Source: an uncultured Alphaproteobacteria bacterium (lineage in GTDB: Bacteria > Pseudomonadota > Alphaproteobacteria > RS24). Taken from it: a DNA stretch of 64,000 nucleotides. Where the stretch lies: positions 62,001 to 126,000 of the forward strand of contig CALKOC010000017.1 of the NCBI GenBank assembly GCA_938091085.1, read 5' to 3'. A program made the position numbers and the translations under genes. Under the pieces are notes generated by a model. It saw only the letters and a program-made list of their open reading frames with translations. It had not been told where the DNA came from and did no database searches. Positions 1 through 64,000 of this stretch are shown one piece after another (the stretch's first letter is position 1; every line of letters starts with the position of its first letter).

Positions 1-693
1 ACCAACGCGCCAAGACCTGCGGAAGCCGTCCAACGCCGCCTTGATCACATGGACTGCCCACGCGCAGCCTATGATGGCATTCTTTCCTCTGGTGATGCGG
101 CACGCGAGATACTTTCACAACGCGGCGCCGAGGGACAGGTTTGTTATTTTGTCGGCGCAACTAAAGACGTTGATGTGCTAAACGGCATTGATATTGAATT
201 TGGTCCAGCTGAAGAAGCTGATTTCATTTTGCTCACAGGGATGAGCAATGACATGGAAGAAACGCTTGAAGATTATGCAGACGAGATTGCACTTTGGCAT
301 AAACACAATCTACCTTTGATATGTGCCAATCCAGATCGCATTGTTCAGATTGGAGAGCAGGTAATTTACTGTGCAGGTGCACTGGCAGAAATTTACGAAG
401 ATAATGGCGGTGAAGTTATCTGGCTCGGCAAGCCGCATTTACCGATTTATGATACGGGTTTTTCCCGACTTCAAAAAATGACCAATATGGAAAAACCGCG
501 TATTTTGGCTATTGGTGACGGTTTTAAAACCGACATACCCGGCGCCAATGCAGCTAATTTGGATGTGCTTTTCATCACCGGAGGATTGAGCGAAACACTG
601 ACGCAAGAATCGCAAACCCCTGAAGATGTTGCTGCAATTCTGCGAGACTATGACTCATATGCGCATTATTTTATGAAACATCTGATATGGTGA
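1..693 (+). CDS. HAD-superfamily hydrolase (NagD-like, class IIA), 5' partial
   Basis: The frame is open from base 1, so the true start lies left of the window; the first internal ATG is at 49. The visible upstream residues (TNAPRPAEAVQRRL) match the region after the first Asp motif of class IIA HAD phosphatases, where a Thr/Ser-Asn pair contacts phosphate. The C-terminal part carries the acidic metal motif IGDGFKTDIPGANAANLD followed by FITGG, as in the TIGR01459-type subfamily common in alphaproteobacteria. Substrate unknown; probably a cytosolic sugar- or nucleotide-phosphate phosphatase. It ends 3 bases before ribF, so the two are probably co-transcribed. The catalytic DxDG motif is outside the window. 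Confidence 0.85.
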   Translation, partial: TNAPRPAEAVQRRLDHMDCPRAAYDGILSSGDAAREILSQRGAEGQVCYFVGATKDVDVLNGIDIEFGPAEEADFILLTGMSNDMEETLEDYADEIALWHKHNLPLICANPDRIVQIGEQVIYCAGALAEIYEDNGGEVIWLGKPHLPIYDTGFSRLQKMTNMEKPRILAIGDGFKTDIPGANAANLDVLFITGGLSETLTQESQTPEDVAAILRDYDSYAHYFMKHLIW

Positions 694-696
694 CCT

Positions 697-1659
697 ATGG
701 GATTGTTTCGCGACCTTTCACAACTACCTGAGACTGCCAAAGGCGGCGTATTGGTAATCGGCAATTTTGATGGCGTACATAAAGGTCATCAAGCTGTGCT
801 TTCGCGTGCCCTTGAAAAAGCCCAAGAAATTGAGGGAGAGGCAAAGACAGAGGTCACGGTTCTGGTGTTTGACCCACATCCCCGACAATATTTTGCCCCC
901 CATGCACCTTCCTTGAGACTGACGCGACTGGAGACCCGCGCGCGGCTTCTCGAAAAATATGGCGCAACCAATATAGTGGCATTAACATTTAATAAAAACA
1001 TGGCAGAGATGTCGGCAGAAGATTTCATACAAAAAATCATTATTGAAAGTTTTGATGCGCGCGCCGTGTGTATCGGCCATGATTTTCATTTCGGCAAGAA
1101 CCGTGCTGGGACACCAGACATGTTAAAAACAACAGGAGATAAGCATGGCTTTGACGTGTTATTCATCGCTGCGGTGTCTCCCGACAATGCCGGAGAAAGA
1201 CCTTATTCCTCAACCGCGATAAGGGAATGCCTAACCCGCGGAGAAATCTCTCAGGCCACGAACCTTCTTGGCGACTACTGGCGTTTAGAAGCCGACGTTC
1301 AACAGGGAGATCAGAGAGGCCGTACCATTGATTTTCCAACAGCAAATCTGTCCCTTGAAGATTATCATCTGCCGCTATTCGGTGTATATGCCGTCACCAT
1401 TGAGATGCTAAACGGGTCATTTGCCGGACAAAAATTCACTGGGGTCGCTAATCTTGGTATTCGCCCAAGTTTTGAAACCGAAGCCCCGCGTCTTGAAGTT
1501 TTTATTTTTGATTTTGACGGCGACATTTATGGCGACACATTAAGCGTTGGGCTGGTTGACTTTATCCGTCCTGAACAGCAATTTGACAACCTTGACGCAC
1601 TTAAGGCACAAATCGCTCGGGATGTTCAATCAGCCCGTGAAGTGCTTGCAAGCCTCTAA
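697..1659 (+). CDS. ribF: Bifunctional riboflavin kinase / FAD synthetase
   Basis: 320 residues, the usual length for RibF. It makes FMN from riboflavin and ATP, then FAD. The N-terminal nucleotidyltransferase domain shows IGNFDGVHKGHQAVL (the GxFDGxHxGH adenylyltransferase motif) and the YSSTAIRECL signature (residues about 169-179). The C-terminal flavokinase domain shows GRTIDFPTANL, FGVYAV and GVANLGIRPSF. It begins 3 bases after the HAD gene and is followed almost directly by ileS, the ribF-ileS-lspA order seen in many proteobacteria. Nothing is missing from either domain. Confidence 0.96.
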   Translation: MGLFRDLSQLPETAKGGVLVIGNFDGVHKGHQAVLSRALEKAQEIEGEAKTEVTVLVFDPHPRQYFAPHAPSLRLTRLETRARLLEKYGATNIVALTFNKNMAEMSAEDFIQKIIIESFDARAVCIGHDFHFGKNRAGTPDMLKTTGDKHGFDVLFIAAVSPDNAGERPYSSTAIRECLTRGEISQATNLLGDYWRLEADVQQGDQRGRTIDFPTANLSLEDYHLPLFGVYAVTIEMLNGSFAGQKFTGVANLGIRPSFETEAPRLEVFIFDFDGDIYGDTLSVGLVDFIRPEQQFDNLDALKAQIARDVQSAREVLASL

Positions 1660-1679
1660 CCGCATTGGTAAAACCCCGC

Positions 1680-4496
1680 ATGAATGAAAATCTAAGAGAC
1701 TATAAGGAAACACTGAAACTTCCCCAAACCGACTTTCCTATGAAAGCAGGCCTGCCGAAGCGTGAGCCAGATATTTTAGCTTATTGGGAAAAAATCGGGC
1801 TCTATGACCGTTTGCGTGATGCCGCAAAAGATAAAGAAAAATTCGTGCTGCATGATGGGCCACCCTATGCCAATGGCGATATTCATATCGGACATGCGCT
1901 GAATAAAATACTTAAAGACATTATTGTTCGCTCCCGTCAGATGACAGGTAAAAATGCCGTATATGTCCCGGGATGGGATTGTCACGGGTTACCGATTGAA
2001 TGGAAAATTGAAGAACAATATCGCGCCAAGGGTCTGAACAAGGATGAAGTCCCCGCCACTGAATTCCGGGCCGAATGCCGGAGCTTTGCTGAAAAATGGG
2101 TCGCGATACAATCGGAGCAATTCCAACGCCTCGGTATTATCGGCGATTGGGACAAACCCTACACGACCATGGCCTTTGATGCTGAGGCAGTGATTGTTCA
2201 GGAATTCCAGAAATTCGTGATGAATGGCGCGCTATATCGTGGTTCAAAACCCGTCATGTGGTCAGTGGTTGAAAAAACCGCTCTTGCCGAGGCCGAGGTT
2301 GAGTATGAGGAACATGTCTCACCAACAATTTTCGTTAAGTTTCCAGTCAAACAAGCCGCCGACCCCGCATTAACCGAAGGGGTTTCGGCTGTTATCTGGA
2401 CGACAACACCTTGGACCATTCCCGGCAATCGAGCGATGGCCTGCGCCAAAACCCTCAATTACGGCTTGTATCAGGTCGGGGATGAAAAACTCATTCTGTG
2501 TGACGACCTTGCCGAGCGTGCTATGAGCGCCGCCGATATAACTGATTACCAACGCCTAAGTGATGTTGAACCAGAGGGCCTGATTTGCGCACATCCGTTT
2601 GCCGGACAGGGCTATGACTTTGATGTGCCAATACTAGCTGGTGATTTCGTGACAGCCGAAACAGGGACAGGGCTAGTACATATTGCCCCCGGACATGGTC
2701 AGGATGACTTTGAACTTGGTTTAAAACACAAAATAGAAGTCCCTTTCACGGTGGATGAAGCAGGCGTGTATTTTGACCATGTGCCGATTTTTGCCGGCAA
2801 AAGAGTGTTGGATGAAAATGGCAAAAACGGCGATGCCAATGGCGCAGTTATCACAGCACTGATTGAAGCTAATAAGCTTTTTGCCAAAGGCAAATTACGT
2901 CACCAGTATCCCCATAGCTGGCGGTCAAAAGCCCCGTTAATTTTCAGAAACACACCGCAATGGTTCGTGTCCATGGAGCACAATAATCTGCGAGATAAAG
3001 CCCTGAAAGCCATTGATGAGGTCAACTGGTTCCCTAAAACCGGGCGCAACAGAATTCATGCAATGATAGAAAACCGCCCCGACTGGGTGCTATCGCGTCA
3101 ACGCGCTTGGGGCGTGCCGCTAACGGTGTTTATGCACCGCCAATCGGGTGAGATTTTGCGCGATGAAGCCGTCAATCAACGCATTGTCGACGCGGTGAAA
3201 ACCCAAGGTGCAGATGCGTGGTTCAATACCGACCCGCAGGTCTTTCTCGGTGACACCTATCAAGCATCAGATTACGAGCAAGTGACCGATATTCTTGATG
3301 TCTGGTTTGATAGCGGCACAACACACGCCTTTGTGCTGGAAGAGCGCGACAACCTTCACTGGCCTGCTGATGTCTATTTGGAAGGCTCTGACCAACATCG
3401 TGGCTGGTTTCATTCCTCCTTGCTCGAGTCCTGCGCGACGCGCGGTGTCGCTCCCTATAAAAATGTAGTCACCCATGGTTTCACCATGGATGAAAAAGGT
3501 CGTAAAATGTCCAAATCTACGGGCAATGCTGTCGATCCGCTCAAAGTCATTGACCAATCAGGAGCCGAGATTATCCGGCTCTGGACCACCAGTTGTGACT
3601 ACAGTGAAGATCAACGTATCGGGCCGGAAATCATCAAAGCGAATACAGATGCTTATCGCAAAATGCGTAACTGCTTCCGCTTTCTGCTCGGGAACCTGTC
3701 AGGTTTCAATGATACCGAAAAAAGTGACCTGCAAGATTTACCGGAGCTTGAACGTTATATGCTGCATCGCCTCAGCGAGGTCAGCGATGAAGTTCGCGCC
3801 GGATATGAAGGTTTTGACTTCCGACGTGTTTACCAAACATTGTTTAATTTTATGACAGTGGAACTATCGGCGTTTTATTTCGATATCCGAAAGGATGCAT
3901 TATATTGCGACCCCGACAACAGCCCCGAACGACGCGGTTGCCGCACCATTATGGATATAACATTTGACTGCCTGACAAGTTGGCTGGCTCCGATTTTATG
4001 TTTCACCACTGAAGAGGTTTGGCAAAGCCGTTTTGGTGAAACCCGTGGCTCCGTTCATGAGCAACAATTCCCTGACATTCCTTCAGATTATAAAAATGAT
4101 GACCTCGCGGCAAAATGGGACGTCATTCGCAAAATTCGCCGCGTAGTAACCGGCGCACTGGAAATTGAACGGCAGGAAAAGCGAATTGGCTCCAGTCTTG
4201 AGGCCGCGCCAATTGTTTTTATTCCCAAGGCAGACTGGTATGATAAAACGCAAGACTTGAACATGGCCGATATTTGCATCACCTCGCAAATTGATATCCG
4301 CAATGAAGCACCGCCCACAGATGCCTTCACGCTAGATGATGTCAAAGAAGTCGGCGTGCTTCCGGCTTTAGCCGTTGGACAAAAATGCCGCCGGAGCTGG
4401 AAAATCTTACCCGATGTCGGCAGCATTGAGGCTTATCCGGATTTAAGCCCCCGCGATGCTGAAGCTGTGTCAGCTTTTGATAACCAAAGCGGATAG
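1680..4496 (+). CDS. ileS: Isoleucyl-tRNA synthetase
   Basis: Class I aminoacyl-tRNA synthetase charging tRNA-Ile. The frame can start at a TTG (1665), but the ATG at 1680 gives the normal N-terminus (MNENLRDYKETL), so I chose it (938 residues). HIGH is at residues 69-72 (NGDIHIGHALNK) and KMSKS at 609-613. The editing domain has VIWTTTPWTIPGN and the catalytic core RQRAWGVPL. The extreme C-terminus, which in E. coli IleS is a four-cysteine zinc ribbon, here keeps only one of the expected cysteines (KCRRSWKILPDVG, then YPDLSPRDAEAV). lspA starts 4 bases after the stop. Confidence 0.97.
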   Translation: MNENLRDYKETLKLPQTDFPMKAGLPKREPDILAYWEKIGLYDRLRDAAKDKEKFVLHDGPPYANGDIHIGHALNKILKDIIVRSRQMTGKNAVYVPGWDCHGLPIEWKIEEQYRAKGLNKDEVPATEFRAECRSFAEKWVAIQSEQFQRLGIIGDWDKPYTTMAFDAEAVIVQEFQKFVMNGALYRGSKPVMWSVVEKTALAEAEVEYEEHVSPTIFVKFPVKQAADPALTEGVSAVIWTTTPWTIPGNRAMACAKTLNYGLYQVGDEKLILCDDLAERAMSAADITDYQRLSDVEPEGLICAHPFAGQGYDFDVPILAGDFVTAETGTGLVHIAPGHGQDDFELGLKHKIEVPFTVDEAGVYFDHVPIFAGKRVLDENGKNGDANGAVITALIEANKLFAKGKLRHQYPHSWRSKAPLIFRNTPQWFVSMEHNNLRDKALKAIDEVNWFPKTGRNRIHAMIENRPDWVLSRQRAWGVPLTVFMHRQSGEILRDEAVNQRIVDAVKTQGADAWFNTDPQVFLGDTYQASDYEQVTDILDVWFDSGTTHAFVLEERDNLHWPADVYLEGSDQHRGWFHSSLLESCATRGVAPYKNVVTHGFTMDEKGRKMSKSTGNAVDPLKVIDQSGAEIIRLWTTSCDYSEDQRIGPEIIKANTDAYRKMRNCFRFLLGNLSGFNDTEKSDLQDLPELERYMLHRLSEVSDEVRAGYEGFDFRRVYQTLFNFMTVELSAFYFDIRKDALYCDPDNSPERRGCRTIMDITFDCLTSWLAPILCFTTEEVWQSRFGETRGSVHEQQFPDIPSDYKNDDLAAKWDVIRKIRRVVTGALEIERQEKRIGSSLEAAPIVFIPKADWYDKTQDLNMADICITSQIDIRNEAPPTDAFTLDDVKEVGVLPALAVGQKCRRSWKILPDVGSIEAYPDLSPRDAEAVSAFDNQSG

Positions 4497-4500
4497 CTTC

Positions 4501-5016
4501 ATGGGCGCCCTTACCTCATTAAAATCTCTCTTAAAGCAGGGATCTGCCAGAAAAGGGCTCATTATTTGCTTGGCGCTCATATTCATCGACCAATTGAGCA
4601 AGCAGACTGTTTTGATGCAAATTTCAGAGACAGACCGCATTCAAGTTCTACCAATCCTCGATTTTATCCTGATATGGAACACGGGCATCAGCTATGGGCT
4701 TTTTGACAGTTCAGGCATGGTGGGGCGCATCACCCTAACTGTTCTGGGCCTCCTCATAACTCTATTTCTGCTTGTACAAATGGTTCGTTCAACAGCAAAA
4801 TGGGAACGACTTGGTTATTGTCTTATTATTGGTGGCGCGATAGGCAATATTATTGATCGTGTTATTTATGGCGGGGTTATTGACTTCATAAGTTTTCATT
4901 ACGAAAACTATTACTGGTATGTCTTTAATCTTGCCGATGTTTGGATTAGTTTAGGTGTTATAATGATTTTACTGGACAGTTTTCTCCTGTCTGGCAAAAC
5001 CCCCGATGGAGTCTAA
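4501..5016 (+). CDS. lspA: Lipoprotein signal peptidase (signal peptidase II)
   Basis: Inner-membrane aspartyl protease that removes signal peptides from prolipoproteins. The frame extends back to 4456, inside ileS, but the ATG at 4501, just after the ileS stop, gives a normal 171-residue protein. Four hydrophobic segments are visible. Conserved family blocks are NTGISYGLF, GGAIGNIIDRVIYGGVIDF (first catalytic Asp) and FNLADVWISLG (second catalytic Asp). Its likely clients next door are the DUF3035 lipoprotein and the first M16 peptidase, both with lipoboxes. Confidence 0.95.
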   Translation: MGALTSLKSLLKQGSARKGLIICLALIFIDQLSKQTVLMQISETDRIQVLPILDFILIWNTGISYGLFDSSGMVGRITLTVLGLLITLFLLVQMVRSTAKWERLGYCLIIGGAIGNIIDRVIYGGVIDFISFHYENYYWYVFNLADVWISLGVIMILLDSFLLSGKTPDGV

Positions 5017-5103
5017 TCTCCTGAATAATTAGATATTATAATGGTGTTTAATGTGCCATTACCTGATATGGAATTGCTTAACAAGGTAACAAGGAAAGTG
5101 AGC

Positions 5104-5532
5104 ATGACGAATTTGAAAATGAACCGCAGGAAAAACATCCTCGGTCTTTTGTGTATGACACTGACAGTCTCAGCCTGTAGCGGCGGTCTATCAGACGCTT
5201 TCACCTACAAAAAAAATCCCCCGGATGAATTCGCTATTTTGAAAAAACAACCGCTGATTATTCCGCCTGATTATTCTTTGAAACCACCAAATGAAGCTGG
5301 CAGTAAAATAGCCCGCACCAGCACGCGTGTTGAGGCCGAACAAATATTGACCGGTAGAGAAGTCGACATTTCAGAAATTGCCTCAGACAGCGAGAAAGAA
5401 ATTCTTGACCGCATAGGCTCTGATCCAAGCCAAAACAATGTCCGTTCAAAAATCCAAAATGACGGCAATACTATTATCAGCAAAGAGCAAGCTGTTACGG
5501 AAAATCTAATTTTAAATACGACCGGAGAATAA
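5104..5532 (+). CDS. DUF3035-type lipoprotein
   Basis: About 142 residues from the ATG at 5104, which has an AAGGAAAG Shine-Dalgarno sequence about 7 bases upstream; the open frame begins earlier (5041) without such support. The N-terminus has Lys/Arg (MNRRKN), a hydrophobic stretch and the lipobox VSAC, so it should be lipidated. The segment after it (NPPDEFAILKKQPLIIPPDY, then LKPP) is typical of the DUF3035 family found beside lspA and M16 peptidases in alphaproteobacteria. The remainder is polar and probably extended. No biochemical function is known to me; an envelope role is inferred from localisation and neighbours. Confidence 0.8.
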   Translation: MTNLKMNRRKNILGLLCMTLTVSACSGGLSDAFTYKKNPPDEFAILKKQPLIIPPDYSLKPPNEAGSKIARTSTRVEAEQILTGREVDISEIASDSEKEILDRIGSDPSQNNVRSKIQNDGNTIISKEQAVTENLILNTTGE

Positions 5533-5545
5533 GCTGGATTTCGTG

Positions 5546-6976
5546 ATGTTTTTCCGGTCGTCTTTTCGGTCTTCTAGACGCCGCTTTTATTTTCTGCTTG
5601 CGATGGTGAGCATAGCTCTTTCAGCTTGCACGCAATCTACGGATACCTCTCAAAATATAAAAACAGACCGCCTACCAAACGGGCTTGAGATTGTTGTTAT
5701 CACCGACAAAAGAGCGCCGGTCATAACACATATGGTCTGGTACAAAGCTGGTGGAATTGATGACCCTAAGGGGAAATCAGGTATCGCCCATTACTTCGAA
5801 CATTTAATGTTTAAAGGTACGCAGACCCTCGCACCGGGAGAGTTTTCAGAGAAAATAGCCATGATGGGCGGTAGTGAAAACGCTTTTACAGCTCATGACT
5901 ACACAGCCTATTTCCAGCGCATCTCAGCTGACAGCTTGGAAGAGGTCATGAAACTAGAAGCTGACCGCATGGCGAATTTAGTATTTGTTGAGGAACAGGC
6001 TTTATCTGAACGTGATGTTGTGTTGGAAGAACGCGCATCCCGCACCGACTCCAATCCGGCAGCTCTACTGGGAGAAAAATTGCGTCATGTCTTGCACATG
6101 CCACATCCCTATTCCCGCCCGATTATCGGCTGGCGCCAAGAAATTGAAAGGTTGAGCGTGGAAGATGCCAAGAGGTTCTACAAACGCTTTTACGCACCAG
6201 ATAATGCTATTTTGATTGTTGCTGGCGATGCAGATATGCCTGAAGTTAAAAAACTCGCAGCACGTTATTATGGCGTCATCCCGCCAGCGAATATGCCGAA
6301 AAATCAGCTTGTAGAAGCGGATATCTTATCCTCTCCTGAAGCAATTTATATGCAAGATATTCGCACCCGCCAACCGGTCATACAACGCATATACCGACTG
6401 CCAGTTTGGAGCAGGGATGATACCAAATCTTTTGCAGCTCTTGAGTTACTGATGGAAGTTTTATCGTCAGGCACAACTGGGCGGTTATATCAATCCCTCA
6501 TTGTAAATGAGAAAATTGCAGTAGGCGTCGGGGGCTGGGCGGACACAATGCGCCGGGCGCAGGGGGAGGCCGTTGTGTATATATCACCCAGCGACACAAC
6601 CCATATAGATGACAATATTGCGCTTTTGGATGCTGAAATCAAAAAACTTAAAACTCAACAGGTAACACGTCAGGAACTTGAACGCGCCAAGACCAAAATT
6701 CTTGCCGACACTCTTTACGCGCGGGACAGTCAATTTGCCCAGGCACGGATTTATGGTTCTTTAATCTCAATTGGCCTAACGGTTGAAGATGTCGGGCGCT
6801 GGACAAAAGATATTGAGGCTGTTTCAGTCGATGATATTTTGAAGGCTGCAAATTTATATCTTGATGCAAGCCAAAGCATAACAGGAATACTAACCCCACC
6901 TGTGGACACTTCAAATAAAACAAAACAAGATACTCAAAAAGCAGATACTCAAAAAGCAGAGACGCCAATATCATGA
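5546..6976 (+). CDS. M16 family zinc metallopeptidase, active partner, lipoprotein
   Basis: About 476 residues; GTG at 5543 is directly followed by the ATG at 5546, taken as start. The N-terminus is Arg-rich, then hydrophobic, then lipobox LSAC, so a membrane-anchored periplasmic protein. The inverzincin motif HYFEH (HxxEH) lies in GIAHYFEHLMFKGT, with the distal Glu in the following helix, so it should bind zinc and be catalytic. The C-terminus ends in a repetitive Gln/Lys/Thr tail encoded by a 15-bp tandem repeat. The stop overlaps the start of the next gene (ATGA), indicating translational coupling to an inactive-type partner. Confidence 0.92.
   Translation: MFFRSSFRSSRRRFYFLLAMVSIALSACTQSTDTSQNIKTDRLPNGLEIVVITDKRAPVITHMVWYKAGGIDDPKGKSGIAHYFEHLMFKGTQTLAPGEFSEKIAMMGGSENAFTAHDYTAYFQRISADSLEEVMKLEADRMANLVFVEEQALSERDVVLEERASRTDSNPAALLGEKLRHVLHMPHPYSRPIIGWRQEIERLSVEDAKRFYKRFYAPDNAILIVAGDADMPEVKKLAARYYGVIPPANMPKNQLVEADILSSPEAIYMQDIRTRQPVIQRIYRLPVWSRDDTKSFAALELLMEVLSSGTTGRLYQSLIVNEKIAVGVGGWADTMRRAQGEAVVYISPSDTTHIDDNIALLDAEIKKLKTQQVTRQELERAKTKILADTLYARDSQFAQARIYGSLISIGLTVEDVGRWTKDIEAVSVDDILKAANLYLDASQSITGILTPPVDTSNKTKQDTQKADTQKAETPIS
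6929..6958 (+). repeat. 15-bp tandem repeat (two exact copies) in the M16 gene tail
   Basis: The unit GATACTCAAAAAGCA occurs at 6929-6943 and again at 6944-6958, inside the coding sequence, giving repeated DTQKA peptides in a polar C-terminal tail. Copy number could vary by slippage without breaking the frame. Confidence 0.85.
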
Positions 6977-8292
6977 AGCGATATCTCGTAAAAATGATTG
7001 CCGGGTTCTGTATTCTAATGGCATTTGCTGCAGGGTCTTTTTCATCATCCGCCGATGCGCTTGAAATACGTCAACTCACCAGCCCCAAAGGAATAAAACT
7101 GTGGTTTGTAAAAGATACAAACCTGCCCATCATACAAGTGAGATTCTTGTGGCACGGCGGTGCCGCAAATTTTGAACCTGGGCTAATCAATTTTTTATCG
7201 ACCATGCTGGATGAAGGTGCTGGAGACCTCAACTCTAAAGCCTTCCAGACCCGAAAAGAAGATTATGGCATTAAGCTTTCATTTTCTGCAGAGAAAGACA
7301 ATTTTAGCGGTTCACTACGGACTTTATCGAAACATAAAGATGAAGCTTTCTCTCTGCTAGCCCTTGCAGTCAACCAACCGCGCTTTGACCCCGCGCCTCT
7401 GGAAAGAATGCGCCAAGCGTTGATGGCAGGGCATCGCAGGAGTGCCTCCGACAGTGGCACCATTGCGTCAGAAACATGGTGGCAAAATGCCTTGCAAGGG
7501 CATGCATATGGTAATGCTGTGCGGGGTTCTCCGGAATTTACCCAAAAAGTTACGCCGGATATGTTGCGCAAAGCGCACCGACAACTATTTGCGCAGGATA
7601 ATCTGATAATATCTGTTGTAGGTGATATTGAGGAAACGGATTTACTGTCTCAAATAGATAAGATTTTCGCCGAATTGCCGGTCCAAAATACTACCCAACA
7701 AATCGACCCATTCGCCCCCTTGGATGAAGACTTTGTATTTGTTGAATTTCCCGGTCCTCAAACCGAAATTATATTTGGGCATATCGGCATCTCCTTTGAG
7801 GACCCCGATTATTACACAGCACTTGTCGTGAATCATATTCTTGGCGGTGGTGGGTTTTCAGCACGCCTCATGACTGAAATTAGAGAAAAACGTGGCCTCG
7901 TTTACAGCGTCTATAGCTATCTTAATGAAACAGGCTCACTGCCAGTTTGGATGGGGCGAATGGGAACAAGCCATAAAAATGTTGAAGAAGCGCTGTCTGT
8001 GTTACGCACTGAATTAAAGCGTATGCGTGAAAATGGCCCAAGCGAAACCGAACTTGAAAATGCAAAAAATTATATCATTGGAAGTTATGCGCTTGGCTTT
8101 GACAGTGGTAAAAAAATTGCCTCAAAAATGTTAACAGCTCAATTTTTCGATTTGCCACCATCGCATTTTGATAAACGCAATAGTTATATTGAAGCTATCA
8201 CACTTGAAGATGTCAGGCGCGTTGCACGCCGGCTTTTGAAGCCCGACCAGTTAATTATTACGGCTGTCGGTGAAAAGAACACGACAGAGTAG
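6973..8292 (+). CDS. M16 family peptidase-like protein, non-catalytic partner
   Basis: 439 residues with a cleavable-type signal peptide (MKRYLVKMIAGFCILMAFAAG, ending near SADA). It has the M16 fold signatures, including GGGGFSARLMTEIREKRGLVYSVYSY, but where the first partner has HxxEH this one reads GLINFLSTMLDEGAGDL, so the zinc-binding histidines are absent. It overlaps the upstream gene by 4 bases. In this family, active and inactive subunits commonly assemble as a heterodimer; that is the likely role here, as a periplasmic protease with the upstream lipoprotein. Confidence 0.9.
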   Translation: MKRYLVKMIAGFCILMAFAAGSFSSSADALEIRQLTSPKGIKLWFVKDTNLPIIQVRFLWHGGAANFEPGLINFLSTMLDEGAGDLNSKAFQTRKEDYGIKLSFSAEKDNFSGSLRTLSKHKDEAFSLLALAVNQPRFDPAPLERMRQALMAGHRRSASDSGTIASETWWQNALQGHAYGNAVRGSPEFTQKVTPDMLRKAHRQLFAQDNLIISVVGDIEETDLLSQIDKIFAELPVQNTTQQIDPFAPLDEDFVFVEFPGPQTEIIFGHIGISFEDPDYYTALVVNHILGGGGFSARLMTEIREKRGLVYSVYSYLNETGSLPVWMGRMGTSHKNVEEALSVLRTELKRMRENGPSETELENAKNYIIGSYALGFDSGKKIASKMLTAQFFDLPPSHFDKRNSYIEAITLEDVRRVARRLLKPDQLIITAVGEKNTTE

Positions 8293-8296
8293 AAGT

Positions 8297-9061
8297 TTAT
8301 TTACCCTTCCATTGTGGGGCTCTTTTTTCGGCAAATGCAGTCGCTCCTTCAATCGCATCTTCACTTTTCAGAATAGGTGTCGACAGAACTTTTTCTTTTT
8401 GGAACATTTCTTCATTAGACCAGTCCCGCGCACAGTTAACGATTTTCTTACTCGCGGCAACGGCAAGCGGGCCATTTGCACAGATCTTTTCTGCCATTTC
8501 AATCGCTGCCTCAAGCGCCTTACCATCCTCAACCACATGATTAACCAGCCCAGTCTGGTATGCGCGATCACTGTCAATAAAGTCACCTGTTAAGGCAAGC
8601 TCCATCGCCAGTCGGTGAAATGTCTGTGTGGGTAAGCGAAGCAGACCGCCCCCAGCAGCAACAAGCCCTCTCTTCACTTCAGGCACACCAAATTGCGAGC
8701 TTTTCGAAGCGATAATTAAATCACAGGCAAGAGCAATCTCAAATCCACCCGCAAGCGCATAGCCTTCGACCGCTGCGATTAAAGGTTTTTCCGGCGGCGA
8801 CTCGACCAAGCCTGCAAAACCTTTGCCCTCTAATGAAGGGGACTCCCCGCTGACAAAAGCTTTCAAATCCATACCCGAACAAAATGTACCACCTGCGCCG
8901 GTAAGGATGCCCACACGAATATCTGGATTTTCATCCAGCTCCACCATTGCAGCACCAATTTTTTCGGATGCGGCACGATTAATTGCATTTCTTGCTTGGG
9001 GTCGATTAAGGGTAACAGTCAAAATACCGTTTTCAACTTGGGTGATTACTTCTTCGCTCAT
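8297..9061 (-). CDS. Enoyl-CoA hydratase/isomerase family protein (crotonase)
   Basis: The open frame starts at 9163, but the ATG at 9061 (MSEEVITQVENG) has a CCGGAG Shine-Dalgarno sequence about 7 bases upstream and gives a normal 254-residue crotonase. Oxyanion-hole segments are visible: AGGTFCSGMDLKAF and AVEGYALAGGFEIALACDLI, with PEVKRGLVAAGGGLLRLP after them. The second active-site acid position is not clearly a hydratase Glu pair, so the exact reaction (hydratase, isomerase or other acyl-CoA chemistry) is open. It stands alone, convergent with the M16 pair (4-base gap) and divergent from the rhomboid gene. Confidence 0.9.
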   Translation of the reverse strand: MSEEVITQVENGILTVTLNRPQARNAINRAASEKIGAAMVELDENPDIRVGILTGAGGTFCSGMDLKAFVSGESPSLEGKGFAGLVESPPEKPLIAAVEGYALAGGFEIALACDLIIASKSSQFGVPEVKRGLVAAGGGLLRLPTQTFHRLAMELALTGDFIDSDRAYQTGLVNHVVEDGKALEAAIEMAEKICANGPLAVAASKKIVNCARDWSNEEMFQKEKVLSTPILKSEDAIEGATAFAEKRAPQWKGK

Positions 9062-9168
9062 GATTAACTCCGGGTTTCCCTTATTTATCCATACTAGCTT
9101 TAAAAATATTTCAGACTCTATGCCTAACAAATGACATGTGATTATGTTAACCACAATAGGCAATAATC

Positions 9169-9187
9169 ATAATTGCCAGGATTGATA
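9169..9187. promoter_or_regulatory. Inverted repeat before the rhomboid gene
   Basis: GGCAAT (9169-9174) and ATTGCC (9182-9187) form a perfect 6-bp inverted repeat with a 7-base centre, ending 2 bases before the ATG at 9190 and lying in the divergent crotonase/rhomboid intergenic region. It could be an operator or an mRNA hairpin at the start codon; no known motif is matched. Confidence 0.3.
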
Positions 9188-9189
9188 AC

Positions 9190-10023
9190 ATGTTTTTTTT
9201 CCCATTGAGAGACGATAATCCCACCTCAAAAACCCCTTGGGTGAACTGGGTTATTATTGCCTTATGTTGCTTTGTATTTTTGTTTCAACTATCTCAAGGC
9301 GGCTATAATGAAGTGCTTATTCAGGGTTTAGGTGTTACCCCCGCGGTTTTGTTTGGACAAAACTATCTCCCTTTCGAGTATCAAATTGTACCTTCTTGGG
9401 CAACTGTGCTGACGTCAATGTTTCTTCATGGCGGGATTATGCATTTGCTCGGTAATATGCTTTATCTTTGGATTTTTGGTGACAATATTGAAGACTGTGT
9501 CGGTTCAAAATTTCGTTATATTACCCTTTATGTATGCTGTGGTGTTGCGGCTGCATTTGCACAAAGTCTAGTCGACCCAAATTCAATGGTACCCATGATT
9601 GGTGCCAGCGGGGCGATTGCCGGTATGCTCGGCGCCTATCTGATTTTACATCCACGGGCCAATATCATCTGCCTTGTAGGGTTTTTCGTTTTTTTCCGTA
9701 CCGTTAATGTGCCAGCGTTTCTAGTGCTGGGCGGTTGGATTGGCTTACAGTTCCTTAATCTCGGACAAGTTGATAGTGGCGTGGCATATGTTGCCCATAT
9801 TGGCGGATTTGTTGCCGGTATTGTTCTTATTCCCTTTTTCAAGCAAGCGCATGTGCCGCTTTTCGACAAGCCACACTCAAAAGCCTTTAGAATTGATCGC
9901 GTGCAATCAAAAGAATTGGCAAAGGCACTTCATGTGCCATCCATGCCCCGAACACCAAGGGAAAAACCCTCAAAAAGTCAGACCAACAGTGAGAACAAAA
10001 CAAAAAAACATCCCTGGGCATAA
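9190..10023 (+). CDS. Rhomboid family intramembrane serine protease
   Basis: 277 residues with six or more hydrophobic segments. The catalytic Ser is in GASGAIAGMLGAYLIL, the catalytic His in AHIGGFVAG, and the family MFLHGGIMHLLGNMLYLW motif (His/Asn of the oxyanion region) is present in the second transmembrane segment. It cleaves transmembrane substrates within the inner membrane. The C-terminal 50 residues are Lys- and Pro-rich and likely cytosolic. It reads in the same direction as the cyclase that follows after about 70 bases. Substrates unknown. Confidence 0.93.
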   Translation: MFFFPLRDDNPTSKTPWVNWVIIALCCFVFLFQLSQGGYNEVLIQGLGVTPAVLFGQNYLPFEYQIVPSWATVLTSMFLHGGIMHLLGNMLYLWIFGDNIEDCVGSKFRYITLYVCCGVAAAFAQSLVDPNSMVPMIGASGAIAGMLGAYLILHPRANIICLVGFFVFFRTVNVPAFLVLGGWIGLQFLNLGQVDSGVAYVAHIGGFVAGIVLIPFFKQAHVPLFDKPHSKAFRIDRVQSKELAKALHVPSMPRTPREKPSKSQTNSENKTKKHPWA

Positions 10024-10094
10024 AGTATTTTCAAATTTGCTCAAGGGCTGTCATATTGGTCTGCTGACCAGTTGTTTTTACAGGTATTAATTAA

Positions 10095-12383
10095 ATGTTT
10101 GTCAGGTTGCTTAGTTTTCTCAAGATCACCAAAATGGTCAGTTGGGTTCTCCCCCTGTCTGTCCTAATTATGGTGACTGGTCTGGTCTGGGGACTACCCC
10201 GTCCTATGGAAGCTTTGCAAAATGCAGTGTTTGATCAATATAATCGCCTCCACCCAAGAAAAGTCGAAAACAATCCTGTCTTCATAATAGATATAGACGA
10301 AAAAAGCCTTGAACTTCTCGGCCAGTTTCCTTGGCCACGCCAAATTTTTTCAGACATTATCACTTCTGCCTCAGCGTCGGGCGCTGCTGCGATTGGTGTA
10401 GATGTGATGTTTGCCGAACCCGACCGCAATAGCCCATCAGAGGTTTTGGCGAACTGGAAATCTCTCGAAATGATGACGGACAATGCACAAAAAAGTCTCA
10501 ACTGGGATATGCTTGAAAAAGATATTATGAAAACCATTGTCGACCCTGATGCGTCGCTTGCAAAAGCGCTTCGCAACAGCAACACGGTTTTATCCATGGC
10601 TTTTACCGATGACGGGCGACCCATTCCCAAAGCAAAGGCAGGCTTTGCCATACAAAAAACCAATATGGAACTCGTCGACCCATTGCTTTTTGTCCCTGAA
10701 AGCACCGCAGCCATCAGCAATCTCGACGCATTTCATGAAGCAGCTACAGGTGTCGGTCTAATTAATGCTAAAATAGACAGTGACGGCTTGATCAGAACAA
10801 CCTTTACGGTTTTACGACATAACCAACAACTTTTCCCGGCGCTGGCGATTGAACTCTTAAGAGTTGCTCAAGGCGCCCAGTCCCTTATTGTAAAAACAAC
10901 GGGTGTAAAGAGCGAGGCAGGCTTTTCCTCCGGTGCGGGTTTATCCCGTCTTAAAGTCGGGCAATTTATCGTGCCGGTAGAAGCTGACGGATCGATGCGT
11001 CTCTATTTTGCCGAACGTGAAAATATTAATAGGATACCGGCATGGAAAGTAGTCAACCGTGATTTTGACCCCCTCCTCATGTCCGGCAAAATTGGTATTA
11101 TTGGCAGTAGTGCCGCCGGTTTGTTGGATAATCGCGCAACACCGATTGATCCAGTGACCCCCGGTGTAGAAATCCACTTGCAGGCTATTCAGCAGATTGT
11201 CGACGGCAAATTCCTCACCCGCCCACTATTGCTTAAATTCATTGAAATTGCCCTCGCCTTCTCAGTGGGTCTTATTATTATTTTTCTGGTGGAATTTGTC
11301 GGTCTCGTTGTTCCTGTCTTACTGTGGTTTTTAACCTCCTTAGGCGGTGTTGGGTTTTCTTGGTGGTCCTATACCGAAAAAATGATGCTTGTTGACCCCG
11401 CCAATCCCATCTTCATTACCGGAGCAACATTGCTCACTGCAGGCGTATTACGTTATATCCGTAATGAAGATGAGCGACGCGGTGTTCGGAATGCTTTTGG
11501 TCAATATCTTGCGCCCGAACTGGTCGAGGTGATTGCTAAAAACCCTAAAGACCTTCAACTCGGGGGCGTTGTGAAACCATTAACCGTAATGTTTACGGAT
11601 ATCAGGGACTTTACAAGCATTTCAGAGGGTCTATCCGAGACACCTCAACTTCTCACTCATCTTATCAATCGGTTTCTGACAACTATGTCAGGTTTGATTT
11701 ATAATCGTCAGGGCACCATCGACAAATATATTGGTGACTGCATCATGGCATTCTGGAATGCGCCTACAGATTTAGAGAACCACGAACGCCTCGCCTGCCT
11801 TGCGGCACTAGATATGCAAAAGGCAATTAAACAGCTCAATCATTCTTTAAAAAATGACCCTGAACTTCAAGGCGCTTGGAGCAGTGAATTAGCTATGGGG
11901 ATTGGGCTAAATACTGGAGAAACTCTTGTCGGCAATATTGGCTCCGATCAAAGGTTTAATTACTCCGCATTGGGCGATGCAGTGAATATAGCTGCCAGAC
12001 TGGAAGGCCAAACAAAGTTTTATGGTGTAGATATTTTGCTTGGCGCTCAAACAGCAAAAGCAGCCAGCGACCTAGCTATGCTTGAAATAGATTTGATTGC
12101 TTTAAAAGGTAAAGAAGAGCCAGAACGCATCTATGTTTTGATGGGAGATGCCGACAAGGCCACTGAGGAGGATTTTATATCCGGTAAGGCCATGCATGAG
12201 CGCATGCTCGACGCTTATCAGGGTCAGGACTGGGGGCTAGCATTGGACCTGTTAAATCGGTTAGAAGCCGTTTTTCCAGAATTGAAAAAAATCTACAGAA
12301 CCTATAGTACACGTATTGATAACTTCAGGCATTACCCGCCTGGAGAACACTGGAACGGTGTGTACGTAGCCACAAATAAGTAA
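10095..12383 (+). CDS. CHASE2-domain adenylate/guanylate cyclase
   Basis: 762 residues. One N-terminal membrane helix (about 14-34) leads into a periplasmic CHASE2 sensor domain (about 40-370, with FIIDIDEKSLELLGQFPWPR), then about three membrane helices (about 375-450), a linker (NAFGQYLAPELVEVI) and a class III cyclase domain (about 495-690). The metal-binding aspartates are in VMFTDIRDFT and KYIGDCIMAFW; the transition-state Asn/Arg are in LGDAVNIAARLEG. It should turn an extracytoplasmic signal into cAMP (or cGMP). It is followed 11 bases later by an MBL-fold hydrolase, probably in the same operon. Confidence 0.93.
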   Translation: MFVRLLSFLKITKMVSWVLPLSVLIMVTGLVWGLPRPMEALQNAVFDQYNRLHPRKVENNPVFIIDIDEKSLELLGQFPWPRQIFSDIITSASASGAAAIGVDVMFAEPDRNSPSEVLANWKSLEMMTDNAQKSLNWDMLEKDIMKTIVDPDASLAKALRNSNTVLSMAFTDDGRPIPKAKAGFAIQKTNMELVDPLLFVPESTAAISNLDAFHEAATGVGLINAKIDSDGLIRTTFTVLRHNQQLFPALAIELLRVAQGAQSLIVKTTGVKSEAGFSSGAGLSRLKVGQFIVPVEADGSMRLYFAERENINRIPAWKVVNRDFDPLLMSGKIGIIGSSAAGLLDNRATPIDPVTPGVEIHLQAIQQIVDGKFLTRPLLLKFIEIALAFSVGLIIIFLVEFVGLVVPVLLWFLTSLGGVGFSWWSYTEKMMLVDPANPIFITGATLLTAGVLRYIRNEDERRGVRNAFGQYLAPELVEVIAKNPKDLQLGGVVKPLTVMFTDIRDFTSISEGLSETPQLLTHLINRFLTTMSGLIYNRQGTIDKYIGDCIMAFWNAPTDLENHERLACLAALDMQKAIKQLNHSLKNDPELQGAWSSELAMGIGLNTGETLVGNIGSDQRFNYSALGDAVNIAARLEGQTKFYGVDILLGAQTAKAASDLAMLEIDLIALKGKEEPERIYVLMGDADKATEEDFISGKAMHERMLDAYQGQDWGLALDLLNRLEAVFPELKKIYRTYSTRIDNFRHYPPGEHWNGVYVATNK

Positions 12384-12394
12384 CGGGGTAAGAA

Positions 12395-13240
12395 GTGGTG
12401 ACAACTCAACAACCTATCGTCAAATTCTGGGGGACACGTGGCTCACTGCCTGTGAATGGCGCCGCTCATGTCAAATATGGGGGTAATACAAGTTGTGTGG
12501 AAATCGGGACCTCACGAGAAAATGGGCAATTTGTCATTATAGATGCCGGCACAGGTCTCCATGCTTTCAGTGAAAGCCTAACGGAGATTACAGGGCGGGA
12601 CTTTCATATATGCCTCAGTCATTTTCACCTTGATCACCTGATAGGCATACCTTTCTTTGCCCCTTTATTTCAGGCGGGGTGTGCAGTGCATTTTCATACA
12701 ATAATCGAAGATGCGCCGGATGGGTTTGAACCAATTCTTGATAAATTCATGGCTGAGCCATTTTTTCCGATACAGTCGGATGTTTTTGAGGCTGAGTTGT
12801 ATTTCCATAGCCATGCCTCAACGACGCAAATTGATTTGGGCGACCTTAAATTAGAGACATGTCCAATACCGCATCCCGGTGGTGCTCACGCTTATCGTAC
12901 CCACATTGGCGGCATGGATGTTGTCTATGCTACCGACACGGAACATGAACCTGGAGCATTAAACTCAAGACTGGTTGAATTTAGTCAGACAGCAGATTTA
13001 ATGCTCTATGATTGCACTTATGATGACGATGAATTTATGGATAAAAAGGGCTTTGGTCATTCAACTTGGCAAGAGGCCATTCGTCTGGCGCAGGCCGCAG
13101 AGGTCAAAAACCTTGCTATTTATCACCATGACCCCTCCAGATCAGATGTCCAACTTGACGAAATTGAAAAAAAGGCTCAACGTGTATTTAAGAACTCTTT
13201 TGTTGCCGCGGATAATCAGCTTTTTGTTCTGGATAACTAG
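12395..13240 (+). CDS. MBL-fold metallo-hydrolase
   Basis: 281 residues, starting at one of two adjacent GTG codons (12395 or 12398). It opens with KFWGTRGSLPVNG and KYGGNTSCVEI, typical of a metallo-beta-lactamase-fold family related to PhnP and RNase Z folds. The metal motif HFHLDH occupies residues 76-81; further ligands are in IPHPGGAHAYR, YATDTEH and YHHDPSRSD. It is placed directly after the cyclase with an 11-base gap. A cyclic-nucleotide phosphodiesterase role is a context guess only; the family acts on varied phosphodiesters. Confidence 0.88.
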   Translation: MVTTQQPIVKFWGTRGSLPVNGAAHVKYGGNTSCVEIGTSRENGQFVIIDAGTGLHAFSESLTEITGRDFHICLSHFHLDHLIGIPFFAPLFQAGCAVHFHTIIEDAPDGFEPILDKFMAEPFFPIQSDVFEAELYFHSHASTTQIDLGDLKLETCPIPHPGGAHAYRTHIGGMDVVYATDTEHEPGALNSRLVEFSQTADLMLYDCTYDDDEFMDKKGFGHSTWQEAIRLAQAAEVKNLAIYHHDPSRSDVQLDEIEKKAQRVFKNSFVAADNQLFVLDN

Positions 13241-13329
13241 AACTGAGCTTCGGTTGATATCTATCAATCCGCGTTTTAGAATCAGTCGGCAATCGTATAT
13301 AGTATTTAAACCTAGTCAGCGATCCTGAT

Positions 13330-13968
13330 ATGCAACTCGATTTTGAAAAAATACTGGAAATACTTTTCAGGACATTCGATAAAAATCCACCATTATGGAT
13401 TGGCGTCGGCTGTCTGTTTATTGCTTTGATTGCATTTCTTGTTTTCCGAGTGATTTTTTCCGGTAAAGGGAAAAAGGAAGCCAGAAAAGGCCAACCCGCT
13501 ATTTTAAACAGCACCCAATCTGAAACCAATGTCAATCCTGCCGTCCTGCCTGGCTTCATGAATGATATGGAAAATGCAAATAAACCTGAAGATGTTGTTC
13601 TAACCATTGACGATACGTTGACACCTGCAATCTCTACAAGCAATGAAGCCGCACAAGACGACGACAACAGTTTGCTGGAGGAATTAAGTATCCCACGACC
13701 GGGAACTGTTACCCCTCCGCCAAAAAGAGGCCTATTTTCAAAATCTGCATCCAATAACCAGCCCTCTGAACAAGCAACAGAGACTCCCAACGGGGGGGAT
13801 GTAAATGATGTGTCTACAAGTGGAAGCCCAAAAACAAATCTCACAGAAGATGAGTTGGTTGAGATTGAACGCAAACTCGTGGCCCTTCGCGAATTGCACG
13901 ATGCAGGCCTGATCGCCACTGAAATTTATCTCCTTAAAAGTCGAGAGTTTTCAAGAGACCTCGGATGA
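13330..13968 (+). CDS. Single-span membrane protein with SHOCT-like C-terminus
   Basis: 212 residues, not recognised by name. A membrane helix lies at about 24-43 (IGVGCLFIALIAFLVFRVIF), followed by a long polar, low-complexity region rich in Asn, Ser, Thr and Asp, and a C-terminal segment of about 45 residues (KLVALRELHDAGLIATEIYL) resembling SHOCT domains, which are short oligomerisation modules. Its stop overlaps the start of the next prepilin gene (ATGA), so it is translationally coupled to the pilus genes and may belong to the machine. Function unknown. Confidence 0.7.
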   Translation: MQLDFEKILEILFRTFDKNPPLWIGVGCLFIALIAFLVFRVIFSGKGKKEARKGQPAILNSTQSETNVNPAVLPGFMNDMENANKPEDVVLTIDDTLTPAISTSNEAAQDDDNSLLEELSIPRPGTVTPPPKRGLFSKSASNNQPSEQATETPNGGDVNDVSTSGSPKTNLTEDELVEIERKLVALRELHDAGLIATEIYLLKSREFSRDLG

Positions 13969-14591
13969 TGTTTCATCAACCTGACCGTGTGCCCGGAATG
14001 ATGGGTCCGCATCTTGGCGATAAAGGCTTCAGTCTCATAGAGCTTCTAACTGTCATTGTTATTATTGGCGTTATCAGCACTGCCTTATTTTCCATGGGTA
14101 ATAATATGAATATGCGGGTTGCTCGTATTACTGTGCAAACCCTACTCGATGAACAAGCGGTATTGGCACATGATGCCATTGCACGATCAGCCACGCAGGC
14201 CGGTTATGTTTCAGCGAACTCCCTCAACCCGACTATTACCAGAAGTACCGCAATCAATCTTGTGCAGTCCAATCATGTTCAGTTTTGTGGAGAAACAATT
14301 GACGGCGACAGGGTTTTTACTGAGTTTAGATTACAATCAACCTCAGAGGGCGGGGTTTTACAACGTAAAGTGAGTGACACCGATTGCGTAACTGACAACA
14401 CAGTCGAATGGGGCAATGTCAGCGAGCCGGTATTCTCACAAATTATTTTCTCACTGATTGATAGTGGCCCTGAAAAAAACATACTCAATATGTCACTTAG
14501 CCTCTCAAAAAATGTGCGCGGAAGCCGTGACGACGCAACTCTCAATCGTGACTATAAAGTTCCGCTCATAGCCTTGCTGGTAACACCGTAA
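13965..14591 (+). CDS. Prepilin-like protein (GspH/FimT type minor pilin)
   Basis: 208 residues. The prepilin peptidase site is GFSLIELL at residues 21-28, with the conserved Glu at +5 of the mature protein, followed by a hydrophobic helix (TVIVIIGVISTALFSMG). The leader is long for a prepilin (21 residues). The mature domain has two Cys that could pair (FCGETIDGD and DTDCV), as in minor pilins. It is coupled to the upstream SHOCT-like gene by a 4-base overlap and followed after 5 bases by another pilin-like gene. Likely a tip or initiation pseudopilin. Confidence 0.87.
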   Translation: MMFHQPDRVPGMMGPHLGDKGFSLIELLTVIVIIGVISTALFSMGNNMNMRVARITVQTLLDEQAVLAHDAIARSATQAGYVSANSLNPTITRSTAINLVQSNHVQFCGETIDGDRVFTEFRLQSTSEGGVLQRKVSDTDCVTDNTVEWGNVSEPVFSQIIFSLIDSGPEKNILNMSLSLSKNVRGSRDDATLNRDYKVPLIALLVTP

Positions 14592-14596
14592 TTATC

Positions 14597-15154
14597 ATGA
14601 ATACATCAGAGAAATATAAGTCAACAAATGTTAAGGCGCAGAATGGTTACATCACCTTAATTGCGATTGCTTTTATTGCGGTAGCAACCATGACCCTGAC
14701 AGCCTTAAATTCCAGAATTACGCAGTTCTCCAAATTGCGCTCTTTATCGTTGCAAGATCAATCTCTGTCAGTTCGGGCCGGAGAGGCACTAGAGCTTGGT
14801 ATGCGCAGAATGGGGTCGCTGGCGGATGAACTGGATGCCAATGAGACAGGCTTTACCTTACCCGCAGGTATTAGTGATTCCGACTTGTCTACGGATCGTA
14901 CAAAATGTCTGAACGGTATTCCGGAATTCGACGCTTCAACTGCAACCAATTATTTGGCAGGCTCGCGATTAAGTTATAACAAAATCGATAGTAGGTTTTT
15001 CATCCGCGATTTATCAGCCGGATCAACACCACGCAAATTTGGTATTTATGGTTGTGCCCTTCGTGGCAGTCGTGTGAAACGTTTCATGGCGGAATGGTCT
15101 TTTGATGCAACAGATGATGGCGTATTCAGTCTGGAGCGAACCAGACGCTTTTAA
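14597..15154 (+). CDS. Pilin-like membrane protein lacking Glu+5 (PilX/GspK type)
   Basis: 185 residues. The N-terminus has a basic leader, NGYITLIAIAFIAVATMTLTA, then a helix with Arg and polar residues, a layout like PilX/GspK pseudopilins. If cleaved after Gly17, position +5 is Ile instead of Glu; GspK-type proteins share this absence, consistent with a tip position. Two Cys (KCLNG and GCALRG) could form a disulphide. It is the third gene of the rightward run and overlaps by 4 bases, tail to tail, the convergent prepilin at 15151-15777. Confidence 0.72.
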   Translation: MNTSEKYKSTNVKAQNGYITLIAIAFIAVATMTLTALNSRITQFSKLRSLSLQDQSLSVRAGEALELGMRRMGSLADELDANETGFTLPAGISDSDLSTDRTKCLNGIPEFDASTATNYLAGSRLSYNKIDSRFFIRDLSAGSTPRKFGIYGCALRGSRVKRFMAEWSFDATDDGVFSLERTRRF

Positions 15155-15777
15155 TCACTTTTCCAGCTTGAAAAGAACTGTCTTGTTTTGGAGACCGTCC
15201 CTACACCGCGTGCTGTGAGGTTAATCGTAGCTTTATAATCCGCAAAAAGAAGATTCTTACCGATTGGTGACAAACCGGAAATATCACAACTGTCACCAAA
15301 CCCGACCTGTTTGCCCAACCCCGTCACCTCATAGCTGGCAACACGGCAATTTACGGCATTATCTTCAATCAAGAAAATATCACCCGTTTCAGGTATACCA
15401 ATGCCACCGACAACTATCAGGTAATTATCAGTTAGCGAAGTCGACGTTATACTGTAATCCGATAAGCCGGTTTTATCGGAAATATCAATCGTGGCATTCA
15501 CTGTGCTGAGATCATTACTTGTCAGATAGCTCGACCAATCATCAATAGACATGCTTGCAATGGAGTCACCATTCGCATGTCGAATTGCCAACTCATCCAA
15601 GAGCCCATTGGCAACCATTTCAACTTTGCTACGGGACTGACTTCTATAAAATTCGGTGGTACTCGCACCAAGAAGAGACATGACGCCGATAACAGCAATC
15701 GCCATCAAAGTGAGCGCAACGGCAACCTCGACGACGGAAAATCCGGCTTCATCAATTTTAAGTTCAGCGGACTGCAT
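15151..15777 (-). CDS. Prepilin-like protein (GspI/J, PilV-like minor pilin)
   Basis: 208 residues. The cleavage site is AGFSVVEVAVAL (Gly12/Phe13) with Glu at mature +5, followed by a hydrophobic helix with IAVIGVMSLLGA. It is the last gene of the leftward run secretin to prepilin; its start (15777) overlaps the secretin 3' end (15764) by 14 bases. Mature-domain Cys residues (NCRVASYE and SCDIS) may pair. Together with 13965 and 14597 it provides three minor-pilin-like subunits. Confidence 0.85.
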   Translation of the reverse strand: MQSAELKIDEAGFSVVEVAVALTLMAIAVIGVMSLLGASTTEFYRSQSRSKVEMVANGLLDELAIRHANGDSIASMSIDDWSSYLTSNDLSTVNATIDISDKTGLSDYSITSTSLTDNYLIVVGGIGIPETGDIFLIEDNAVNCRVASYEVTGLGKQVGFGDSCDISGLSPIGKNLLFADYKATINLTARGVGTVSKTRQFFSSWKSD

Positions 15778-18328
15778 TAGGCGGTGTCACACCGGTTCTG
15801 GGGGTAATGACAGTTGGCGCAAGGAAAATCACCATCTCATCAGATTGGAATAAATCATCCTCAGAACCGCCAAATAAAGGTCCAAGCCAACGCATTCCGC
15901 TGAGACCAGGTAACGACTCGCGATTACTTTGATTGCTTTCTTTGTATAGCCCCGCCAGCACAATCACATCACCGGGTGCAGCATCCATGCTCGTGGAAAT
16001 ATTATTGGACAATTGCGGGCTATTGGCATCCTCGCCAAGGAAACTGCTATCTTCAAAATTAATTTCAATTGTTACATGGTCATTAAGAACATTAATTGTT
16101 GGCGTGACGGTCAAGTTAAGACTGGCTTCCACAGGTTCATATTCAGTGACACTCGTGAAAATAGGTGTGCCTGTAACACTGTTGGTTTCACCGGTGGGCT
16201 CTTGACGGATAATTTCCCTGAAGCGGGTAACAGATCTTGTGATTGTAGCCGGCACGCTGTCTTTAGCTAGTACTGTCGGTGAGGATACTGTTCGGCCGAT
16301 ATTATTTTCTTCCATGAAATTAATCGTAGCAGATAAATCCCCTTCAGGTTGGTTCAAAACCATTGAATTGTTCAAACTTTGACGAGATAGATTGGAAACA
16401 AAATCCATCGTCGTGGTTGTCCCGGTAAAATTTGGAATAGCATTTATGCTGTTTTCCAACTTACGTTGCCAGTTACTTGTTACATTCACCATAAAGACCT
16501 CAACCAGAACCTGTTTGGCAGGAATGTCGAGATCTTCAATCAGACGCTTAGCAAGATCAGAGTCTGGCTTCAGACCTGTAAACACGACAGCCGTTTTATC
16601 TGTACTAATTTTAGGCGGTCTAAAATCGGCATCGGTCAGAAGTTGAGGTTCATTGGTCAACTCGGCAAGAAGGGGAGAGGACGCATCAGTCGCGCTATCT
16701 GCACCTGCTGCACCCTCAGATGGCATGCCTACAGCCTCGGCTTGAATAATCACCGGATTTTCTTCGGGGTAAAGTTGTTCAAAATACGAGTCGAGAGAGG
16801 TCTTAATGCCCTCTGCCTCTTGATAATAAATAGTAAATCTATCTGTGAAGACCGGCTCGCTTGTTCCAAGCGATGCATCTTTAACAACAGTCGCCTGTGA
16901 GAAAAGCGGGTCATTCAGCAGAGCCAGTTCGGCTTCATGATTTGCTGAATGTGCCAACGTCCCCGACAACATTGTTTCATCGTTCATTTGCGCTTCTGCA
17001 CGTTTCAAAGAGGCGTTAATGACATCCATCTGACCTTCAAGAATAAAAACCTCATTCTCCAATCGTCTCAAATCAGCTTCATAGGTTGCCCTTTTGGCAG
17101 ATATATCGGCCTGGCTGTTAAAGGCGACTTCCTTAATTTGTATAAGTGTTGAAGACATGCCGCTGGTGAGTTGATCATCCATAGTCAGAATTGACTCAAT
17201 ACTTTCAAGCCGGGCATCTTCGCCAACACGTTTGAAGTATTTTTCGTAAAAGGCAAACAGCTCAGCCCTTTGCTTCACGGCTTTCGCTTTGTCACGATGA
17301 ATTTTTGCGACTTTATTATGGGCTGTTGCAGCAGCAATAGCATCACGCATATGCGCCTCAAACTCATCCTTGGTAAAGAAGCGTGCCACCGACATGCTGA
17401 TGTCATAGGCCATTGCAATATCGTAATTATCGATGAGAATATCAAAGATATCGACGGTTTCTGCCCTCTGAACATTCAAAAAAACAGGTTGTTGGCTGGC
17501 CTTTAAGGCCGGTGAAAGATAGACCGACATCTTGGCTGATTTAGCGAGCGACTCCAGCGCAACAGGCAATGACAGTCCTGAAAAATTAATGCTCATCTCG
17601 CGCCCGGCAATAACCTTTTGTAACTCTTCACGCCGCGCCACGGACATTCCGGTGGACATACTTGACCCGACAAACAGAAAGCTTTCTTGTAAATCGACGA
17701 ATTGGTCATACTGCGCCAATTGGTTGCGCCCAAAAAAGGCAAGCTGGTCAGCTACATTACCGGCTGAGAAACCGATAACGGTTTGTTCTTTTAAATCAGC
17801 AATCTCATTATCAAGGTCGATCAGCGTCGCCAGAATGATTTTTTCAATCTCAAAACGATAGGCTTCTTCCTCCAAAGCCATTTCACGGCTCATTTTGCGC
17901 ATAAAATTGTTAAGATCGTTTTTCTTCTGATCGAGTTGACGTTGCTTCAATTCAACATTTCTTTGCCGTGCCGCCAGCGTTCGGCCGCCTGACAAATCAG
18001 CACCAGATATAAGACTGTCCCCGCTCCCTACCATGGATGCATTAAACGGGGAAAGCAGGTTGGACTCGTCTGCAGGCACACGGATTTGCAACGTCTGACG
18101 ACGGTTTGGCATGGTTCGCTGTTCTTGTAATTTGGCCTGAATTTTTTGCTTTTGGCGGTCATCATTACTGAGCTGTTCCGCATATAGCCGATCTTTGAAG
18201 AGGTCTTTAGCCCCATCAACCGTAAAATCCCTCTTAATGTTCGGACCACAGCCGAACATCAATGAGGAGAACAAAAACGCTGTTGTTACTCGCTTACTCG
18301 ATAACTTGTTACGCGATAATAAAATAAT
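15764..18328 (-). CDS. Outer-membrane secretin (PilQ/MshL-like) lipoprotein
   Basis: Outer-membrane channel for pilus extrusion. The first standard start is a TTG at 18274, but that falls inside a signal sequence: the frame upstream encodes ILLSRNKLSSKRV before AFLFSSLMFGC (lipobox). A GAGGGAG Shine-Dalgarno sequence (18334-18340) sits 5 bases before an ATT at 18328, so I give that non-standard start (854 residues), with moderate confidence. Domains: a coiled-coil N-region, an STN-like segment (INFSGLSLPVALESLAK), a second long coiled-coil section, an N-domain (PAKQVLVEVFMVNV) and the C-terminal secretin core (LNLTVTPTINVLNDHVTIEI, then PGDVIVLAGLYKE). It follows the PopZ-like gene. Confidence 0.88.
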   Translation of the reverse strand: MILLSRNKLSSKRVTTAFLFSSLMFGCGPNIKRDFTVDGAKDLFKDRLYAEQLSNDDRQKQKIQAKLQEQRTMPNRRQTLQIRVPADESNLLSPFNASMVGSGDSLISGADLSGGRTLAARQRNVELKQRQLDQKKNDLNNFMRKMSREMALEEEAYRFEIEKIILATLIDLDNEIADLKEQTVIGFSAGNVADQLAFFGRNQLAQYDQFVDLQESFLFVGSSMSTGMSVARREELQKVIAGREMSINFSGLSLPVALESLAKSAKMSVYLSPALKASQQPVFLNVQRAETVDIFDILIDNYDIAMAYDISMSVARFFTKDEFEAHMRDAIAAATAHNKVAKIHRDKAKAVKQRAELFAFYEKYFKRVGEDARLESIESILTMDDQLTSGMSSTLIQIKEVAFNSQADISAKRATYEADLRRLENEVFILEGQMDVINASLKRAEAQMNDETMLSGTLAHSANHEAELALLNDPLFSQATVVKDASLGTSEPVFTDRFTIYYQEAEGIKTSLDSYFEQLYPEENPVIIQAEAVGMPSEGAAGADSATDASSPLLAELTNEPQLLTDADFRPPKISTDKTAVVFTGLKPDSDLAKRLIEDLDIPAKQVLVEVFMVNVTSNWQRKLENSINAIPNFTGTTTTMDFVSNLSRQSLNNSMVLNQPEGDLSATINFMEENNIGRTVSSPTVLAKDSVPATITRSVTRFREIIRQEPTGETNSVTGTPIFTSVTEYEPVEASLNLTVTPTINVLNDHVTIEINFEDSSFLGEDANSPQLSNNISTSMDAAPGDVIVLAGLYKESNQSNRESLPGLSGMRWLGPLFGGSEDDLFQSDEMVIFLAPTVITPRTGVTPPNAVR

Positions 18329-18333
18329 CAGAA

Positions 18334-18340
18334 CTCCCTC
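18334..18340 (-). promoter_or_regulatory. Shine-Dalgarno sequence deciding the secretin start
   Basis: On the minus strand this reads GAGGGAG, overlapping the last base of the upstream PopZ-like gene's stop codon. It is 5 bases before an in-frame ATT (18328) and 2 before a CTG (18331); no ATG, GTG or TTG is in range. The TTG at 18274 has no such signal. Confidence 0.55.
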
Positions 18341-18735
18341 TACAGAGGCTTGCGGACATCAGCTATTTTACCGATTGCTTCTTTTACTACAGATTTCGCA
18401 ATATCCGCCATATGACGGTTAATCCAAGTTTCCAATAAAGGCTTAGTAACCTCAACCACCGCATTATGAATTGTTTCGCGTGTGGCATTTGTGTCAAACA
18501 CACTACTAAACCTCAGAAATTCGGCGCGTAGAGCAAGCGTTGCTTCTTCAGTGATAAGCAAATCAAGCCCCTCTAAATGCTTGGCAACCTCATCTTCAGT
18601 CAAATTGAGATTTTCTTCTGATGGGTCTGCTCCCTCACCAGTCTCTTCTCGGGATTTTTCAGCAGCTTGTTCTGCCGCCGCGAGCAAATCTTTAATCGAG
18701 GAGTGGAGCTCTTCCGATGTTCTTGTGTTAGCCAT
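18340..18735 (-). CDS. PopZ-like (DUF2497) protein
   Basis: 131 residues, acidic and disordered-looking at the N-terminus (SREETGEGADPSEENLNL), with a C-terminal helical part. The end, KPLLETWINRHMADIAKSVV, closely resembles the C-terminal signature of DUF2497/PopZ proteins, which self-assemble into a polar hub in alphaproteobacteria. Here it lies directly upstream of the secretin gene and downstream of the prepilin peptidase, all leftward. A role in placing the pilus machine at a pole is an inference from context. It is shorter than Caulobacter PopZ (about 177 residues), and the similarity is confined to the C-terminus. Confidence 0.7.
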   Translation of the reverse strand: MANTRTSEELHSSIKDLLAAAEQAAEKSREETGEGADPSEENLNLTEDEVAKHLEGLDLLITEEATLALRAEFLRFSSVFDTNATRETIHNAVVEVTKPLLETWINRHMADIAKSVVKEAIGKIADVRKPL

Positions 18736-18885
18736 AAATTATGTATCCATTACCAACTACTACATGATCCGGTTTACGCCGAATCAATCATAGTTCAGTA
18801 TATCTGGCCTGATGTCGTTTTTGGAGAAAAATCTCAATATTTCAGTCCTGAAACGCTTGAATACGAAATTTCTTTAACCCACCAC

Positions 18886-19704
18886 TTAGTATCCGAGGCC
18901 CAGAAGCGACGTAATATCAAAAAAATGTAAAAAAAGTGCCGCAGGAACTAAAAAACACCCAAATGGCAGGGCTAAAGTTGTTATACCGCTCTTTGGCGAC
19001 GTTTTAGTGCGATTACCAGACATTTTCTGGACAAGGATAAAGCAGATACCCGCCGCCGCGCCCACAGTGCTGGCCAGAAACAAAATCGGTAAAAGCATCA
19101 TTGGCCCAAGCCAAACGCCAAACATAGCCATGAGTTTAACATCACCAAACCCCATCCCATCTACGCCACGCCACAACCGATAAGACAAATTAATCGCATA
19201 AATCATAGCAAACCCTAAAATGCCGCCTATTAGCGCATCTTTGAGACTTGGAAGACCCGGCAATTCAGCAAGTACAAATATTAATCCAAGAGCCGTGCCC
19301 CCAAGCGAGGCGATATCGGGTATGTGAAACGCCTCCATATCAGTCAGAAAAATAATGCCGCATAAAATCAAAAAGGGTAAAAAAACCAAAGTAATCAGAC
19401 CATTAAATACAATTAAGTGCCCAACTAATAGTAACCCGGCCACAAACTCTACCCAGAAATAACGCGCCGGAATTGCCGCTTCACAACACACGGCTTTCCC
19501 AAAATGGCGTAACCAGCCCAAAAGTGGCACATTTTGATGCCAAGTTAGCTTTTTATCACACGAAAAACACCGTGACGGCGCCGACATCCAATCCTGACCC
19601 CTCACAATCCGGTAAGCGGCAGCATTGATGAAGCTACCAAAACAGGCGCCTACAAAAAAAGCACATATTAGAAAAAACCAATAATTTTCAACCATCTTCA
19701 ACAT
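18886..19704 (-). CDS. pilD: Prepilin peptidase / N-methyltransferase (A24 family)
   Basis: 272 residues, polytopic membrane protein. It cleaves the leader of prepilins before Phe and methylates the new N-terminus. The N-terminal domain has FGSFINAAAYRIVRG and cysteines in CFSCDKK and CCEA (part of the usual four-Cys zinc site). The two catalytic Asp are in LTDMEAFHIPD and GMGFGDVKLMAMFG. ATG at 19704; a second ATG at 19695 is possible. It serves the prepilins around it and is divergent from pilT (94-base gap). Confidence 0.93.
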   Translation of the reverse strand: MLKMVENYWFFLICAFFVGACFGSFINAAAYRIVRGQDWMSAPSRCFSCDKKLTWHQNVPLLGWLRHFGKAVCCEAAIPARYFWVEFVAGLLLVGHLIVFNGLITLVFLPFLILCGIIFLTDMEAFHIPDIASLGGTALGLIFVLAELPGLPSLKDALIGGILGFAMIYAINLSYRLWRGVDGMGFGDVKLMAMFGVWLGPMMLLPILFLASTVGAAAGICFILVQKMSGNRTKTSPKSGITTLALPFGCFLVPAALFLHFFDITSLLGLGY

Positions 19705-19798
19705 TGCTCCGCATGCAAGGAGAGCCTATAAATATCAGGAATTAAGGTTACGGTCATCTTGTTCACGCAAGGTTTATAGTAGAGGTGTTGCTTAAATA

Positions 19799-20809
19799 AT
19801 GGAAAATCAAATTTATAGTCTGCTCGACCAATTCACTAAAGAAAATCGCATTTCAGATTTCCATATTCGCGCAGGTGAACCACTTTCTGTGCGTGCGAGT
19901 GGCGATATCATTACTTACCCTGAACATGTGATTGAGCAAGATATGCTCGATCAAGTTTTCCGCCAAGAGTTGGGTGAAAAAGCCTATAAGGAATTTTGCG
20001 AAAAAAATGATGTCGACTTTGCCATCATGGTCGGAGAGCAAAGATTTCGTGCCAATGGTTATCGCACCATGCATGGGTGGGCCATGGTACTTAGAACAAT
20101 CGTCACCGAAGTGCCGAATATCGACCAGCTTGGCCTCCCCCCTGCCGTTCATAAGATTCTGAAAGAAAAATCTGGCCTCGTGCTGGTAACGGGGCAAACC
20201 GGTTCAGGTAAATCGACTTCACTGGCGGCGATGGTTAATAAAATTAACCGTGAACGCGCAGAGAATATAATCACCATTGAGGATCCGGTTGAATTTGTTC
20301 ATACACCGATCAAGAGCATTATTTCGCAGCGCGAAGTCGGGCGGGATACTAAAAGTTTTGCTGCAGCCCTTAAGGGGGCTCTGCGTCAAGATCCGGACAT
20401 AATTCTACTCGGTGAGTTACGCGATTATGAAACAGTGTCTATGGCTTTAACGGCTGCTGAAACCGGTCACTTGGTCTTTGGTACCCTACATACATCCGGC
20501 GCACCTGAAACAATTAACCGTATCATCGATGTTTTCCCAGCTGAGGAGCAAGCACAAGCTCGCTCACAGCTATCGCAATCTCTGCAACTCGTCATGACCC
20601 AACAATTGTTGAAAAGGAAAGGTGGAGGCAGAATCGGAGCTTTTGAGGTGATGGTTTGCGTTCCTGCTGTACGTAATCTAATTAGAGAAAACAAGATTGT
20701 GCAAATTAACACCTCCATGCAAACAGGCGCACAATTTGGCATGATTACAATGGATAAATATATTGAAGAACTGCACAAGCAGAATTTGATTGAGGATTTA
20801 CCAGAATAG
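19799..20809 (+). CDS. pilT: Type IV pilus retraction ATPase PilT
   Basis: 336 residues, typical length. Hexameric cytosolic ATPase that powers pilus disassembly. Walker A is GQTGSGKST at 132-140; the Asp box is ITIEDPVEFVH; Walker B is DIILLGELRD; the His box is ETGHLVFGTLHT. The C-terminal AIRNLIRE-type motif, needed for retraction in PilT, is present as AVRNLIREN, which separates it from GspE/PilB. It is alone on the plus strand between the divergent prepilin peptidase and the convergent pilin gene, from which a terminator hairpin separates it. Confidence 0.96.
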   Translation: MENQIYSLLDQFTKENRISDFHIRAGEPLSVRASGDIITYPEHVIEQDMLDQVFRQELGEKAYKEFCEKNDVDFAIMVGEQRFRANGYRTMHGWAMVLRTIVTEVPNIDQLGLPPAVHKILKEKSGLVLVTGQTGSGKSTSLAAMVNKINRERAENIITIEDPVEFVHTPIKSIISQREVGRDTKSFAAALKGALRQDPDIILLGELRDYETVSMALTAAETGHLVFGTLHTSGAPETINRIIDVFPAEEQAQARSQLSQSLQLVMTQQLLKRKGGGRIGAFEVMVCVPAVRNLIRENKIVQINTSMQTGAQFGMITMDKYIEELHKQNLIEDLPE

Positions 20810-20852
20810 TTTCCGCCAACAACTGGAACTTACCCAAAAAAAGAAATTATCG

Positions 20853-20882
20853 CAAAAAAAAGGGTGGCTATAAGCCACCCTT
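20853..20882 (-). terminator. Rho-independent terminator of the pilin gene
   Basis: A perfect 10-bp stem (20860-20869 with 20873-20882, AAGGGTGGCT / AGCCACCCTT) with an ATA loop, followed on the minus strand by a run of eight T (complement of 20853-20860). It lies between convergent pilT and pilin genes; the plus-strand side has only a weak T tract. Confidence 0.88.
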
Positions 20883-20903
20883 AATCTTATCCAGTTGAGG
20901 AGA

Positions 20904-21470
20904 TTAATCCCACTGAATTGTATTCTTTGTTTTTGTCCAGTGAGCGCCTGTGGAACCACTGACTGTCATTTCTGAACAGTAATAGACGGACAGGTCATAT
21001 GAACTACCTGAAGCTGATGTGTCATTTGCAATAACAACCTGACCATTTACACCTGCCGAGTCACCTGTAGTCGTGCATTCTTGATTACTGTCTGACGTAT
21101 CGGGATCATGGAAAACATCATGAGGTGTCGCAACATTGATTGCAGAAATCGCTGTGTTATTTTGGTTGTATGGGTTGTCTTTATTTTCAAAAGGGCCACC
21201 TGATGCATACAGACCCTGGAGGCATGTTAGCATTGTCGCATCGTCTGTAACTGAATTACAGGCACTGACTTCGTAGCTTTCTTTGTAGGCATAAGCTGAC
21301 AATGTTCTGTGAATATCTTCTGCACTAGCTTCTGTTGTATCCTTCTTGGCACTATCAATAAAACCTTGATAGTTAGTCAAACCGACCGCAGCAAGAACGC
21401 CAATAATGGCAATCACTACGAGCAATTCAATAAGACTGAAACCTTTTTCGTCTTTCCTAAGAATTTCCAT
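20904..21470 (-). CDS. Type IV prepilin, probable major pilin
   Basis: 188 residues. Short basic leader MEILRKDEKG, cleavage before Phe11, Glu at mature +5 (GFSLIELLVV), and a classic hydrophobic helix continuing into NYQGFIDSAKKDTTEASA. The mature part has several Cys (VSACNS, TCLQGLY, QECTTTG, YYCSEM), which could give disulphides including a C-terminal D-region. A strong AAGGAG site lies 7 bases before the start and it has its own terminator, both expected for an abundant subunit. Best candidate for the main fibre subunit. Confidence 0.9.
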   Translation of the reverse strand: MEILRKDEKGFSLIELLVVIAIIGVLAAVGLTNYQGFIDSAKKDTTEASAEDIHRTLSAYAYKESYEVSACNSVTDDATMLTCLQGLYASGGPFENKDNPYNQNNTAISAINVATPHDVFHDPDTSDSNQECTTTGDSAGVNGQVVIANDTSASGSSYDLSVYYCSEMTVSGSTGAHWTKTKNTIQWD

Positions 21471-21500
21471 ATGAGTACTCCTTAACTCTTAAATTACTTA

Positions 21501-21515
21501 TCACGTTACACGTGA
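21501..21515. promoter_or_regulatory. Inverted repeat in the pilin/STAS divergent region
   Basis: TCACGT (21501-21506), TAC, ACGTGA (21510-21515): a perfect 6-bp dyad 31 bases upstream of the pilin start and about 120 bases upstream of the STAS gene. It may be a transcription-factor site for the pilin promoter; no named motif is claimed. No sigma-54 -24/-12 element was visible on the pilin side. Confidence 0.4.
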
Positions 21516-21637
21516 CAAAACCTCTGGCTGACGGATTAAACAATATTATGATAAAATTTGCAAATATCATATTTTCAATATTATATACTATTTTTCAGGG
21601 TATTGGTGATGTTGTGTCGTCAAGAAAGGTCTAAAAA

Positions 21638-22216
21638 ATGCCATTTAAATTCACTAAAAACAGTGATCAACTTGTTCTTACCCTTTCTGGTGATATTGAC
21701 CTAGAAATAACCCCGGACGTCAAAAACGATCTTGCTGAAAATCTTGACGAGGTTTCAAAATTGGAAATTGACGGCCAGCAAGTCAATTATATTGACAGTT
21801 CCGGCATCTCAATTTTGGTCATTGCCATGCAAAGCTGCAAGCAAAAAAACATAGACTTTTCAATAAGTAAGGCCAGTAATGAGCTCATGCGCGTCATTGA
21901 ACTAGCGCATCTTGATAAGCTTCTTACCATTAATGAACAGACAGGCCCGGCGGATTTGGTAGATGTGGATGTGTTCTCAGATACCGGTGCAAACGACAAG
22001 AAAATTGTCGAGAATATCTATCAAAATGATGACGACTTAATCGCTCAAGAGTTAGCCGATTTAGGAGGAGATGAGACGGCCTCCTCAGCTATCTCAGACG
22101 CATCCAGTCCCTCTGATGAGAAAACACAAGAAAATAACCAAAACACTGACCCAGAGGCCGCCTCAGATACCGAAAAACCCGAGAATAGCGGCCTTTTCAA
22201 GCCCGGCACGTTCTAG
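21638..22216 (+). CDS. STAS-domain protein (anti-sigma-factor-antagonist type)
   Basis: 192 residues. The STAS domain is about 1-100: TLSGDIDLEITPDV at the start and NYIDSSGISILVIAMQ with the phosphorylatable Ser expected in the DSSG motif. After it comes an acidic, low-complexity tail of about 75 residues rich in Asp, Glu, Ser and Ala, ending GLFKPGTF, unlike a minimal SpoIIAA. It is the first gene of a three-gene rightward operon with a PP2C phosphatase and a HATPase kinase, the standard partner-switching set, placed inside the pilus locus. Confidence 0.88.
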   Translation: MPFKFTKNSDQLVLTLSGDIDLEITPDVKNDLAENLDEVSKLEIDGQQVNYIDSSGISILVIAMQSCKQKNIDFSISKASNELMRVIELAHLDKLLTINEQTGPADLVDVDVFSDTGANDKKIVENIYQNDDDLIAQELADLGGDETASSAISDASSPSDEKTQENNQNTDPEAASDTEKPENSGLFKPGTF

Positions 22217-22229
22217 ATAGGTCTGTTTT

Positions 22230-23459
22230 ATGACCGAATTACCACAACTCGAAATTATCTATCGCATGATGGAAGCATTTGCTGAAGGTGGGGGAACACC
22301 CGAGAGTGTTTCAAGTGCCATGCAACAGGGCTTAATTTATGTGCAGCAGTCTCTTGATGCCGAAGCGGCCAGTTTTTTTATGCTGGATGAAAAGGCTGAA
22401 AATTTTACCTGTGAAAACTGCCTCGGTCCGGTTGATATTATCGGCCTTTCCCTGCCCATAGGTGCCGGTATTATCGGCGATGTCGTGGCAAAGGATGATA
22501 CAAGATTTATAGCTGATTGCACTAAAGACCCAAACTTTAACTCTGATGTCGATGATGAGACCGGCTTTTTTACCCGCTCAATGATTTGTGCGCCTATCTC
22601 AGGGAACGGCAAACAATTCGGGGCATTGCAAATTATCAATAAATCCTCCGGTGACGGGCTGTTTACCGAAGAGGATGCGCGGCTGGTCACACTTCTGGCG
22701 CGCTCCTCGGCATTAGCCTTGGCAAATTCGGAAATGACTGCCGGCATTGTTGAAGCCAATAAGATTAAACGGGATTTAAAACTCGCTGCAGTTGTGCAGA
22801 CGGGTCTTTTTCCTAGAGAAAATCATCCATATGCCTGCGGTCTTAATGTGCCTATGCAGGGGGTTTCGGGCGATTTATTCGATTTTGTGGAACGTGACGG
22901 CCTTGTTTATTTCTGTATGGGGGATGTCTCAGGCAAAGGTATGAATGCTGCACTGGTCATGTCTAAAACTCATAGTCTTTTCCGAAGTTTATCCAGAAGC
23001 TCGCCGTCGCCTGCCGAATTGGTCGCGGGCATTAACCGTGAACTGGTTGAAACATCCGATAATGGAATGTTCGTAACTGCAATTATTGGCACTTACAATC
23101 CCGAAAACAACCAGCTTCTTGTCTGTAATGCCGGGCATGAGCCTGGGCTTGTCACCGGTTCTAAGGGGGTAGATTATGTCAAACCTCATCTTCACCCTAT
23201 GGGCATTATGGAAACAGCGCCGGAGCAAATAGCACAAAGTCAGATTGACCTGACCAATGCCAGATTTTTTGCCTATTCAGATGGATTGACTGAAACCGAA
23301 ATTAATGGGGACCCCATCGGTCCTGAAAATCTTGCAGGCATGATTTCTGCTCATCAATCTATTGGGCTGGCCAGCCAGCTTGACCTTGTGATGCAAGAGG
23401 TTCGGCAGAAAGCCGACCGTGTTTTTGATGATTTGACCATTCTGGGAATTGGAAAATGA
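22230..23459 (+). CDS. GAF-domain PP2C (SpoIIE-type) serine phosphatase
   Basis: 409 residues. An N-terminal GAF domain (about 20-175; AEAASFFMLDEKAENFTCEN and LGPVDIIGLSLPIGAGIIGD) senses a ligand or acts as dimeriser. The C-terminal SpoIIE/RsbU phosphatase domain (about 190-409) has metal-binding Asp motifs VSGDLFDF, MGDVSGKGMNAALVM, VCNAGHEPG and YSDGLTE. It should dephosphorylate the neighbouring STAS protein. It starts 13 bases after the STAS gene and its stop overlaps the kinase start (ATGA). The signal entering through GAF is unknown. Confidence 0.93.
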   Translation: MTELPQLEIIYRMMEAFAEGGGTPESVSSAMQQGLIYVQQSLDAEAASFFMLDEKAENFTCENCLGPVDIIGLSLPIGAGIIGDVVAKDDTRFIADCTKDPNFNSDVDDETGFFTRSMICAPISGNGKQFGALQIINKSSGDGLFTEEDARLVTLLARSSALALANSEMTAGIVEANKIKRDLKLAAVVQTGLFPRENHPYACGLNVPMQGVSGDLFDFVERDGLVYFCMGDVSGKGMNAALVMSKTHSLFRSLSRSSPSPAELVAGINRELVETSDNGMFVTAIIGTYNPENNQLLVCNAGHEPGLVTGSKGVDYVKPHLHPMGIMETAPEQIAQSQIDLTNARFFAYSDGLTETEINGDPIGPENLAGMISAHQSIGLASQLDLVMQEVRQKADRVFDDLTILGIGK

Positions 23460-23872
23460 CCCATTTTGAGATGACAATCACTAATGATGTTTTGTCTCTG
23501 CGCCCCACTCGGCAGGCCTTGCGCGAGAAGATTGCGGATTCTGATTTTTCTTACCGGCTCAATGATATATTGCTGGCAACAGATGAAGCCTTACAAAATT
23601 GTATCACACATGCCTTTGCGCCAAACCTACAAGGTGACACAGATGGGGAGATTTTTATAAGCTTGGAAATTGGTGAGAGTGTGATTATCTGCATTGAAGA
23701 TACGGCACCCCCGGCAGACATTGCTGAGATAAAGTCACGCGAATTGGATGATGTCCGCCCGGGTGGACTGGGGGTGCATTTCATTAAAAGCCTCACCGAC
23801 GAGGTAACATGGAGTCTTAAAAATGGGCGTAACTGTCTGGAATTAAGATGGGAGAATACTCTACAGAAATAG
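23456..23872 (+). CDS. RsbW/SpoIIAB-like ATP-binding serine kinase
   Basis: 138 residues, single HATPase_c_2 domain. N box: ATDEALQNCITHAF (Glu and Asn for Mg-ATP). G1 region: CIEDTAPPADI. G2 region: RPGGLGVHFIKSLTDEV. It overlaps the phosphatase gene by 4 bases. In partner switches such a kinase phosphorylates the STAS protein and sequesters a target; no sigma factor is encoded nearby, so the target is unknown. It ends 7 bases before the convergent pilC stop, so this little operon is packed between pilus genes. Confidence 0.9.
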   Translation: MTHFEMTITNDVLSLRPTRQALREKIADSDFSYRLNDILLATDEALQNCITHAFAPNLQGDTDGEIFISLEIGESVIICIEDTAPPADIAEIKSRELDDVRPGGLGVHFIKSLTDEVTWSLKNGRNCLELRWENTLQK

Positions 23873-23879
23873 CTGAGTA

Positions 23880-25109
23880 TTATCCTGCCAAGTCCCCAGC
23901 TGAGAAAATCGGCAAATAAAGTGCGACCACCATAAGGCCAATCATCGCCCCGACAAAAACAATCATAATCGGTTCAATGATTGAGGATAGCCCTTCGACA
24001 ATCGCGTCAAACTCTTCTTCATAATATTGCGCAATAGAGCTTAACATTTCTTCCATATTACCTGTGCGTTCCCCAACAGCAAGCAATTGAGAAAAGGCGA
24101 GCGGAAAGACTTTCTCCTCACCAAATAAGATGGATAACTCAACACCGCTGAGTACACGTTCACGCACCCTGTCAAAGGCATTCATAAACAGAATATTATT
24201 CGTGACAGATTTGGCGACATCCAGCGTATCAAGAACACTCACCCCAGCTGCAAAAAGGTTTGCCATAAGAAGTGAGCCCCTTGCCACTGTTGATTTAATA
24301 ATAATATCACCAAAAAGCGGCAATTTAAGAAGCAAGAAACACCATAAGGTGAAATAAGGCTTTACATATTTCGACAGCATTCGATGTGCGAACACCACCC
24401 CGAAAGCAATCGACAGCACCCGCATGATATTGTTCATATCCGACACCCAGACACTCGCATCGACAATCATTTGGGTTGGGCCGGGCAATTCCATACCCAT
24501 GCCATCATACATTTGCTGGAAAGTTGGGACGACATTTGTCAGCATGAAAAAGCTAATACCCAATGTCACCGTTACCAGCACAACAGGATAAAACATCGCC
24601 GACTTTATGCCGGCTTTAATTTTGGCCTGTTTTTCAAGTATCTCAACCAGCTTGTCGACAAATTTGTCGAGCTGACCAGAAATTTCACCAGCCTCGATCA
24701 TATTGAGATAGACATTATCAAAGTGTCTATTCTGCCTTTTAAAAACCTGAGAAAGGGACTTACCGTCATTGAGGTCATCAATCATTTCCCCAATGGCGCG
24801 TTTCATATTCGGATTTTTGGTCTGGTCGGCAACCATGATAAGGCTGTCCAAAATCGGCAGCCCTGCACGAATCATCGTGGAGAGTTTCTTGGAAAACAGC
24901 ATGATTTCCTTGGCGGGAATATCCCCAAAAGGCCCCCAAGTAATATCCATATTCAGACCGGATTTTGATTTTGGTTTTTTCTCTTTTATTTTTTTGATGC
25001 GGATACGCTGAGCTCGCAATTCAGCGCGTGCTTTATTAACTGTAGGCGCATCCATCTGGCCTTTAATCTTCTTGCCCCGCTGGACACCGACATAAGCATA
25101 AACAGCCAT
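23880..25109 (-). CDS. pilC: Type IV pilus inner-membrane platform protein (PilC/GspF family)
   Basis: 409 residues, normal length. Two repeated GspF domains, each with cytosolic helices and membrane segments; examples are FSKKLSTMIRAGLPILDSL in the first and LLMANLFAAGVSVLDTLDVA in the second, with membrane helices FYPVVLVTVTLGISFFML and PIMIVFVGAMIGLMVVALYL. It couples the ATPases to pilin extraction. The start overlaps the stop of the upstream ATPase gene by one base (TAATG), so the two are translated together. Confidence 0.93.
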   Translation of the reverse strand: MAVYAYVGVQRGKKIKGQMDAPTVNKARAELRAQRIRIKKIKEKKPKSKSGLNMDITWGPFGDIPAKEIMLFSKKLSTMIRAGLPILDSLIMVADQTKNPNMKRAIGEMIDDLNDGKSLSQVFKRQNRHFDNVYLNMIEAGEISGQLDKFVDKLVEILEKQAKIKAGIKSAMFYPVVLVTVTLGISFFMLTNVVPTFQQMYDGMGMELPGPTQMIVDASVWVSDMNNIMRVLSIAFGVVFAHRMLSKYVKPYFTLWCFLLLKLPLFGDIIIKSTVARGSLLMANLFAAGVSVLDTLDVAKSVTNNILFMNAFDRVRERVLSGVELSILFGEEKVFPLAFSQLLAVGERTGNMEEMLSSIAQYYEEEFDAIVEGLSSIIEPIMIVFVGAMIGLMVVALYLPIFSAGDLAG

Positions 25110-26821
25110 TAATTAACCACCAAGACACGTGTATATTCTTCAATTGAAAGTATACCGTCGCGGATATATTCCTTTGAAATTTCTTGCATTGTTTTGAAGC
25201 CGTCTAAGCGCGCCGCTTCGAGGATTTCAGGTGCTTGAGCATTGGCAAGAATTTTCTCTTCAACCGGCGCAGTCACCCGCAGAACTTCATAAATACCTTG
25301 CCGACCTTTATATCCGGTTCCATTACATTCACCGCAACCACCACCTTTACGGAAATTGATATTTTCAATTTCATCGGCATCAAAACCGATATTTTCGAGA
25401 ATTTCTTCTGTGACCGTCGTATCAGGCACAAGACAAGACTGACAATTTTTCCGCGCTAATCTTTGTGCCACAACAAGCGACAAGGCTGCAGAAATCATAA
25501 AGCTTGGCACGCCCATATTGCTCAGGCGCGTAATCGCAGAAATGGCATCATTAGTGTGAAGTGTTGAAAGCAATAAGTGACCGGTTAAAGCCGCCTTAAC
25601 GGAAATCTCAACTGTCTGTTGATCTCTAATCTCACCCACCAGAATAACTTCCGGATCCTGACGCAAAAATGCGCGCAATATCGACTCGAATGTCAGCCCG
25701 ATTTTTTCATTGGCTTGCACTTGTCCAAGACCTTCCAAGTAATATTCGACGGGGTCTTCAGCCGTCATAATATTTTTACCAGGGTGGTTAATGTGCTGGA
25801 GCGCCGCATAAAGCGTTGTCGTTTTACCCGACCCTGTAGGTCCCGTGACCAATACCATGCCTTGGGGTGCAGATATCGCTTCAATAAGTTTGGTTAAGTC
25901 TTCATCCGAAAAACCAATTTTTTCAATGCTTAAAGCCGGATCACCTTTCAAAAGACGAATAACAATCCGTTCACCATTTTTACTTGGTAGAACATTAAAC
26001 CTTGTATCGACATCTTCGCCGTCTTTTGTTTTGAAGGTGATTGCCCCATCCTGCGGAATGCGCTTTTCAGAAATATCGCAATCAGCCAGAATTTTGAGGC
26101 GTGTGGTAACGGCAGAGTAATTATGGAACAGATAATTTGAATAAGAGTCCATAATTTCAAGCACACCATTTATGCGAAAACGTATTCGCGCGGTGTCACG
26201 AAAAGGCTCAATGTGGATATCACTTACATCCAAATCTATAGAAGCTTGCAGCATATCATCGCAAAATGCCGCAACGAGTGATGCATCCTCTGCATTCCAA
26301 CGTGGCGTCCGTCGGCGCTGAACCACCATCGGCTTATCACCATTTTTATCTTTGGCAGCTTCAGTCTCGGTCTGGAGATTTTTAATATCTTCTGTTTCAA
26401 GACATGCTTCAAAGTCGCTCAGCTTGATAACAAAAAACTCAACATTAAAATTTGTAAGGGCTTTAATTTGTCCGCCAAGAGTGGCTTTTGTAGGGTCAAC
26501 AGCGCCAACGCGCAAAAACCTACCTTCTTTGGCGAGCGGGATAATGCCCTCTTTTTTGATGAATTTAATCGGCAGACTTTTCAGTATGTCTTTGTCAATT
26601 GTTTCTGGTGTTACAGATTTGCGGCGTAAGGCATAGGCGCGGGACAAAATGGTCTGAATGACCTCCTCATCAAAACCGTTATGAATAAGACTGGAGAGAA
26701 CTTCCGGGCTTTTGCCATTTTGCTGGTTCATGACATTGCGCAATTCGTCCTGATCAAGCTGTCCACCAGCTTGTAAAATTCTCAAAACGCGATCCGCAAC
26801 TTCCTTACTATAGCCTATCAT
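25109..26821 (-). CDS. pilB: Pilus assembly ATPase (PilB/GspE/MshE family)
   Basis: 570 residues. N-terminal MshEN-type domain (about 20-145; SLPIKFIKKEGIIPLA) that in some homologues binds c-di-GMP, then the ATPase core: Walker A GPTGSGKTT at 327-335, Asp box TAEDPVEYYLEGL, Walker B VILVGEIRD at 392-400, His box TGHLLLSTLHTND, and a zinc-binding pair of CxxC motifs at 460/463 and 496/499. It powers pilus extension. Placed fourth in a leftward operon after the PilM-N, PilO-like and PilP-like genes, 11 bases after the PilP-like stop. Confidence 0.95.
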   Translation of the reverse strand: MIGYSKEVADRVLRILQAGGQLDQDELRNVMNQQNGKSPEVLSSLIHNGFDEEVIQTILSRAYALRRKSVTPETIDKDILKSLPIKFIKKEGIIPLAKEGRFLRVGAVDPTKATLGGQIKALTNFNVEFFVIKLSDFEACLETEDIKNLQTETEAAKDKNGDKPMVVQRRRTPRWNAEDASLVAAFCDDMLQASIDLDVSDIHIEPFRDTARIRFRINGVLEIMDSYSNYLFHNYSAVTTRLKILADCDISEKRIPQDGAITFKTKDGEDVDTRFNVLPSKNGERIVIRLLKGDPALSIEKIGFSDEDLTKLIEAISAPQGMVLVTGPTGSGKTTTLYAALQHINHPGKNIMTAEDPVEYYLEGLGQVQANEKIGLTFESILRAFLRQDPEVILVGEIRDQQTVEISVKAALTGHLLLSTLHTNDAISAITRLSNMGVPSFMISAALSLVVAQRLARKNCQSCLVPDTTVTEEILENIGFDADEIENINFRKGGGCGECNGTGYKGRQGIYEVLRVTAPVEEKILANAQAPEILEAARLDGFKTMQEISKEYIRDGILSIEEYTRVLVVN

Positions 26822-26832
26822 GTAGCCCCCAC

Positions 26833-28284
26833 CTAACGCGGCACCCCTTCGGTGCTACCCTTTCGGCGTTTAGCTTCATTTTCGACCAGCCGGTCAACAA
26901 TAGCCGGGTTTTCAATTGTTGGCACTTCCACACCGGCGGCTATCTGTCCGGCAGCTCCCGCGACAGCTGCCGCTTGTGCCTGACGTTGAGCCTGAGCGCG
27001 TGCCGCCAATTCTTCCTGATCAACTTCAGGGAGATAATCAATCGGCAAAGTCAGAAGATGATCTTGAGCATCCGTGACAATAATTTCCTTATGGGTGATT
27101 TTTACAACCGTCCCTTCAGACGCTCCCAGCACCTGCCCCTCAGACAGATTGTAGGTCACTGTCTTGGTCTCTTCAATTTTAATGTTTTTCTCATCCACAT
27201 CCCCTTCATAAAAAACAATCGGGGAAACGCGAACAATCGCCGTGCTGTCAAAAGTGTTCTGGCGTTCATTGCCAGGCACCCTTTTTACGGCATCGCACAT
27301 CAGCCCATCACTTTTAAGCAAAACACAATACGCCTCAGCATGGTTTTGTGATTGCATAGGACCAATGTCGAGGTGATATGATGTGCCGCCGCTTTTATTG
27401 ACCTCTTGCCGCAAGACCATATCGGAGTCGAGATAATGTCGGTAATCGGCGTAAAACTCTCGTGATTCGCGCAAGGCATCTTCAAGATTGTCAAAGCGGA
27501 AAAGCCGTACATAGGATTTGCGCGCCTTGCCAAGTGTTTCAATCCGGCTGTTATTAGCCGTATCAAAAGACACTGAATTGGCTTTCATATCCTCCATAAT
27601 TGTTCGGTCACGGATAGAGAGGGTCTGACCGATATACAGCCAGCCATTAGGTGCAATCTTGTTTCTTTTTTTCAATTCTGAGACAGGAATTTTATAAGTC
27701 CGCGAAAGTTTGGATAATGTGTCTCCCGGGCAAATATTATGAATAAGTGTGCCATTATCAACCGGTGAAACATATAGCTCGTCACGTCCAGCAAGACTTT
27801 CAGCTTTTGAAACACCGTTCATATCCGCAAGATCAAGCCTGTGCAGACGAAACTTGGCGAGAATATCCTTCTGGGTTTCGTCATCACCGGGACGATAAAT
27901 CCATCGTCTGCTATTAGGGTCAAAGAATAAAACCTCATTGGCAGTTTGAAGCCCAGCCGTGTTCACATGGATGACAGGCAACACTGGAGCTTCTGAAACC
28001 AGAATACCGTCCAGCCGATAGCGAGGTATGTCAAAAGCCTGACCAAAACCGGGCAGAACTGTTTGGCGGATACCCGTTTCGCCGTCTTCCGTCACGCTTG
28101 TGGTCTGAGCTTTACCATTTGAACGGCGTTGAAAACCTTCAAATGTTTCCAGCCGCTTTAAGCCGCGCACGAACGGGTCATCATATTCTGGCTGTTTTGC
28201 TTCCTGCGCGCGCGCATGGTGCGCACTCGTCGTGACACTTACAACCAACAAAAACACAGAGATAGGGTACAAAAGCCGACGCAT
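26833..28284 (-). CDS. PilP-like periplasmic protein with LysM and SPOR-like domains
   Basis: 483 residues with a signal peptide (cleavage near ARAQ, residue 26). After a region rich in polar residues comes a LysM domain (about 178-225: HNICPGDTLSKLSRTYKIP), a SPOR-like segment (about 254-337: VRLFRFDNLEDALRES and LDIGPMQSQNHAEAYCVLL) and a small beta-rich PilP/GspC-like region (about 380-420: GQVLGASEGTVVKITHKEII), then an Ala/Gln-rich tail. LysM and SPOR bind peptidoglycan, so it could anchor the alignment complex to the wall. Its start overlaps the PilO-like stop by one base. Domain calls are by eye. Confidence 0.72.
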   Translation of the reverse strand: MRRLLYPISVFLLVVSVTTSAHHARAQEAKQPEYDDPFVRGLKRLETFEGFQRRSNGKAQTTSVTEDGETGIRQTVLPGFGQAFDIPRYRLDGILVSEAPVLPVIHVNTAGLQTANEVLFFDPNSRRWIYRPGDDETQKDILAKFRLHRLDLADMNGVSKAESLAGRDELYVSPVDNGTLIHNICPGDTLSKLSRTYKIPVSELKKRNKIAPNGWLYIGQTLSIRDRTIMEDMKANSVSFDTANNSRIETLGKARKSYVRLFRFDNLEDALRESREFYADYRHYLDSDMVLRQEVNKSGGTSYHLDIGPMQSQNHAEAYCVLLKSDGLMCDAVKRVPGNERQNTFDSTAIVRVSPIVFYEGDVDEKNIKIEETKTVTYNLSEGQVLGASEGTVVKITHKEIIVTDAQDHLLTLPIDYLPEVDQEELAARAQAQRQAQAAAVAGAAGQIAAGVEVPTIENPAIVDRLVENEAKRRKGSTEGVPR

Positions 28285-29495
28285 TACTCTTTTCCGTTAT
28301 ATGCAACTGCCATTTTCAACCTGACTTTTAACAAATTTGATCCCGGTTTGGCAGTTAAATTCTCTTCAATGATGGCAACACTCTTCACTTCTTTTACAAA
28401 GATTTCTCGAATAGAGCGATACACTTCAAATCTGCTTTCTAACTCCACAGTAACTGTGTTGACCAGAACCGGCAGATTATTGCCAACTATAAATTTACTT
28501 TCAGCGTCCACATCATTGGTAATAGATATGATTTCAACGTCGAAACGCTCAAATGCCGCAAGGAAACGTTGTAATAAAAAGTCAAACCTCTCTCGATCAA
28601 CCAACGTCCCTGCTATATTTTCCGACCTTTTCTCCAGCAACTTAATCTGGGAGAGGAGATCACCTGAACGTTTGTTATTTTTGGCAATCTGACCTTGAAA
28701 AATCGTAATTTCATCAGCTTTTCGGTTATTTTCCGAAATAGTTGGCTGAATATAGGTAAAATTCAAAATCGGGGGAAGCGCAGCTACCAGCAATAGAACA
28801 AAAGCAAGAACTGCTGTTTTAGGAATAGGCGACGAGGACGTCTCAGCTTCAAAAATTTTCTTCACCACACCCGGTGCGTCAGCATCCGCAACGCCACTGG
28901 CCTGTCTGCTTTTTATTTTGTTTATCCCTGCGGCAAACCGTAATTTTAACTGCTCAAGATGTGAAACAGGGGCAAAATCATTATCCGCCTCATGAGTATT
29001 ATGCCCAACCTCTTCATCTGAAAGGGTGTCAAAATCTGGCAATGCATCCTGCATATCGCGAACAAGTGAAGACAAATCTCCTGACGCAGACGCCGTATCA
29101 GCATAATCCGCTTCGACATTTGTCATAAGATGCATCAACTCATCGCCGCCCCTATCGGGAATATCGAATTCTTTTGTTTGTATTCTGTCTTTATCGACTG
29201 TATCACTGCTAGCCGTCTCATCGACTGTGTCGTCATATTTCTGAGTGTCAATTTCATCGGAAGTAAAGGCGTCAAAAACCATAGCATTCAGTTCCGTCTG
29301 TTCTGACGGCATAATGTCCGCTTCAAAACTATGAACTTCTGTATCCTCGCCGCGTGCTTCACCATTCATAGGGAGCGTGACATATTTCCGGGTTGCTTTG
29401 TCAGTCGCCAAATCAGCCAGCATAGTCTGAGCATCATTAGACAAATGCGACAGTCCATCAGTTTCATCATGAAATTCTTTTTGCGATGATGACAT
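28284..29495 (-). CDS. PilO-like pilus alignment protein with long acidic cytosolic domain
   Basis: 403 residues. The first about 225 residues are acidic and low-complexity with no recognised domain; one membrane helix follows (about 226-246, AVLAFVLLLVAALPPILNF), then a coiled coil (about 255-300) and a small C-terminal periplasmic domain, as in PilO/GspM. Position between the PilM-N fusion and the PilP-like gene supports the call. The long acidic N-terminus is unusual for PilO, whose cytosolic part is normally short. It ends by overlapping the next start by one base. Confidence 0.72.
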   Translation of the reverse strand: MSSSQKEFHDETDGLSHLSNDAQTMLADLATDKATRKYVTLPMNGEARGEDTEVHSFEADIMPSEQTELNAMVFDAFTSDEIDTQKYDDTVDETASSDTVDKDRIQTKEFDIPDRGGDELMHLMTNVEADYADTASASGDLSSLVRDMQDALPDFDTLSDEEVGHNTHEADNDFAPVSHLEQLKLRFAAGINKIKSRQASGVADADAPGVVKKIFEAETSSSPIPKTAVLAFVLLLVAALPPILNFTYIQPTISENNRKADEITIFQGQIAKNNKRSGDLLSQIKLLEKRSENIAGTLVDRERFDFLLQRFLAAFERFDVEIISITNDVDAESKFIVGNNLPVLVNTVTVELESRFEVYRSIREIFVKEVKSVAIIEENLTAKPGSNLLKVRLKMAVAYNGKE

Positions 29496-29498
29496 CCG

Positions 29499-31142
29499 CT
29501 AACCCTTCTGACGTATCATAGCGTTAATGGTGAAACGGTAATAACCGCCAGTTTTTTGTTGTGTAATCGGTGCTTGTGTTGCGAGGCCGCTTTTCACCAA
29601 CTCTGCTGCAAATGTGTTGATAGCAGAACTGCTCAGCGACAACCCTTCCAATGTCACAGTACCATCGCTCTTAACGTTCAATTTTTGTAACTCGGCATCT
29701 TGCGGTAACATGGTCGCAAGGCTGGACATAAAAATGGTAAACCCCTTCGGCTCAGTAAAGTCACTGACTTTTTTCTCATTATCTCTGAGCTTATCGAGTT
29801 TTTTTGTGAGGCCTTTATATCTTATGGCTTCTGTCTGAGCCTCACCTTGTAACGCCTCATAGGTGGCAACCTTAGAGGAAGACCTGACAAGCTCCGGGAT
29901 ATTTGTAATACCCATCATGAGAACAGAGGCCACAAAAACAACACACACCGCCGCCATTAGCAATTTATTAACAGCTGCAAATTGTCGGAAAGTTCGGATA
30001 TTCTCACTGTTAGGCAGGAAATTGATATCCAAAAGTTTTTTATAGCGCTGGCTATCATCATAACCCGCAATATTGATGCTCTGCGTGGCGAGGCCCAGCG
30101 CCGAAGTAAATACGCTGCTATTATTAAAATAATCTACGAATTTGGCTTGGTCAGGTGGAACTTCAACATCCTCAAGCAACTCAATTTTCTTAAGCCGGAG
30201 ATTACCAACTCTGTCGCGCAAAAGCGTTTCAATATTGCCAATATTTTTATGCTCGCTCACCAACCAAAAGGATTTGATTGTAGGAAAGTTTTTTACTTCA
30301 TTGAGATAAGCAATCGCCTGATTGATATGCTCCCCAACCCTAATACCTACTTCATCCCAGAACTCACCGGATATATCGTCCAGCTCCTCAAGTTCCAAAA
30401 GTAATGCATCGTCAAATTCACTGACGGAAATTGGAAAAATTTCAATGCTGTTTTTAGTAAAGCCGATGACAACATTATGACCGGGACATAAATGGACAAT
30501 TAGTTGAGGTTTTTGTAAATCCTCAAATGATAATTTCGTGTAAATGCCATTTACCAATGAAAAAGCTTCATTCTCGATGTAAACGGGCATAAGTCCGGCT
30601 TCGAGCAACAAATCTGTGTAGCGTTTTACAGTTGTTTCAGGAATGCTTGAGAAAAGAACCGTTGTGCGGTCTTCATTCTCATTGGCGCTTAATATTTGAT
30701 AGCGCACAATCTTACCATCCAAATCGTTTAAGTCGGGATCATTATCCCCCCAAAAGCCTTCAAGTTGCGACTCCTCTTCTAATTCTTCCGGCAACATAAA
30801 GGGTAAATTAAGTATGCGGGTGTCAAATTGAGAAAAGGGGATAGATATTCCTGCATCAAGACCGGTAACATTGGCTTCGATACGGACTTGTCTAATCTGA
30901 TTGACCAGATACTCGAAATCTTCTTGAAGAGGGGCGGATCCTACATTTCGACCTAGCGACCAGGTAACAATCCGGTCAAGACGCCAGCCATCTGCGGAAG
31001 AGGCAACATCCATAGCGGGGTCAAGTTGCAAAACCGAGATAGAGTCAGGATGGATTTTAACCGCAACAATGTTATCCTGAACCGTATGGATTTTACTGGC
31101 CGCTTGAACGGCACTACTAAGAAACGCCTCGGACCTACTCAT
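29499..31142 (-). CDS. PilM-PilN fusion-like pilus alignment protein
   Basis: 547 residues. Residues about 20-350 look like the actin-like PilM/GspL cytosolic domain (NIVAVKIHPDSISVLQLDP, the segment TVLFSSIPETTVKRYTDLL and VIGFTKNSIEIFPISVSEF). From about 373 the PilN pattern begins (INFLPNSENIRTFRQF), with a membrane helix at 390-412, a coiled coil and a C-terminal ferredoxin-like periplasmic domain. In most type IVa systems PilM and PilN are separate genes. It is the first gene of the five-gene leftward operon; the PilO-like gene follows after 3 bases. Confidence 0.78.
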   Translation of the reverse strand: MSRSEAFLSSAVQAASKIHTVQDNIVAVKIHPDSISVLQLDPAMDVASSADGWRLDRIVTWSLGRNVGSAPLQEDFEYLVNQIRQVRIEANVTGLDAGISIPFSQFDTRILNLPFMLPEELEEESQLEGFWGDNDPDLNDLDGKIVRYQILSANENEDRTTVLFSSIPETTVKRYTDLLLEAGLMPVYIENEAFSLVNGIYTKLSFEDLQKPQLIVHLCPGHNVVIGFTKNSIEIFPISVSEFDDALLLELEELDDISGEFWDEVGIRVGEHINQAIAYLNEVKNFPTIKSFWLVSEHKNIGNIETLLRDRVGNLRLKKIELLEDVEVPPDQAKFVDYFNNSSVFTSALGLATQSINIAGYDDSQRYKKLLDINFLPNSENIRTFRQFAAVNKLLMAAVCVVFVASVLMMGITNIPELVRSSSKVATYEALQGEAQTEAIRYKGLTKKLDKLRDNEKKVSDFTEPKGFTIFMSSLATMLPQDAELQKLNVKSDGTVTLEGLSLSSSAINTFAAELVKSGLATQAPITQQKTGGYYRFTINAMIRQKG

Positions 31143-31293
31143 ATAACCTGCTCGATCAACAATACACCTCTAGCTTGGGCTCCTGAAATGCTCAGAAACC
31201 TATAAAGCCAGTATTCGTCTCACCGTTAAGTGATTCGTTTCTTGTTAATTCTTAGCATATTCTTGTGGATAATTTTACAACAATATGAGGGAT

Positions 31294-31866
31294 TTAACTG
31301 TTTCGAGGGGGGGCGCCGTTATGCAAAGCATCGGCCATGGCTCGGGTTTTTTCTCTCGATCCGCTTGAAGATCCGAAAAAATACGCAATAACTTGGTCTG
31401 CTTTGGCGGAAACATAGCCGACAAGCGTCCCCGAAAAGGCTGCCGTCGTACTATCCAGATGGTTCAAACCATTCATCAAAATGTAAGCAACTGTGGCAAA
31501 AAAACAAAGTAAAACCATGATTCCAAGCAAGTTAGGCCAATAATCGCCAAGCTTTTCCTGCCGATGGCGCGCCGCATTTCGATCTTGTACATGCAGGGTC
31601 TCTATTTCGACGTCAAGCTTACGCATCTGCACATCAAATTTCTTTTCTGCCTGTCTAAGTTTTTCTAGCATGACGGCATCGCCCGTTAACGGACCAGAGA
31701 GAAGCTTCGTGAGACTTGCAGACTGCTTCACGCCAGATTGATCGGGGAATAGTGTGTTTGCCAGTGTTTGCGTTGCTAGACCGGCAAATGGTCCCCCCAA
31801 TGCCAGGCCAACTCTTGGCGCAATACTCTTGATTAACCCCTGCCAGGCTTTATTCGGCCTGCGCAT
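31294..31866 (-). CDS. 3TM-type phage/gene-transfer-agent holin
   Basis: 190 residues. The N-terminal IAPRVGLALGGPFAGLATQT, a basic coiled middle (QDRNAARHRQ), two membrane helices (about 112-137 and 140-160) and the tail YFFGSSSGSREKT match the holin family Pfam calls holin of 3TMs for gene-transfer release. It would make holes in the inner membrane for endolysin exit. Its start overlaps the stop of the M15 peptidase gene by one base (TGATG), forming a two-gene lysis cassette. No other phage genes are visible nearby. The family match is from memory of its sequence pattern. Confidence 0.78.
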   Translation of the reverse strand: MRRPNKAWQGLIKSIAPRVGLALGGPFAGLATQTLANTLFPDQSGVKQSASLTKLLSGPLTGDAVMLEKLRQAEKKFDVQMRKLDVEIETLHVQDRNAARHRQEKLGDYWPNLLGIMVLLCFFATVAYILMNGLNHLDSTTAAFSGTLVGYVSAKADQVIAYFFGSSSGSREKTRAMADALHNGAPPRNS

Positions 31867-32291
31867 CAGTCACCTTGCCTCGCATAGCTCCAAATCATAG
31901 GGCGCGGCGCAAAAGGACGAGACTCGGCATTATCCAGATGAATATATCGCCCCACAAACGGGCCGGACTGCATAACTCCAATACCGGTCATGCCAAGCGA
32001 TGTAGCGGCCTGCACCAACTCATAGGCGCGTTCTCCATAAACACCTATATCCGCAGCACAACCTAAGGCATGCGAACCGGGATTTAACTTCAATGTCTCG
32101 AGTGGATGCTGCGGGCTGCGGTAACCCGATGTGATTATGAAGGGAAACCCCAATGCGGATCTCAATAGTTGCAAGGCATCCAAAAAACGGAGTTGCATCC
32201 CACATGACCCTGTGTGCTTACATTGAAATTCACGCAAGGCGAAATTCGGCCATCTCTCTTGATTCCAATTTTCTGCACTAATGTGATTCAT
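31866..32291 (-). CDS. M15-family peptidase (endolysin-like D-Ala-D-Ala carboxypeptidase)
   Basis: The frame extends to a TTG at 32315, but the ATG at 32291 (MNHISAENW) is the more natural start, giving 141 residues. The zinc-site pattern of Peptidase_M15_3 is present: ITSGYRSPQHP, then GSHALGCAADIGV (His and Asp ligands) and GRYIHLDNA (final His). Such small enzymes occur in phage lysis cassettes and cleave peptidoglycan cross-links. No signal peptide is seen, consistent with release through the adjacent holin. Confidence 0.85.
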   Translation of the reverse strand: MNHISAENWNQERWPNFALREFQCKHTGSCGMQLRFLDALQLLRSALGFPFIITSGYRSPQHPLETLKLNPGSHALGCAADIGVYGERAYELVQAATSLGMTGIGVMQSGPFVGRYIHLDNAESRPFAPRPMIWSYARQGD

Positions 32292-32376
32292 ATCCAAATA
32301 ATGCCATATCCTCAAAAAGGTTGGAAAACATGGCTATTTCAATGAATTAAAGCTTAAATTTGACCAAAATTGCAAA

Positions 32377-32392
32377 TTAAGGCAATCTTAAC
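32377..32392. promoter_or_regulatory. CtrA-like binding site
   Basis: TTAAGGCAATCTTAAC matches the full CtrA consensus TTAA-N7-TTAAC of alphaproteobacteria. It lies in the 136-base region between the leftward lysis cassette (start 32291) and the rightward small membrane protein gene (start 32428). In this AT-rich sequence such a match can arise by chance, so the assignment is tentative. Confidence 0.45.
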
Positions 32393-32427
32393 AGACCCTA
32401 AAAAATAAAAAAATTGAGGAGGGACTA

Positions 32428-32655
32428 ATGTTATCTAAAGTAAAAATTTTCTTGAAAGAAGTAATCGATCTTGGTCTTTTGGTTGTCGCTCTTGGCGTCA
32501 TCCTACAGGTCATTTTTGGAAATTCCGTTCCATTTATTGGCGGAGACATTGTTAATAATATGCTGGGTATTATCGCACAGCTTGGCGATGGTGGCTTAGT
32601 TGGCCTGATTGCTCTTGGTATCATTATTTATCTCATAAACAAGCAAGCAGTCTGA
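32428..32655 (+). CDS. Small two-span membrane protein, unrecognised
   Basis: 75 residues with a strong GAGGAGG Shine-Dalgarno sequence before the ATG and a terminator right after, so it is very likely expressed as a single-gene unit. Two hydrophobic segments: about 12-30 (LGLLVVALGVILQVIFG) and about 52-72 (GGLVGLIALGIIIYLIN), joined by a Gly/Asn loop (FIGGDIVNNM). The first segment faintly recalls MscL TM1, but the protein is too short and lacks the MscL C-terminus. Function unknown; possibly a channel-like oligomer. Confidence 0.8.
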   Translation: MLSKVKIFLKEVIDLGLLVVALGVILQVIFGNSVPFIGGDIVNNMLGIIAQLGDGGLVGLIALGIIIYLINKQAV

Positions 32656-32681
32656 CCCAGATCTTATAAGTTTGAGTAATC

Positions 32682-32713
32682 CCCCGTATCCCATTGGATA
32701 CGGGGTTTTTTTT
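32682..32713 (+). terminator. Rho-independent terminator after the small membrane protein
   Basis: CCCCGTATCC (32682-32691) pairs perfectly with GGATACGGGG (32696-32705), loop CATT, followed by eight T. It also shows that the GntR gene cannot start at 32672, since the terminator would lie inside it. Confidence 0.93.
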
Positions 32714-32773
32714 GGAGCTAATGACCTAAATATATGTCAACTTAAGGAGCTTTGCGCTTATAGAGGGGGAGTT

Positions 32774-33439
32774 ATGCCAAAAGCTGCAGAACAAGCATAT
32801 TTAATCATTAGGGAGGCCATCCTCAACGGTCAGCTAAAAGAAGCTGAAAAAATTGTTGAGGAAGAACTTGTCGAGCTTTGTCAGGTCAGCCGCACCCCCG
32901 TGCGCGATGCGTTGAAAAAACTTAATTATGAAGGCTTTATAACGCTTAAGGAAAATCAGGGTGGATGGGTTCGTCAATGGTCAAAGGAAGAAGTCAGAGA
33001 AGTTTTTGAAGCCCGCGCCCTTGTTGAGGGCTATATTATCCAGCTGACCGCCGATAAAGTTCAGGAAGACGATATTACCTATCTCGCCGAAAATGTCGCA
33101 AATCTAGAAGATATTATCGCCGCCCATATTGCTAACAATGAAAATGTTGACAGCATTCTGCCTCTATTTCTGGAAAACAACCGCGCTTTTCATGACAAAC
33201 TTTATGAAATTTGCAGGAATGACCGCCTACGAAATCTAATGTTTGCGCTATCGCCCCCACCTCTAGTTCACAGAACAGCCAAAGTATTTGATTTTAAGCG
33301 CATTCAGCAATCTTGCCATGACCATAAAATGATTGTCACAGCGCTCAAATCCGGCGACAGAAATTGGGCACAATCCGTCATGCAAGCGCATATACTTGCA
33401 GCTGCTGATAGCTATGCCGAACATTTTAATGATTTCTGA
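32774..33439 (+). CDS. GntR-family regulator, FadR/FCD subfamily
   Basis: 221 residues from the ATG at 32774, which follows a GAGGGGGAG Shine-Dalgarno sequence; an upstream start at 32672 would cross a terminator. N-terminal winged helix: AYLIIREAILNGQLKEAEKI, the recognition region VSRTPVRDALKKLNYEGFI and the wing. C-terminal FCD ligand domain: FEARALVEGYIIQL, NRAFHDKLYEI and a final His-containing helix (AHILAAADSYAEHF). It probably responds to an organic acid or CoA-pathway metabolite and controls the next genes through the palindrome at 33498-33513. Confidence 0.92.
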   Translation: MPKAAEQAYLIIREAILNGQLKEAEKIVEEELVELCQVSRTPVRDALKKLNYEGFITLKENQGGWVRQWSKEEVREVFEARALVEGYIIQLTADKVQEDDITYLAENVANLEDIIAAHIANNENVDSILPLFLENNRAFHDKLYEICRNDRLRNLMFALSPPPLVHRTAKVFDFKRIQQSCHDHKMIVTALKSGDRNWAQSVMQAHILAAADSYAEHFNDF

Positions 33440-33497
33440 TTTTTCTCCTGTCTAGGTCTTTTTCTCTTGCAAAAGACTGTCCCTCAGACTAATTAAT

Positions 33498-33513
33498 AAA
33501 TTGTATACAATTT
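33498..33513. promoter_or_regulatory. Perfect 16-bp palindrome, probable GntR operator
   Basis: AAATTGTATACAATTT is a perfect palindrome 26 bases before the CoA-transferase start, and about 60 bases after the FCD-type GntR gene. The core TTGTATACAA fits the pattern bound by several FCD-subfamily GntR regulators. A near copy lies before the TonB receptor (38194-38209). Confidence 0.65.
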
Positions 33514-33539
33514 ACTCATATTAACTGGATGTAAAATTT

Positions 33540-34700
33540 ATGAAAAAGCCACTTGAAGGCATAAGGATGCTTGATTTAACGCATATGCTCTCCGGGCCAT
33601 ATGGCGCTATGATTATTTCCGACTTGGGAGCTGATACTGTTAAAGTTGAGCCACCTGAAAGCGGTGAAGGCACCCGTCGTCTCCTAGAAAAAGACCCGAA
33701 TAATTCTATCAACGGCATGGGCGCATATTTTTTCACCCTGAACAGGAACAAGCGTAGTGTCACTCTGGACTTAAAAAGTGAAGAGGGTTTATCCCAGTTT
33801 TATGAGCTTGTGAAAGTTGCTGATGTTGTGATGAATAATTTTTCTGCTGGTGTCACCAAAAAATTAAAAATCGACTATGAGTCACTCTCAAAAGTTAATC
33901 CGCGCATCATCACTTGCACCGTCACGGGTTTTGGCGAAACAGGGCCTGCCTGTAAGCGTCCGGCATTTGACCAAATTGCGCAAGCCCTTGGCGGCGGTAT
34001 GTCCATTACGGGCAATAATCCCGAAGATGTTATCCGCGCAGGTATTCCGATTGGTGACCTAGGCGGCGGTATGTTTGCAGTGATGGGTATTCTGGCAGCA
34101 ATAAACGCACGGCATACAACAGGCAGAGGCCAACATGTTGATATTTCTATGCTGGACTGCCAGCTCAGCATGATGAATTATATGGCAACCATGCATTCAA
34201 TGTCGGGAGATATTCCAGGCCCGCTCGGCAATTCGCATTTTGTACATGTGCCTTACAACACATTTAAAACTAAAACAGATATGATTGTTATTGCCTGTGT
34301 CGGTGACCAATTCTGGCCGCCGCTTTTAGATTTGCTTGATGATGACGAACTGCGTGACCAGCGGCTTGAATTTGCACCAGCTAGGTTAGCAGAAAAAGCC
34401 TATGTAGAGGAGCGCATCACTAATGTGCTGGTTAATCAAGATGCTGAATACTGGCTCGAAAGGCTTGAAGCTGCGCGCATCCCTTGCGCCCGTGTCAACA
34501 ATGTAGCTCAGGCCATGACCGACCCCCAAATTGTAGCGCGAAATATGATTGTTGAGTTGCAACACCCGGTCGAAGGCAGCGCACAGGTTCCAGGTAATCC
34601 GATTAAATTGTCAGATACAGACGGAGACACTTATTCTCCACCACCGCTGCTTGGCGCGCATAATGAGGACGTAATGAAAGAATGGCTTAATAAAGACTAA
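33540..34700 (+). CDS. Class III CoA-transferase (CaiB/BaiF family)
   Basis: 386 residues. Family signatures: LDLTHMLSGPYGAMIISDLG, GADTVKVEPPESGEGTR, NRNKRSVTLDLKSEEG and GRGQHVDISMLDCQLSM, the last carrying the expected catalytic Asp. It would move CoA from a donor such as succinyl-CoA to a carboxylic acid. The next gene encodes an HMG-CoA-lyase-like enzyme, so the acceptor may be a 3-hydroxy-3-methyl-type acid (for example 3-hydroxy-3-methylglutarate or citramalate). Probably controlled by the palindromic operator just upstream. Confidence 0.92.
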   Translation: MKKPLEGIRMLDLTHMLSGPYGAMIISDLGADTVKVEPPESGEGTRRLLEKDPNNSINGMGAYFFTLNRNKRSVTLDLKSEEGLSQFYELVKVADVVMNNFSAGVTKKLKIDYESLSKVNPRIITCTVTGFGETGPACKRPAFDQIAQALGGGMSITGNNPEDVIRAGIPIGDLGGGMFAVMGILAAINARHTTGRGQHVDISMLDCQLSMMNYMATMHSMSGDIPGPLGNSHFVHVPYNTFKTKTDMIVIACVGDQFWPPLLDLLDDDELRDQRLEFAPARLAEKAYVEERITNVLVNQDAEYWLERLEAARIPCARVNNVAQAMTDPQIVARNMIVELQHPVEGSAQVPGNPIKLSDTDGDTYSPPPLLGAHNEDVMKEWLNKD

Positions 34701-34730
34701 AACTAAGCCCAATCTCTGGAGTGACCCAAA

Positions 34731-35633
34731 ATGAGTGATAATTTTATATTTGTTAATGATGTTGGCCCACGGGACGGATTGCAAAATCAGTCCATTCAGG
34801 TAGAGCCGGAAACCCGAATTACATTGATCCAAAAGCTACTTGATGCCGGCGTGCCAGGAGTTGAAGTTGCAAGCTTTGTCAGCCCAAAAGCTGTGCCACG
34901 CATGGCAGGCGCTGGGGAGATTATGACTGCGCTTAAAGGTAGCCCAGCGGCGCTGAGTGTGCTGGTGCCTAATTTAAAAGGCTACGAGATGGCCCGTGAT
35001 GCGGGTGCTAAAATCATTTCCGTCGTGCCATCCGCTACCGAAACCATGAACCGAAAAAATATCAATATGGGTTATGAGGACATACTGGCACTCAGTTGCG
35101 ATTTGATGCAACGTGCCAAGGATGACGGCATCAAAGGCCAGGCTTATGTCTCTGTAGCGTTTGAGTGCCCTTTTGAAGGGCAGGTATCCCAAGACAGAGT
35201 AATGGAAATGACCGAGACTCTGCTGGAAGCCGGCGCACAGGAAATTATCATTGCCGATACAATCGGTGCGGCCAACCCGTCACAGGTTAAAAGCCTGTTT
35301 GACCGCCTCACCGCTTCATTCGATAAAGAAATACTTGCTACCCATTTTCATGATACGCGAGCAATGGGTCTCGCCAATGCTTATGCCGCCATTGAGTGCG
35401 GAATTAGAAAATTTGACGCCTCAATTGGCGGGCTTGGCGGTTGTCCATTCGCACCGGGAGCAGCGGGTAACCTTGCTACCGAAGATCTGGTCAGCATGGC
35501 GCATCAAATGGGCTTTGAAACAGGTATTGATGAGAAAGCTCTCTTGGACATATCAAATTTTGCTGGTGAGATTATTGGTCAGCAGATTGGTGGGCGTATG
35601 GCCGGATGGATGGCCTATCAGATGTCCAAATAA
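34731..35633 (+). CDS. Hydroxymethylglutaryl-CoA lyase-like enzyme
   Basis: 300 residues, TIM-barrel HMGL family. Motifs: NDVGPRDGLQNQ (metal Asp and catalytic Arg), ADTIGAANPSQV, ATHFHDTRAMGLANAYAAIE (His ligands) and GGLGGCPFAPGAAGNLATED with the active-site Cys in the loop. It should cleave HMG-CoA to acetyl-CoA and acetoacetate, or a related 3-hydroxy-3-methyl acyl-CoA such as citramalyl-CoA. It follows the CoA-transferase by 30 bases, and a terminator follows. Confidence 0.93.
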   Translation: MSDNFIFVNDVGPRDGLQNQSIQVEPETRITLIQKLLDAGVPGVEVASFVSPKAVPRMAGAGEIMTALKGSPAALSVLVPNLKGYEMARDAGAKIISVVPSATETMNRKNINMGYEDILALSCDLMQRAKDDGIKGQAYVSVAFECPFEGQVSQDRVMEMTETLLEAGAQEIIIADTIGAANPSQVKSLFDRLTASFDKEILATHFHDTRAMGLANAYAAIECGIRKFDASIGGLGGCPFAPGAAGNLATEDLVSMAHQMGFETGIDEKALLDISNFAGEIIGQQIGGRMAGWMAYQMSK

Positions 35634-35651
35634 GCAAACTGTTTACCCAAT

Positions 35652-35690
35652 AAAAAACCCCCGCCGCAATCTGCGACGGGGGTTTAATTT
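35652..35690. terminator. Bidirectional terminator between HMGL-like and TonB receptor genes
   Basis: AAACCCCCG-C-CGCA (35655-35668) pairs with TGCG-A-CGGGGGTTT (35672-35685), one mismatch, 3-base loop. On the minus strand six T follow the stem; on the plus strand TTTAATTTT follows. It serves both convergent genes. Confidence 0.92.
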
Positions 35691-35705
35691 TGTAGATAGT
35701 CTGAC

Positions 35706-38171
35706 TTAGAAGCTCAGGCTAGCCTCGAGACCGACCAGACGACGTGAGCCCGGTGATACGAAGGAACCTGCAAATTCCGCTGCAGGAATAACTTCTGCAA
35801 GGAACTTCTCATCAAACAAGTTTCTGGCAAATGCCGTAACTTTCAGATTACCATTGGTGATACCAATACGGGCATTCATGACACCGTACTCGTCACGCTC
35901 AGCGATTGAGAAGTCACTAGGAGCAAAACTAGCCCACTGTGAAGCTGTTACACCTTGAACCGTATGGAAATATGTCGGTCCAGTAATTCTGTAGTCAAGA
36001 CGTGCTGAAAACTCAGAACCATTATTCATCGTGTGAGAATAATCTGCACCAATATTAATGGTGTACTCAGATGTATATGGTGATTTGTTACCAACTGTTG
36101 AAACACGTGCTGAATTTGCAGTGATTTCACTGTCCAAATAGTTGAATGAACCGAATAAAGACAAGTCATCACTGACATCATATTTCAAGCTACCTTCAAC
36201 ACCCATGATTTCAACTTCATCGATATTGTTAACAACTCTGAGCAGACCAAAAGTACCGACGAAAAATTCAAAGAATTGCATATCTTCGACTTCTGTGTAG
36301 TAGCCAGCAAATTCATATGTCAAATCGCCTGACGTGCCTTTCACACCAACTTCAAATGCAGTGGATGTTTCTTTTTCATAGTTGTCAGCAATAATAACCT
36401 CAGAGTTAACATTTACGCCATCAACCAGCGTAGGACCGTTAACAAGATTGTTAGAAATAATCTGAGCTGCACCTGAGTTATTAAAACCGCCGGACTTAAA
36501 GCCAATACCTGCATTCGCATAGATATTGGTTTCGTCATTAATGGCATAGTTCATGGAAAACTTAGGCTGAAGCTCATCATAGGTTTCGCTGTCGTCAGCA
36601 ATAGCTGTCAACACGCCATCACCATCAGTATCTTGACCTGGGTTTAGAGCCGCACCTGTAATTGGATCGGCAACTAACGGTACCAAGTTAGTTACTTCGC
36701 GTTCTTCTTCGTCATAACGTAGCGCAAAACCAACATTCAGATTGTCCGAGGCGGCATAATCGAGTGAAGCGAAGATAGCTGTTACTTCAGTTGTGAAGTC
36801 ATCATGATAAAGCTGAGATGTAGGGTTAATAGATGTTGGTCCATTATAGAGGCTATAAAGCACACCCTGTCCAAGATCCGCACCAAGGCTGACACCTACT
36901 TCTCTGTCAATATCGAGCATGTAGACACCTGCCTGCCATTGCAGTGGGCCATCTGTGTTGCTTGCCAATCTGGCCTCAACACTGAAATCGCGTTGGTTTC
37001 TAACCTGATATTGTGAACCATCACAAGTTGTCGGGCTGTAAGGACCATAAGGGAGTGCGGCAATAGCTAGTGAACCTGGCGAATTAAGAGCAAATGCGGC
37101 ATTCGCGGCTGTTGTCGCGGCACATTGTGCAGCAGATGTCGTAGCAGCAGTTGTACCAGAAAGGGCAGCCAATGAGTAACGACCAAAGTCTGCAGATGTT
37201 CCATCAGCCATTAAATCCTGCTCAACATCACTATAGAGCATCCAAGCTGTCAGGATGTGGTTATCCATTTCATGATCAACCTTGGCTGAAAATTCATATG
37301 TTTCCTGATTATTGGTCGGGATGATGTTGCCGTAATAGGCGTCACCATTTTCTTCAAAATCAATGTCATTAACATTTTGTGTGAAGAGTGGGCCAAACGC
37401 AGGAAGCTGGAACGCTGCTCGGAAGTTAATAGACGCACTGTCAACTTTGGCGTAACGCGCTTTGAAATCCCAAGTAGTTGAGTCTAGATCAACAATTAGG
37501 CGGGTATCAATGCCGTATTTTTCAGCATTATCAACGACATCTTTGTTCAAAAACCTGTTGGTGTAAAAACCATCAGTTTCCATTCTGTTGAATGAAACCA
37601 CAAAACCTGAGTTTGAACCGATAGGACCGGATAGATAACCTGACGCGGACTGTGTGCCATGCTCAGCAAGGCTGACTTTGAGATTACCAGTGTACTCATC
37701 AGTCGGCTTCAAGGTTGAGAGGACAATCGCACCGGCGGCGGCATTTCTACCGTAAATCGCGCCCTGTGGACCTTTAAGAATTTCAACCTGGCTCATTGTA
37801 CCGTGGTTTTGGTTCAACTGAGCTGTGTTTGTTTTCAAAATCCCGTCAACAACGAGCGCAACAGAGCTCTCAGCATCACGGGCACCATTCATACCACGAA
37901 TGTTAATCTGACTGTCACCCACTTCGGCAGTGCCGGTAACAATGGTGACACCGGGTGTTAACTGAACAAAATCTTCAGCAAGTTGAGCGCCAGTCTTTTC
38001 CAGGGCTTCGGCAGTTAAAACACTCACAGATGCAGGTACATCTCTGAGACTTTCTGATTGTCGCCGCGCTGTGACAACAATCTCGTCAATGCTTTGAGCA
38101 CTGACAGGCAGGATGGGCATTAGCACTGCTGCAGCACATCCAGACAAAACAAGTGTCTTAAAGTTTCTCAT
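35706..38171 (-). CDS. TonB-dependent outer-membrane receptor
   Basis: 821 residues from the ATG at 38171, which has an AGGGGG Shine-Dalgarno sequence 6 bases upstream. Signal peptide MRNFKTLVLSGCAAAVLMPI, ending near SAQS; then a TonB-box-like start IDEIVVTARRQSESLRDVP, plug motifs QINIRGMNGARD and VEILKGPQGAIYGRNAAAGA, a 22-strand barrel and a C-terminal Phe (LVGLEASLSF). The subfamily is the generic kind found in marine and sphingomonad-type alphaproteobacteria, not an obvious siderophore receptor. Neighbouring catabolic genes suggest import of an organic substrate. Its 5' region holds a palindrome and a 15-bp inverted repeat. Confidence 0.94.
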   Translation of the reverse strand: MRNFKTLVLSGCAAAVLMPILPVSAQSIDEIVVTARRQSESLRDVPASVSVLTAEALEKTGAQLAEDFVQLTPGVTIVTGTAEVGDSQINIRGMNGARDAESSVALVVDGILKTNTAQLNQNHGTMSQVEILKGPQGAIYGRNAAAGAIVLSTLKPTDEYTGNLKVSLAEHGTQSASGYLSGPIGSNSGFVVSFNRMETDGFYTNRFLNKDVVDNAEKYGIDTRLIVDLDSTTWDFKARYAKVDSASINFRAAFQLPAFGPLFTQNVNDIDFEENGDAYYGNIIPTNNQETYEFSAKVDHEMDNHILTAWMLYSDVEQDLMADGTSADFGRYSLAALSGTTAATTSAAQCAATTAANAAFALNSPGSLAIAALPYGPYSPTTCDGSQYQVRNQRDFSVEARLASNTDGPLQWQAGVYMLDIDREVGVSLGADLGQGVLYSLYNGPTSINPTSQLYHDDFTTEVTAIFASLDYAASDNLNVGFALRYDEEEREVTNLVPLVADPITGAALNPGQDTDGDGVLTAIADDSETYDELQPKFSMNYAINDETNIYANAGIGFKSGGFNNSGAAQIISNNLVNGPTLVDGVNVNSEVIIADNYEKETSTAFEVGVKGTSGDLTYEFAGYYTEVEDMQFFEFFVGTFGLLRVVNNIDEVEIMGVEGSLKYDVSDDLSLFGSFNYLDSEITANSARVSTVGNKSPYTSEYTINIGADYSHTMNNGSEFSARLDYRITGPTYFHTVQGVTASQWASFAPSDFSIAERDEYGVMNARIGITNGNLKVTAFARNLFDEKFLAEVIPAAEFAGSFVSPGSRRLVGLEASLSF

Positions 38172-38193
38172 AATCATCCCCCTAAGGATAAGC

Positions 38194-38209
38194 AAATAGT
38201 ATACAATTA
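38194..38209. promoter_or_regulatory. GntR-operator-like site before the TonB receptor
   Basis: AAATAGTATACAATTA matches 14 of 16 bases of the perfect palindrome at 33498-33513. It lies 23 bases before the TonB receptor start codon, so the same FCD-type regulator could control both transcription units. Confidence 0.5.
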
Positions 38210-38246
38210 TTATGTATTTTTAACCCTAAGCACATAATAATTGTAT
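38201..38246 (-). repeat. 15-bp perfect inverted repeat in the TonB receptor 5' region
   Basis: ATACAATTATTATGT (38201-38215) and ACATAATAATTGTAT (38232-38246) are exact reverse complements separated by 16 bases. It may form a hairpin in the receptor leader mRNA or be a double operator; each arm holds one TTGTAT half-site. Confidence 0.75.
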
Positions 38247-38251
38247 GTAAA

Positions 38252-39121
38252 CTAAAATGGTACAGCCCTTTCAGCTTGTGGAAGGATTGTAGTTCTGAAC
38301 ATAAGTCGTTCATGAACACTGTCAAATGGCTCTCTGCGGTGCATTGTGCAGGCATTATCCCACAAAAGCGCATCTCCCAGACGCCAACTATGCTTGTAAA
38401 CAAATTCGTCTTGTAAACACCAATCGAACAACTGTTGTAATATTGCATCACTTTCATCATCAGGTATGCCAGTAATACCAACTGTCATTCCTGGACAAAG
38501 ATAGAGTGCGCGACGACCAGTAACAGGATGTGTACGCACGAGGGGCTGCGTGATTTTTTGTGTCAGACTGGTTTGATTTTCATCTGTTTTGGTTGAATAG
38601 AGATTATTGAAATTCTCATAGGATTGAATTCCCAGCCGTCCATCAATGGTGGCTTTAAGTTCAAGCGGCAAGCGCTCATAGGCTGTTGTCATGTCAGCGA
38701 AATATGTGCACCCACCTTCAGGTGGGATTTTTACAGAGCACAGAAGTGACCCAAGCGCAGGCCTTTTCAGGTAAATCTGATCATAATGCCAACCAACTTC
38801 ACCATCTGCGAGGGCGCCAATAGGCTTACCATCAACATTTATATTCGAAATTTGAAGAATTTCAGGATGCGTTTCATTAAGCCATTCATTACGGATATGG
38901 ATTTCCAAATCCCCTAATTCACGGCTAAAGCCGATTATATCTTCTTTAGATAAGTCCTGATCTCGAAAAAGCAGGATTTGATACCTATTCCAATATGATT
39001 TGATCTGGTTCAATTCATCTTGTGACATCTGGTTGGATAACTTAACCCCGCTTATAATAGCACCAAACGTCTCGGTTATCGGGGTGATGTCTAAATTAAT
39101 CTCATGAGATTTTAAGGACAT
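38252..39121 (-). CDS. TauD/TfdA-family Fe(II)/2-oxoglutarate dioxygenase
   Basis: 289 residues. Iron ligands: the HxD pair in GWHYDQIYLKRP and the distal His in DNACTMHRREPF, with the 2-oxoglutarate-binding Arg in that same segment region. Start region GAIISGVKLSN and LLFRDQDLSKEDIIGFSREL are typical of TauD/TfdA. It could oxidise a sulfonate, aryloxy acid, carnitine-like or other carboxylate; the substrate cannot be read from sequence. It lies 80 bases upstream of the TonB receptor on the same strand, possibly one operon. Confidence 0.92.
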   Translation of the reverse strand: MSLKSHEINLDITPITETFGAIISGVKLSNQMSQDELNQIKSYWNRYQILLFRDQDLSKEDIIGFSRELGDLEIHIRNEWLNETHPEILQISNINVDGKPIGALADGEVGWHYDQIYLKRPALGSLLCSVKIPPEGGCTYFADMTTAYERLPLELKATIDGRLGIQSYENFNNLYSTKTDENQTSLTQKITQPLVRTHPVTGRRALYLCPGMTVGITGIPDDESDAILQQLFDWCLQDEFVYKHSWRLGDALLWDNACTMHRREPFDSVHERLMFRTTILPQAERAVPF

Positions 39122-39198
39122 GGATTTCCTGACGTAAAATTAATGGTATGGACTAAACGTTATACGACTTTTTCACGAGATGCAAATGTTAACGTTGA

Positions 39199-40101
39199 TT
39201 AACTGAGCAAAATCCACACAGAGGTAATAATGAGCGCGATACCCATGATTTCAGAGCGCCCAATTTGTTCTTTGAAAAACCAGAAACTGAAAGCCATGCT
39301 AAAAATAATCTCTACCTGACCCAGCATTCTAACCGGTGCAACACCAATCAGGCTGAAGGCTACAAACCACATAAAGGTAGTAATTGCAGCCACTGTGCCG
39401 GCAAATGTCGATACGCGCCAACTGCGAACACAAGCGAAAAACTCATCCTGACGCCAAATCAGTAGGGCGGCCCCCATAATCACCGTCTGAATAGCAACCG
39501 ACAAAAAGGCTGTAAGTACAGCCCGATGAAGCACATCGAGATAGGGTAAAGTATCCATGGCAATTCGAAAGAAAACCGAGCACCCACCAAGTGCAAGACC
39601 AGCAAGTAAACCAAGGGCGACTGAATTGGCTTTTTGTCGCCAATTCGTTGCGGCATCGCCCTTATTCCGGCTGATAGATATAATGTAGACGCCTAGAAAA
39701 CTGATTGAAATGGCAATCACAACCTTAATATCTGGTACGAGCGAGAGCAGAACCAGCTCAAACAAGGCAGCCTGAATGGCATCAGTTTTAGACAGAGCAA
39801 TCGAGGTAGCAAAATTACGTTGCTCGAAGGCCTTACCGAGAATAATCGTAAAAAGAATTTGAATTATCGCCGCCGGCACCAACCATAAATAAAATTCGGT
39901 AGGCAAATGAAGCGTTCGAATATCATAATCTTGAAAAATAAATAGCAACAGAAGAAGGGACGCAGGAAAGCCATAAAGGAAGCGCACATATGCACTACCA
40001 TAAAGCCCAAGCTCCTGACGGTAGCGTTTCTGAATGACAGATCTTAATGCTTGTCCAAAAGCCGCGGTAAAAGTGGCGAGGACCCAGAAAATACTCTCCA
40101 A
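39199..40101 (-). CDS. EamA/DMT-superfamily transporter
   Basis: 300 residues, ten hydrophobic helices in two repeats. The start is TTG at 40101; no in-frame ATG precedes it, and an AAGGATGAG stretch lies about 10 bases upstream. Segments such as LPTEFYLWLVPAAIIQILFT and ARMLG-like VGVAPVRMLGQVEIIFSMAF, then GRSEIMGIALIITSVWILLS, are typical of drug/metabolite transporters. In this setting it might move a pathway intermediate or the substrate across the inner membrane. Reads in the same direction as the dioxygenase, with a 77-base gap. Confidence 0.9.
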   Translation of the reverse strand: MESIFWVLATFTAAFGQALRSVIQKRYRQELGLYGSAYVRFLYGFPASLLLLLFIFQDYDIRTLHLPTEFYLWLVPAAIIQILFTIILGKAFEQRNFATSIALSKTDAIQAALFELVLLSLVPDIKVVIAISISFLGVYIISISRNKGDAATNWRQKANSVALGLLAGLALGGCSVFFRIAMDTLPYLDVLHRAVLTAFLSVAIQTVIMGAALLIWRQDEFFACVRSWRVSTFAGTVAAITTFMWFVAFSLIGVAPVRMLGQVEIIFSMAFSFWFFKEQIGRSEIMGIALIITSVWILLS

Positions 40102-40139
40102 AGGAGACTCATCCTTATTTTATATCGTTTTACGGCGCT

Positions 40140-41684
40140 TTACTCTGCGGCTTCATTGTCGGTATTACCGGAAACCAACTCATCACCATGACAGCCCTTG
40201 GCACAGCAACGTCCCGGCTGGCGGTCAATCTTCATGCCCTTGCCAAGCTCCAGTGCATTGCGATCAAACAAAGCCTGAACAAGGTCTCGTCTTGCCTGAA
40301 CATTATAATTGCGCAAAATTTCAAGCTTCATAGCTTCTGGCGACCCGCCGCCATGCAGACTGATTACTGAATACCAACCACCGGTTTCGGACGCAGTTAA
40401 ATCCTCTATAAATCGCGCCACATTGGCTCGATGCTCATAGGTCACATCAGGACTACCGCGCAAGACATCTTGAAGGACTGCCGCCGTTGACGGATTGTGG
40501 TCTTCATCGGGCCCGGGGAGCGCCACGACCAAACCGCCGGAAAGGTCATGCGCCAGACGATGCATGTCATAAATCTGATTTGCCAATAACAGTTTGCCAA
40601 TATTGGAATAAATTTGGTCAGGGCGGAAATTCCCTGCTTCATCATGAACGCCCATAGTCGAGGCAGCTATTCCGCAGGCATAAAAACCCTCGGTAATTTT
40701 GATTAAATCGACCATCTTTTCACGCATATGGCCTTTTTTCTCGACATCCAGCCCGTTGGCTTCAGCCATCATAGCGCCTGCACCGATCAGCAAATCACCA
40801 AAACCTGCGCGCGCACCAATACAACTATGGCGGTGATGCGTGGCATAATGAGTTGTCATAATGTGCGCTTCTTCAATTTCGCCATCAATAAACACTTTGT
40901 CATATGGGACAAATACATTGTCAAAATGAGCGACACCCACTGCCTGAGCAAATTTAGCGCTCATTTTGGCTGCCGGGTTTTCAGGACGGCCCGCAGGTCG
41001 CGCGACAATAGTAATGCCCTCCGCATCAACAGGCACGGCACAAGCGACAGTGAAATCCTTGTCATCTTCCTGCATTCGACGGCAGGGCATGACGAGAAAC
41101 TCATGCATGTAAGGCGCACCAGTAATAATGGCTTTCACACCGGAAATCACAATACCGTCTTTGCGGCGCTCGGTGACATGTACATAGGCGTCACGAACTT
41201 CCTGCTGGGATGGGCGTTTTGAACGGTCGCCTTTTCCGTCTGTCATCGCCACACCGACAGAAAGGTCATTTTCTTGGACATGTTGGATATAGGCCAGAAG
41301 GCGGTCATGGTTTTCGCCGCCCGTACGCTCGCTAATCCGCCATGTTGCCTCATAAAGCGCGTTAAACGCATCATGTGTCAAATAACGCTGAGCGCAGCCG
41401 GCAAACTGGCAGGTCAGGCGAACAGCTTCGAGTTTTTCAAGCAAATCCTGCCGACTGCGGTTGATAGCAAGGAGACGGTTCGTGGTTTCGCCATTGACGC
41501 CCTTGGCTGTCATCATATCTTTATAGTCATCGACAAGAGCAAAATCATAGGTGATACCCGTGGCATTCACACCTGGCGCAAAACCGGGCTCATCCGCTAC
41601 GGACTCCACCAAATTACCGCCCAAATAGACTTTTGGAGATAAGCGACGGAGAGATTCTCTGTATTCTTCAGATGTCATAAGCAT
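40140..41684 (-). CDS. 4-hydroxyphenylacetate 3-hydroxylase-family flavoprotein, 4-hydroxybutyryl-CoA-dehydratase-like
   Basis: 514 residues. It starts MLMTSEEYRESL, very like clostridial 4-hydroxybutyryl-CoA dehydratase (AbfD), and shares HVQENDLSVGVAMTDGKGDR, KRREDGIV-like RRKDGIVISGVKA and LAHDLSGGLVVALPG. However, of the four [4Fe-4S] ligands of AbfD (Cys99, Cys103, His292, Cys299, from the literature), I align Cys97 and His284 as kept, but Tyr101 and Ala291 as replacements. So it probably lacks that cluster and is a FAD-dependent hydroxylase or isomerase on an acyl or aromatic substrate. Extra C-terminal cysteines (GRCCAKGC) are unexplained. Divergent from the second CoA-transferase. Confidence 0.82.
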   Translation of the reverse strand: MLMTSEEYRESLRRLSPKVYLGGNLVESVADEPGFAPGVNATGITYDFALVDDYKDMMTAKGVNGETTNRLLAINRSRQDLLEKLEAVRLTCQFAGCAQRYLTHDAFNALYEATWRISERTGGENHDRLLAYIQHVQENDLSVGVAMTDGKGDRSKRPSQQEVRDAYVHVTERRKDGIVISGVKAIITGAPYMHEFLVMPCRRMQEDDKDFTVACAVPVDAEGITIVARPAGRPENPAAKMSAKFAQAVGVAHFDNVFVPYDKVFIDGEIEEAHIMTTHYATHHRHSCIGARAGFGDLLIGAGAMMAEANGLDVEKKGHMREKMVDLIKITEGFYACGIAASTMGVHDEAGNFRPDQIYSNIGKLLLANQIYDMHRLAHDLSGGLVVALPGPDEDHNPSTAAVLQDVLRGSPDVTYEHRANVARFIEDLTASETGGWYSVISLHGGGSPEAMKLEILRNYNVQARRDLVQALFDRNALELGKGMKIDRQPGRCCAKGCHGDELVSGNTDNEAAE

Positions 41685-41734
41685 AGCATCACCTTTAAGT
41701 TTGAATTTTTAACATAGTTCAGTTATAGAAAACA

Positions 41735-41754
41735 GTCCAGCATATAGTCTGGAC
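41735..41754. promoter_or_regulatory. Inverted repeat in a divergent promoter region
   Basis: GTCCAG (41735-41740) and CTGGAC (41749-41754) form a perfect 6-bp inverted repeat with an 8-base centre, 14 bases before the CoA-transferase start at 41769. Its right half reads TAGTCTGGAC; the same 10 bases, reverse-complemented, recur at 51524-51533 before the second amidase gene. Confidence 0.45.
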
Positions 41755-41768
41755 AATTGGAGAATATA

Positions 41769-42959
41769 ATGACGCAATCTCATACAGAAAAAAATATCCG
41801 CCCAGCTCCCGGCGCACTGAACGGCCTCAAAGTCTTGGATTTGGCAACTTTTATAGCCGGGCCTTATTGCGCGACATTTCTGGCAGAATTTGGTGCAGAT
41901 GTCGTCAAAGTTGAGCTCCCCGGCTCCGGCGACCCGGTCAGAAAATTTGGAACACCCACAGAATGTGGGGATACACTGGTCTGGATGAGTGAAGGAAGAA
42001 ACAAAAGATCTATTGAACTGGATTTACGTTCTCCAGAGGGAGCGGAAACACTCAAAAAACTCGTCGCTGAGGCTGATGTTCTATGCGAAAACTTTCAGGT
42101 CGGCACACTTGAGAAATGGGGTCTTGGTGCGGATATTCTTCAGGAAATTAACCCCGCACTCATCATTGCACGCATTACAGCATACGGGCAGACCGGGCCA
42201 TATCGCCATCGCCCTGGATTTGGGCGCATTGCCAATGCATTTAGCGGCATCTCTTACTTGTGCGGCGAACCCGACGCACCGCCCGCCTCCCCTGGCACGG
42301 CTACATTGTCCGATTATATGTCCGGCGTTTATGCGGCATTAGGCGTTCTGGTCGCCCTGCAGTCGCGCGCCAAAACAGGTAGCGGACAAATTGTGGATGT
42401 CGGCCTGTACGAAAGTGTTTTCCGAATTCTGGACGAGTTGGCTCCGGCCTATGCCTATAAAGATTTTGTTCGTGAACGCATGGGCGCAGGAACAGTTAAC
42501 GCAGTGCCGCACAGCCATTACCCATCTAAAGACGGGTTGTGGGTGGCGATTGCCTGTACGAATGACAAAATTTTTAATCGCCTTGCCGGGCTGATGGAAC
42601 GAAATGATGTAACCGGTGATGGTATTTACGGCACGATTGCGATGCGCGAAGCCAAGCGTGCAGAGGTGGATGCTTTTGTAACAAATTGGACAACTGGCTT
42701 GACGCGCGATGAAATTCTGAAAGCTTGTGAAACCGCTGAAGTGCCCTGCGGCCCGGTTTATTCGATTGAGGAAATTTTCAATGACCCGCAATATAAAGCC
42801 CGTGAGAATTTAGTCGAAATTAACGACCCGCGCCTTGGCTCAATAACCCTGCCGAATGTCTGCCCACGTCTCACAGAGACACCGGGTCAAATTAGCTGGG
42901 CAGGTCGCGCTCTGGGTGCAGATACGGAAGATGTATTAAAGGATTGGCTCGGCGAGTAG
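41769..42959 (+). CDS. Class III CoA-transferase (CaiB/BaiF family), second copy
   Basis: 396 residues from the ATG at 41769, with GGAG about 7 bases upstream; the TTG at 41757 is less likely. Motifs LDLATFIAGPYCATFLAEFG, GADVVKVELPGSGDPVR, GRNKRSIELDLRSPEG and GSGQIVDVGLYESVF are family-typical. It differs clearly from the copy at 33540, so substrate and partner genes likely differ. It is divergent from the AbfD-like gene and convergent with the CitE-like gene, and could activate the acid used by either. Confidence 0.92.
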   Translation: MTQSHTEKNIRPAPGALNGLKVLDLATFIAGPYCATFLAEFGADVVKVELPGSGDPVRKFGTPTECGDTLVWMSEGRNKRSIELDLRSPEGAETLKKLVAEADVLCENFQVGTLEKWGLGADILQEINPALIIARITAYGQTGPYRHRPGFGRIANAFSGISYLCGEPDAPPASPGTATLSDYMSGVYAALGVLVALQSRAKTGSGQIVDVGLYESVFRILDELAPAYAYKDFVRERMGAGTVNAVPHSHYPSKDGLWVAIACTNDKIFNRLAGLMERNDVTGDGIYGTIAMREAKRAEVDAFVTNWTTGLTRDEILKACETAEVPCGPVYSIEEIFNDPQYKARENLVEINDPRLGSITLPNVCPRLTETPGQISWAGRALGADTEDVLKDWLGE

Positions 42960-42981
42960 TAATCAACGGAATGCATAAACC

Positions 42982-43869
42982 CTAGCTGTAAGTTTCAGCG
43001 AGCCGGCGAATGGCATAAGCTTTTTCGACAATCGGATAATCAATAAAGTAACCATCGACCTGAATGGAAGCTGAGCCGGATGCTTCAGCAGCCTCAAAGG
43101 CAGCGATGATTTTTTCCGCCCTCTCAATTTCCGCCGCGTCCGGCATGTACCCCTGATTAACAGAAGGGACTTGCTTTGGATGAATACATAATTTCCCTTG
43201 AAAGCCGTATTTTACACCTGTTTTGACAGAGTTTTCAAAACTGTCTTCATCTTTGAGGTCAATATGAACAGTGTCAATTGGTGGCTCTAAACCCGCATCA
43301 CGCGCGATTAAAATCATGTGACCGCGCACATAGGAAAGCTCACCTTCATCCGCACTCCACTTAATGCCAACATCACGTGTAAAGTCACCTGCACCAAAAG
43401 AGAAGCGCTTCATTCTGCCCGGTTTCTTGCAAAGGGCCTCAAGGTTTTTCATCCCTTTTGCCGTTTCGATAATGGGCATAAGGTCAATACTACCGGACGG
43501 CAGATTGCGTTCTTTTTCATATTCCGTTATTGCCCAATCCACGGCAAAAAGTTCTTCGGGGTTTTCCAACTTTGGCAACACAATGCCATCAAGCCATGGG
43601 CCAATAACTGTATCAATGTCGCGGAAGCAATAGGGCGTATCTATCGCATTGACCCGAACATAACCCTTACCAGTGCGCGGCTTTTTCAAAACATCAATAA
43701 CAGTTTGCCTTGCATCGACCTTATCGGCATCCGCACATGCATCTTCAAGATCAAGAATGACCGCATCTGCACCATAAGTGAAAACCTTGGCCAACTTGTC
43801 TGGGTGGTTGCCCGGCACGAATAGAAAGCTCCGCAGTCCTGAAAATGGACGAACACCTTCTTGGGACAT
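42982..43869 (-). CDS. CitE/HpcH-family acyl-CoA lyase
   Basis: 295 residues, TIM barrel of the citrate-lyase beta family. Motifs: LFVPGNHPDKLAKVFTYGAD, VILDLEDACADADKVDARQ (metal Glu/Asp), VNAIDTPYCFRDID, LPKLENPEEL, PIIETAKGM, FSFGAGDFTRDVG and GKLCIHPKQV. Such stand-alone homologues cleave malyl-, citramalyl- or related 3-hydroxyacyl-CoA. It follows the UTRA-type GntR gene on the same strand with a 2-base gap, so the regulator probably responds to this pathway. Confidence 0.93.
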   Translation of the reverse strand: MSQEGVRPFSGLRSFLFVPGNHPDKLAKVFTYGADAVILDLEDACADADKVDARQTVIDVLKKPRTGKGYVRVNAIDTPYCFRDIDTVIGPWLDGIVLPKLENPEELFAVDWAITEYEKERNLPSGSIDLMPIIETAKGMKNLEALCKKPGRMKRFSFGAGDFTRDVGIKWSADEGELSYVRGHMILIARDAGLEPPIDTVHIDLKDEDSFENSVKTGVKYGFQGKLCIHPKQVPSVNQGYMPDAAEIERAEKIIAAFEAAEASGSASIQVDGYFIDYPIVEKAYAIRRLAETYS

Positions 43870-43871
43870 TC

Positions 43872-44603
43872 TTATCTCCTGTAACTCATGTTGAATGAAT
43901 AGGTAAACCTGCTTGCCGGATGTTCACTGACAGAAACCTCGAAAAGCCGTCCTTGCGTATCACGGTAACGCCTGACAATAATGATTGATGAACTCCCGGC
44001 TTCCACATTTAACCGCGCAGCCCGCTCTTTGCTGAGACTGCCAGCCATAATTTCAGCGTTTATTTCGTCTGCCTGAATCCCAAAATTTTCTTCTATGATT
44101 TTAAAGACGGGTCGATCCGGCTTATTAACATCCTTTAGTGAAAGATTAATTTCTTTGGGCACATAAATATCTGTTATACAGAAAGGCGATTTATCCTGTG
44201 TGACCCTGAGGCCTTCTAATCGTGTCCATTCGGTACCAGGTGTAGTTTTTAAAAAATTTGCGAGTGAAATGTCAGCTTCAGTCGAACTCGACTTATTCAT
44301 GTGAAGGACAGTATCGTGTGGATATTGAAACAACTCTTCAAAACCTTTGACTTCTTGAACGATAAGCTCAACGGGCTTATCGGACAAAAGAATAGTTCCA
44401 CGACGCCGATGGCGGCTAATCATACCCATTTTTTCAATTTCTCTAAGCGCAGCTCTAATCGTGAAGCGGCTGACATTGAAACTTTCCGACATGGCCTGTT
44501 CAGAGGGGAGTTGTTGTCCTAATTCATACTGACCACTTGTTATTTGGTTAATGAGTGTTTCGGCAATCTCCGAATATCTGGCTTTATATATTTTTTTTTG
44601 CAT
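43872..44603 (-). CDS. GntR-family regulator, HutC/UTRA subfamily
   Basis: 243 residues. N-terminal winged helix (YSEIAETLINQITSGQYELG, QLPSEQAMSESFNVSRFTIR) and C-terminal UTRA ligand domain (SSSIIIVRRYRDTQGRLFEV, then SVSEHPASRFTYSF). It is divergently transcribed from hyuA with a 111-base gap holding two palindromes, a usual arrangement for control of the divergent operon. It shares an operon with the CitE-like lyase, so it may couple the two units. Confidence 0.93.
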   Translation of the reverse strand: MQKKIYKARYSEIAETLINQITSGQYELGQQLPSEQAMSESFNVSRFTIRAALREIEKMGMISRHRRRGTILLSDKPVELIVQEVKGFEELFQYPHDTVLHMNKSSSTEADISLANFLKTTPGTEWTRLEGLRVTQDKSPFCITDIYVPKEINLSLKDVNKPDRPVFKIIEENFGIQADEINAEIMAGSLSKERAARLNVEAGSSSIIIVRRYRDTQGRLFEVSVSEHPASRFTYSFNMSYRR

Positions 44604-44635
44604 TTAAATAACAATCTGTCTTGATTTATTGGTCT

Positions 44636-44648
44636 GCATCATTGATGC
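44636..44648. promoter_or_regulatory. Palindrome in the GntR/hyuA divergent region
   Basis: GCATCA-T-TGATGC is a perfect 13-base palindrome 33 bases from the GntR start and 67 bases before hyuA. A second palindrome, TACTAGTA, is at 44677-44684, 31 bases before hyuA. Either may be the operator for the UTRA-type regulator. Confidence 0.45.
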
Positions 44649-44714
44649 TATTAAAGTTAACAAGCATTCAAAATATTACTAGTACAAATATCCATTACAT
44701 ATGGGGGAATAAAA

Positions 44715-46787
44715 ATGTTTAAAGTAGGAGTTGATGTAGGCGGAACCTTCACTGACGTCTTATTGGTCGATACAAAATCATCAAGTTTTTTTACATCCAA
44801 AGTACCATCAACACCAGAGGATAGCTCCAAAGGCGTATTGAACGGTATTAAAAAAGCTTGTGAATTAGCCAATGTAGATATGGCAGATATTGAGGTCATT
44901 ACACACGGTACAACTGTCGCAACTAACGCCATTTTGACTGGGAAGGGCGCAAAAGTAGGCCTTGTCACCACAAAAGGCTATGGTCAGGTTTTGCAGATTG
45001 CGCGCTCTTATGTACCTGGCGGTTTGGGTGGATGGCTCTACTATCAAAAGACTCCACCGCTCGCCCCCTTAGAATTTACGATTGAAGCTGACGAGCGCAT
45101 GGGCGCGGATGGTGAAATTGTTAAAGGTCTAGACGAGGCTGCACTCAGAACTTCACTGGAAGGTCTCAAAGCTAAAAACATCGAAGCCCTGACAATTTGT
45201 CTCATCAACAGCTTCTCAAATGATGAACATGAAAAACGCATCAGAGAGATTGCCAGCGAAGTTATGCCGGACATTCCTGCATCAATATCGAGCGAAGTTA
45301 TTCCTGAACTTCAAGAATATGAGAGAACGGTCACCACAGTCGCAAATTCCTATGTGCGCCCTGAGGTTGAAAAATATATTTCCAATCTTGAAGCCGAATT
45401 TAGCGAAAAGATGAATGGCGCTAGCCTATCAATCCTTAGATCTGATGGTGGTTTGGCGACGGCCCCTTCAGCTGCCAATTTTCCGGTGAACCTGCTCATG
45501 AGCGGTCCGGCAGGTGGCGTATCAGGTGCTATCTGGGTTGGCGAACAGGCCGGTATTAATAATGTCATCACCTTCGATATGGGTGGCACATCTACAGATG
45601 TGGCACTAATTGAAAACGGTCAGGCGCTTGTCCGCCGTGAAACGACTGTCGGTGATGTGACTGTCCGCGCCAGTGCCTTGGATGTGCGTTCTATCGGTGC
45701 CGGTGGCGGTTCAATCGCCCACGTACCAGAACTTACCAAAGCTCTGCGTGTCGGCCCCGAATCTGCTGGTGCTGTCCCCGGGCCTGCCGCTTATGATAAG
45801 GGGGGCGAAAACCCAACAGTTACTGACGCCAATGTGGTTCTTGGCTACCTGCCTGAAAATCAAAAACTTGGCGGGGACATGAACATCCGCAAAGACCTTG
45901 CCGAAAAAGCGGTTCAGAAAGTTGCTGATGCGCTGGGGCTAACAGTTAACGAAGCCGCAGAAGGTATCGTCAAAATCGTCAATGAGCGCATGTTCGGTGC
46001 TGTTCGTCTTGTATCAATTGAAAAAGGGTATGACCCGCGGGACTTCTCGTTAATGGCTTTTGGTGGTGCTGGACCTTTGCATGCCAACGCACTTGGTGAG
46101 TTGACGCAATCATGGCCGGTAATCGTACCGCCAGGGCCGGGTATTCTTTGTGCCTATGGTGATGCCACAACACGCTTGAGAAATGAGGCATCCAAAACCA
46201 TCATCGTCAATATGAAGAATGCCGATGGCAGCAAAATCGCTGAAGATCTTGGTGAATTGGCACAAAGTGCCGGTGAGGGTCTAACCATCTCCGGTAGCAA
46301 TGACGCCGTTAACCTCGATCCGAAAACGCTGGAATATCGTTATGAGATAGATATTAGGTATTCAGGTCAGGGTCTGGTGTTGACTGTGCCTGTTTCCCTC
46401 GAAGACGTAAAAGCGGGTAAATTCGATGCTGTAGCCAATGATTTCGACGAGATGCACGAACAGCTGTTCACATTCCGTCTGGATGCTGAAAAAGAATTCG
46501 TTAATCTTCGCGCTATTGTTCTCGGCCCACCATCAGATGTTGAGTTGTCGGACTCTGGCGAAGCCTCATCCGGATCGGTTGAAGATGCTATCATTATGGA
46601 TCACGAAATTTTCCATAATGGCGAAATGCACAAAGCAAAAGTTTATGACCGCGCTAAACTTGACCCCGGACACATTGTTAACGGCCCTGCCGTAATCACT
46701 GAAATGGACTCAACAACCGTTGTGTTCCCCGACCATGAAGCCAAAGTAGACAGCCGTCGCAATTTGCTGCTGTCGCCTAAATCCTGA
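44715..46787 (+). CDS. hyuA: Hydantoinase/oxoprolinase subunit A
   Basis: 690 residues, ATP-binding subunit of the hydantoinase/oxoprolinase/acetone-carboxylase superfamily. Nucleotide motifs DVGGTFTDVLLVD (start) and FDMGGTSTDVALIENG; GTTVATNAILTGKGA and AGGGSIAHVPELTKALRVGP are conserved. With subunit B it opens a cyclic amide (N-methylhydantoin, 5-oxoproline or similar) at the cost of ATP, or carboxylates a ketone; sequence alone does not choose. hyuB follows after 19 bases. Confidence 0.94.
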   Translation: MFKVGVDVGGTFTDVLLVDTKSSSFFTSKVPSTPEDSSKGVLNGIKKACELANVDMADIEVITHGTTVATNAILTGKGAKVGLVTTKGYGQVLQIARSYVPGGLGGWLYYQKTPPLAPLEFTIEADERMGADGEIVKGLDEAALRTSLEGLKAKNIEALTICLINSFSNDEHEKRIREIASEVMPDIPASISSEVIPELQEYERTVTTVANSYVRPEVEKYISNLEAEFSEKMNGASLSILRSDGGLATAPSAANFPVNLLMSGPAGGVSGAIWVGEQAGINNVITFDMGGTSTDVALIENGQALVRRETTVGDVTVRASALDVRSIGAGGGSIAHVPELTKALRVGPESAGAVPGPAAYDKGGENPTVTDANVVLGYLPENQKLGGDMNIRKDLAEKAVQKVADALGLTVNEAAEGIVKIVNERMFGAVRLVSIEKGYDPRDFSLMAFGGAGPLHANALGELTQSWPVIVPPGPGILCAYGDATTRLRNEASKTIIVNMKNADGSKIAEDLGELAQSAGEGLTISGSNDAVNLDPKTLEYRYEIDIRYSGQGLVLTVPVSLEDVKAGKFDAVANDFDEMHEQLFTFRLDAEKEFVNLRAIVLGPPSDVELSDSGEASSGSVEDAIIMDHEIFHNGEMHKAKVYDRAKLDPGHIVNGPAVITEMDSTTVVFPDHEAKVDSRRNLLLSPKS

Positions 46788-46806
46788 AAATTGGGAGATT
46801 ATTATC

Positions 46807-48684
46807 ATGCATGAGAAAATTCTCGAGACAAACACAACCCCTTATAACCGGTTAGAAGTTGACCCTATTACACTGGATATTATTGAAAATGCGCTTCGTA
46901 ATACCCGTGAGCAAATGGATGCAACGCTTTTCCGTACAGCCATGTCCCCGGGCATCCGTGAACAGGGCGACGCTTTTCCAATGATTGCCAATGTAGACGG
47001 CAAAATGGTTGTTGGACAATTTGGCTCGTTCATTCATGGCTTCATGGAAGCTTTTGAGGGCACCATTGAAGAAGGTGACATGATTTTCACCAATGACCCT
47101 TACAGCTGTGGCGGCGCAGTCAGCCATTTGAATGATTATTTGGTCATCAAACCGGTTTTTAAGGATGGCCGTCACCTCTGCTGGGCAGCACATTTTGGTC
47201 ACATGACTGATATTGGTGGCCGAGCACCAGGTTCATTGCCGAACGAAGCTCGTGAGATTTTTGAAGAGGGTGTGGCCGTGCCACCCGTGAAGATTTTCAG
47301 AAAAGGTGAGTTACAAGACGACATTATTAAAATTGTTTTGCGTAACTCACGTATGCCGCATTGGAACGAGGGTGACTTTAAAGGCGTTATTGCCGCCTGT
47401 AATATTGCGGATCGTCGTTGCATTGAAATGGCCGAACGCTTTGGTGATGATGTTTTCTACTCTGCTCTTGATGAGTTGCTAGAACGTAACTGCCGCGCCA
47501 TGCAAAAACTAATCATGGAAACAGTACCGGAAGAGGTTCAAACCTTCGAAGATTATATCTGTGATGATGCGCTGGGTTCCGGGCCCTATAAAATCAAATG
47601 CTCAATGTGGCGTGAAGGCGAAAAAGTCATTTTTGACTTCGAGGGAACTGATCCACAAAGCCCCGGTTCGATTAACTTCTTGCTGAATGAGGAAATGTTC
47701 AAAATGTTTTGCGGTACATTTATGATTTCCGCATTTGACCCGCAAATTCTCTTTAATGACGGCTTCTACGACTACATGGATGTCCGTATTCCTGAAGGGT
47801 CTTTACTAAAACCAACCCGCCCAGCAGCACTTTCATGCCGGACACATGCGTTGGGACGTATCTTTGATGTTCTTGGCGGATTACTTGGTCAAGGTAATCC
47901 GGATTTCCTATGTGGTGCAGGCTTCTCTGACAGTCCTCACTTTATGTATTCCGGTTATGATAAAAATGGTGAGTGGTACCAACTTTACCAAATTGGCTTT
48001 GGCGGTATTCCGGCAAGACCTATTGGTGATGGGCCTGATGGTCACTCCCTATGGCCAGGCTTTAAGAACGTACCTAACGAATTTCTTGAGGCTTATTTCC
48101 CGCTCCGCATTGAAACTTATGAGTCAATTACGGACTCAGGCGGTGCTGGCTATCACCGAGGTGGTAACGGCATTCGCATGGGTTACAGATTCCTTGAAGA
48201 TGGAGAAATCTCAATTCATGATGACCGTTGGTTGACCTACCCATGGGGTGTTAACGGCGCTAATCCTGGCTGGCGTAGCACGAAAGAACTTGTGCGTGCG
48301 ACCGGTGAAACAGAAATGCTGCCATCCAAATGTGACCGTTTTGTAGTTAAAAGTGGCGACATTCTTTACTTCAATACTTGGGGCGGCGGCGGTGTCGGCG
48401 ACCCGCTGACAAGAGAAGCAGAACGCGTCCTTAAAGACGTAAATTCCGGGCTTGTCAGTCTTGAAGCCGCTAATAACATTTACGGTGTGGTTATCGCAAA
48501 TGGCGCAGTTGATGAAGCCGCTACAGAGGCATTGAGAGCTGATAAATCTGCCAATAAGGCGGAGACTAAGCTGTTTAACTTTGGCGATGAACTCGAAGAG
48601 CTTCGAGCTAATTGCTTAGCAGAAACTGGTCTTGAGCCACCTGCAGCACCGGACTTTTCAAAAAGCCGTCTGGCCGCTGAATAA
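46807..48684 (+). CDS. hyuB: Hydantoinase/oxoprolinase subunit B
   Basis: 625 residues, catalytic partner of HyuA. Signatures: MSPGIREQGDAFPMI, FTNDPYSCGGAVSHLNDYL, AAHFGHMTDIGGRAPGSLP (metal His/Asp) and GGAGYHRGGNGIRMGYRFL, ending in a Gly-rich TWGGGGVGDPL segment. No large insertions that would point to acetone carboxylase alpha subunit. An 11-bp hairpin follows the stop before the YrdC-like gene. Co-transcribed with hyuA. Confidence 0.94.
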   Translation: MHEKILETNTTPYNRLEVDPITLDIIENALRNTREQMDATLFRTAMSPGIREQGDAFPMIANVDGKMVVGQFGSFIHGFMEAFEGTIEEGDMIFTNDPYSCGGAVSHLNDYLVIKPVFKDGRHLCWAAHFGHMTDIGGRAPGSLPNEAREIFEEGVAVPPVKIFRKGELQDDIIKIVLRNSRMPHWNEGDFKGVIAACNIADRRCIEMAERFGDDVFYSALDELLERNCRAMQKLIMETVPEEVQTFEDYICDDALGSGPYKIKCSMWREGEKVIFDFEGTDPQSPGSINFLLNEEMFKMFCGTFMISAFDPQILFNDGFYDYMDVRIPEGSLLKPTRPAALSCRTHALGRIFDVLGGLLGQGNPDFLCGAGFSDSPHFMYSGYDKNGEWYQLYQIGFGGIPARPIGDGPDGHSLWPGFKNVPNEFLEAYFPLRIETYESITDSGGAGYHRGGNGIRMGYRFLEDGEISIHDDRWLTYPWGVNGANPGWRSTKELVRATGETEMLPSKCDRFVVKSGDILYFNTWGGGGVGDPLTREAERVLKDVNSGLVSLEAANNIYGVVIANGAVDEAATEALRADKSANKAETKLFNFGDELEELRANCLAETGLEPPAAPDFSKSRLAAE

Positions 48685-48688
48685 CAAT

Positions 48689-48722
48689 AATCCACATTGT
48701 CGTGAGAGCGGCAATGTGGATT
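48689..48722 (+). terminator. Intergenic hairpin between hyuB and the YrdC-like gene
   Basis: AATCCACATTG (48689-48699) pairs exactly with CAATGTGGATT (48712-48722), 12-base loop, with only four T in a row around its end. The weak T tract suggests a partial terminator or an mRNA-stability element setting the ratio of upstream to downstream genes. Confidence 0.5.
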
Positions 48723-48749
48723 TTACACTTTACATAGAGGGGATTTATT

Positions 48750-49433
48750 ATGGGCGTTTTAGCTATCGAGAAAGACGCAAAGCAAGCCTTTGATGTCATT
48801 ATGGGTGGCGGTACTTGCATTCTACCAATGGATGTAGGCTATGCTTTCTTGGGTAAGGGTCTTGACCCTGTTATGCATATTTTCAATACCAAGCAACGTG
48901 CGAACACAAAATATAACGCACTTATCGGTAACATGGATCATCACCGATCCTTGCATGAATGCACAAGCAGAGGGCGCGAAATCGTTTCTGCCATTGTCGA
49001 AGATTATGATCTTCCGTTAGGTATCATTGCGCCCTGCAACCCAGAACACGAGTTGTTTGGTACAATTGAAGAAGAGCTTTACACACGCAGCACAGTAGAC
49101 AACACGCTTGCCATGCTCACAAATGCCGGACGTTTTCACGCAGAAATTACACGCCTGTCTTTCGAGGCGGGTCAGCTTTTCTTTGGTTCATCTGCCAATG
49201 TTTCGACAACCGGTACGCGTTTCCGGGTAGAGGATGTGCAGGACGAGATTAAAGAAGCAGCGGACTTTATCGTGAATTACGGTCCCGTGAAATATACCCA
49301 TCAGGGCATGTCATCGACTCTTTTAAATGTCGAGACGCTTGAGGTGGTTCGTTTTGGTTGTTGCTATGAGAATATCAGCGATATCCTAAAACGGCATTTC
49401 AATATTGATATGCCGCCCAGACCTGCTGAATGA
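48750..49433 (+). CDS. YrdC/Sua5-domain protein, divergent
   Basis: 227 residues, one YrdC-like domain. The classical nucleotide/carbamoyl motifs are recognisable but altered: LPMDVGYAFLGKG where Sua5 has PTETVYGLG, TKQRANTKYNAL for the KxR-x-NPL block, and SSANVSTTGTRF for the S-x-N-x-S/T-G block. It sits in a catabolic operon (hyuAB upstream, MmgE/PrpD downstream), not with tRNA-modification genes, so it is probably not the house-keeping threonylcarbamoyl-AMP synthase. A carbamoyl- or carboxy-adenylate role is speculative. Confidence 0.8.
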   Translation: MGVLAIEKDAKQAFDVIMGGGTCILPMDVGYAFLGKGLDPVMHIFNTKQRANTKYNALIGNMDHHRSLHECTSRGREIVSAIVEDYDLPLGIIAPCNPEHELFGTIEEELYTRSTVDNTLAMLTNAGRFHAEITRLSFEAGQLFFGSSANVSTTGTRFRVEDVQDEIKEAADFIVNYGPVKYTHQGMSSTLLNVETLEVVRFGCCYENISDILKRHFNIDMPPRPAE

Positions 49434-49494
49434 ATACAAGCCGAGCAAAGCACGATTATGAGTGTTAACTGCAATTTATGAGTGAGAGATAATT

Positions 49495-50865
49495 ATGTCT
49501 GAAGCAACCCGTATTTTATCAGAATTCTGTGAAAACATTGCCTATGAGGATATTCCTCAGGACGTTATTGACCGCACTAAACTTCTACTGCTGGATACTA
49601 TTGGTATTATTGTCCGCGCCAGGCATGACAGCGAGTCGACAGATAGTTTACTCGCAGGTATCGACAAGCTTGGACTTAATGACGGCAATTGCAGTGTCTT
49701 CGGTGATACCCAGAATTATGCCCCTGCGGCAGCGGCTCTTATTAACGGCACGCTGGCGCATTCGCTTGATTTTGATGACACACATGCAGAAGCCTCGGTT
49801 CATGCCAGCGCACCAATTATTCCTGCTGCAATTGCCGCCGCACAATTAACGGGTGCTTCAGGTCGTGAACTTTTAACCGCTTGTGTTGTTGGATATGAAA
49901 CCCATATCCGGCTTGGTGAGGCTGTTGGCGCGGCAGATCATTATGAGCGTGGCTTTCATCCGTCCGCAACATGCGGAATTTTTGCTGCTGCTGCTGCCGC
50001 AGGTAAAATCCTCAAACTCACCAGCGAGCAGTTTAGATATGCCTTTGGTATTGCCCTCAGCCAATCAGCCGGCTCGATGCAATTCTTAACGGATGGTGCT
50101 TGGACGAAAAGACTTCATGTCGGTCAGGCTTCACAAAATGGGCTGATGGCAGCTTTCTATGCGCATGAAGGTTTTAAGGGACCCGAAGAAGCTTTTGAAG
50201 GCAAATGGGGCTTTTTCAACAGCTACAGCAGTGCCGCCAAACATGATCGGGCAACAGAAGGTCTCGGAAAAAGCTGGAAAACCATGACACTGGGCGTGAA
50301 GCCCTATCCGTCATGTCGTTATAGTCATGCTGCAATTGACGGGATTCTGGATATTCTTGAGGAAAGCAACCTCGATACCAATAGCGATATTAAAATCGAT
50401 GTTGGCCTTTCTAAAAGAGGCTATGGCATTATCGGCAATCCACTGGATCAGAAGCAACAGCCCAAAAGCATTGTGGACGGTCAGTTTTCCATGCCTTTCA
50501 GTGCTGCCGTTGCTTTTAAAAAGCACGGGCTGGTTTGGGACGATTACCGCGAATGTCTCGACGATAATGACACACTGGAACTTTGTAAAAACATCAATGT
50601 TTATATTGATGATGAAGCAGAGTCTTTCAGCCCAGAAAATATGAGCGCCAAGGTAAAAATTCATGCTGGCGGTGAAAGCTATGAACGCTTTGTTCAGATT
50701 CCAAAAGGCGAGCCTGAAAACTTCATGTCGGGTGATGAGTTTTTGTTCAAGTTTAATAGCTTATGCGCACCCTATATGACGGATAGTGATATGGCGCGGC
50801 TCTCCGACAGTATTCTGTCACTGGAAAGCCGGAACAATATCGCCGAAGCGCTCTTTTCCGCTTAA
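49495..50865 (+). CDS. MmgE/PrpD-family protein
   Basis: 456 residues, the family of 2-methylcitrate dehydratase and cis-aconitate decarboxylase. Visible blocks: DTIGIIVRARHDS, ALINGTLAHSLDFDDTHAEASVHASAPIIPAA (the most conserved segment with the Asp/His active-site loop), GFHPSATCGIFAAAAAAGK, LHVGQASQNGLMAAFYAHEGF and KPYPSCRYSHAAIDGILD. The reaction is probably dehydration, isomerisation or decarboxylation of a carboxylic acid. RBS GAGAG before the ATG. It is the last rightward gene of the hyu run, convergent with the amidase at 50877. Confidence 0.92.
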   Translation: MSEATRILSEFCENIAYEDIPQDVIDRTKLLLLDTIGIIVRARHDSESTDSLLAGIDKLGLNDGNCSVFGDTQNYAPAAAALINGTLAHSLDFDDTHAEASVHASAPIIPAAIAAAQLTGASGRELLTACVVGYETHIRLGEAVGAADHYERGFHPSATCGIFAAAAAAGKILKLTSEQFRYAFGIALSQSAGSMQFLTDGAWTKRLHVGQASQNGLMAAFYAHEGFKGPEEAFEGKWGFFNSYSSAAKHDRATEGLGKSWKTMTLGVKPYPSCRYSHAAIDGILDILEESNLDTNSDIKIDVGLSKRGYGIIGNPLDQKQQPKSIVDGQFSMPFSAAVAFKKHGLVWDDYRECLDDNDTLELCKNINVYIDDEAESFSPENMSAKVKIHAGGESYERFVQIPKGEPENFMSGDEFLFKFNSLCAPYMTDSDMARLSDSILSLESRNNIAEALFSA

Positions 50866-50876
50866 ACCTGATAGGC

Positions 50877-51488
50877 CTAGCTTAAAGCTGTGATGATTTC
50901 CTGACAGGTCATTATGTCGGCATAACGTCTGCCGACATCTCTGATATTGTCATCATGCGCGTCTGCATCCTGATCGCCACAACAATCCTCGGCAACAATT
51001 GTTCTGTAACCATATGAAAAACTGTCTATGACGGAGGCGCGAATACATCCGCTCGTAGTACATCCGGTTATGATAGTCGTATCAATATTATGCTTAGTCA
51101 GCCACGTAAGAAGCGGGGTCAGGAAAAATATGGATGGCGCAGATTTAATAAACTCAAAATGATTATCCGGGTCCGAAAGGCGTGGGTCAATTTCAGTAAA
51201 TTTATGGCCGTGAAAAAAGCCACCATCAAAAAGCGGTGCGACTTTCCAGTAAGACATTTCTTCGGGTCCACTCCAGCTTGTCCGGCAAGAGGCAATTGGC
51301 ATATCCACACTTCTCGCAAACTTAACCAGTTCAGCAGTTTTATCGACCGCAGCATTTACGTGCGACGACCCACCAATCTGGCTCGACGGATCAGTAAAAC
51401 CATTTTGAAAATCCACAATCAAAAGCGCACATTTCTCGCCTATGCCGATATTGTCCGACCCATAACCAGCTTTATCAAAATTACTCAT
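50877..51488 (-). CDS. Isochorismatase-fold amidohydrolase, N-carbamoylsarcosine-amidase-like
   Basis: 203 residues. The cysteine-hydrolase triad can be assigned: Asp26 (LLIVDFQNGF), Lys115 (FEFIKSAPS) and Cys148 (ITGCTTSGCIRAS). The last motif and the following YGYRTIVAEDCCGD resemble N-carbamoylsarcosine amidase more than isochorismatase. Next to HyuAB, an N-carbamoyl-amino-acid or carbamate hydrolase would release ammonia and CO2 from the opened ring. Divergent from the second amidase, 64-base gap. Confidence 0.88.
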   Translation of the reverse strand: MSNFDKAGYGSDNIGIGEKCALLIVDFQNGFTDPSSQIGGSSHVNAAVDKTAELVKFARSVDMPIASCRTSWSGPEEMSYWKVAPLFDGGFFHGHKFTEIDPRLSDPDNHFEFIKSAPSIFFLTPLLTWLTKHNIDTTIITGCTTSGCIRASVIDSFSYGYRTIVAEDCCGDQDADAHDDNIRDVGRRYADIMTCQEIITALS

Positions 51489-51523
51489 CCTATCCCCCGT
51501 TAATTTTCATTATCATATTGAAA

Positions 51524-51533
51524 GTCCAGACTA
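51524..51533. promoter_or_regulatory. Shared 10-bp element before the second amidase
   Basis: GTCCAGACTA in the divergent region of the two amidase genes is the exact reverse complement of TAGTCTGGAC at 41745-41754 before the second CoA-transferase. Possibly a common operator; only two copies were noticed. Confidence 0.3.
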
Positions 51534-51552
51534 TTGTCATTAGTTTGTATAT

Positions 51553-52221
51553 ATGACCCAACCAACTTTTATTGACGCTTTTACGCAACCCATAGAAATC
51601 AATCCATCTTCCACAGCCCTTATCGTAGTCGATATGCAAAATGCAACCGGCAACCGCACTATGGGGCTTGGGAAATTGCTCGCAGAGAGCGGAAAAGCAG
51701 AGCAAGCCAGTTACAGGTTTGACCGGATTGAGCAATTGCTCGTGCCGAATATTCAAAAACTCCTGACCGCATTTCGAGATAATAATTGGCCGGTTATTTA
51801 CGTAACATATGGCGCCGAAACGCCTGACGCCCATGATGTACCGCAACATATGAAGCCAATCGTGACCGCAACGAATAATATTGAAGGTCAGAAGGAACAT
51901 GAAATCGTTGCCGACTTAACGCCGCTCCCCAATGAGCCTGTACTCAACAAAACCACCATGGGTGCCTTTTGTTCAACCAAAATCGATACGGTGCTACGCG
52001 CCACCGGTGTTGATACGCTTGTCTGTGTTGGTGTATCGACCAATAATTGTGTCGGCATGACCGCCATGGAAGCCTGTGATCTCCAATATAAAGTTATTGT
52101 TGTGAGTGATGCTACGGGCACGGATAGTCAGGAAATGCAGGACAGCACCCAGACCATGCTCGGGCGATTATGGGCACGGATTATGACTACAGATGAAGTC
52201 GTTTCCACAGTAAAAAGTTAA
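51553..52221 (+). CDS. Isochorismatase-fold cysteine hydrolase
   Basis: 222 residues. Triad: Asp27 (ALIVVDMQNA), Lys133 (PVLNKTTMGAF) and Cys166 (GVSTNNCVGMTA), with the cis-peptide-type segment VSTNNCV. It resembles ureidoacrylate/biuret-type amidases and nicotinamidase-like enzymes in general layout, not true isochorismatases, which act in siderophore pathways absent here. Probably hydrolyses an amide or carbamoyl intermediate of the same pathway as the divergent amidase. The stop codon lies in the first copy of a 12-bp tandem duplication (52210-52233). Confidence 0.88.
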   Translation: MTQPTFIDAFTQPIEINPSSTALIVVDMQNATGNRTMGLGKLLAESGKAEQASYRFDRIEQLLVPNIQKLLTAFRDNNWPVIYVTYGAETPDAHDVPQHMKPIVTATNNIEGQKEHEIVADLTPLPNEPVLNKTTMGAFCSTKIDTVLRATGVDTLVCVGVSTNNCVGMTAMEACDLQYKVIVVSDATGTDSQEMQDSTQTMLGRLWARIMTTDEVVSTVKS

Positions 52222-52233
52222 GTAAAAAGTTAA
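52210..52233. repeat. 12-bp tandem duplication at the amidase stop codon
   Basis: GTAAAAAGTTAA occurs at 52210-52221 and again at 52222-52233. The first copy holds the stop codon, so the duplication leaves the protein unchanged. Confidence 0.85.
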
Positions 52234-52283
52234 ACTAAAGGTTCATCACCAAATATTTCGGAAAACCGTCATTTGAAACAATT

Positions 52284-52301
52284 ATGTCACAATCGTGTCA
52301 T
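52284..52301 (+). promoter_or_regulatory. PHO-box-like element before the arsenate-reductase-like gene
   Basis: ATGTCAC-AATC-GTGTCAT: two 7-base direct repeats with a 4-base spacer, as in PhoB sites (consensus CTGTCAT-N4-CTGTCAT). It lies about 90 bases before the start at 52394. Confidence 0.6.
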
Positions 52302-52393
52302 ATATATTCAAATCATTTGGTTTTATTTATCTCTACGGAACCAATAGGTGACGCACTTTAATGAGAGCAATAAACAGATTGGTCGGCATATCT

Positions 52394-52840
52394 ATGCATC
52401 ACATTCTTTTTATATGTACCGGCAATAGCTGCAGATCCATTCTGGCTGAGGCCTATGTAAATCACCATTTTAAACATATATGGCAAGCTTATAGCGCCGG
52501 TAGCAACCCGACAGGTGCTGTACACCCAATGGCTTTGGAAGTGCTGAAAGGCCGAGGCATTTGCGTCGAAGGCTACCATTCTAAAAACTGGAATGTCTTT
52601 GAACATCAAAACGGCACCTCCCCCGCAACTGCGATGGACTATATTGTGACGGTTTGTAATAATGCCGCCGGAGAGACTTGTCCTATCTGGCCAGGGCGTC
52701 CAGCTACACATCATTGGCCTTTCCCAGACCCCGCAAAATTTTCGGGAGACAGAGCCTCTACCCGACAATATTTTGAGGGTGTTTACGACATAATTAGTCA
52801 TAAAATTGATGATGAATTAACATCCGGGCTGAAAAGTTAA
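52394..52840 (+). CDS. Arsenate reductase-like low-molecular-weight phosphatase
   Basis: 148 residues from the ATG at 52394 (MHHILFICTGNSCRS); an upstream ATG (52361) would add 11 residues without family support. The P-loop CTGNSCR (C-x5-R, residues 8-14) is shared by LMW tyrosine phosphatases and thioredoxin-linked ArsC, and FPDPAKFSGD carries the Asp-Pro acid loop. The neighbouring aquaporin favours arsenate reduction: arsenate to arsenite, then channel-mediated exit. The extra ArsC Cys are not clearly assigned. The PHO-box upstream suggests phosphate-starvation control. Confidence 0.87.
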   Translation: MHHILFICTGNSCRSILAEAYVNHHFKHIWQAYSAGSNPTGAVHPMALEVLKGRGICVEGYHSKNWNVFEHQNGTSPATAMDYIVTVCNNAAGETCPIWPGRPATHHWPFPDPAKFSGDRASTRQYFEGVYDIISHKIDDELTSGLKS

Positions 52841-52872
52841 AGCCACTATAAAAGTTGAAGAAAGTCATCATA

Positions 52873-53541
52873 ATGATCTTTGATACGCGCAAACTTGCCA
52901 GCGAATTTATCGGCACCCTATTTCTCGTTGCAACAGTTGTTGGGTCGGGAATCATGGCCGAGTCACTTTCTGGGGGGAATGCGGCAGTGGCCTTACTCGG
53001 CAATACACTGGCCACGGCAGGTATACTTTATGTGCTTATAACTTGTTTAGGGCCAGTTTCAGGCGCCCATTTTAACCCGGCAGTCAGTTTTGTATTCTGC
53101 CTTAAAGGAGAACTCGTCCCAGAGCATTGCACTCAATATATTATTTTTCAGTGTCTCGGGGCGATGGCGGGGGTCATGCTCGCCCATGCCATGTTCGATC
53201 AAAGCCTGATACAGGCTGGTGTCAAAATTCGTTTTGGCAGCAATATATGGCTCTCGGAGGGTGTCGCGACTTTCGGCCTTATCGCAACGATACTAACAGG
53301 TCTTCGTCATAAACCTGAAAGTGTCGCAAGTCTGGTCAGCCTTTATATCACAGCGGGTTACTGGTTCACTTCATCGACGAGTTTTGCTAATCCGGCGGTA
53401 ACATTGGGGCGAAGCTTTACGGATAGCTTTTCAGGCATAAGACTTTCCGACATGCCTTTTTTTGTGGTTACTCAGTTTTTAGGCGCAGCACTCGCTTATT
53501 ATTTGGTGAGAAAATTATTGTCGAAAAAACACTCTCAATAA
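52873..53541 (+). CDS. Aquaporin-family channel (AqpS-like, probable arsenite efflux)
   Basis: 222 residues from the ATG at 52873; an in-frame TTG at 52855 is less likely. Six membrane helices and the two MIP-family half-helices, each with NPA: GAHFNPAVSFVF and SFANPAVTLGRSF. The Arg of the selectivity filter follows the second box. In rhizobia an aquaglyceroporin (AqpS) next to ArsC lets arsenite leave the cell. Here it follows the ArsC-like gene by 32 bases, the same pairing, which supports the function. No ArsR is visible. Confidence 0.88.
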   Translation: MIFDTRKLASEFIGTLFLVATVVGSGIMAESLSGGNAAVALLGNTLATAGILYVLITCLGPVSGAHFNPAVSFVFCLKGELVPEHCTQYIIFQCLGAMAGVMLAHAMFDQSLIQAGVKIRFGSNIWLSEGVATFGLIATILTGLRHKPESVASLVSLYITAGYWFTSSTSFANPAVTLGRSFTDSFSGIRLSDMPFFVVTQFLGAALAYYLVRKLLSKKHSQ

Positions 53542-53562
53542 GTGTCTTATTTAACTTTGGAT

Positions 53563-53580
53563 TTGTCACAAATCTGTAAC
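53563..53580 (+). promoter_or_regulatory. PHO-box-like element before plcP
   Basis: TTGTCAC-AAAT-CTGTAAC, two 7-base repeats with spacer AAAT, very close to the PhoB consensus. It ends 22 bases before the plcP ATG; if PhoB recruits RNA polymerase as usual, transcription would begin almost at the start codon. Confidence 0.7.
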
Positions 53581-53602
53581 TGAATCCCATTACGTCAAAG
53601 AC

Positions 53603-54433
53603 ATGGTTGATTCGTATTTGTCTTTTATTAGTAATGATCAAGTTGTACCGACTAAGTATCGTACAATTTGGATCTCAGATATTCACCTCGGCACTGCAGG
53701 ATGCAAGGCGCCTATCCTGCTTGATTTTCTTAAACACACCGAAGCAGACACAATTTATCTTGTTGGCGATATTATTGATGGCTGGCGGCTTAAAAAGAAA
53801 TTTTTCTGGCCGCAAAGCCATAATGATGTGATTCAAAAAATTCTCAGAAAAGCGCGAAAAGGAACACGGGTTGTTTACGTGCCTGGTAATCATGATGAAG
53901 GCGCGCGCCAGTTTGTAAATATGAAATTTGGCGACATCGAAATTCTTGATGAGGCTTTTCACGAAACTTTAGACGGCAAGCGTCTCTGGGTTGTTCATGG
54001 CGATAAGTTTGATGGCATTATGCAACATGCACGCTGGGTGGCTCATATAGGTGATTTTGCATATACGATGCTTTTAATCATCAATAATCACCTCAATGCC
54101 ACAAGGCGATTTTTTAAGCTTCCCTATTGGTCGCTGTCACAATATCTCAAGCATAAAGTTAAAGGTGCCGTTTCATTTATTAGTACGTATGAAAAAGTAA
54201 TGGTCACGCAAACTAAACGTAAAGGGTGCGATGGTGTAGTGTGTGGTCATATTCACAAGGCTGAAATACGCGACATTGATGGCATTCTTTATGCAAATGA
54301 TGGTGATTGGGTGGAGTCCATGTCGGCTCTTGTTGAACATGATGATGGTCGTCTGGAAATTATCTATTGGGATCACCTTATAGAAAGCTTGTCTGATGAT
54401 GAAGACCTGCCAGAAAAGGCACTAGCAAGTTAA
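53603..54433 (+). CDS. plcP: PlcP-type metallophosphoesterase (phospholipase C for lipid remodelling)
   Basis: 276 residues, calcineurin-like fold. Metal motifs WISDIHLGT, VGDIIDGWRL, VPGNHDEGA, VVHGDKFDGI and VCGHIHKAE. Often labelled UDP-2,3-diacylglucosamine hydrolase (LpxH), but the sequence RYRTIWISDIHLGTxGCKA and HTEADTIYLVGDIIDGWRL is that of PlcP, which removes the head group of phospholipids to give diacylglycerol during phosphate starvation. The adjacent glycosyltransferase gene (2-base gap) and PHO-box support this. Confidence 0.88.
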   Translation: MVDSYLSFISNDQVVPTKYRTIWISDIHLGTAGCKAPILLDFLKHTEADTIYLVGDIIDGWRLKKKFFWPQSHNDVIQKILRKARKGTRVVYVPGNHDEGARQFVNMKFGDIEILDEAFHETLDGKRLWVVHGDKFDGIMQHARWVAHIGDFAYTMLLIINNHLNATRRFFKLPYWSLSQYLKHKVKGAVSFISTYEKVMVTQTKRKGCDGVVCGHIHKAEIRDIDGILYANDGDWVESMSALVEHDDGRLEIIYWDHLIESLSDDEDLPEKALAS

Positions 54434-54435
54434 GT

Positions 54436-55506
54436 ATGAAAATTCTAATAATCACCGACGCTTGGTTCCCTCAGGTAAATGGCGTTGTTCGCACGTTGTT
54501 TAAAACCTGCGAATGCCTAATTGCCGCCGGACATGAGGTAGACATGGTCACACCGGAACGTTTTTTCTCCGTTCCTTTGCCAAGTTATCCTGAAATACGA
54601 ATTGCCCCTTTTGCAAATTCTGCCGTGCGTCAAAAAATTAAGGAATATGCGCCAGATGCGCTTCATATCGCAACAGAAGGACCTCTCGGCCTTGCCGCCC
54701 GTCGCTATGCGGTCAAAATAGATATGCCTTTCACAACCGCCTATCACACGCGGTTTCCAGAATATATTAAAGCCCGAACAGGTATCCCGCTGCGTGTCAG
54801 CTATGCATTTTTGCGTTGGTTTCATAAAAAATCAGAAAGAGTCATGGTGCCAACACCAACGGTAGTCGAAGCCCTAAAGGATTGGTGTATTGGCAATCCT
54901 GTTTTATGGCCTCGCGGCGTAGATTTAGATCTTTTCAGCCCCGGTAAAGTTTCATTTCCAAGCAAAAACAGCCCTGTATACCTCTCTGTCGGCAGAGTTG
55001 CTGTAGAAAAAAATTTAGAAGCTTTTCTTTCACTTGATTTGAAGGGTGAAAAATGGGTCGTCGGGGATGGCCCAGATTTGGAATCTCTCAAGAAAAAATA
55101 CCCAAATGTGACGTTTTTTGGTATGAAATCAATGGAAGAACTGCCTGATTACTACAGATCTGCTGATGTTTTTGTATTTCCCAGTAAAACCGACACATTT
55201 GGGCTTGTCATGCTTGAGGCAATGGGCTGCGGATTACCCGTTGCCGCATATCCAGTAGATGGCCCGATTGATGTGTTAGGAAACACCAAATCTGCGGTCA
55301 TGGACGGTGATTTAAAAAAAGCCTGTGAGACAGCTGTACATATTTCCAAAAAATCGGCGCGGAAATATGCCGAAAACTTTAGTTGGCAGACAGCGACAGA
55401 GATTTTCGTTTCACATCTTGTAACCTGCAAGAAAAATCAAACTGAACCCGACCAAGAAAAAAGCAGTGAAAACTTATTGGATTTCAAACTATCCACCAAA
55501 GTGTAA
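54436..55506 (+). CDS. GT4-family glycosyltransferase, probable diacylglycerol glycosyltransferase (Agt-like)
   Basis: 356 residues, GT-B fold. N-terminal Gly-rich start (TDAWFPQVNGVVRTL), donor-site segment EKNLEAFL, and the C-terminal E-x7-E motif in TDTFGLVMLEAMGCGLPVAA. It follows plcP by 2 bases, the plcP-agt arrangement described in marine alphaproteobacteria, where the enzyme adds a sugar (glucose or glucuronate) to the diacylglycerol made by PlcP, replacing phospholipid with glycolipid. Sugar specificity is not readable. Related in sequence to SqdX-like transferases. Confidence 0.87.
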   Translation: MKILIITDAWFPQVNGVVRTLFKTCECLIAAGHEVDMVTPERFFSVPLPSYPEIRIAPFANSAVRQKIKEYAPDALHIATEGPLGLAARRYAVKIDMPFTTAYHTRFPEYIKARTGIPLRVSYAFLRWFHKKSERVMVPTPTVVEALKDWCIGNPVLWPRGVDLDLFSPGKVSFPSKNSPVYLSVGRVAVEKNLEAFLSLDLKGEKWVVGDGPDLESLKKKYPNVTFFGMKSMEELPDYYRSADVFVFPSKTDTFGLVMLEAMGCGLPVAAYPVDGPIDVLGNTKSAVMDGDLKKACETAVHISKKSARKYAENFSWQTATEIFVSHLVTCKKNQTEPDQEKSSENLLDFKLSTKV

Positions 55507-55532
55507 TGACGCCAGAAAAGCCTTAAACTCGC

Positions 55533-55560
55533 TTGACTTGGCAAGGTGGAAATGTATATT
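55533..55560 (+). promoter_or_regulatory. Predicted sigma-70 promoter of rplU-rpmA
   Basis: TTGACT (55533-55538), 16-base spacer, TATATT (55555-55560), about 90 bases before the rplU start. It is the best -35/-10 pair in this gap; the -35 is one mismatch from TTGACA. Confidence 0.6.
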
Positions 55561-55598
55561 GCGCATCTAATTGTGCGGTTATGCATCGCGCAGTGTTT

Positions 55599-55632
55599 CT
55601 GCCTATCTAAGGGTTAATTTTCTGATAGGCAG
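55599..55632 (+). promoter_or_regulatory. Inverted repeat in the rplU leader
   Basis: CTGCCTATC (55599-55607) and GATAGGCAG (55624-55632) are a perfect 9-bp inverted repeat with a 16-base loop, about 20 bases before the rplU start codon. It lies within the presumed leader mRNA and could give an autoregulatory hairpin. Confidence 0.5.
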
Positions 55633-55652
55633 CCTATTTAAGGATGAAGATA

Positions 55653-56039
55653 ATGTATGCCGTAATTCGGTCCGGTGGAAAACAATACCGGGTAGCTAAA
55701 GACGATGTTTTGGAACTGGAACGCCTTGATGGTGAGGCCGGTGACAAAATCAAGCTGGATGAAGTTCTGATGATTGGCGAAGCCGGTAAATCTCCTACAA
55801 TCGGAGATCCACTTGTGAGCGGCGCCAGCGTCACGCTTGAAGTTCTCGACCAGGTTCGTGGTGACAAAATTGATGTGATTAAATTCAAACGCCGTAAGAA
55901 CTACCATCGTCAACTCGGTCACAAACAGCAACTCACAAAGGTTAAGATTTCAGCAATAAGCAAATCAGCGAGCAAAGCTAAAGCTGCTGACAAAACTAGT
56001 GCAGAAACCTCATCCGACGCACAAGCTGATAAGGAGTAA
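55653..56039 (+). CDS. rplU: 50S ribosomal protein L21
   Basis: 128 residues from the ATG at 55653 ([14 protein letters not shown]), which has an AAGGA 8 bases upstream; the ATG at 55644 overlaps that sequence and is not used. Conserved segments: [12 protein letters not shown] and [22 protein letters not shown]. An Ala/Ser/Lys-rich tail of about 25 residues is longer than in E. coli. First gene of rplU-rpmA, 5-base gap to rpmA. Confidence 0.97.
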
Positions 56040-56044
56040 TTGAT

Positions 56045-56317
56045 ATGGCTACTAAAAAAGCAGGTGGCTCATCCCGTAACGGTCGCGATAGTGCCGGCCG
56101 ACGCCTCGGCGTAAAAAAATTCGGCGGGGAGCATGTTATCCCTGGAAATATCATTATTCGTCAGCGCGGCACCAAATGGCATCCCGGTGACAATGTTGGC
56201 ATTGGTAAAGACCACACAATTTTTGCCCTGACTGAGGGTAAGGTTAGTTTCTCCAAATCAACCGGAGACCGGACCTATGTGTCTGTTGACACAGCACCGG
56301 AGAGCCCTGCGGAATAA
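56045..56317 (+). CDS. rpmA: 50S ribosomal protein L27
   Basis: 90 residues: [40 protein letters not shown] and GRDHTIF-like [17 protein letters not shown]27 lies at the peptidyl-transferase centre. The N-terminus is the direct Ala-Thr-Lys-Lys form without the cleaved extension seen in Firmicutes. A terminator follows at 56348. Confidence 0.97.
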
Positions 56318-56347
56318 AGTAACGCGGCTATACGACCTAAGTGTTTT

Positions 56348-56376
56348 AAAGGGAGATCGCCGTATCTCCCTTTTTT
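56348..56376 (+). terminator. Rho-independent terminator after rpmA
   Basis: AAAGGGAGAT (56348-56357) pairs with ATCTCCCTTT (56364-56373), 6-base loop, followed by a run of T. It separates the ribosomal genes from obgE. Confidence 0.92.
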
Positions 56377-56408
56377 ATTTTCTGGACAAAACTGTATAAT
56401 AAATTGTT

Positions 56409-57437
56409 ATGAAATTTCTTGATCAAGCCAAAGTATTTATAAGGTCCGGTGACGGCGGCGCAGGGTGCATTAGTTTCCGGCGCGAAAAGTATGTTGAATT
56501 TGGCGGCCCTGACGGCGGCGATGGCGGCTGTGGCGGAGATGTCATTGTCAGATGTGTAGACGGCCTGAACACATTGATTGACTACAGATATCAGCAACAT
56601 TTCAAAGCAGGTACCGGCACCCATGGTATGGGTAAAAACCGCACCGGCGCAGATGGCCCCGATAAAATTTTGAAAGTACCGGTCGGTACACAGATTTTTG
56701 CAGAGGATGGAAAAACACTTATTGGGGATTTAACCGAAATAGGCGACGAGATTGTTCTGGCTAAAGGTGGTAATGGCGGTTTTGGCAATGCGCGCTTTAA
56801 GGGGCCGGTTAATCAGTCCCCCCGTCATGCAAATCCTGGCCTAGCTGGACGGGAAGCTTGGATATGGTTGCGTATGAAACTCATCGCCGATGCTGGGCTG
56901 GTTGGGCTACCTAATGCTGGTAAGTCAACTTTTTTGGCCTCAGTCAGCCGCGCCAAGCCAAAAATTGCTGATTATCCATTTACGACCCTTCATCCGAATC
57001 TCGGTGTTGTCGCAGTAAAGGGAAATGAATTTGTCATTGCGGATATCCCCGGCCTCATTGAAGGTGCAAGCGAAGGCGCCGGGTTGGGGCATAGATTTCT
57101 TAGTCATGTCGAGAGATGCGAGATACTTTTGCATCTGGTCGATGCATCACAAGATGATGTCGTCGGGGACTGGAAAACAATTCGAGATGAAATTGCCGCC
57201 TATGAGAATGGTTTGACGGATAAAAAGGAAATCCTAGCACTGAATAAATGTGATTTGATTGACCCTGAAATATTGAAGGAAAAGCAATCAGCACTTTCTA
57301 AAGCCAGCGGCAAAGACGTAAAGTTAATTTCTGGAGCAACAGGCGATGGCGTTAAGAAAGTTCTGTCGGATATTCTAGAGCATGTTTCACAAAGAAATAC
57401 TGCTATAGACCTTCAAAGTGAAAGCTGGCAACCTTAA
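56409..57437 (+). CDS. obgE: GTPase ObgE/CgtA
   Basis: 342 residues. Gly-rich Obg domain ([31 protein letters not shown]) then the G domain: Walker [11 protein letters not shown], switch [13 protein letters not shown]3 [17 protein letters not shown]4 LNKCDL and G5 SGATGDG. Essential 50S-assembly GTPase linked to ribosome maturation and stress. The C-terminal OCT domain is absent or minimal, as in other alphaproteobacteria. Start follows its terminator by about 30 bases. Confidence 0.96.
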
Positions 57438-57451
57438 CGCTCATAATTAAG

Positions 57452-58621
57452 ATGAATACACAGACACAACATAAGACAGCCACAACGCTGACACAGGCCA
57501 AGAGACTGATTGTAAAAGTTGGTTCGTCATTGCTCATGCAGGGCAAAGACGGCACGCTTAACACAGCCTGGATGGCAACACTTGGCGAGGATCTCGCCGC
57601 TGCACGAGCCCGTGGACAAGACGTTATTCTTGTATCTTCAGGTGCCATCGCGCTGGGGCGTGGATGCCTTGGTCTCTCGGATGCACCTTTATCTTTGGAA
57701 CAAAGTCAGGCAGCCGCAGCCGCAGGACAAATTTCTCTGGCACATGCTTGGCAAGAAGCCCTGAGACCGCAAGGTATGACGATTGCACAGATACTCCTCA
57801 CACTCGAAGATACCGAACAAAGACGCCGATATCTAAATGCCAGAAGCACACTCAATGCTTTGCTGAATTTGGGCGCTGTGCCTGTAATCAATGAAAATGA
57901 TACTGTCGCAACACAAGAAATTCGTTATGGCGATAATGATCGGTTGGCGGCGCGTGTGACAAGTATGGTCTCGGGGGATTGTCTGGTCTTGCTATCCGAT
58001 ATTGACGGTCTTTATAGCGATGCTGACCGCATTGGTGACGCAGAGGCGCATATTGCGGAAATACCTGACATTACAAACGAAGTGCTTGCTATGGCGGGTG
58101 AAAATGCCGGACATTTTGGAAGCGGCGGCATGAAAACCAAGCTAGAAGCTGCACGCATCGCAACCGATGCCGGTGCCTCCATGATACTCGCCAGTGGGCG
58201 GGAGGCAAACCCCATACGCAATATTTTGGACGGGAATGGCAAAAGCACACTCTTCGGCACGAAAGCAAGCCCACGCACAGCCCGAAAGGACTGGATTGCT
58301 GCCAGCCTTCAACTTGGCGGGTATGTCCATATAGATGAAGGCGCGGTCAAGGCCTTGCAAGGCGGGAAAAGTCTATTGCCGATTGGAATAAAAAGTATCT
58401 CAGGAGACTTTGAAAGAGGTGATTGTGTTGCCATACTAGGTCCAGATAAATCTGAAATTGCGCGTGGTCTAGTGGAACATTCATCAGTGTCAGCCTTAAA
58501 TATTATCGGTAAGCAGACCGCTGAAATCATTAATGAGCTATCTTATGACGGTCGAACCGAAATGGTACATAGAGACAATCTGGTCATGACACAAAATCGA
58601 GGAGGCGAATATGACGCTTAA
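57452..58621 (+). CDS. proB: Glutamate 5-kinase
   Basis: 389 residues. First step of proline synthesis, gamma-glutamyl phosphate from glutamate and ATP. Amino-acid-kinase domain with KVGSSLLMQ, SSGAIALGRG, INENDTVATQEIRYGDNDRLAARV and GSGGMKTKLEAARIA; a C-terminal PUA domain (LLPIGIKSISGDFERGDCVAI) follows. It overlaps proA by 11 bases, so the two are translated together. Confidence 0.97.
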   Translation: MNTQTQHKTATTLTQAKRLIVKVGSSLLMQGKDGTLNTAWMATLGEDLAAARARGQDVILVSSGAIALGRGCLGLSDAPLSLEQSQAAAAAGQISLAHAWQEALRPQGMTIAQILLTLEDTEQRRRYLNARSTLNALLNLGAVPVINENDTVATQEIRYGDNDRLAARVTSMVSGDCLVLLSDIDGLYSDADRIGDAEAHIAEIPDITNEVLAMAGENAGHFGSGGMKTKLEAARIATDAGASMILASGREANPIRNILDGNGKSTLFGTKASPRTARKDWIAASLQLGGYVHIDEGAVKALQGGKSLLPIGIKSISGDFERGDCVAILGPDKSEIARGLVEHSSVSALNIIGKQTAEIINELSYDGRTEMVHRDNLVMTQNRGGEYDA

Positions 58622-59885
58622 CACTTCACTTGAAGAAACAATGAATGCCATGGGCGCACAAGCCGCTATAGCGGCGCGTGAACTGGGTAGAGCTACCACA
58701 GAGCAAAAAAATAAAGCCCTCATTGCAGCCGCACAGAATTTACGGAGCCAAACTGAAGAGCTCCTCGCGGCCAATAGGCTGGATATGGATATTGCCAAGG
58801 AAGCAGGCCTTAATAATGCCCGTCTGGATCGAATTGCTCTAGATGCAGGACGTGTAGAAGGTATCGCTAAGGCATTGGAAGATGTTGCAGCCCTGCCCGA
58901 CCCTGTAGGCGATGTGATGGCACGCTGGGATCGTCCAAACGGGCTCGATATTTCTCGCGTGCGTGTGCCTTTGGGGGTAATCGGGGTGATTTACGAAAGC
59001 CGCCCGAATGTGACCGCTGATGCTGCCGCCCTGTGCCTGAAGTCGGGCAATGCAGTTATTCTGCGCGGCAGTTCTGAAATTCAAAACTCAGCAAAAGCTG
59101 TTGCGGCCTGTTTTGATGCCGCGCTTGAAGGTGTTGGCTTACCCAAGACATGCGTCCAGCTCGTTCCCACCCCTGATAGAGAAGCCGTTGGCATGATGCT
59201 GGCAGGCCTTGAGGGGACGATTGATGTGATTGTTCCACGGGGCGGTAAAAGCCTTGTAGAACGGGTTCAAAACGATGCCCGTGTTCCTGTCTTCTCTCAT
59301 CTTGATGGCATTTGTCATACCTATATTCATGCCTCCGCTGATCTTGAAATGGCAAAAGACATAACGTTAAATGCTAAATTGCGTCGGACAGGTATTTGCG
59401 GTGCTACTGAGACCTTACTCGTCGACCGCCAATGCGCCGATACGCACTTAAAGCCACTGGTTGAAGCGTTGCTGGATGAAGGCTGCGAAGTCCGCGGTGA
59501 TGAAGATGTTGCCGCCGTGGATAAGCGTGTTGTCATGGCGACAGCACAGGATTGGGATACTGAATATCTCGACAGTATTATTTCCGTCAAACTCATCGAA
59601 GGGGTGGAAGACGCCATTTCCCATATTGCGATACATGGATCTGGACACACAGAAGCAATCATTTCAGAAGATGCATCTGCCGCTGAAGCCTATCTTAATG
59701 GTGTTGACAGCGCGATTGTCATGCACAACGCCTCAACTCAATTTGCTGATGGTGGTGAATTTGGCATGGGTGCTGAAATTGGTATCGCTACGGGACGCTT
59801 TCATGCGCGAGGCCCTGTCGGGTTAGAACAACTGACAACGTTTAAATATCAGGTGCGAGGCAGCGGGCAAACACGCCCCCGATAG
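58611..59885 (+). CDS. proA: Glutamate-5-semialdehyde dehydrogenase (gamma-glutamyl phosphate reductase)
   Basis: 424 residues, aldehyde-dehydrogenase fold. Second step of proline synthesis. Motifs: VRVPLGVIGVIYESRPNVT, ALCLKSGNAVILRGSSE, PRGGKSLVERV, the HLDGICHTYIH segment and the catalytic-Cys segment LRRTGICGATETLLV. The C-terminal GAEIGIATGRFHARGPVG is complete. Overlaps proB. Confidence 0.97.
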   Translation: MTLNTSLEETMNAMGAQAAIAARELGRATTEQKNKALIAAAQNLRSQTEELLAANRLDMDIAKEAGLNNARLDRIALDAGRVEGIAKALEDVAALPDPVGDVMARWDRPNGLDISRVRVPLGVIGVIYESRPNVTADAAALCLKSGNAVILRGSSEIQNSAKAVAACFDAALEGVGLPKTCVQLVPTPDREAVGMMLAGLEGTIDVIVPRGGKSLVERVQNDARVPVFSHLDGICHTYIHASADLEMAKDITLNAKLRRTGICGATETLLVDRQCADTHLKPLVEALLDEGCEVRGDEDVAAVDKRVVMATAQDWDTEYLDSIISVKLIEGVEDAISHIAIHGSGHTEAIISEDASAAEAYLNGVDSAIVMHNASTQFADGGEFGMGAEIGIATGRFHARGPVGLEQLTTFKYQVRGSGQTRPR

Positions 59886-59887
59886 GA

Positions 59888-60487
59888 ATGTTCAGCAGGC
59901 GTAAACTATTTTCACCCGGCATGACAGTCGGTCTGTTCGGGGGAAGTTTTGACCCGCCGCATAAGGGGCATTCTCTGGTGAGTGCTAAACTACAAACTGC
60001 GCTCGGCCTTGATATGGTTTGGTGGTTGGTTGCGCCGCAAAACCCCCTCAAAAGAACCAGCCCTGATGCAATGGAGAACCGCCTGAAAGCCTGCCAGGAT
60101 TTGGTAGGCCGTTCAAATAACCGCGTTTATATTTCTGATGAAGAAACTCACCTAGGCACGCGTAATACGGTAGATACCATCCGAAAACTGAAGCAACTTC
60201 ACCCACAGGTTAGGTTTATTTGGCTTATGGGCGCCGATAATATGGCATCACTTCATCGCTGGAAAGATTGGCAAGTCTTAATGCATGATGTTCCTATGGC
60301 GGTTTATCCGCGCCCGGGATATGTTGTCAAAGCAGGACTTAGCCCTGCAGCACAGCAATTTAGGGATTATCGCATCGCCGCCGACCAAGCTACAAACCTC
60401 AAAAACATTGATGCGCCTGCCTGGGTGATGCTCACCGGCAAGATGGATGACATCTCTTCAACCAGTCTTAGAAAAAATTCTTCTTAA
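59888..60487 (+). CDS. nadD: Nicotinate-nucleotide adenylyltransferase
   Basis: 199 residues. Makes nicotinate adenine dinucleotide from nicotinate mononucleotide and ATP. Nucleotidyltransferase motifs GLFGGSFDPPHKGH at the start and ISSTSLRKN at the end, with WWLVAPQNPLK and FIWLMGADNM between. ATG at 59888, 2 bases after the proA stop. The product is a normal size. Confidence 0.95.
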   Translation: MFSRRKLFSPGMTVGLFGGSFDPPHKGHSLVSAKLQTALGLDMVWWLVAPQNPLKRTSPDAMENRLKACQDLVGRSNNRVYISDEETHLGTRNTVDTIRKLKQLHPQVRFIWLMGADNMASLHRWKDWQVLMHDVPMAVYPRPGYVVKAGLSPAAQQFRDYRIAADQATNLKNIDAPAWVMLTGKMDDISSTSLRKNSS

Positions 60488-60560
60488 ATTATTGAAAAAT
60501 TCCGAAAATTGAGGCTAAATAAAATTATGCTTTTAACGAAAGCCCATATAAAACATAAGG

Positions 60561-60926
60561 ATGAAACGTTTGTTGCCTGACGACGAGTCCAGTCTCATCC
60601 ATAATATCCTTAAGAGCCTTGATGATGACCAAGCTCAAGAGATTCTAACCATAGACCTTCGCGGAAAAACGGCTTTTGCTGACTATATGGTGGTGGCTTC
60701 AGGCCGCTCCCAACGTCATGTGGGTGCGGTTGCCGATCACCTCCTGAGAAGTTTGAAAGACCGTGGCCTGAAGAATATTCAGGTTGAAGGGCTACCGAAT
60801 TGCGACTGGGTGTTGGTAGATGCTGGGGATGTTGTGGTTCACATTTTCAGACCTGAAGTCAGAGATTTCTACAATCTGGAAAAAATGTGGGATGTAGATA
60901 TTCCCAATGAGTCAGCCGTTACCTGA
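60561..60926 (+). CDS. rsfS: Ribosomal silencing factor RsfS (Iojap family)
   Basis: 121 residues. DUF143/Iojap core: DIRGKTAFADYMVV-like TIDLRGKTAFADYMVVASG, RSQRHVGAVADHL and EGLPNCDWVLVDAGDVVVHIF. It binds L14 and blocks subunit joining under nutrient limitation. The ATG at 60561 is directly beside AAGGA; a TTG at 60570 with proper spacing is an alternative start. It is followed by rlmH after 4 bases, a conserved pairing. Confidence 0.94.
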   Translation: MKRLLPDDESSLIHNILKSLDDDQAQEILTIDLRGKTAFADYMVVASGRSQRHVGAVADHLLRSLKDRGLKNIQVEGLPNCDWVLVDAGDVVVHIFRPEVRDFYNLEKMWDVDIPNESAVT

Positions 60927-60930
60927 GTAA

Positions 60931-61419
60931 ATGCGCCTCATTATAAGTGCCATTGGTCTACTCAAAAAGGGCCCCGAAACGGACCTCGTTGCTGATTATC
61001 TCAAAAGATTACGCGGGCCAGCTAAGCAAATCGGCATTTCGCAAGTAGAAATACGCGAGTCCAAAGAACGCTCCGCTAACAGTGGCGGAGGGGGTAATAG
61101 AAAAACCCTTGAAGCTGAACTTCTTATCTCACAATTACCTAGTGACAGAAAAGTCATTGCCCTCGATGAACATGGCAGGCATATAACGAGTCGCGAGCTG
61201 GCAAATTTAGTCCAACACAACCTCGATCAAGGTGTGCAAAATCTTTGTTTTGTTATTGGTGGTGCTGACGGTTTGTCCGAAACTGTATTAGAATTGGCAG
61301 AAGATAAAATATGCCTTGGTAAAATGACATGGCCGCATCAGCTTGTTCGTGTCATGTTGGTTGAGCAGTTGTGGCGGAGCGTATCAATTCTGACCAATCA
61401 CCCCTATCACAGGGATTAA
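60931..61419 (+). CDS. rlmH: 23S rRNA pseudouridine(1915)-N3-methyltransferase RlmH
   Basis: 162 residues, SPOUT family. Conserved SAM-knot segments: ALDEHGRHITSRELA, FVIGGADGLSETV and WPHQLVRVMLVEQLWRSVSI followed by NHPYHRD. Methylates pseudouridine 1915 in helix 69 of 23S rRNA. Follows rsfS by 4 bases. Confidence 0.95.
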   Translation: MRLIISAIGLLKKGPETDLVADYLKRLRGPAKQIGISQVEIRESKERSANSGGGGNRKTLEAELLISQLPSDRKVIALDEHGRHITSRELANLVQHNLDQGVQNLCFVIGGADGLSETVLELAEDKICLGKMTWPHQLVRVMLVEQLWRSVSILTNHPYHRD

Positions 61420-61438
61420 AATCTCTTTGGAGCCTGTT

Positions 61439-62593
61439 TTGAAATCAAACGTGATTGCAGTATTTCTTTTATTCGGCTTGTGCGGTGCCTTTACTTTGAC
61501 GGATGTGACGTTGCATCAAGCTGTGGCTCAGACAAAGGAAAAACGCCAATTAAAAAATCTCGAAAAAGAAATAAGAGCGCGCGATGAAAAAAGGGTTGAG
61601 CTGGAAAAACAGGCAGAGCAGATTGCGACGCAACGCCGTAAACTTCAGTTAAATATGATTTTCATTGCCGAGCAAATCCGGGCTAATGAACAAAGACAAA
61701 TCATGATTAACAAAAAGCTGGAGGGACTTTTAACGACACAATCTGATTTGCTTGCCGCTCTAAATAAAGATCGCGTTAATCTCTCTCAGTCTCTAGCTGC
61801 TCTGCAGCGCTTTGAGAAATCCACTCCACCTGCCCTCGCAGTCAGGCCTGACGACGCCCTTGAGGGTATTCGCGGCGCACTCGCAATGGCAGGTATAGTG
61901 CCAAGCCTTAAACAAAAAGTAGATGAAATCCATGCCAGACTTGATGAGCTGTCTGCCATTCGTCGCCAGATTGTTAAACGCCAGCAAGAGTTGGACGATG
62001 CTCTAGCAAAAGCCGAAAGTGATCGCGCAAAACTCGATGCACTCGTGGCAGAAAAGCAACAGGCTGAAGCTGTACGACGTCAGGAAGCAGCAAATGAGCA
62101 AGCAGCAATTAAACAACTCGCTGCCAAGGCCAAAAACCTAAAAGATCTTGTCACCAAACTAGAGAACCGCCGCAAAAAACAGCATAATCAGATTAAAGGT
62201 TTCTCCCTTACCAGAGGGAAGCTTCCCCTGCCAGTTTCCGGAAAATTACTTTCAAGACCTGAGACCATCCGCAAAAATACTGAAACGGGGCGTGAGGGCG
62301 CATATATAGTGACCCGCGCTCAAACACTTGTAACCGCTCCTTATGATGCGCAGGTACTCTATGCAGGTCCTTTCCGCGATTATGGGAATATGCTTATTCT
62401 TGGGGTCGGCAAAAATTATCATTTGCTTTTTGCCGGTCTGAGCACGATTTCTGTGGATGTCGGTCAAGTCATTCTGGTCGGGGAACCCGTCGGGCAAATT
62501 ATCCCAGAACCCCTTACAAATACGCCAAAAACGCTATATATGGAAATAAGGTATAATGGTCAGCCTCAAGATGCACTTTCATGGTATAAATAA
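61439..62593 (+). CDS. EnvC-like murein hydrolase activator (degenerate M23 domain)
   Basis: The frame begins at a TTG (61427), but GGAG at 61429-61432 fits a second TTG at 61439, giving 384 residues with a signal peptide (MKSNVIAVFLLFGLCGAF, cleavage near AVAQ). Two coiled-coil regions (about 35-120 and 170-245) precede a LytM/M23 domain (about 275-384). The M23 metal ligands (H-x3-D and HxH) are missing: residues around APYDAQVLYAGPFRDYG and NYHLLFAGL do not provide them. That is the EnvC-type activator of amidases in cell division, not an active peptidase. Lies between rlmH and ctpA. Confidence 0.9.
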   Translation: MKSNVIAVFLLFGLCGAFTLTDVTLHQAVAQTKEKRQLKNLEKEIRARDEKRVELEKQAEQIATQRRKLQLNMIFIAEQIRANEQRQIMINKKLEGLLTTQSDLLAALNKDRVNLSQSLAALQRFEKSTPPALAVRPDDALEGIRGALAMAGIVPSLKQKVDEIHARLDELSAIRRQIVKRQQELDDALAKAESDRAKLDALVAEKQQAEAVRRQEAANEQAAIKQLAAKAKNLKDLVTKLENRRKKQHNQIKGFSLTRGKLPLPVSGKLLSRPETIRKNTETGREGAYIVTRAQTLVTAPYDAQVLYAGPFRDYGNMLILGVGKNYHLLFAGLSTISVDVGQVILVGEPVGQIIPEPLTNTPKTLYMEIRYNGQPQDALSWYK

Positions 62594-62654
62594 ACATGAA
62601 ATAAAGTTGTTTCAGTTGGTTGGTTTAGTCGAAAATAGGTCACATAAGATAGAT

Positions 62655-64000
62655 ATGAAACGCGCTTCCTCCTTAATCACTTTTACAATTTTACTTACAT
62701 TCCTGTTCACGCCAATTCTCTCTTTTAAGGCCATGGCAGAGGATGCTCAATCTGCGCCCATCGCCAAATCTGAGTCAGAAAATCTGTATGAGCAACTAAA
62801 AATATTTGGTGGTGTTCTTGAGAAAGTTCAGCGCGAATATGTGGATGAGCCGGAGAATCGCGAGTTAATTGAAGCTGCGATGATTGGCATGTTGCAATCG
62901 CTTGATCCGCATTCAGCCTATATGCCGCCGAAAAACTTTGAGGATATGAAAGTTCAAACCAAAGGTGAGTTTGGTGGGCTTGGCATTGAAGTCACCATGG
63001 AAAGAGGTTTGGTGAAAGTGGTTGCCCCGATTGCCGACACGCCGGCAGAACGGGCTGGTATTCTTACAAATGACCTCATCGCCCGTTTGGACGGAGAGGA
63101 TGTTCTAGGCCTCACACTATCAGAAGCCGTTGATATTATGCGCGGCAAGATTGGGACGAAGATTACTTTAACGGTCTTGCGCGACGGGGAAGAAGAACCA
63201 CTCGAAATTGATATTATTCGCGATATCATCGAAATAAAGGCTGTACGTTATCGTGCTGAAGGACCAGACGGTCAGATTGCTTATATTCGGTTAACAACAT
63301 TTAACGAAAACACCACCAAAAACCTTCGCAAGGCTATGGCAGAGCTTTCAGCTTCTGCAGGTAAAGGAAAATTCGCAGGCTATATTCTTGATTTACGAAA
63401 TAATCCCGGTGGCTTATTGGGTGAAGCGGTTAAAGTTTCCGACAGCTTCCTGAGTCAGGGTGAGATTGTATCCACGCGCGCTCGCAAAGCCGAAGACAAT
63501 ATACGTTTTAATGCGCGACGGGGAGATATGTCCAAAGGGGCGCCGGTTCTGGTTTTGATAAATGGCGGTTCGGCCTCCGCATCTGAAATTGTTGCTGGAG
63601 CTTTGCAGGATCATCACCGTGCTCTGGTTGTTGGCACACAGAGTTTTGGCAAGGGGTCGGTTCAGACTGTCATTCCACTTCCCAATGATGGGGCGTTAAG
63701 ATTGACGACAGCGCGCTACTTTACGCCTTCGGGGCGTTCAATTCAGGCTTTAGGTGTGACACCTGATGTGATTATTGATCAGGAACTCCCTGAGGACATG
63801 AAAGCCCGCCCCAGACGAAGTGAAGCGAGTTTAAGGGGACATCTCAGTAGCAGTCCGGAAAATGATAAAGAAAATCCGGAGACGAAACCGGAGACAAATC
63901 CGGAGACAAAAACAGAAAATATTGATGACGCAGCCGATGATAACGGCATCACTGACTCAGAAGAAAAAAATGATAATAATTCAGACGACAAAGCTAAAGA
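62655..64000 (+). CDS. ctpA: C-terminal processing peptidase CtpA (S41 family), 3' partial
   Basis: The frame is open to the window end; at least 448 residues. Signal peptide MKRASSLITFTILLTFLFTP. PDZ domain with GEFGGLGIEVTMERGLVKVV and ILTNDLIARLDGEDV. Catalytic Ser308 in GGSASASEIVAGAL and Lys333 in FGKGSVQ, 25 residues apart as in CtpA. The C-terminal end is acidic and repetitive (three 12-bp units at 63877-63912 encoding PETK/PETN/PETK). It cleaves proteins by their C-terminus in the periplasm. Downstream of the EnvC-like gene, as in many alphaproteobacteria. Confidence 0.95.
   Translation, partial: MKRASSLITFTILLTFLFTPILSFKAMAEDAQSAPIAKSESENLYEQLKIFGGVLEKVQREYVDEPENRELIEAAMIGMLQSLDPHSAYMPPKNFEDMKVQTKGEFGGLGIEVTMERGLVKVVAPIADTPAERAGILTNDLIARLDGEDVLGLTLSEAVDIMRGKIGTKITLTVLRDGEEEPLEIDIIRDIIEIKAVRYRAEGPDGQIAYIRLTTFNENTTKNLRKAMAELSASAGKGKFAGYILDLRNNPGGLLGEAVKVSDSFLSQGEIVSTRARKAEDNIRFNARRGDMSKGAPVLVLINGGSASASEIVAGALQDHHRALVVGTQSFGKGSVQTVIPLPNDGALRLTTARYFTPSGRSIQALGVTPDVIIDQELPEDMKARPRRSEASLRGHLSSSPENDKENPETKPETNPETKTENIDDAADDNGITDSEEKNDNNSDDKAK
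63877..63912 (+). repeat. Three 12-bp units in the ctpA tail
   Basis: CCGGAGACGAAA, CCGGAGACAAAT and CCGGAGACAAAA follow one another (63877-63912), encoding a PET-x repeat in a disordered acidic tail. Confidence 0.8.

Follow-up and report, generated by a model that had tools for sequence, protein, structure and literature searches.

What does a partner-switching module control when its genes lie inside a type IV pilus (T4P) cluster? The question arises from the genome of a PS1-clade alphaproteobacterium, in which genes for a STAS protein, a GAF-PP2C phosphatase and an RsbW-type kinase (positions 21638-23872 of the 64,000-nucleotide stretch analysed here, the window) lie between a pilin gene and pilC-pilB. 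An earlier note on this DNA had read a link to the pilus from this placement, and co-location counts back that reading through recurrence in three families. The module is very probably a T4P-dedicated regulator of some kind. On balance, we favour a T4P-dedicated partner switch in which the dephosphorylated STAS protein is the output, most likely binding PilB or PilC and not freeing a sigma factor.

The switch operon and its pilus neighbours

A re-check of open reading frames placed the three genes where the earlier note had them, all on the forward strand. The gene for the STAS protein, of the anti-sigma-antagonist type (21638-22216; PF01740 2e-15; TIGR00377 over cut-off), is followed after 13 bases by that for the SpoIIE-type phosphatase (22230-23459; PF07228 6e-36; GAF domain PF01590 2.6e-11). 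This gene shares the claimed four-base overlap with that of the RsbW/SpoIIAB-type serine kinase (23456-23872; HATPase_c_2, PF13581, 5e-16, over cut-off, and box alignment). As described, the kinase gene lies 7 bases from pilC, the two being convergent, and the pilin gene adjoins the trio, being divergent and 167 bases away.

Beyond the kinase, the reverse strand encodes the PilC platform protein (23880-25109; PF00482, PilC/GspF, 2.5e-56), the PilB extension ATPase with an MshEN domain (25109-26821; PF00437 1.2e-118; PF05157 4.6e-8), a LysM protein in the PilP position (26833-28284; PF01476 7e-11), a protein that is PilO-like by position (28284-29495) and a fused PilM-PilN-like protein (PilMN; 29499-31142; PilN 6e-8, PilM weak). 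On the other side lie a prepilin that is major-pilin-like by position (20904-21470, reverse; N_methyl 2.4e-9, over cut-off), the PilT retraction ATPase (19799-20809, forward; TIGR01420 over cut-off), an A24 prepilin peptidase (18886-19704, reverse; PF06750 and PF01478), a PopZ-family (DUF2497) protein (18340-18735, reverse) and a secretin (15764-18274, reverse; PF00263 2e-22). A further block (13330-15777) holds a 212-aa protein without a Pfam match, a PilX-position protein (14597, forward) and two prepilins, one over the N_methyl cut-off (13965, forward) and one under it (15151, reverse); a similar gene order was found in loci L018, L027, L032, L036 and L037.

Profile matches to pilin, prepilin peptidase, PilB, PilC, PilT, secretin and PilM/N make the pilus set at this locus complete. 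Most of the gene list in the earlier note was borne out in this way, the exceptions being the PilO-like protein, which has no Pfam match, and the supposed PilP, which matches only LysM. The PopZ-like assignment holds by PF10691 (2.8e-7, over cut-off) but not by NF052660 (PopZ_fam), which falls under its cut-off. To call the locus MSHA-like is imprecise. Its secretin falls under cut-off with each of the models that it matches (GspD, PilQ and MshL), and membership of the MSHA pilus is not supported, with TIGR02519 (MshL-type secretin) at 59.6 bits against a cut-off of 250.2.

Features of the switch proteins

All parts of Rsb-type partner switching are present, namely a STAS protein with its serine motif, an RsbW/SpoIIAB-type kinase and a PP2C/SpoIIE-type phosphatase. 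The kinase carries the N, G1 and G2 boxes, and all 22 of the pilus-linked STAS proteins selected for alignment contain the phospho-acceptor serine motif DSSG. Across the three switch genes dN/dS is 0.03-0.11 (0.034 for PP2C against G010; 0.070 for the kinase). Of 12 aligned PS1 proteins, 9 have PP2C and kinase fused into a single chain; HsbR likewise unites the two enzymes in one polypeptide.

The STAS domain, with its DSSG motif, spans approximately residues 1-100 and is followed by a low-confidence acidic tail that contains DDDLIA and ends in GLFKPGTF (AF2 pLDDT as block values: 83-91 for residues 1-90, 71 for 91-100 and at most 54 thereafter). All 12 aligned PS1 STAS proteins have PGTF at the C-terminus, and the tailed STAS of the SAR116 genome G238 contains LKPGDFS there. 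A C-terminal PGTF as a general docking peptide was nevertheless rejected, as SAR11-like tails end in KIKFKR (4 of 4 long tails) or are absent. The main SAR11-like STAS form has no tail, so that a tail cannot serve to recognise a pilus-linked STAS; nor can STAS length, which is no guide to whether a trio is pilus-linked.

Conservation of the link to the pilus

Within the order of the host, conserved co-location was confirmed: T4P genes lie beside PP2C at 14 of 14 loci, from 13 PP2C-positive genomes among 28. With PilMN as the marker for this pilus type, a match was found in 13/13 PP2C-positive versus 5/15 PP2C-negative genomes (Fisher 2.5e-4, relatedness ignored). These five comprise G009 and G026, whose contig is unbroken but whose decayed loci lack PilB and PilC, and G015, G022 and G023, in which the contig ends. 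Joint loss of switch and pilB/pilC may reflect nothing more than the proximity of these genes, and was for this reason dropped as proof of function.

In the SAR11-like family, which seems to correspond to SAR11, a very abundant group, STAS is present in 22 of 147 genomes and lies in the T4P cluster in all 22. It occupies the same slot as in the window, between pilin and PilC, in 15 of these. In five others it adjoins PilD, and in four of the five the kinase lies near PilT with one small ORF between; linkage to the pilus therefore survives break-up of the operon. PilMN was matched in 21 of the 22 STAS-positive versus none of eight tested STAS-negative genomes, within a hand-chosen set of 61 genomes (the 22, eight drawn from the 125 SAR11-like genomes without STAS and, from the SAR116 family, 31 of 61).

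The SAR116 family bears out co-location in part: the switch is pilus-linked in three of five genomes with intact PilMN but is not universal. In G238 a single stretch holds PilMN, secretin, PilD, PilT, pilin, tailed STAS, PP2C and kinase, with pilC and pilB upstream. The search found no pilus-linked STAS in G591 and G606, where PilMN is intact, and PilMN occurs as fragments in G404, G327, G559 and G576.

The earlier note had held that trios away from pilus genes in relatives would make the link chance. Such genes exist in relatives, which challenges the link only in part. Among 22 alphaproteobacterial class-sample genomes with a PP2C match, 15 have PP2C away from recognised pilus genes, meaning no BLAST match to window pilus proteins within the fetched stretch; some scored stretches are short contigs (L075, L077, L084), and that of G034, cut at 3.1 kb, leaves pilus linkage undecided. 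Three SAR116-family genomes hold related STAS/PP2C away from recognised pilus genes, one of them (G599) alongside a pilus-linked copy, and only G591 and G599 among the genomes with such unlinked genes have a PilMN match. In the class sample, tailed STAS was seen in 6 of 385 genomes, all within the seven with intact PilMN; G049 has PilMN and no STAS match in a genome that is 71% complete. The search alignments A3, A5 and A7 include some sequences that they then recover.

An ordinary alphaproteobacterial switch that landed beside pilus genes and was carried along would account for these unlinked copies and for trees without one pilus-linked origin. In hand-picked rows (29 kinases, 35 STAS), the label pilus-linked or not changes three times in the kinase tree, at least two changes being forced by starred branches, and twice in the STAS tree. 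The kinase tree does not support one common origin for the pilus-linked form, although long branches make it unsafe either way. However, the link recurs in three families whose gene orders differ, and the switch co-occurs with the pilus, which together make chance neighbourhood very improbable.

Sigma factors as targets

The earlier note saw no sigma factor near the trio, and a sigma70_r2 search agrees: the window has no match, which removes a sigma factor beside the trio as target, and the six of the genome lie elsewhere. The switch could still govern transcription: the kinase or STAS would target a sigma factor or some other protein of transcription, and the regulon would be the pilus. This is the classical RsbV/RsbW role, and HsbR-HsbA and CrsR-CrsA work through RpoS and FlgM-FliA, according to the part of the account consulted (PMC6482189). 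The divergent orientation of operon and pilin gene also fits, as do one FliA-like and two ECF-like factors in the window genome (assigned by eye).

FliA/FlgM as a shared target may hold for the carriers G000, G010 and G238, which have a FliA-sized match, but is weakened by the PS1 carriers G016 (90% complete) and G025, where the sigma70_r2 search gave no FliA-sized match, and by the SAR11-like carriers. In 14 of 14 of the latter tested there are two sigma70_r2 matches each, RpoD- and RpoH-sized, the second factor of G430 being RpoH-like. Because these carriers encode only two sigma-70 factors, a classical alternative sigma factor is, judging from sequence, an unlikely target in them. Moreover, most of the phosphatase and the kinase appear to be gone from IMCC14465, although its genome still gives seven sigma matches. 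Transcriptional control is an unlikely reading.

Inputs and proposed mechanism

The sensor domain of the phosphatase varies among carriers: GAF in the window, and REC, CHASE2 or an ammonium transporter in others. The transporter is probably fused to PP2C at 10 of 22 SAR11-like loci, as predicted from sequence; a scan for Amt-PP2C fusion gave 11 of 14 proteins, 11 of 11 confirmed.

Action could also be indirect, either by way of cyclic-di-GMP, which PilB would sense with its MshEN domain, or through a neighbouring CHASE2 cyclase. A CHASE2-adenylate/guanylate cyclase and a metallo-beta-lactamase-fold protein lie beside the T4P genes in the window (10095-13240, forward; PF05226 5e-51, PF00211 7e-20, PF12706), and both are present in L027, L036 and L037; a cyclase-like match lies by pilC in SAR116 G591 (L140). 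As a precedent, HsbA reportedly acts on the diguanylate cyclase HsbD. However, the SAR11-like CHASE2 protein scanned is joined to PP2C, not to a cyclase, and we rate this route slightly below transcriptional control.

In the favoured partner switch, the kinase would phosphorylate STAS at the conserved DSSG serine, as the chemistry of its family suggests, and the sensor-bearing phosphatase would strip the phosphate once its input domain reports the right condition. Dephosphorylated STAS would then be the output on the pilus side, with the extension machinery PilB/PilC as its most likely target. Contact between STAS and PilB/PilC is itself plausible at somewhat under even odds. More tentative still is the fuller proposal that STAS directly licenses or brakes PilB/PilC without a sigma factor and that the SAR11 phosphatase is an ammonium transceptor, so that nitrogen supply sets pilus activity. 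Cells probably use the switch to decide when to deploy the pilus.

Regulation is generally considered sparse in streamlined marine bacteria; members of the SAR11-like, SAR116 and PS1 groups retain a phosphorylation switch that has several inputs and is linked to a single machine. If this holds, it becomes testable under what conditions, and for what purpose, planktonic cells use their pili, nitrogen sensing becomes a candidate trigger for pili and partner switching gains a non-sigma target. Were the fuller proposal also true, nitrogen supply would govern pilus activity in cells that rank among the most abundant in the ocean.

Comparison with known systems

A pilus-embedded, ammonium-linked partner switch was not found in the open-access literature searched. 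Partner switching is known to affect pilus-based motility in Nostoc punctiforme through HmpU-HmpV-HmpW, a cyanobacterial system, whereas the window switch is alphaproteobacterial; the portion of the account consulted leaves a sigma role open and mentions neither pilin/pilC placement nor ammonium-transporter input (PMC8256260). The same partial source describes BtrU-BtrV-BtrW of Bordetella, a partner switch on a secretion machine, but one for type III secretion. Ks-Amt5 joins an ammonium transporter domain to a signalling enzyme, like the SAR11-like Amt-PP2C, although this enzyme is a histidine kinase and the sections consulted mention no pilus (PMC5764959). In HsbR-HsbA and CrsR-CrsA, STAS is the output and phosphorylation sets its partner, as proposed here, but the input is a response regulator and the targets are RpoS and FlgM-FliA (PMC6482189, in part). 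RbaV-RbaW-RbaY of Rhodobacter capsulatus is likewise alphaproteobacterial, with the STAS protein as determinant regulator and no cognate sigma factor found; its output in the excerpts consulted is gene transfer agent expression, with no pilus mentioned there (PMC3999984), whereas the switch described here is linked to a T4P.

Genomic setting of the trio

The partner-switch trio lies in a draft genome of 1.7 Mb, where ORF coordinates and Pfam searches bear out both the positions and the domain content that an earlier note had assigned to it and to the neighbouring type IV pilus (T4P) genes. Its STAS (21638-22216+), GAF-PP2C phosphatase (22230-23459+) and RsbW-type kinase (23456-23872+) genes form a tight operon, with intergenic gaps of 13 and -4 bases, that is divergent from the pilin gene and convergent with pilC. 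Between the window and the compared genome G010, dN/dS is 0.108 for STAS, 0.034 for PP2C and 0.070 for the kinase. STAS and HATPase searches found no second partner-switch set in the window genome for the trio to talk to, since two of the three STAS matches belong to long reading frames (607 and 543 aa) and only one RsbW-type HATPase exceeds the cut-off; another HATPase match, under the cut-off, resembles by eye a sensor histidine kinase.

Elsewhere in the window, a CHASE2 cyclase and a metallo-beta-lactamase-fold protein are encoded upstream of the pilus genes (10095-13240), as also in the relatives' loci L027, L036 and L037, and a cyclase-like match follows pilC in the SAR116 genome G591 (L140). 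The T4P cluster also contains a PopZ-family (DUF2497) gene (18340-18735), which persists in decayed loci that are without pilB and pilC (L039, L043). Two small genes (31294-32315) adjoin the gene for PilMN, a fused PilM-PilN-like protein, and recur in L018 and L039; by eye they encode a membrane protein, with no Pfam match over the cut-off, followed by a peptidase-like protein.

Conservation of the pilus association

The earlier note had proposed conserved co-location as a test of the link between trio and pilus, and within the PS1-clade order (28 genomes, six genera) the two are found together throughout: a PP2C relative is present in 13 genomes, at 14 loci, and T4P genes adjoin all 14. The pilin-STAS-PP2C arrangement is found at 13 of these; the G005 contig starts within STAS and continues with PP2C, kinase, three genes, then PilC and PilB. 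Phosphatase and kinase are a single protein in 9 of the 12 rows of the PS1 alignment A2, a fusion checked with Pfam in L030. Genera g4 and g6 carry three genes between kinase and pilC, so the trio's neighbour on the pilin side varies less; at L030:7172-11094 and L035:2121-6101, from PS1 genera other than the window's, these three encode MoxR, a protein with weak DUF58 matches only and a TgpA transglutaminase. At L031 and L034 a Wzy_C O-antigen-ligase-like gene adjoins the pilin gene.

PilMN occurs in 18 of the 28 genomes, comprising all 13 with PP2C and five without. Two of the latter (G009, G026) have decayed loci in which PilB, PilC and the trio are absent and pilin, prepilin peptidase (PilD) and a PopZ-family gene remain; in the remaining three, the locus is cut off by the end of the contig. 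IMCC14465, a relative in NCBI's PS1 clade of Alphaproteobacteria, carries a single ~4-kb deletion that begins at roughly codon 55-58 of PP2C and ends at codon 133 of PilB; the alignments to either side share 13 bases at the junction (L018:10153-10165). If the deletion is real and not an artefact of assembly, the isolate should be without PilC and most of PilB.

The association recurs in family f98, which we take to be SAR11 and whose listed matches have genomes of 0.8-1.6 Mb. Of the family's 147 genomes, 22 gave a STAS match, and the 22 loci, all of which were fetched, lie without exception within a T4P cluster. Fifteen run from pilin through STAS, single or double, and the kinase to a convergent PilC-PilB pair; that of G534 is cut after STAS, with the kinase-PilC side present, and in G410 STAS-kinase has PilD, PP2C, pilin and PilC close by. 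Five are dispersed, with the kinase near PilT in G124, G398, G321 and G467 and its stretch outside the fetched DNA in G481. In the first three, the switch parts are scattered over one cluster, with STAS by PilD, and in G124 and G398 PP2C lies by pilins. PilMN was present in 21 of the 22 STAS-positive genomes versus none of eight STAS-negative ones tested (Fisher 1.5e-6); the sole exception is G534, whose contig does encode secretin, PilB and PilC. Tandem STAS genes precede the kinase at L129:9491-10071, L136:9640-10220, L148:8436-9016 and L153:9563-10143, which suggests that some SAR11-like genomes encode either a pair of substrates or one substrate plus an output. One SAR11 paper describes T4P genes next to a gene for an adhesin (PMC12636525).

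Farther afield, the proposed link stood only in part. In the SAR116 family, STAS occurs in 5 of 61 genomes and lies by pilin in G238, G599 and G592, but in G551, G591 and a second G599 copy it lies by PP2C, away from recognised pilus genes. The G238 stretch holds PilMN, secretin, PilD, PilT, pilin, STAS, PP2C and kinase, with pilC and pilB upstream, and its STAS tail ends LKPGDFS. PilMN is intact in 5 of 31 genomes tested (G238, G599, G592, G591, G606) and fragmentary in four.

Among 385 alphaproteobacterial genomes, 22, the window genome included, have a PP2C match at E 1e-40 or better, and the stretches of all were inspected. Six are pilus-linked (the window genome, G180, where PP2C adjoins PilD, G238, G124, G398 and G321), but 15 have no recognised pilus gene nearby, and the G034 locus ends at a contig end. 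Thirteen of the 15 carry a trio with a STAS of 107-137 aa (G028, G029, G063, G079, G085, G138, G151, G190, G287, G300, G363, G367, G377); in G174 and G351 the matches lie apart, with no pilus gene near either. PilMN occurs in 11 of the 385 genomes, intact in seven, and tailed STAS in six, all among those seven (Fisher 1.6e-12, relatedness ignored); the seventh, G049, gave no STAS match. A match in a 200-aa frame of G337 is a 115-aa STAS, with no recognised pilus genes nearby.

Origin and sensor inputs

Pilus-linked rows are united in neither tree: the kinase tree requires three label changes, with one origin in 0% of bootstrap trees, and the STAS tree two, with one origin in 2%. Either an old switch-pilus association has since diverged or the pilus has repeatedly recruited such switches; the latter, if true, would be the stronger evidence of function.

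The pilus-linked phosphatases vary in their sensor part, which is GAF in the window, SAR116 G592 and SAR11-like G500, REC in G398 and CHASE2 in G516. At nine f98 loci a full-length ammonium transporter domain (PF00909) is fused to a SpoIIE-type PP2C, in 11 of 11 proteins scanned. Confirmed or probable fusions lie near pilin genes at L129:3070-7561 and at L131, L132, L134, L135, L144, L148, L150, L151 and L152. By size (702-745 aa) and PP2C match, 14 proteins probably belong to this type, three of them outside the 11 scanned; they are spread over 10 of the 22 f98 loci, and 19 of the 22 loci have a PP2C match of some kind. Two pore histidines, in what we take to be the ammonium transporter motif, are kept in 4 of 4 fusions checked by eye. 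STAS and kinase are the more constant core of the switch than the phosphatase.

Open-access searches found no title joining partner switching and T4P in an alphaproteobacterium, no STAS, anti-sigma or RsbW protein with T4P among the matches listed, and nothing on Pelagibacter with pilus and anti-sigma or on ammonium transporter with SpoIIE, for which a wider search gave histidine kinases. As far as that literature goes, the pilus-embedded switch is undescribed.

Output of the switch

The usual target of an RsbW-type kinase is a sigma factor of the SigB/SigF/FliA class. Each of the 14 f98 carriers tested encodes two sigma70_r2 proteins and no more, in frames of ~610-635 and 300-310 aa, the second of which reads by eye as RpoH in G430. 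Among PS1 carriers, G016 has four sigma70_r2 matches and G025 five, none of them FliA-sized. FliA may be the target in the window genome, G010 and G238, since by eye the first has a FliA-like factor beside FlhF- and MinD-like genes and the others one FliA-sized match each.

We favour the STAS protein itself as the output of the pilus switch. In PS1 it has a long tail, predicted to be unfolded, that combines a DDDLIA-like stretch with a PGTF motif found at the C-terminus of all 12 aligned proteins; the tail looks like a putative tether with docking peptides. This tail is a lineage feature, since most SAR11-like carriers are without it (nine short STAS sequences). On dephosphorylation, STAS would itself act by contacting PilB/PilC, partners suggested by position and by shared absence in decayed loci. 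The role favoured for the pilus-linked STAS resembles that proposed for the STAS proteins HmpV of Nostoc (PMC8256260) and RbaV of Rhodobacter capsulatus (PMC3999984), each as the output of its own switch.
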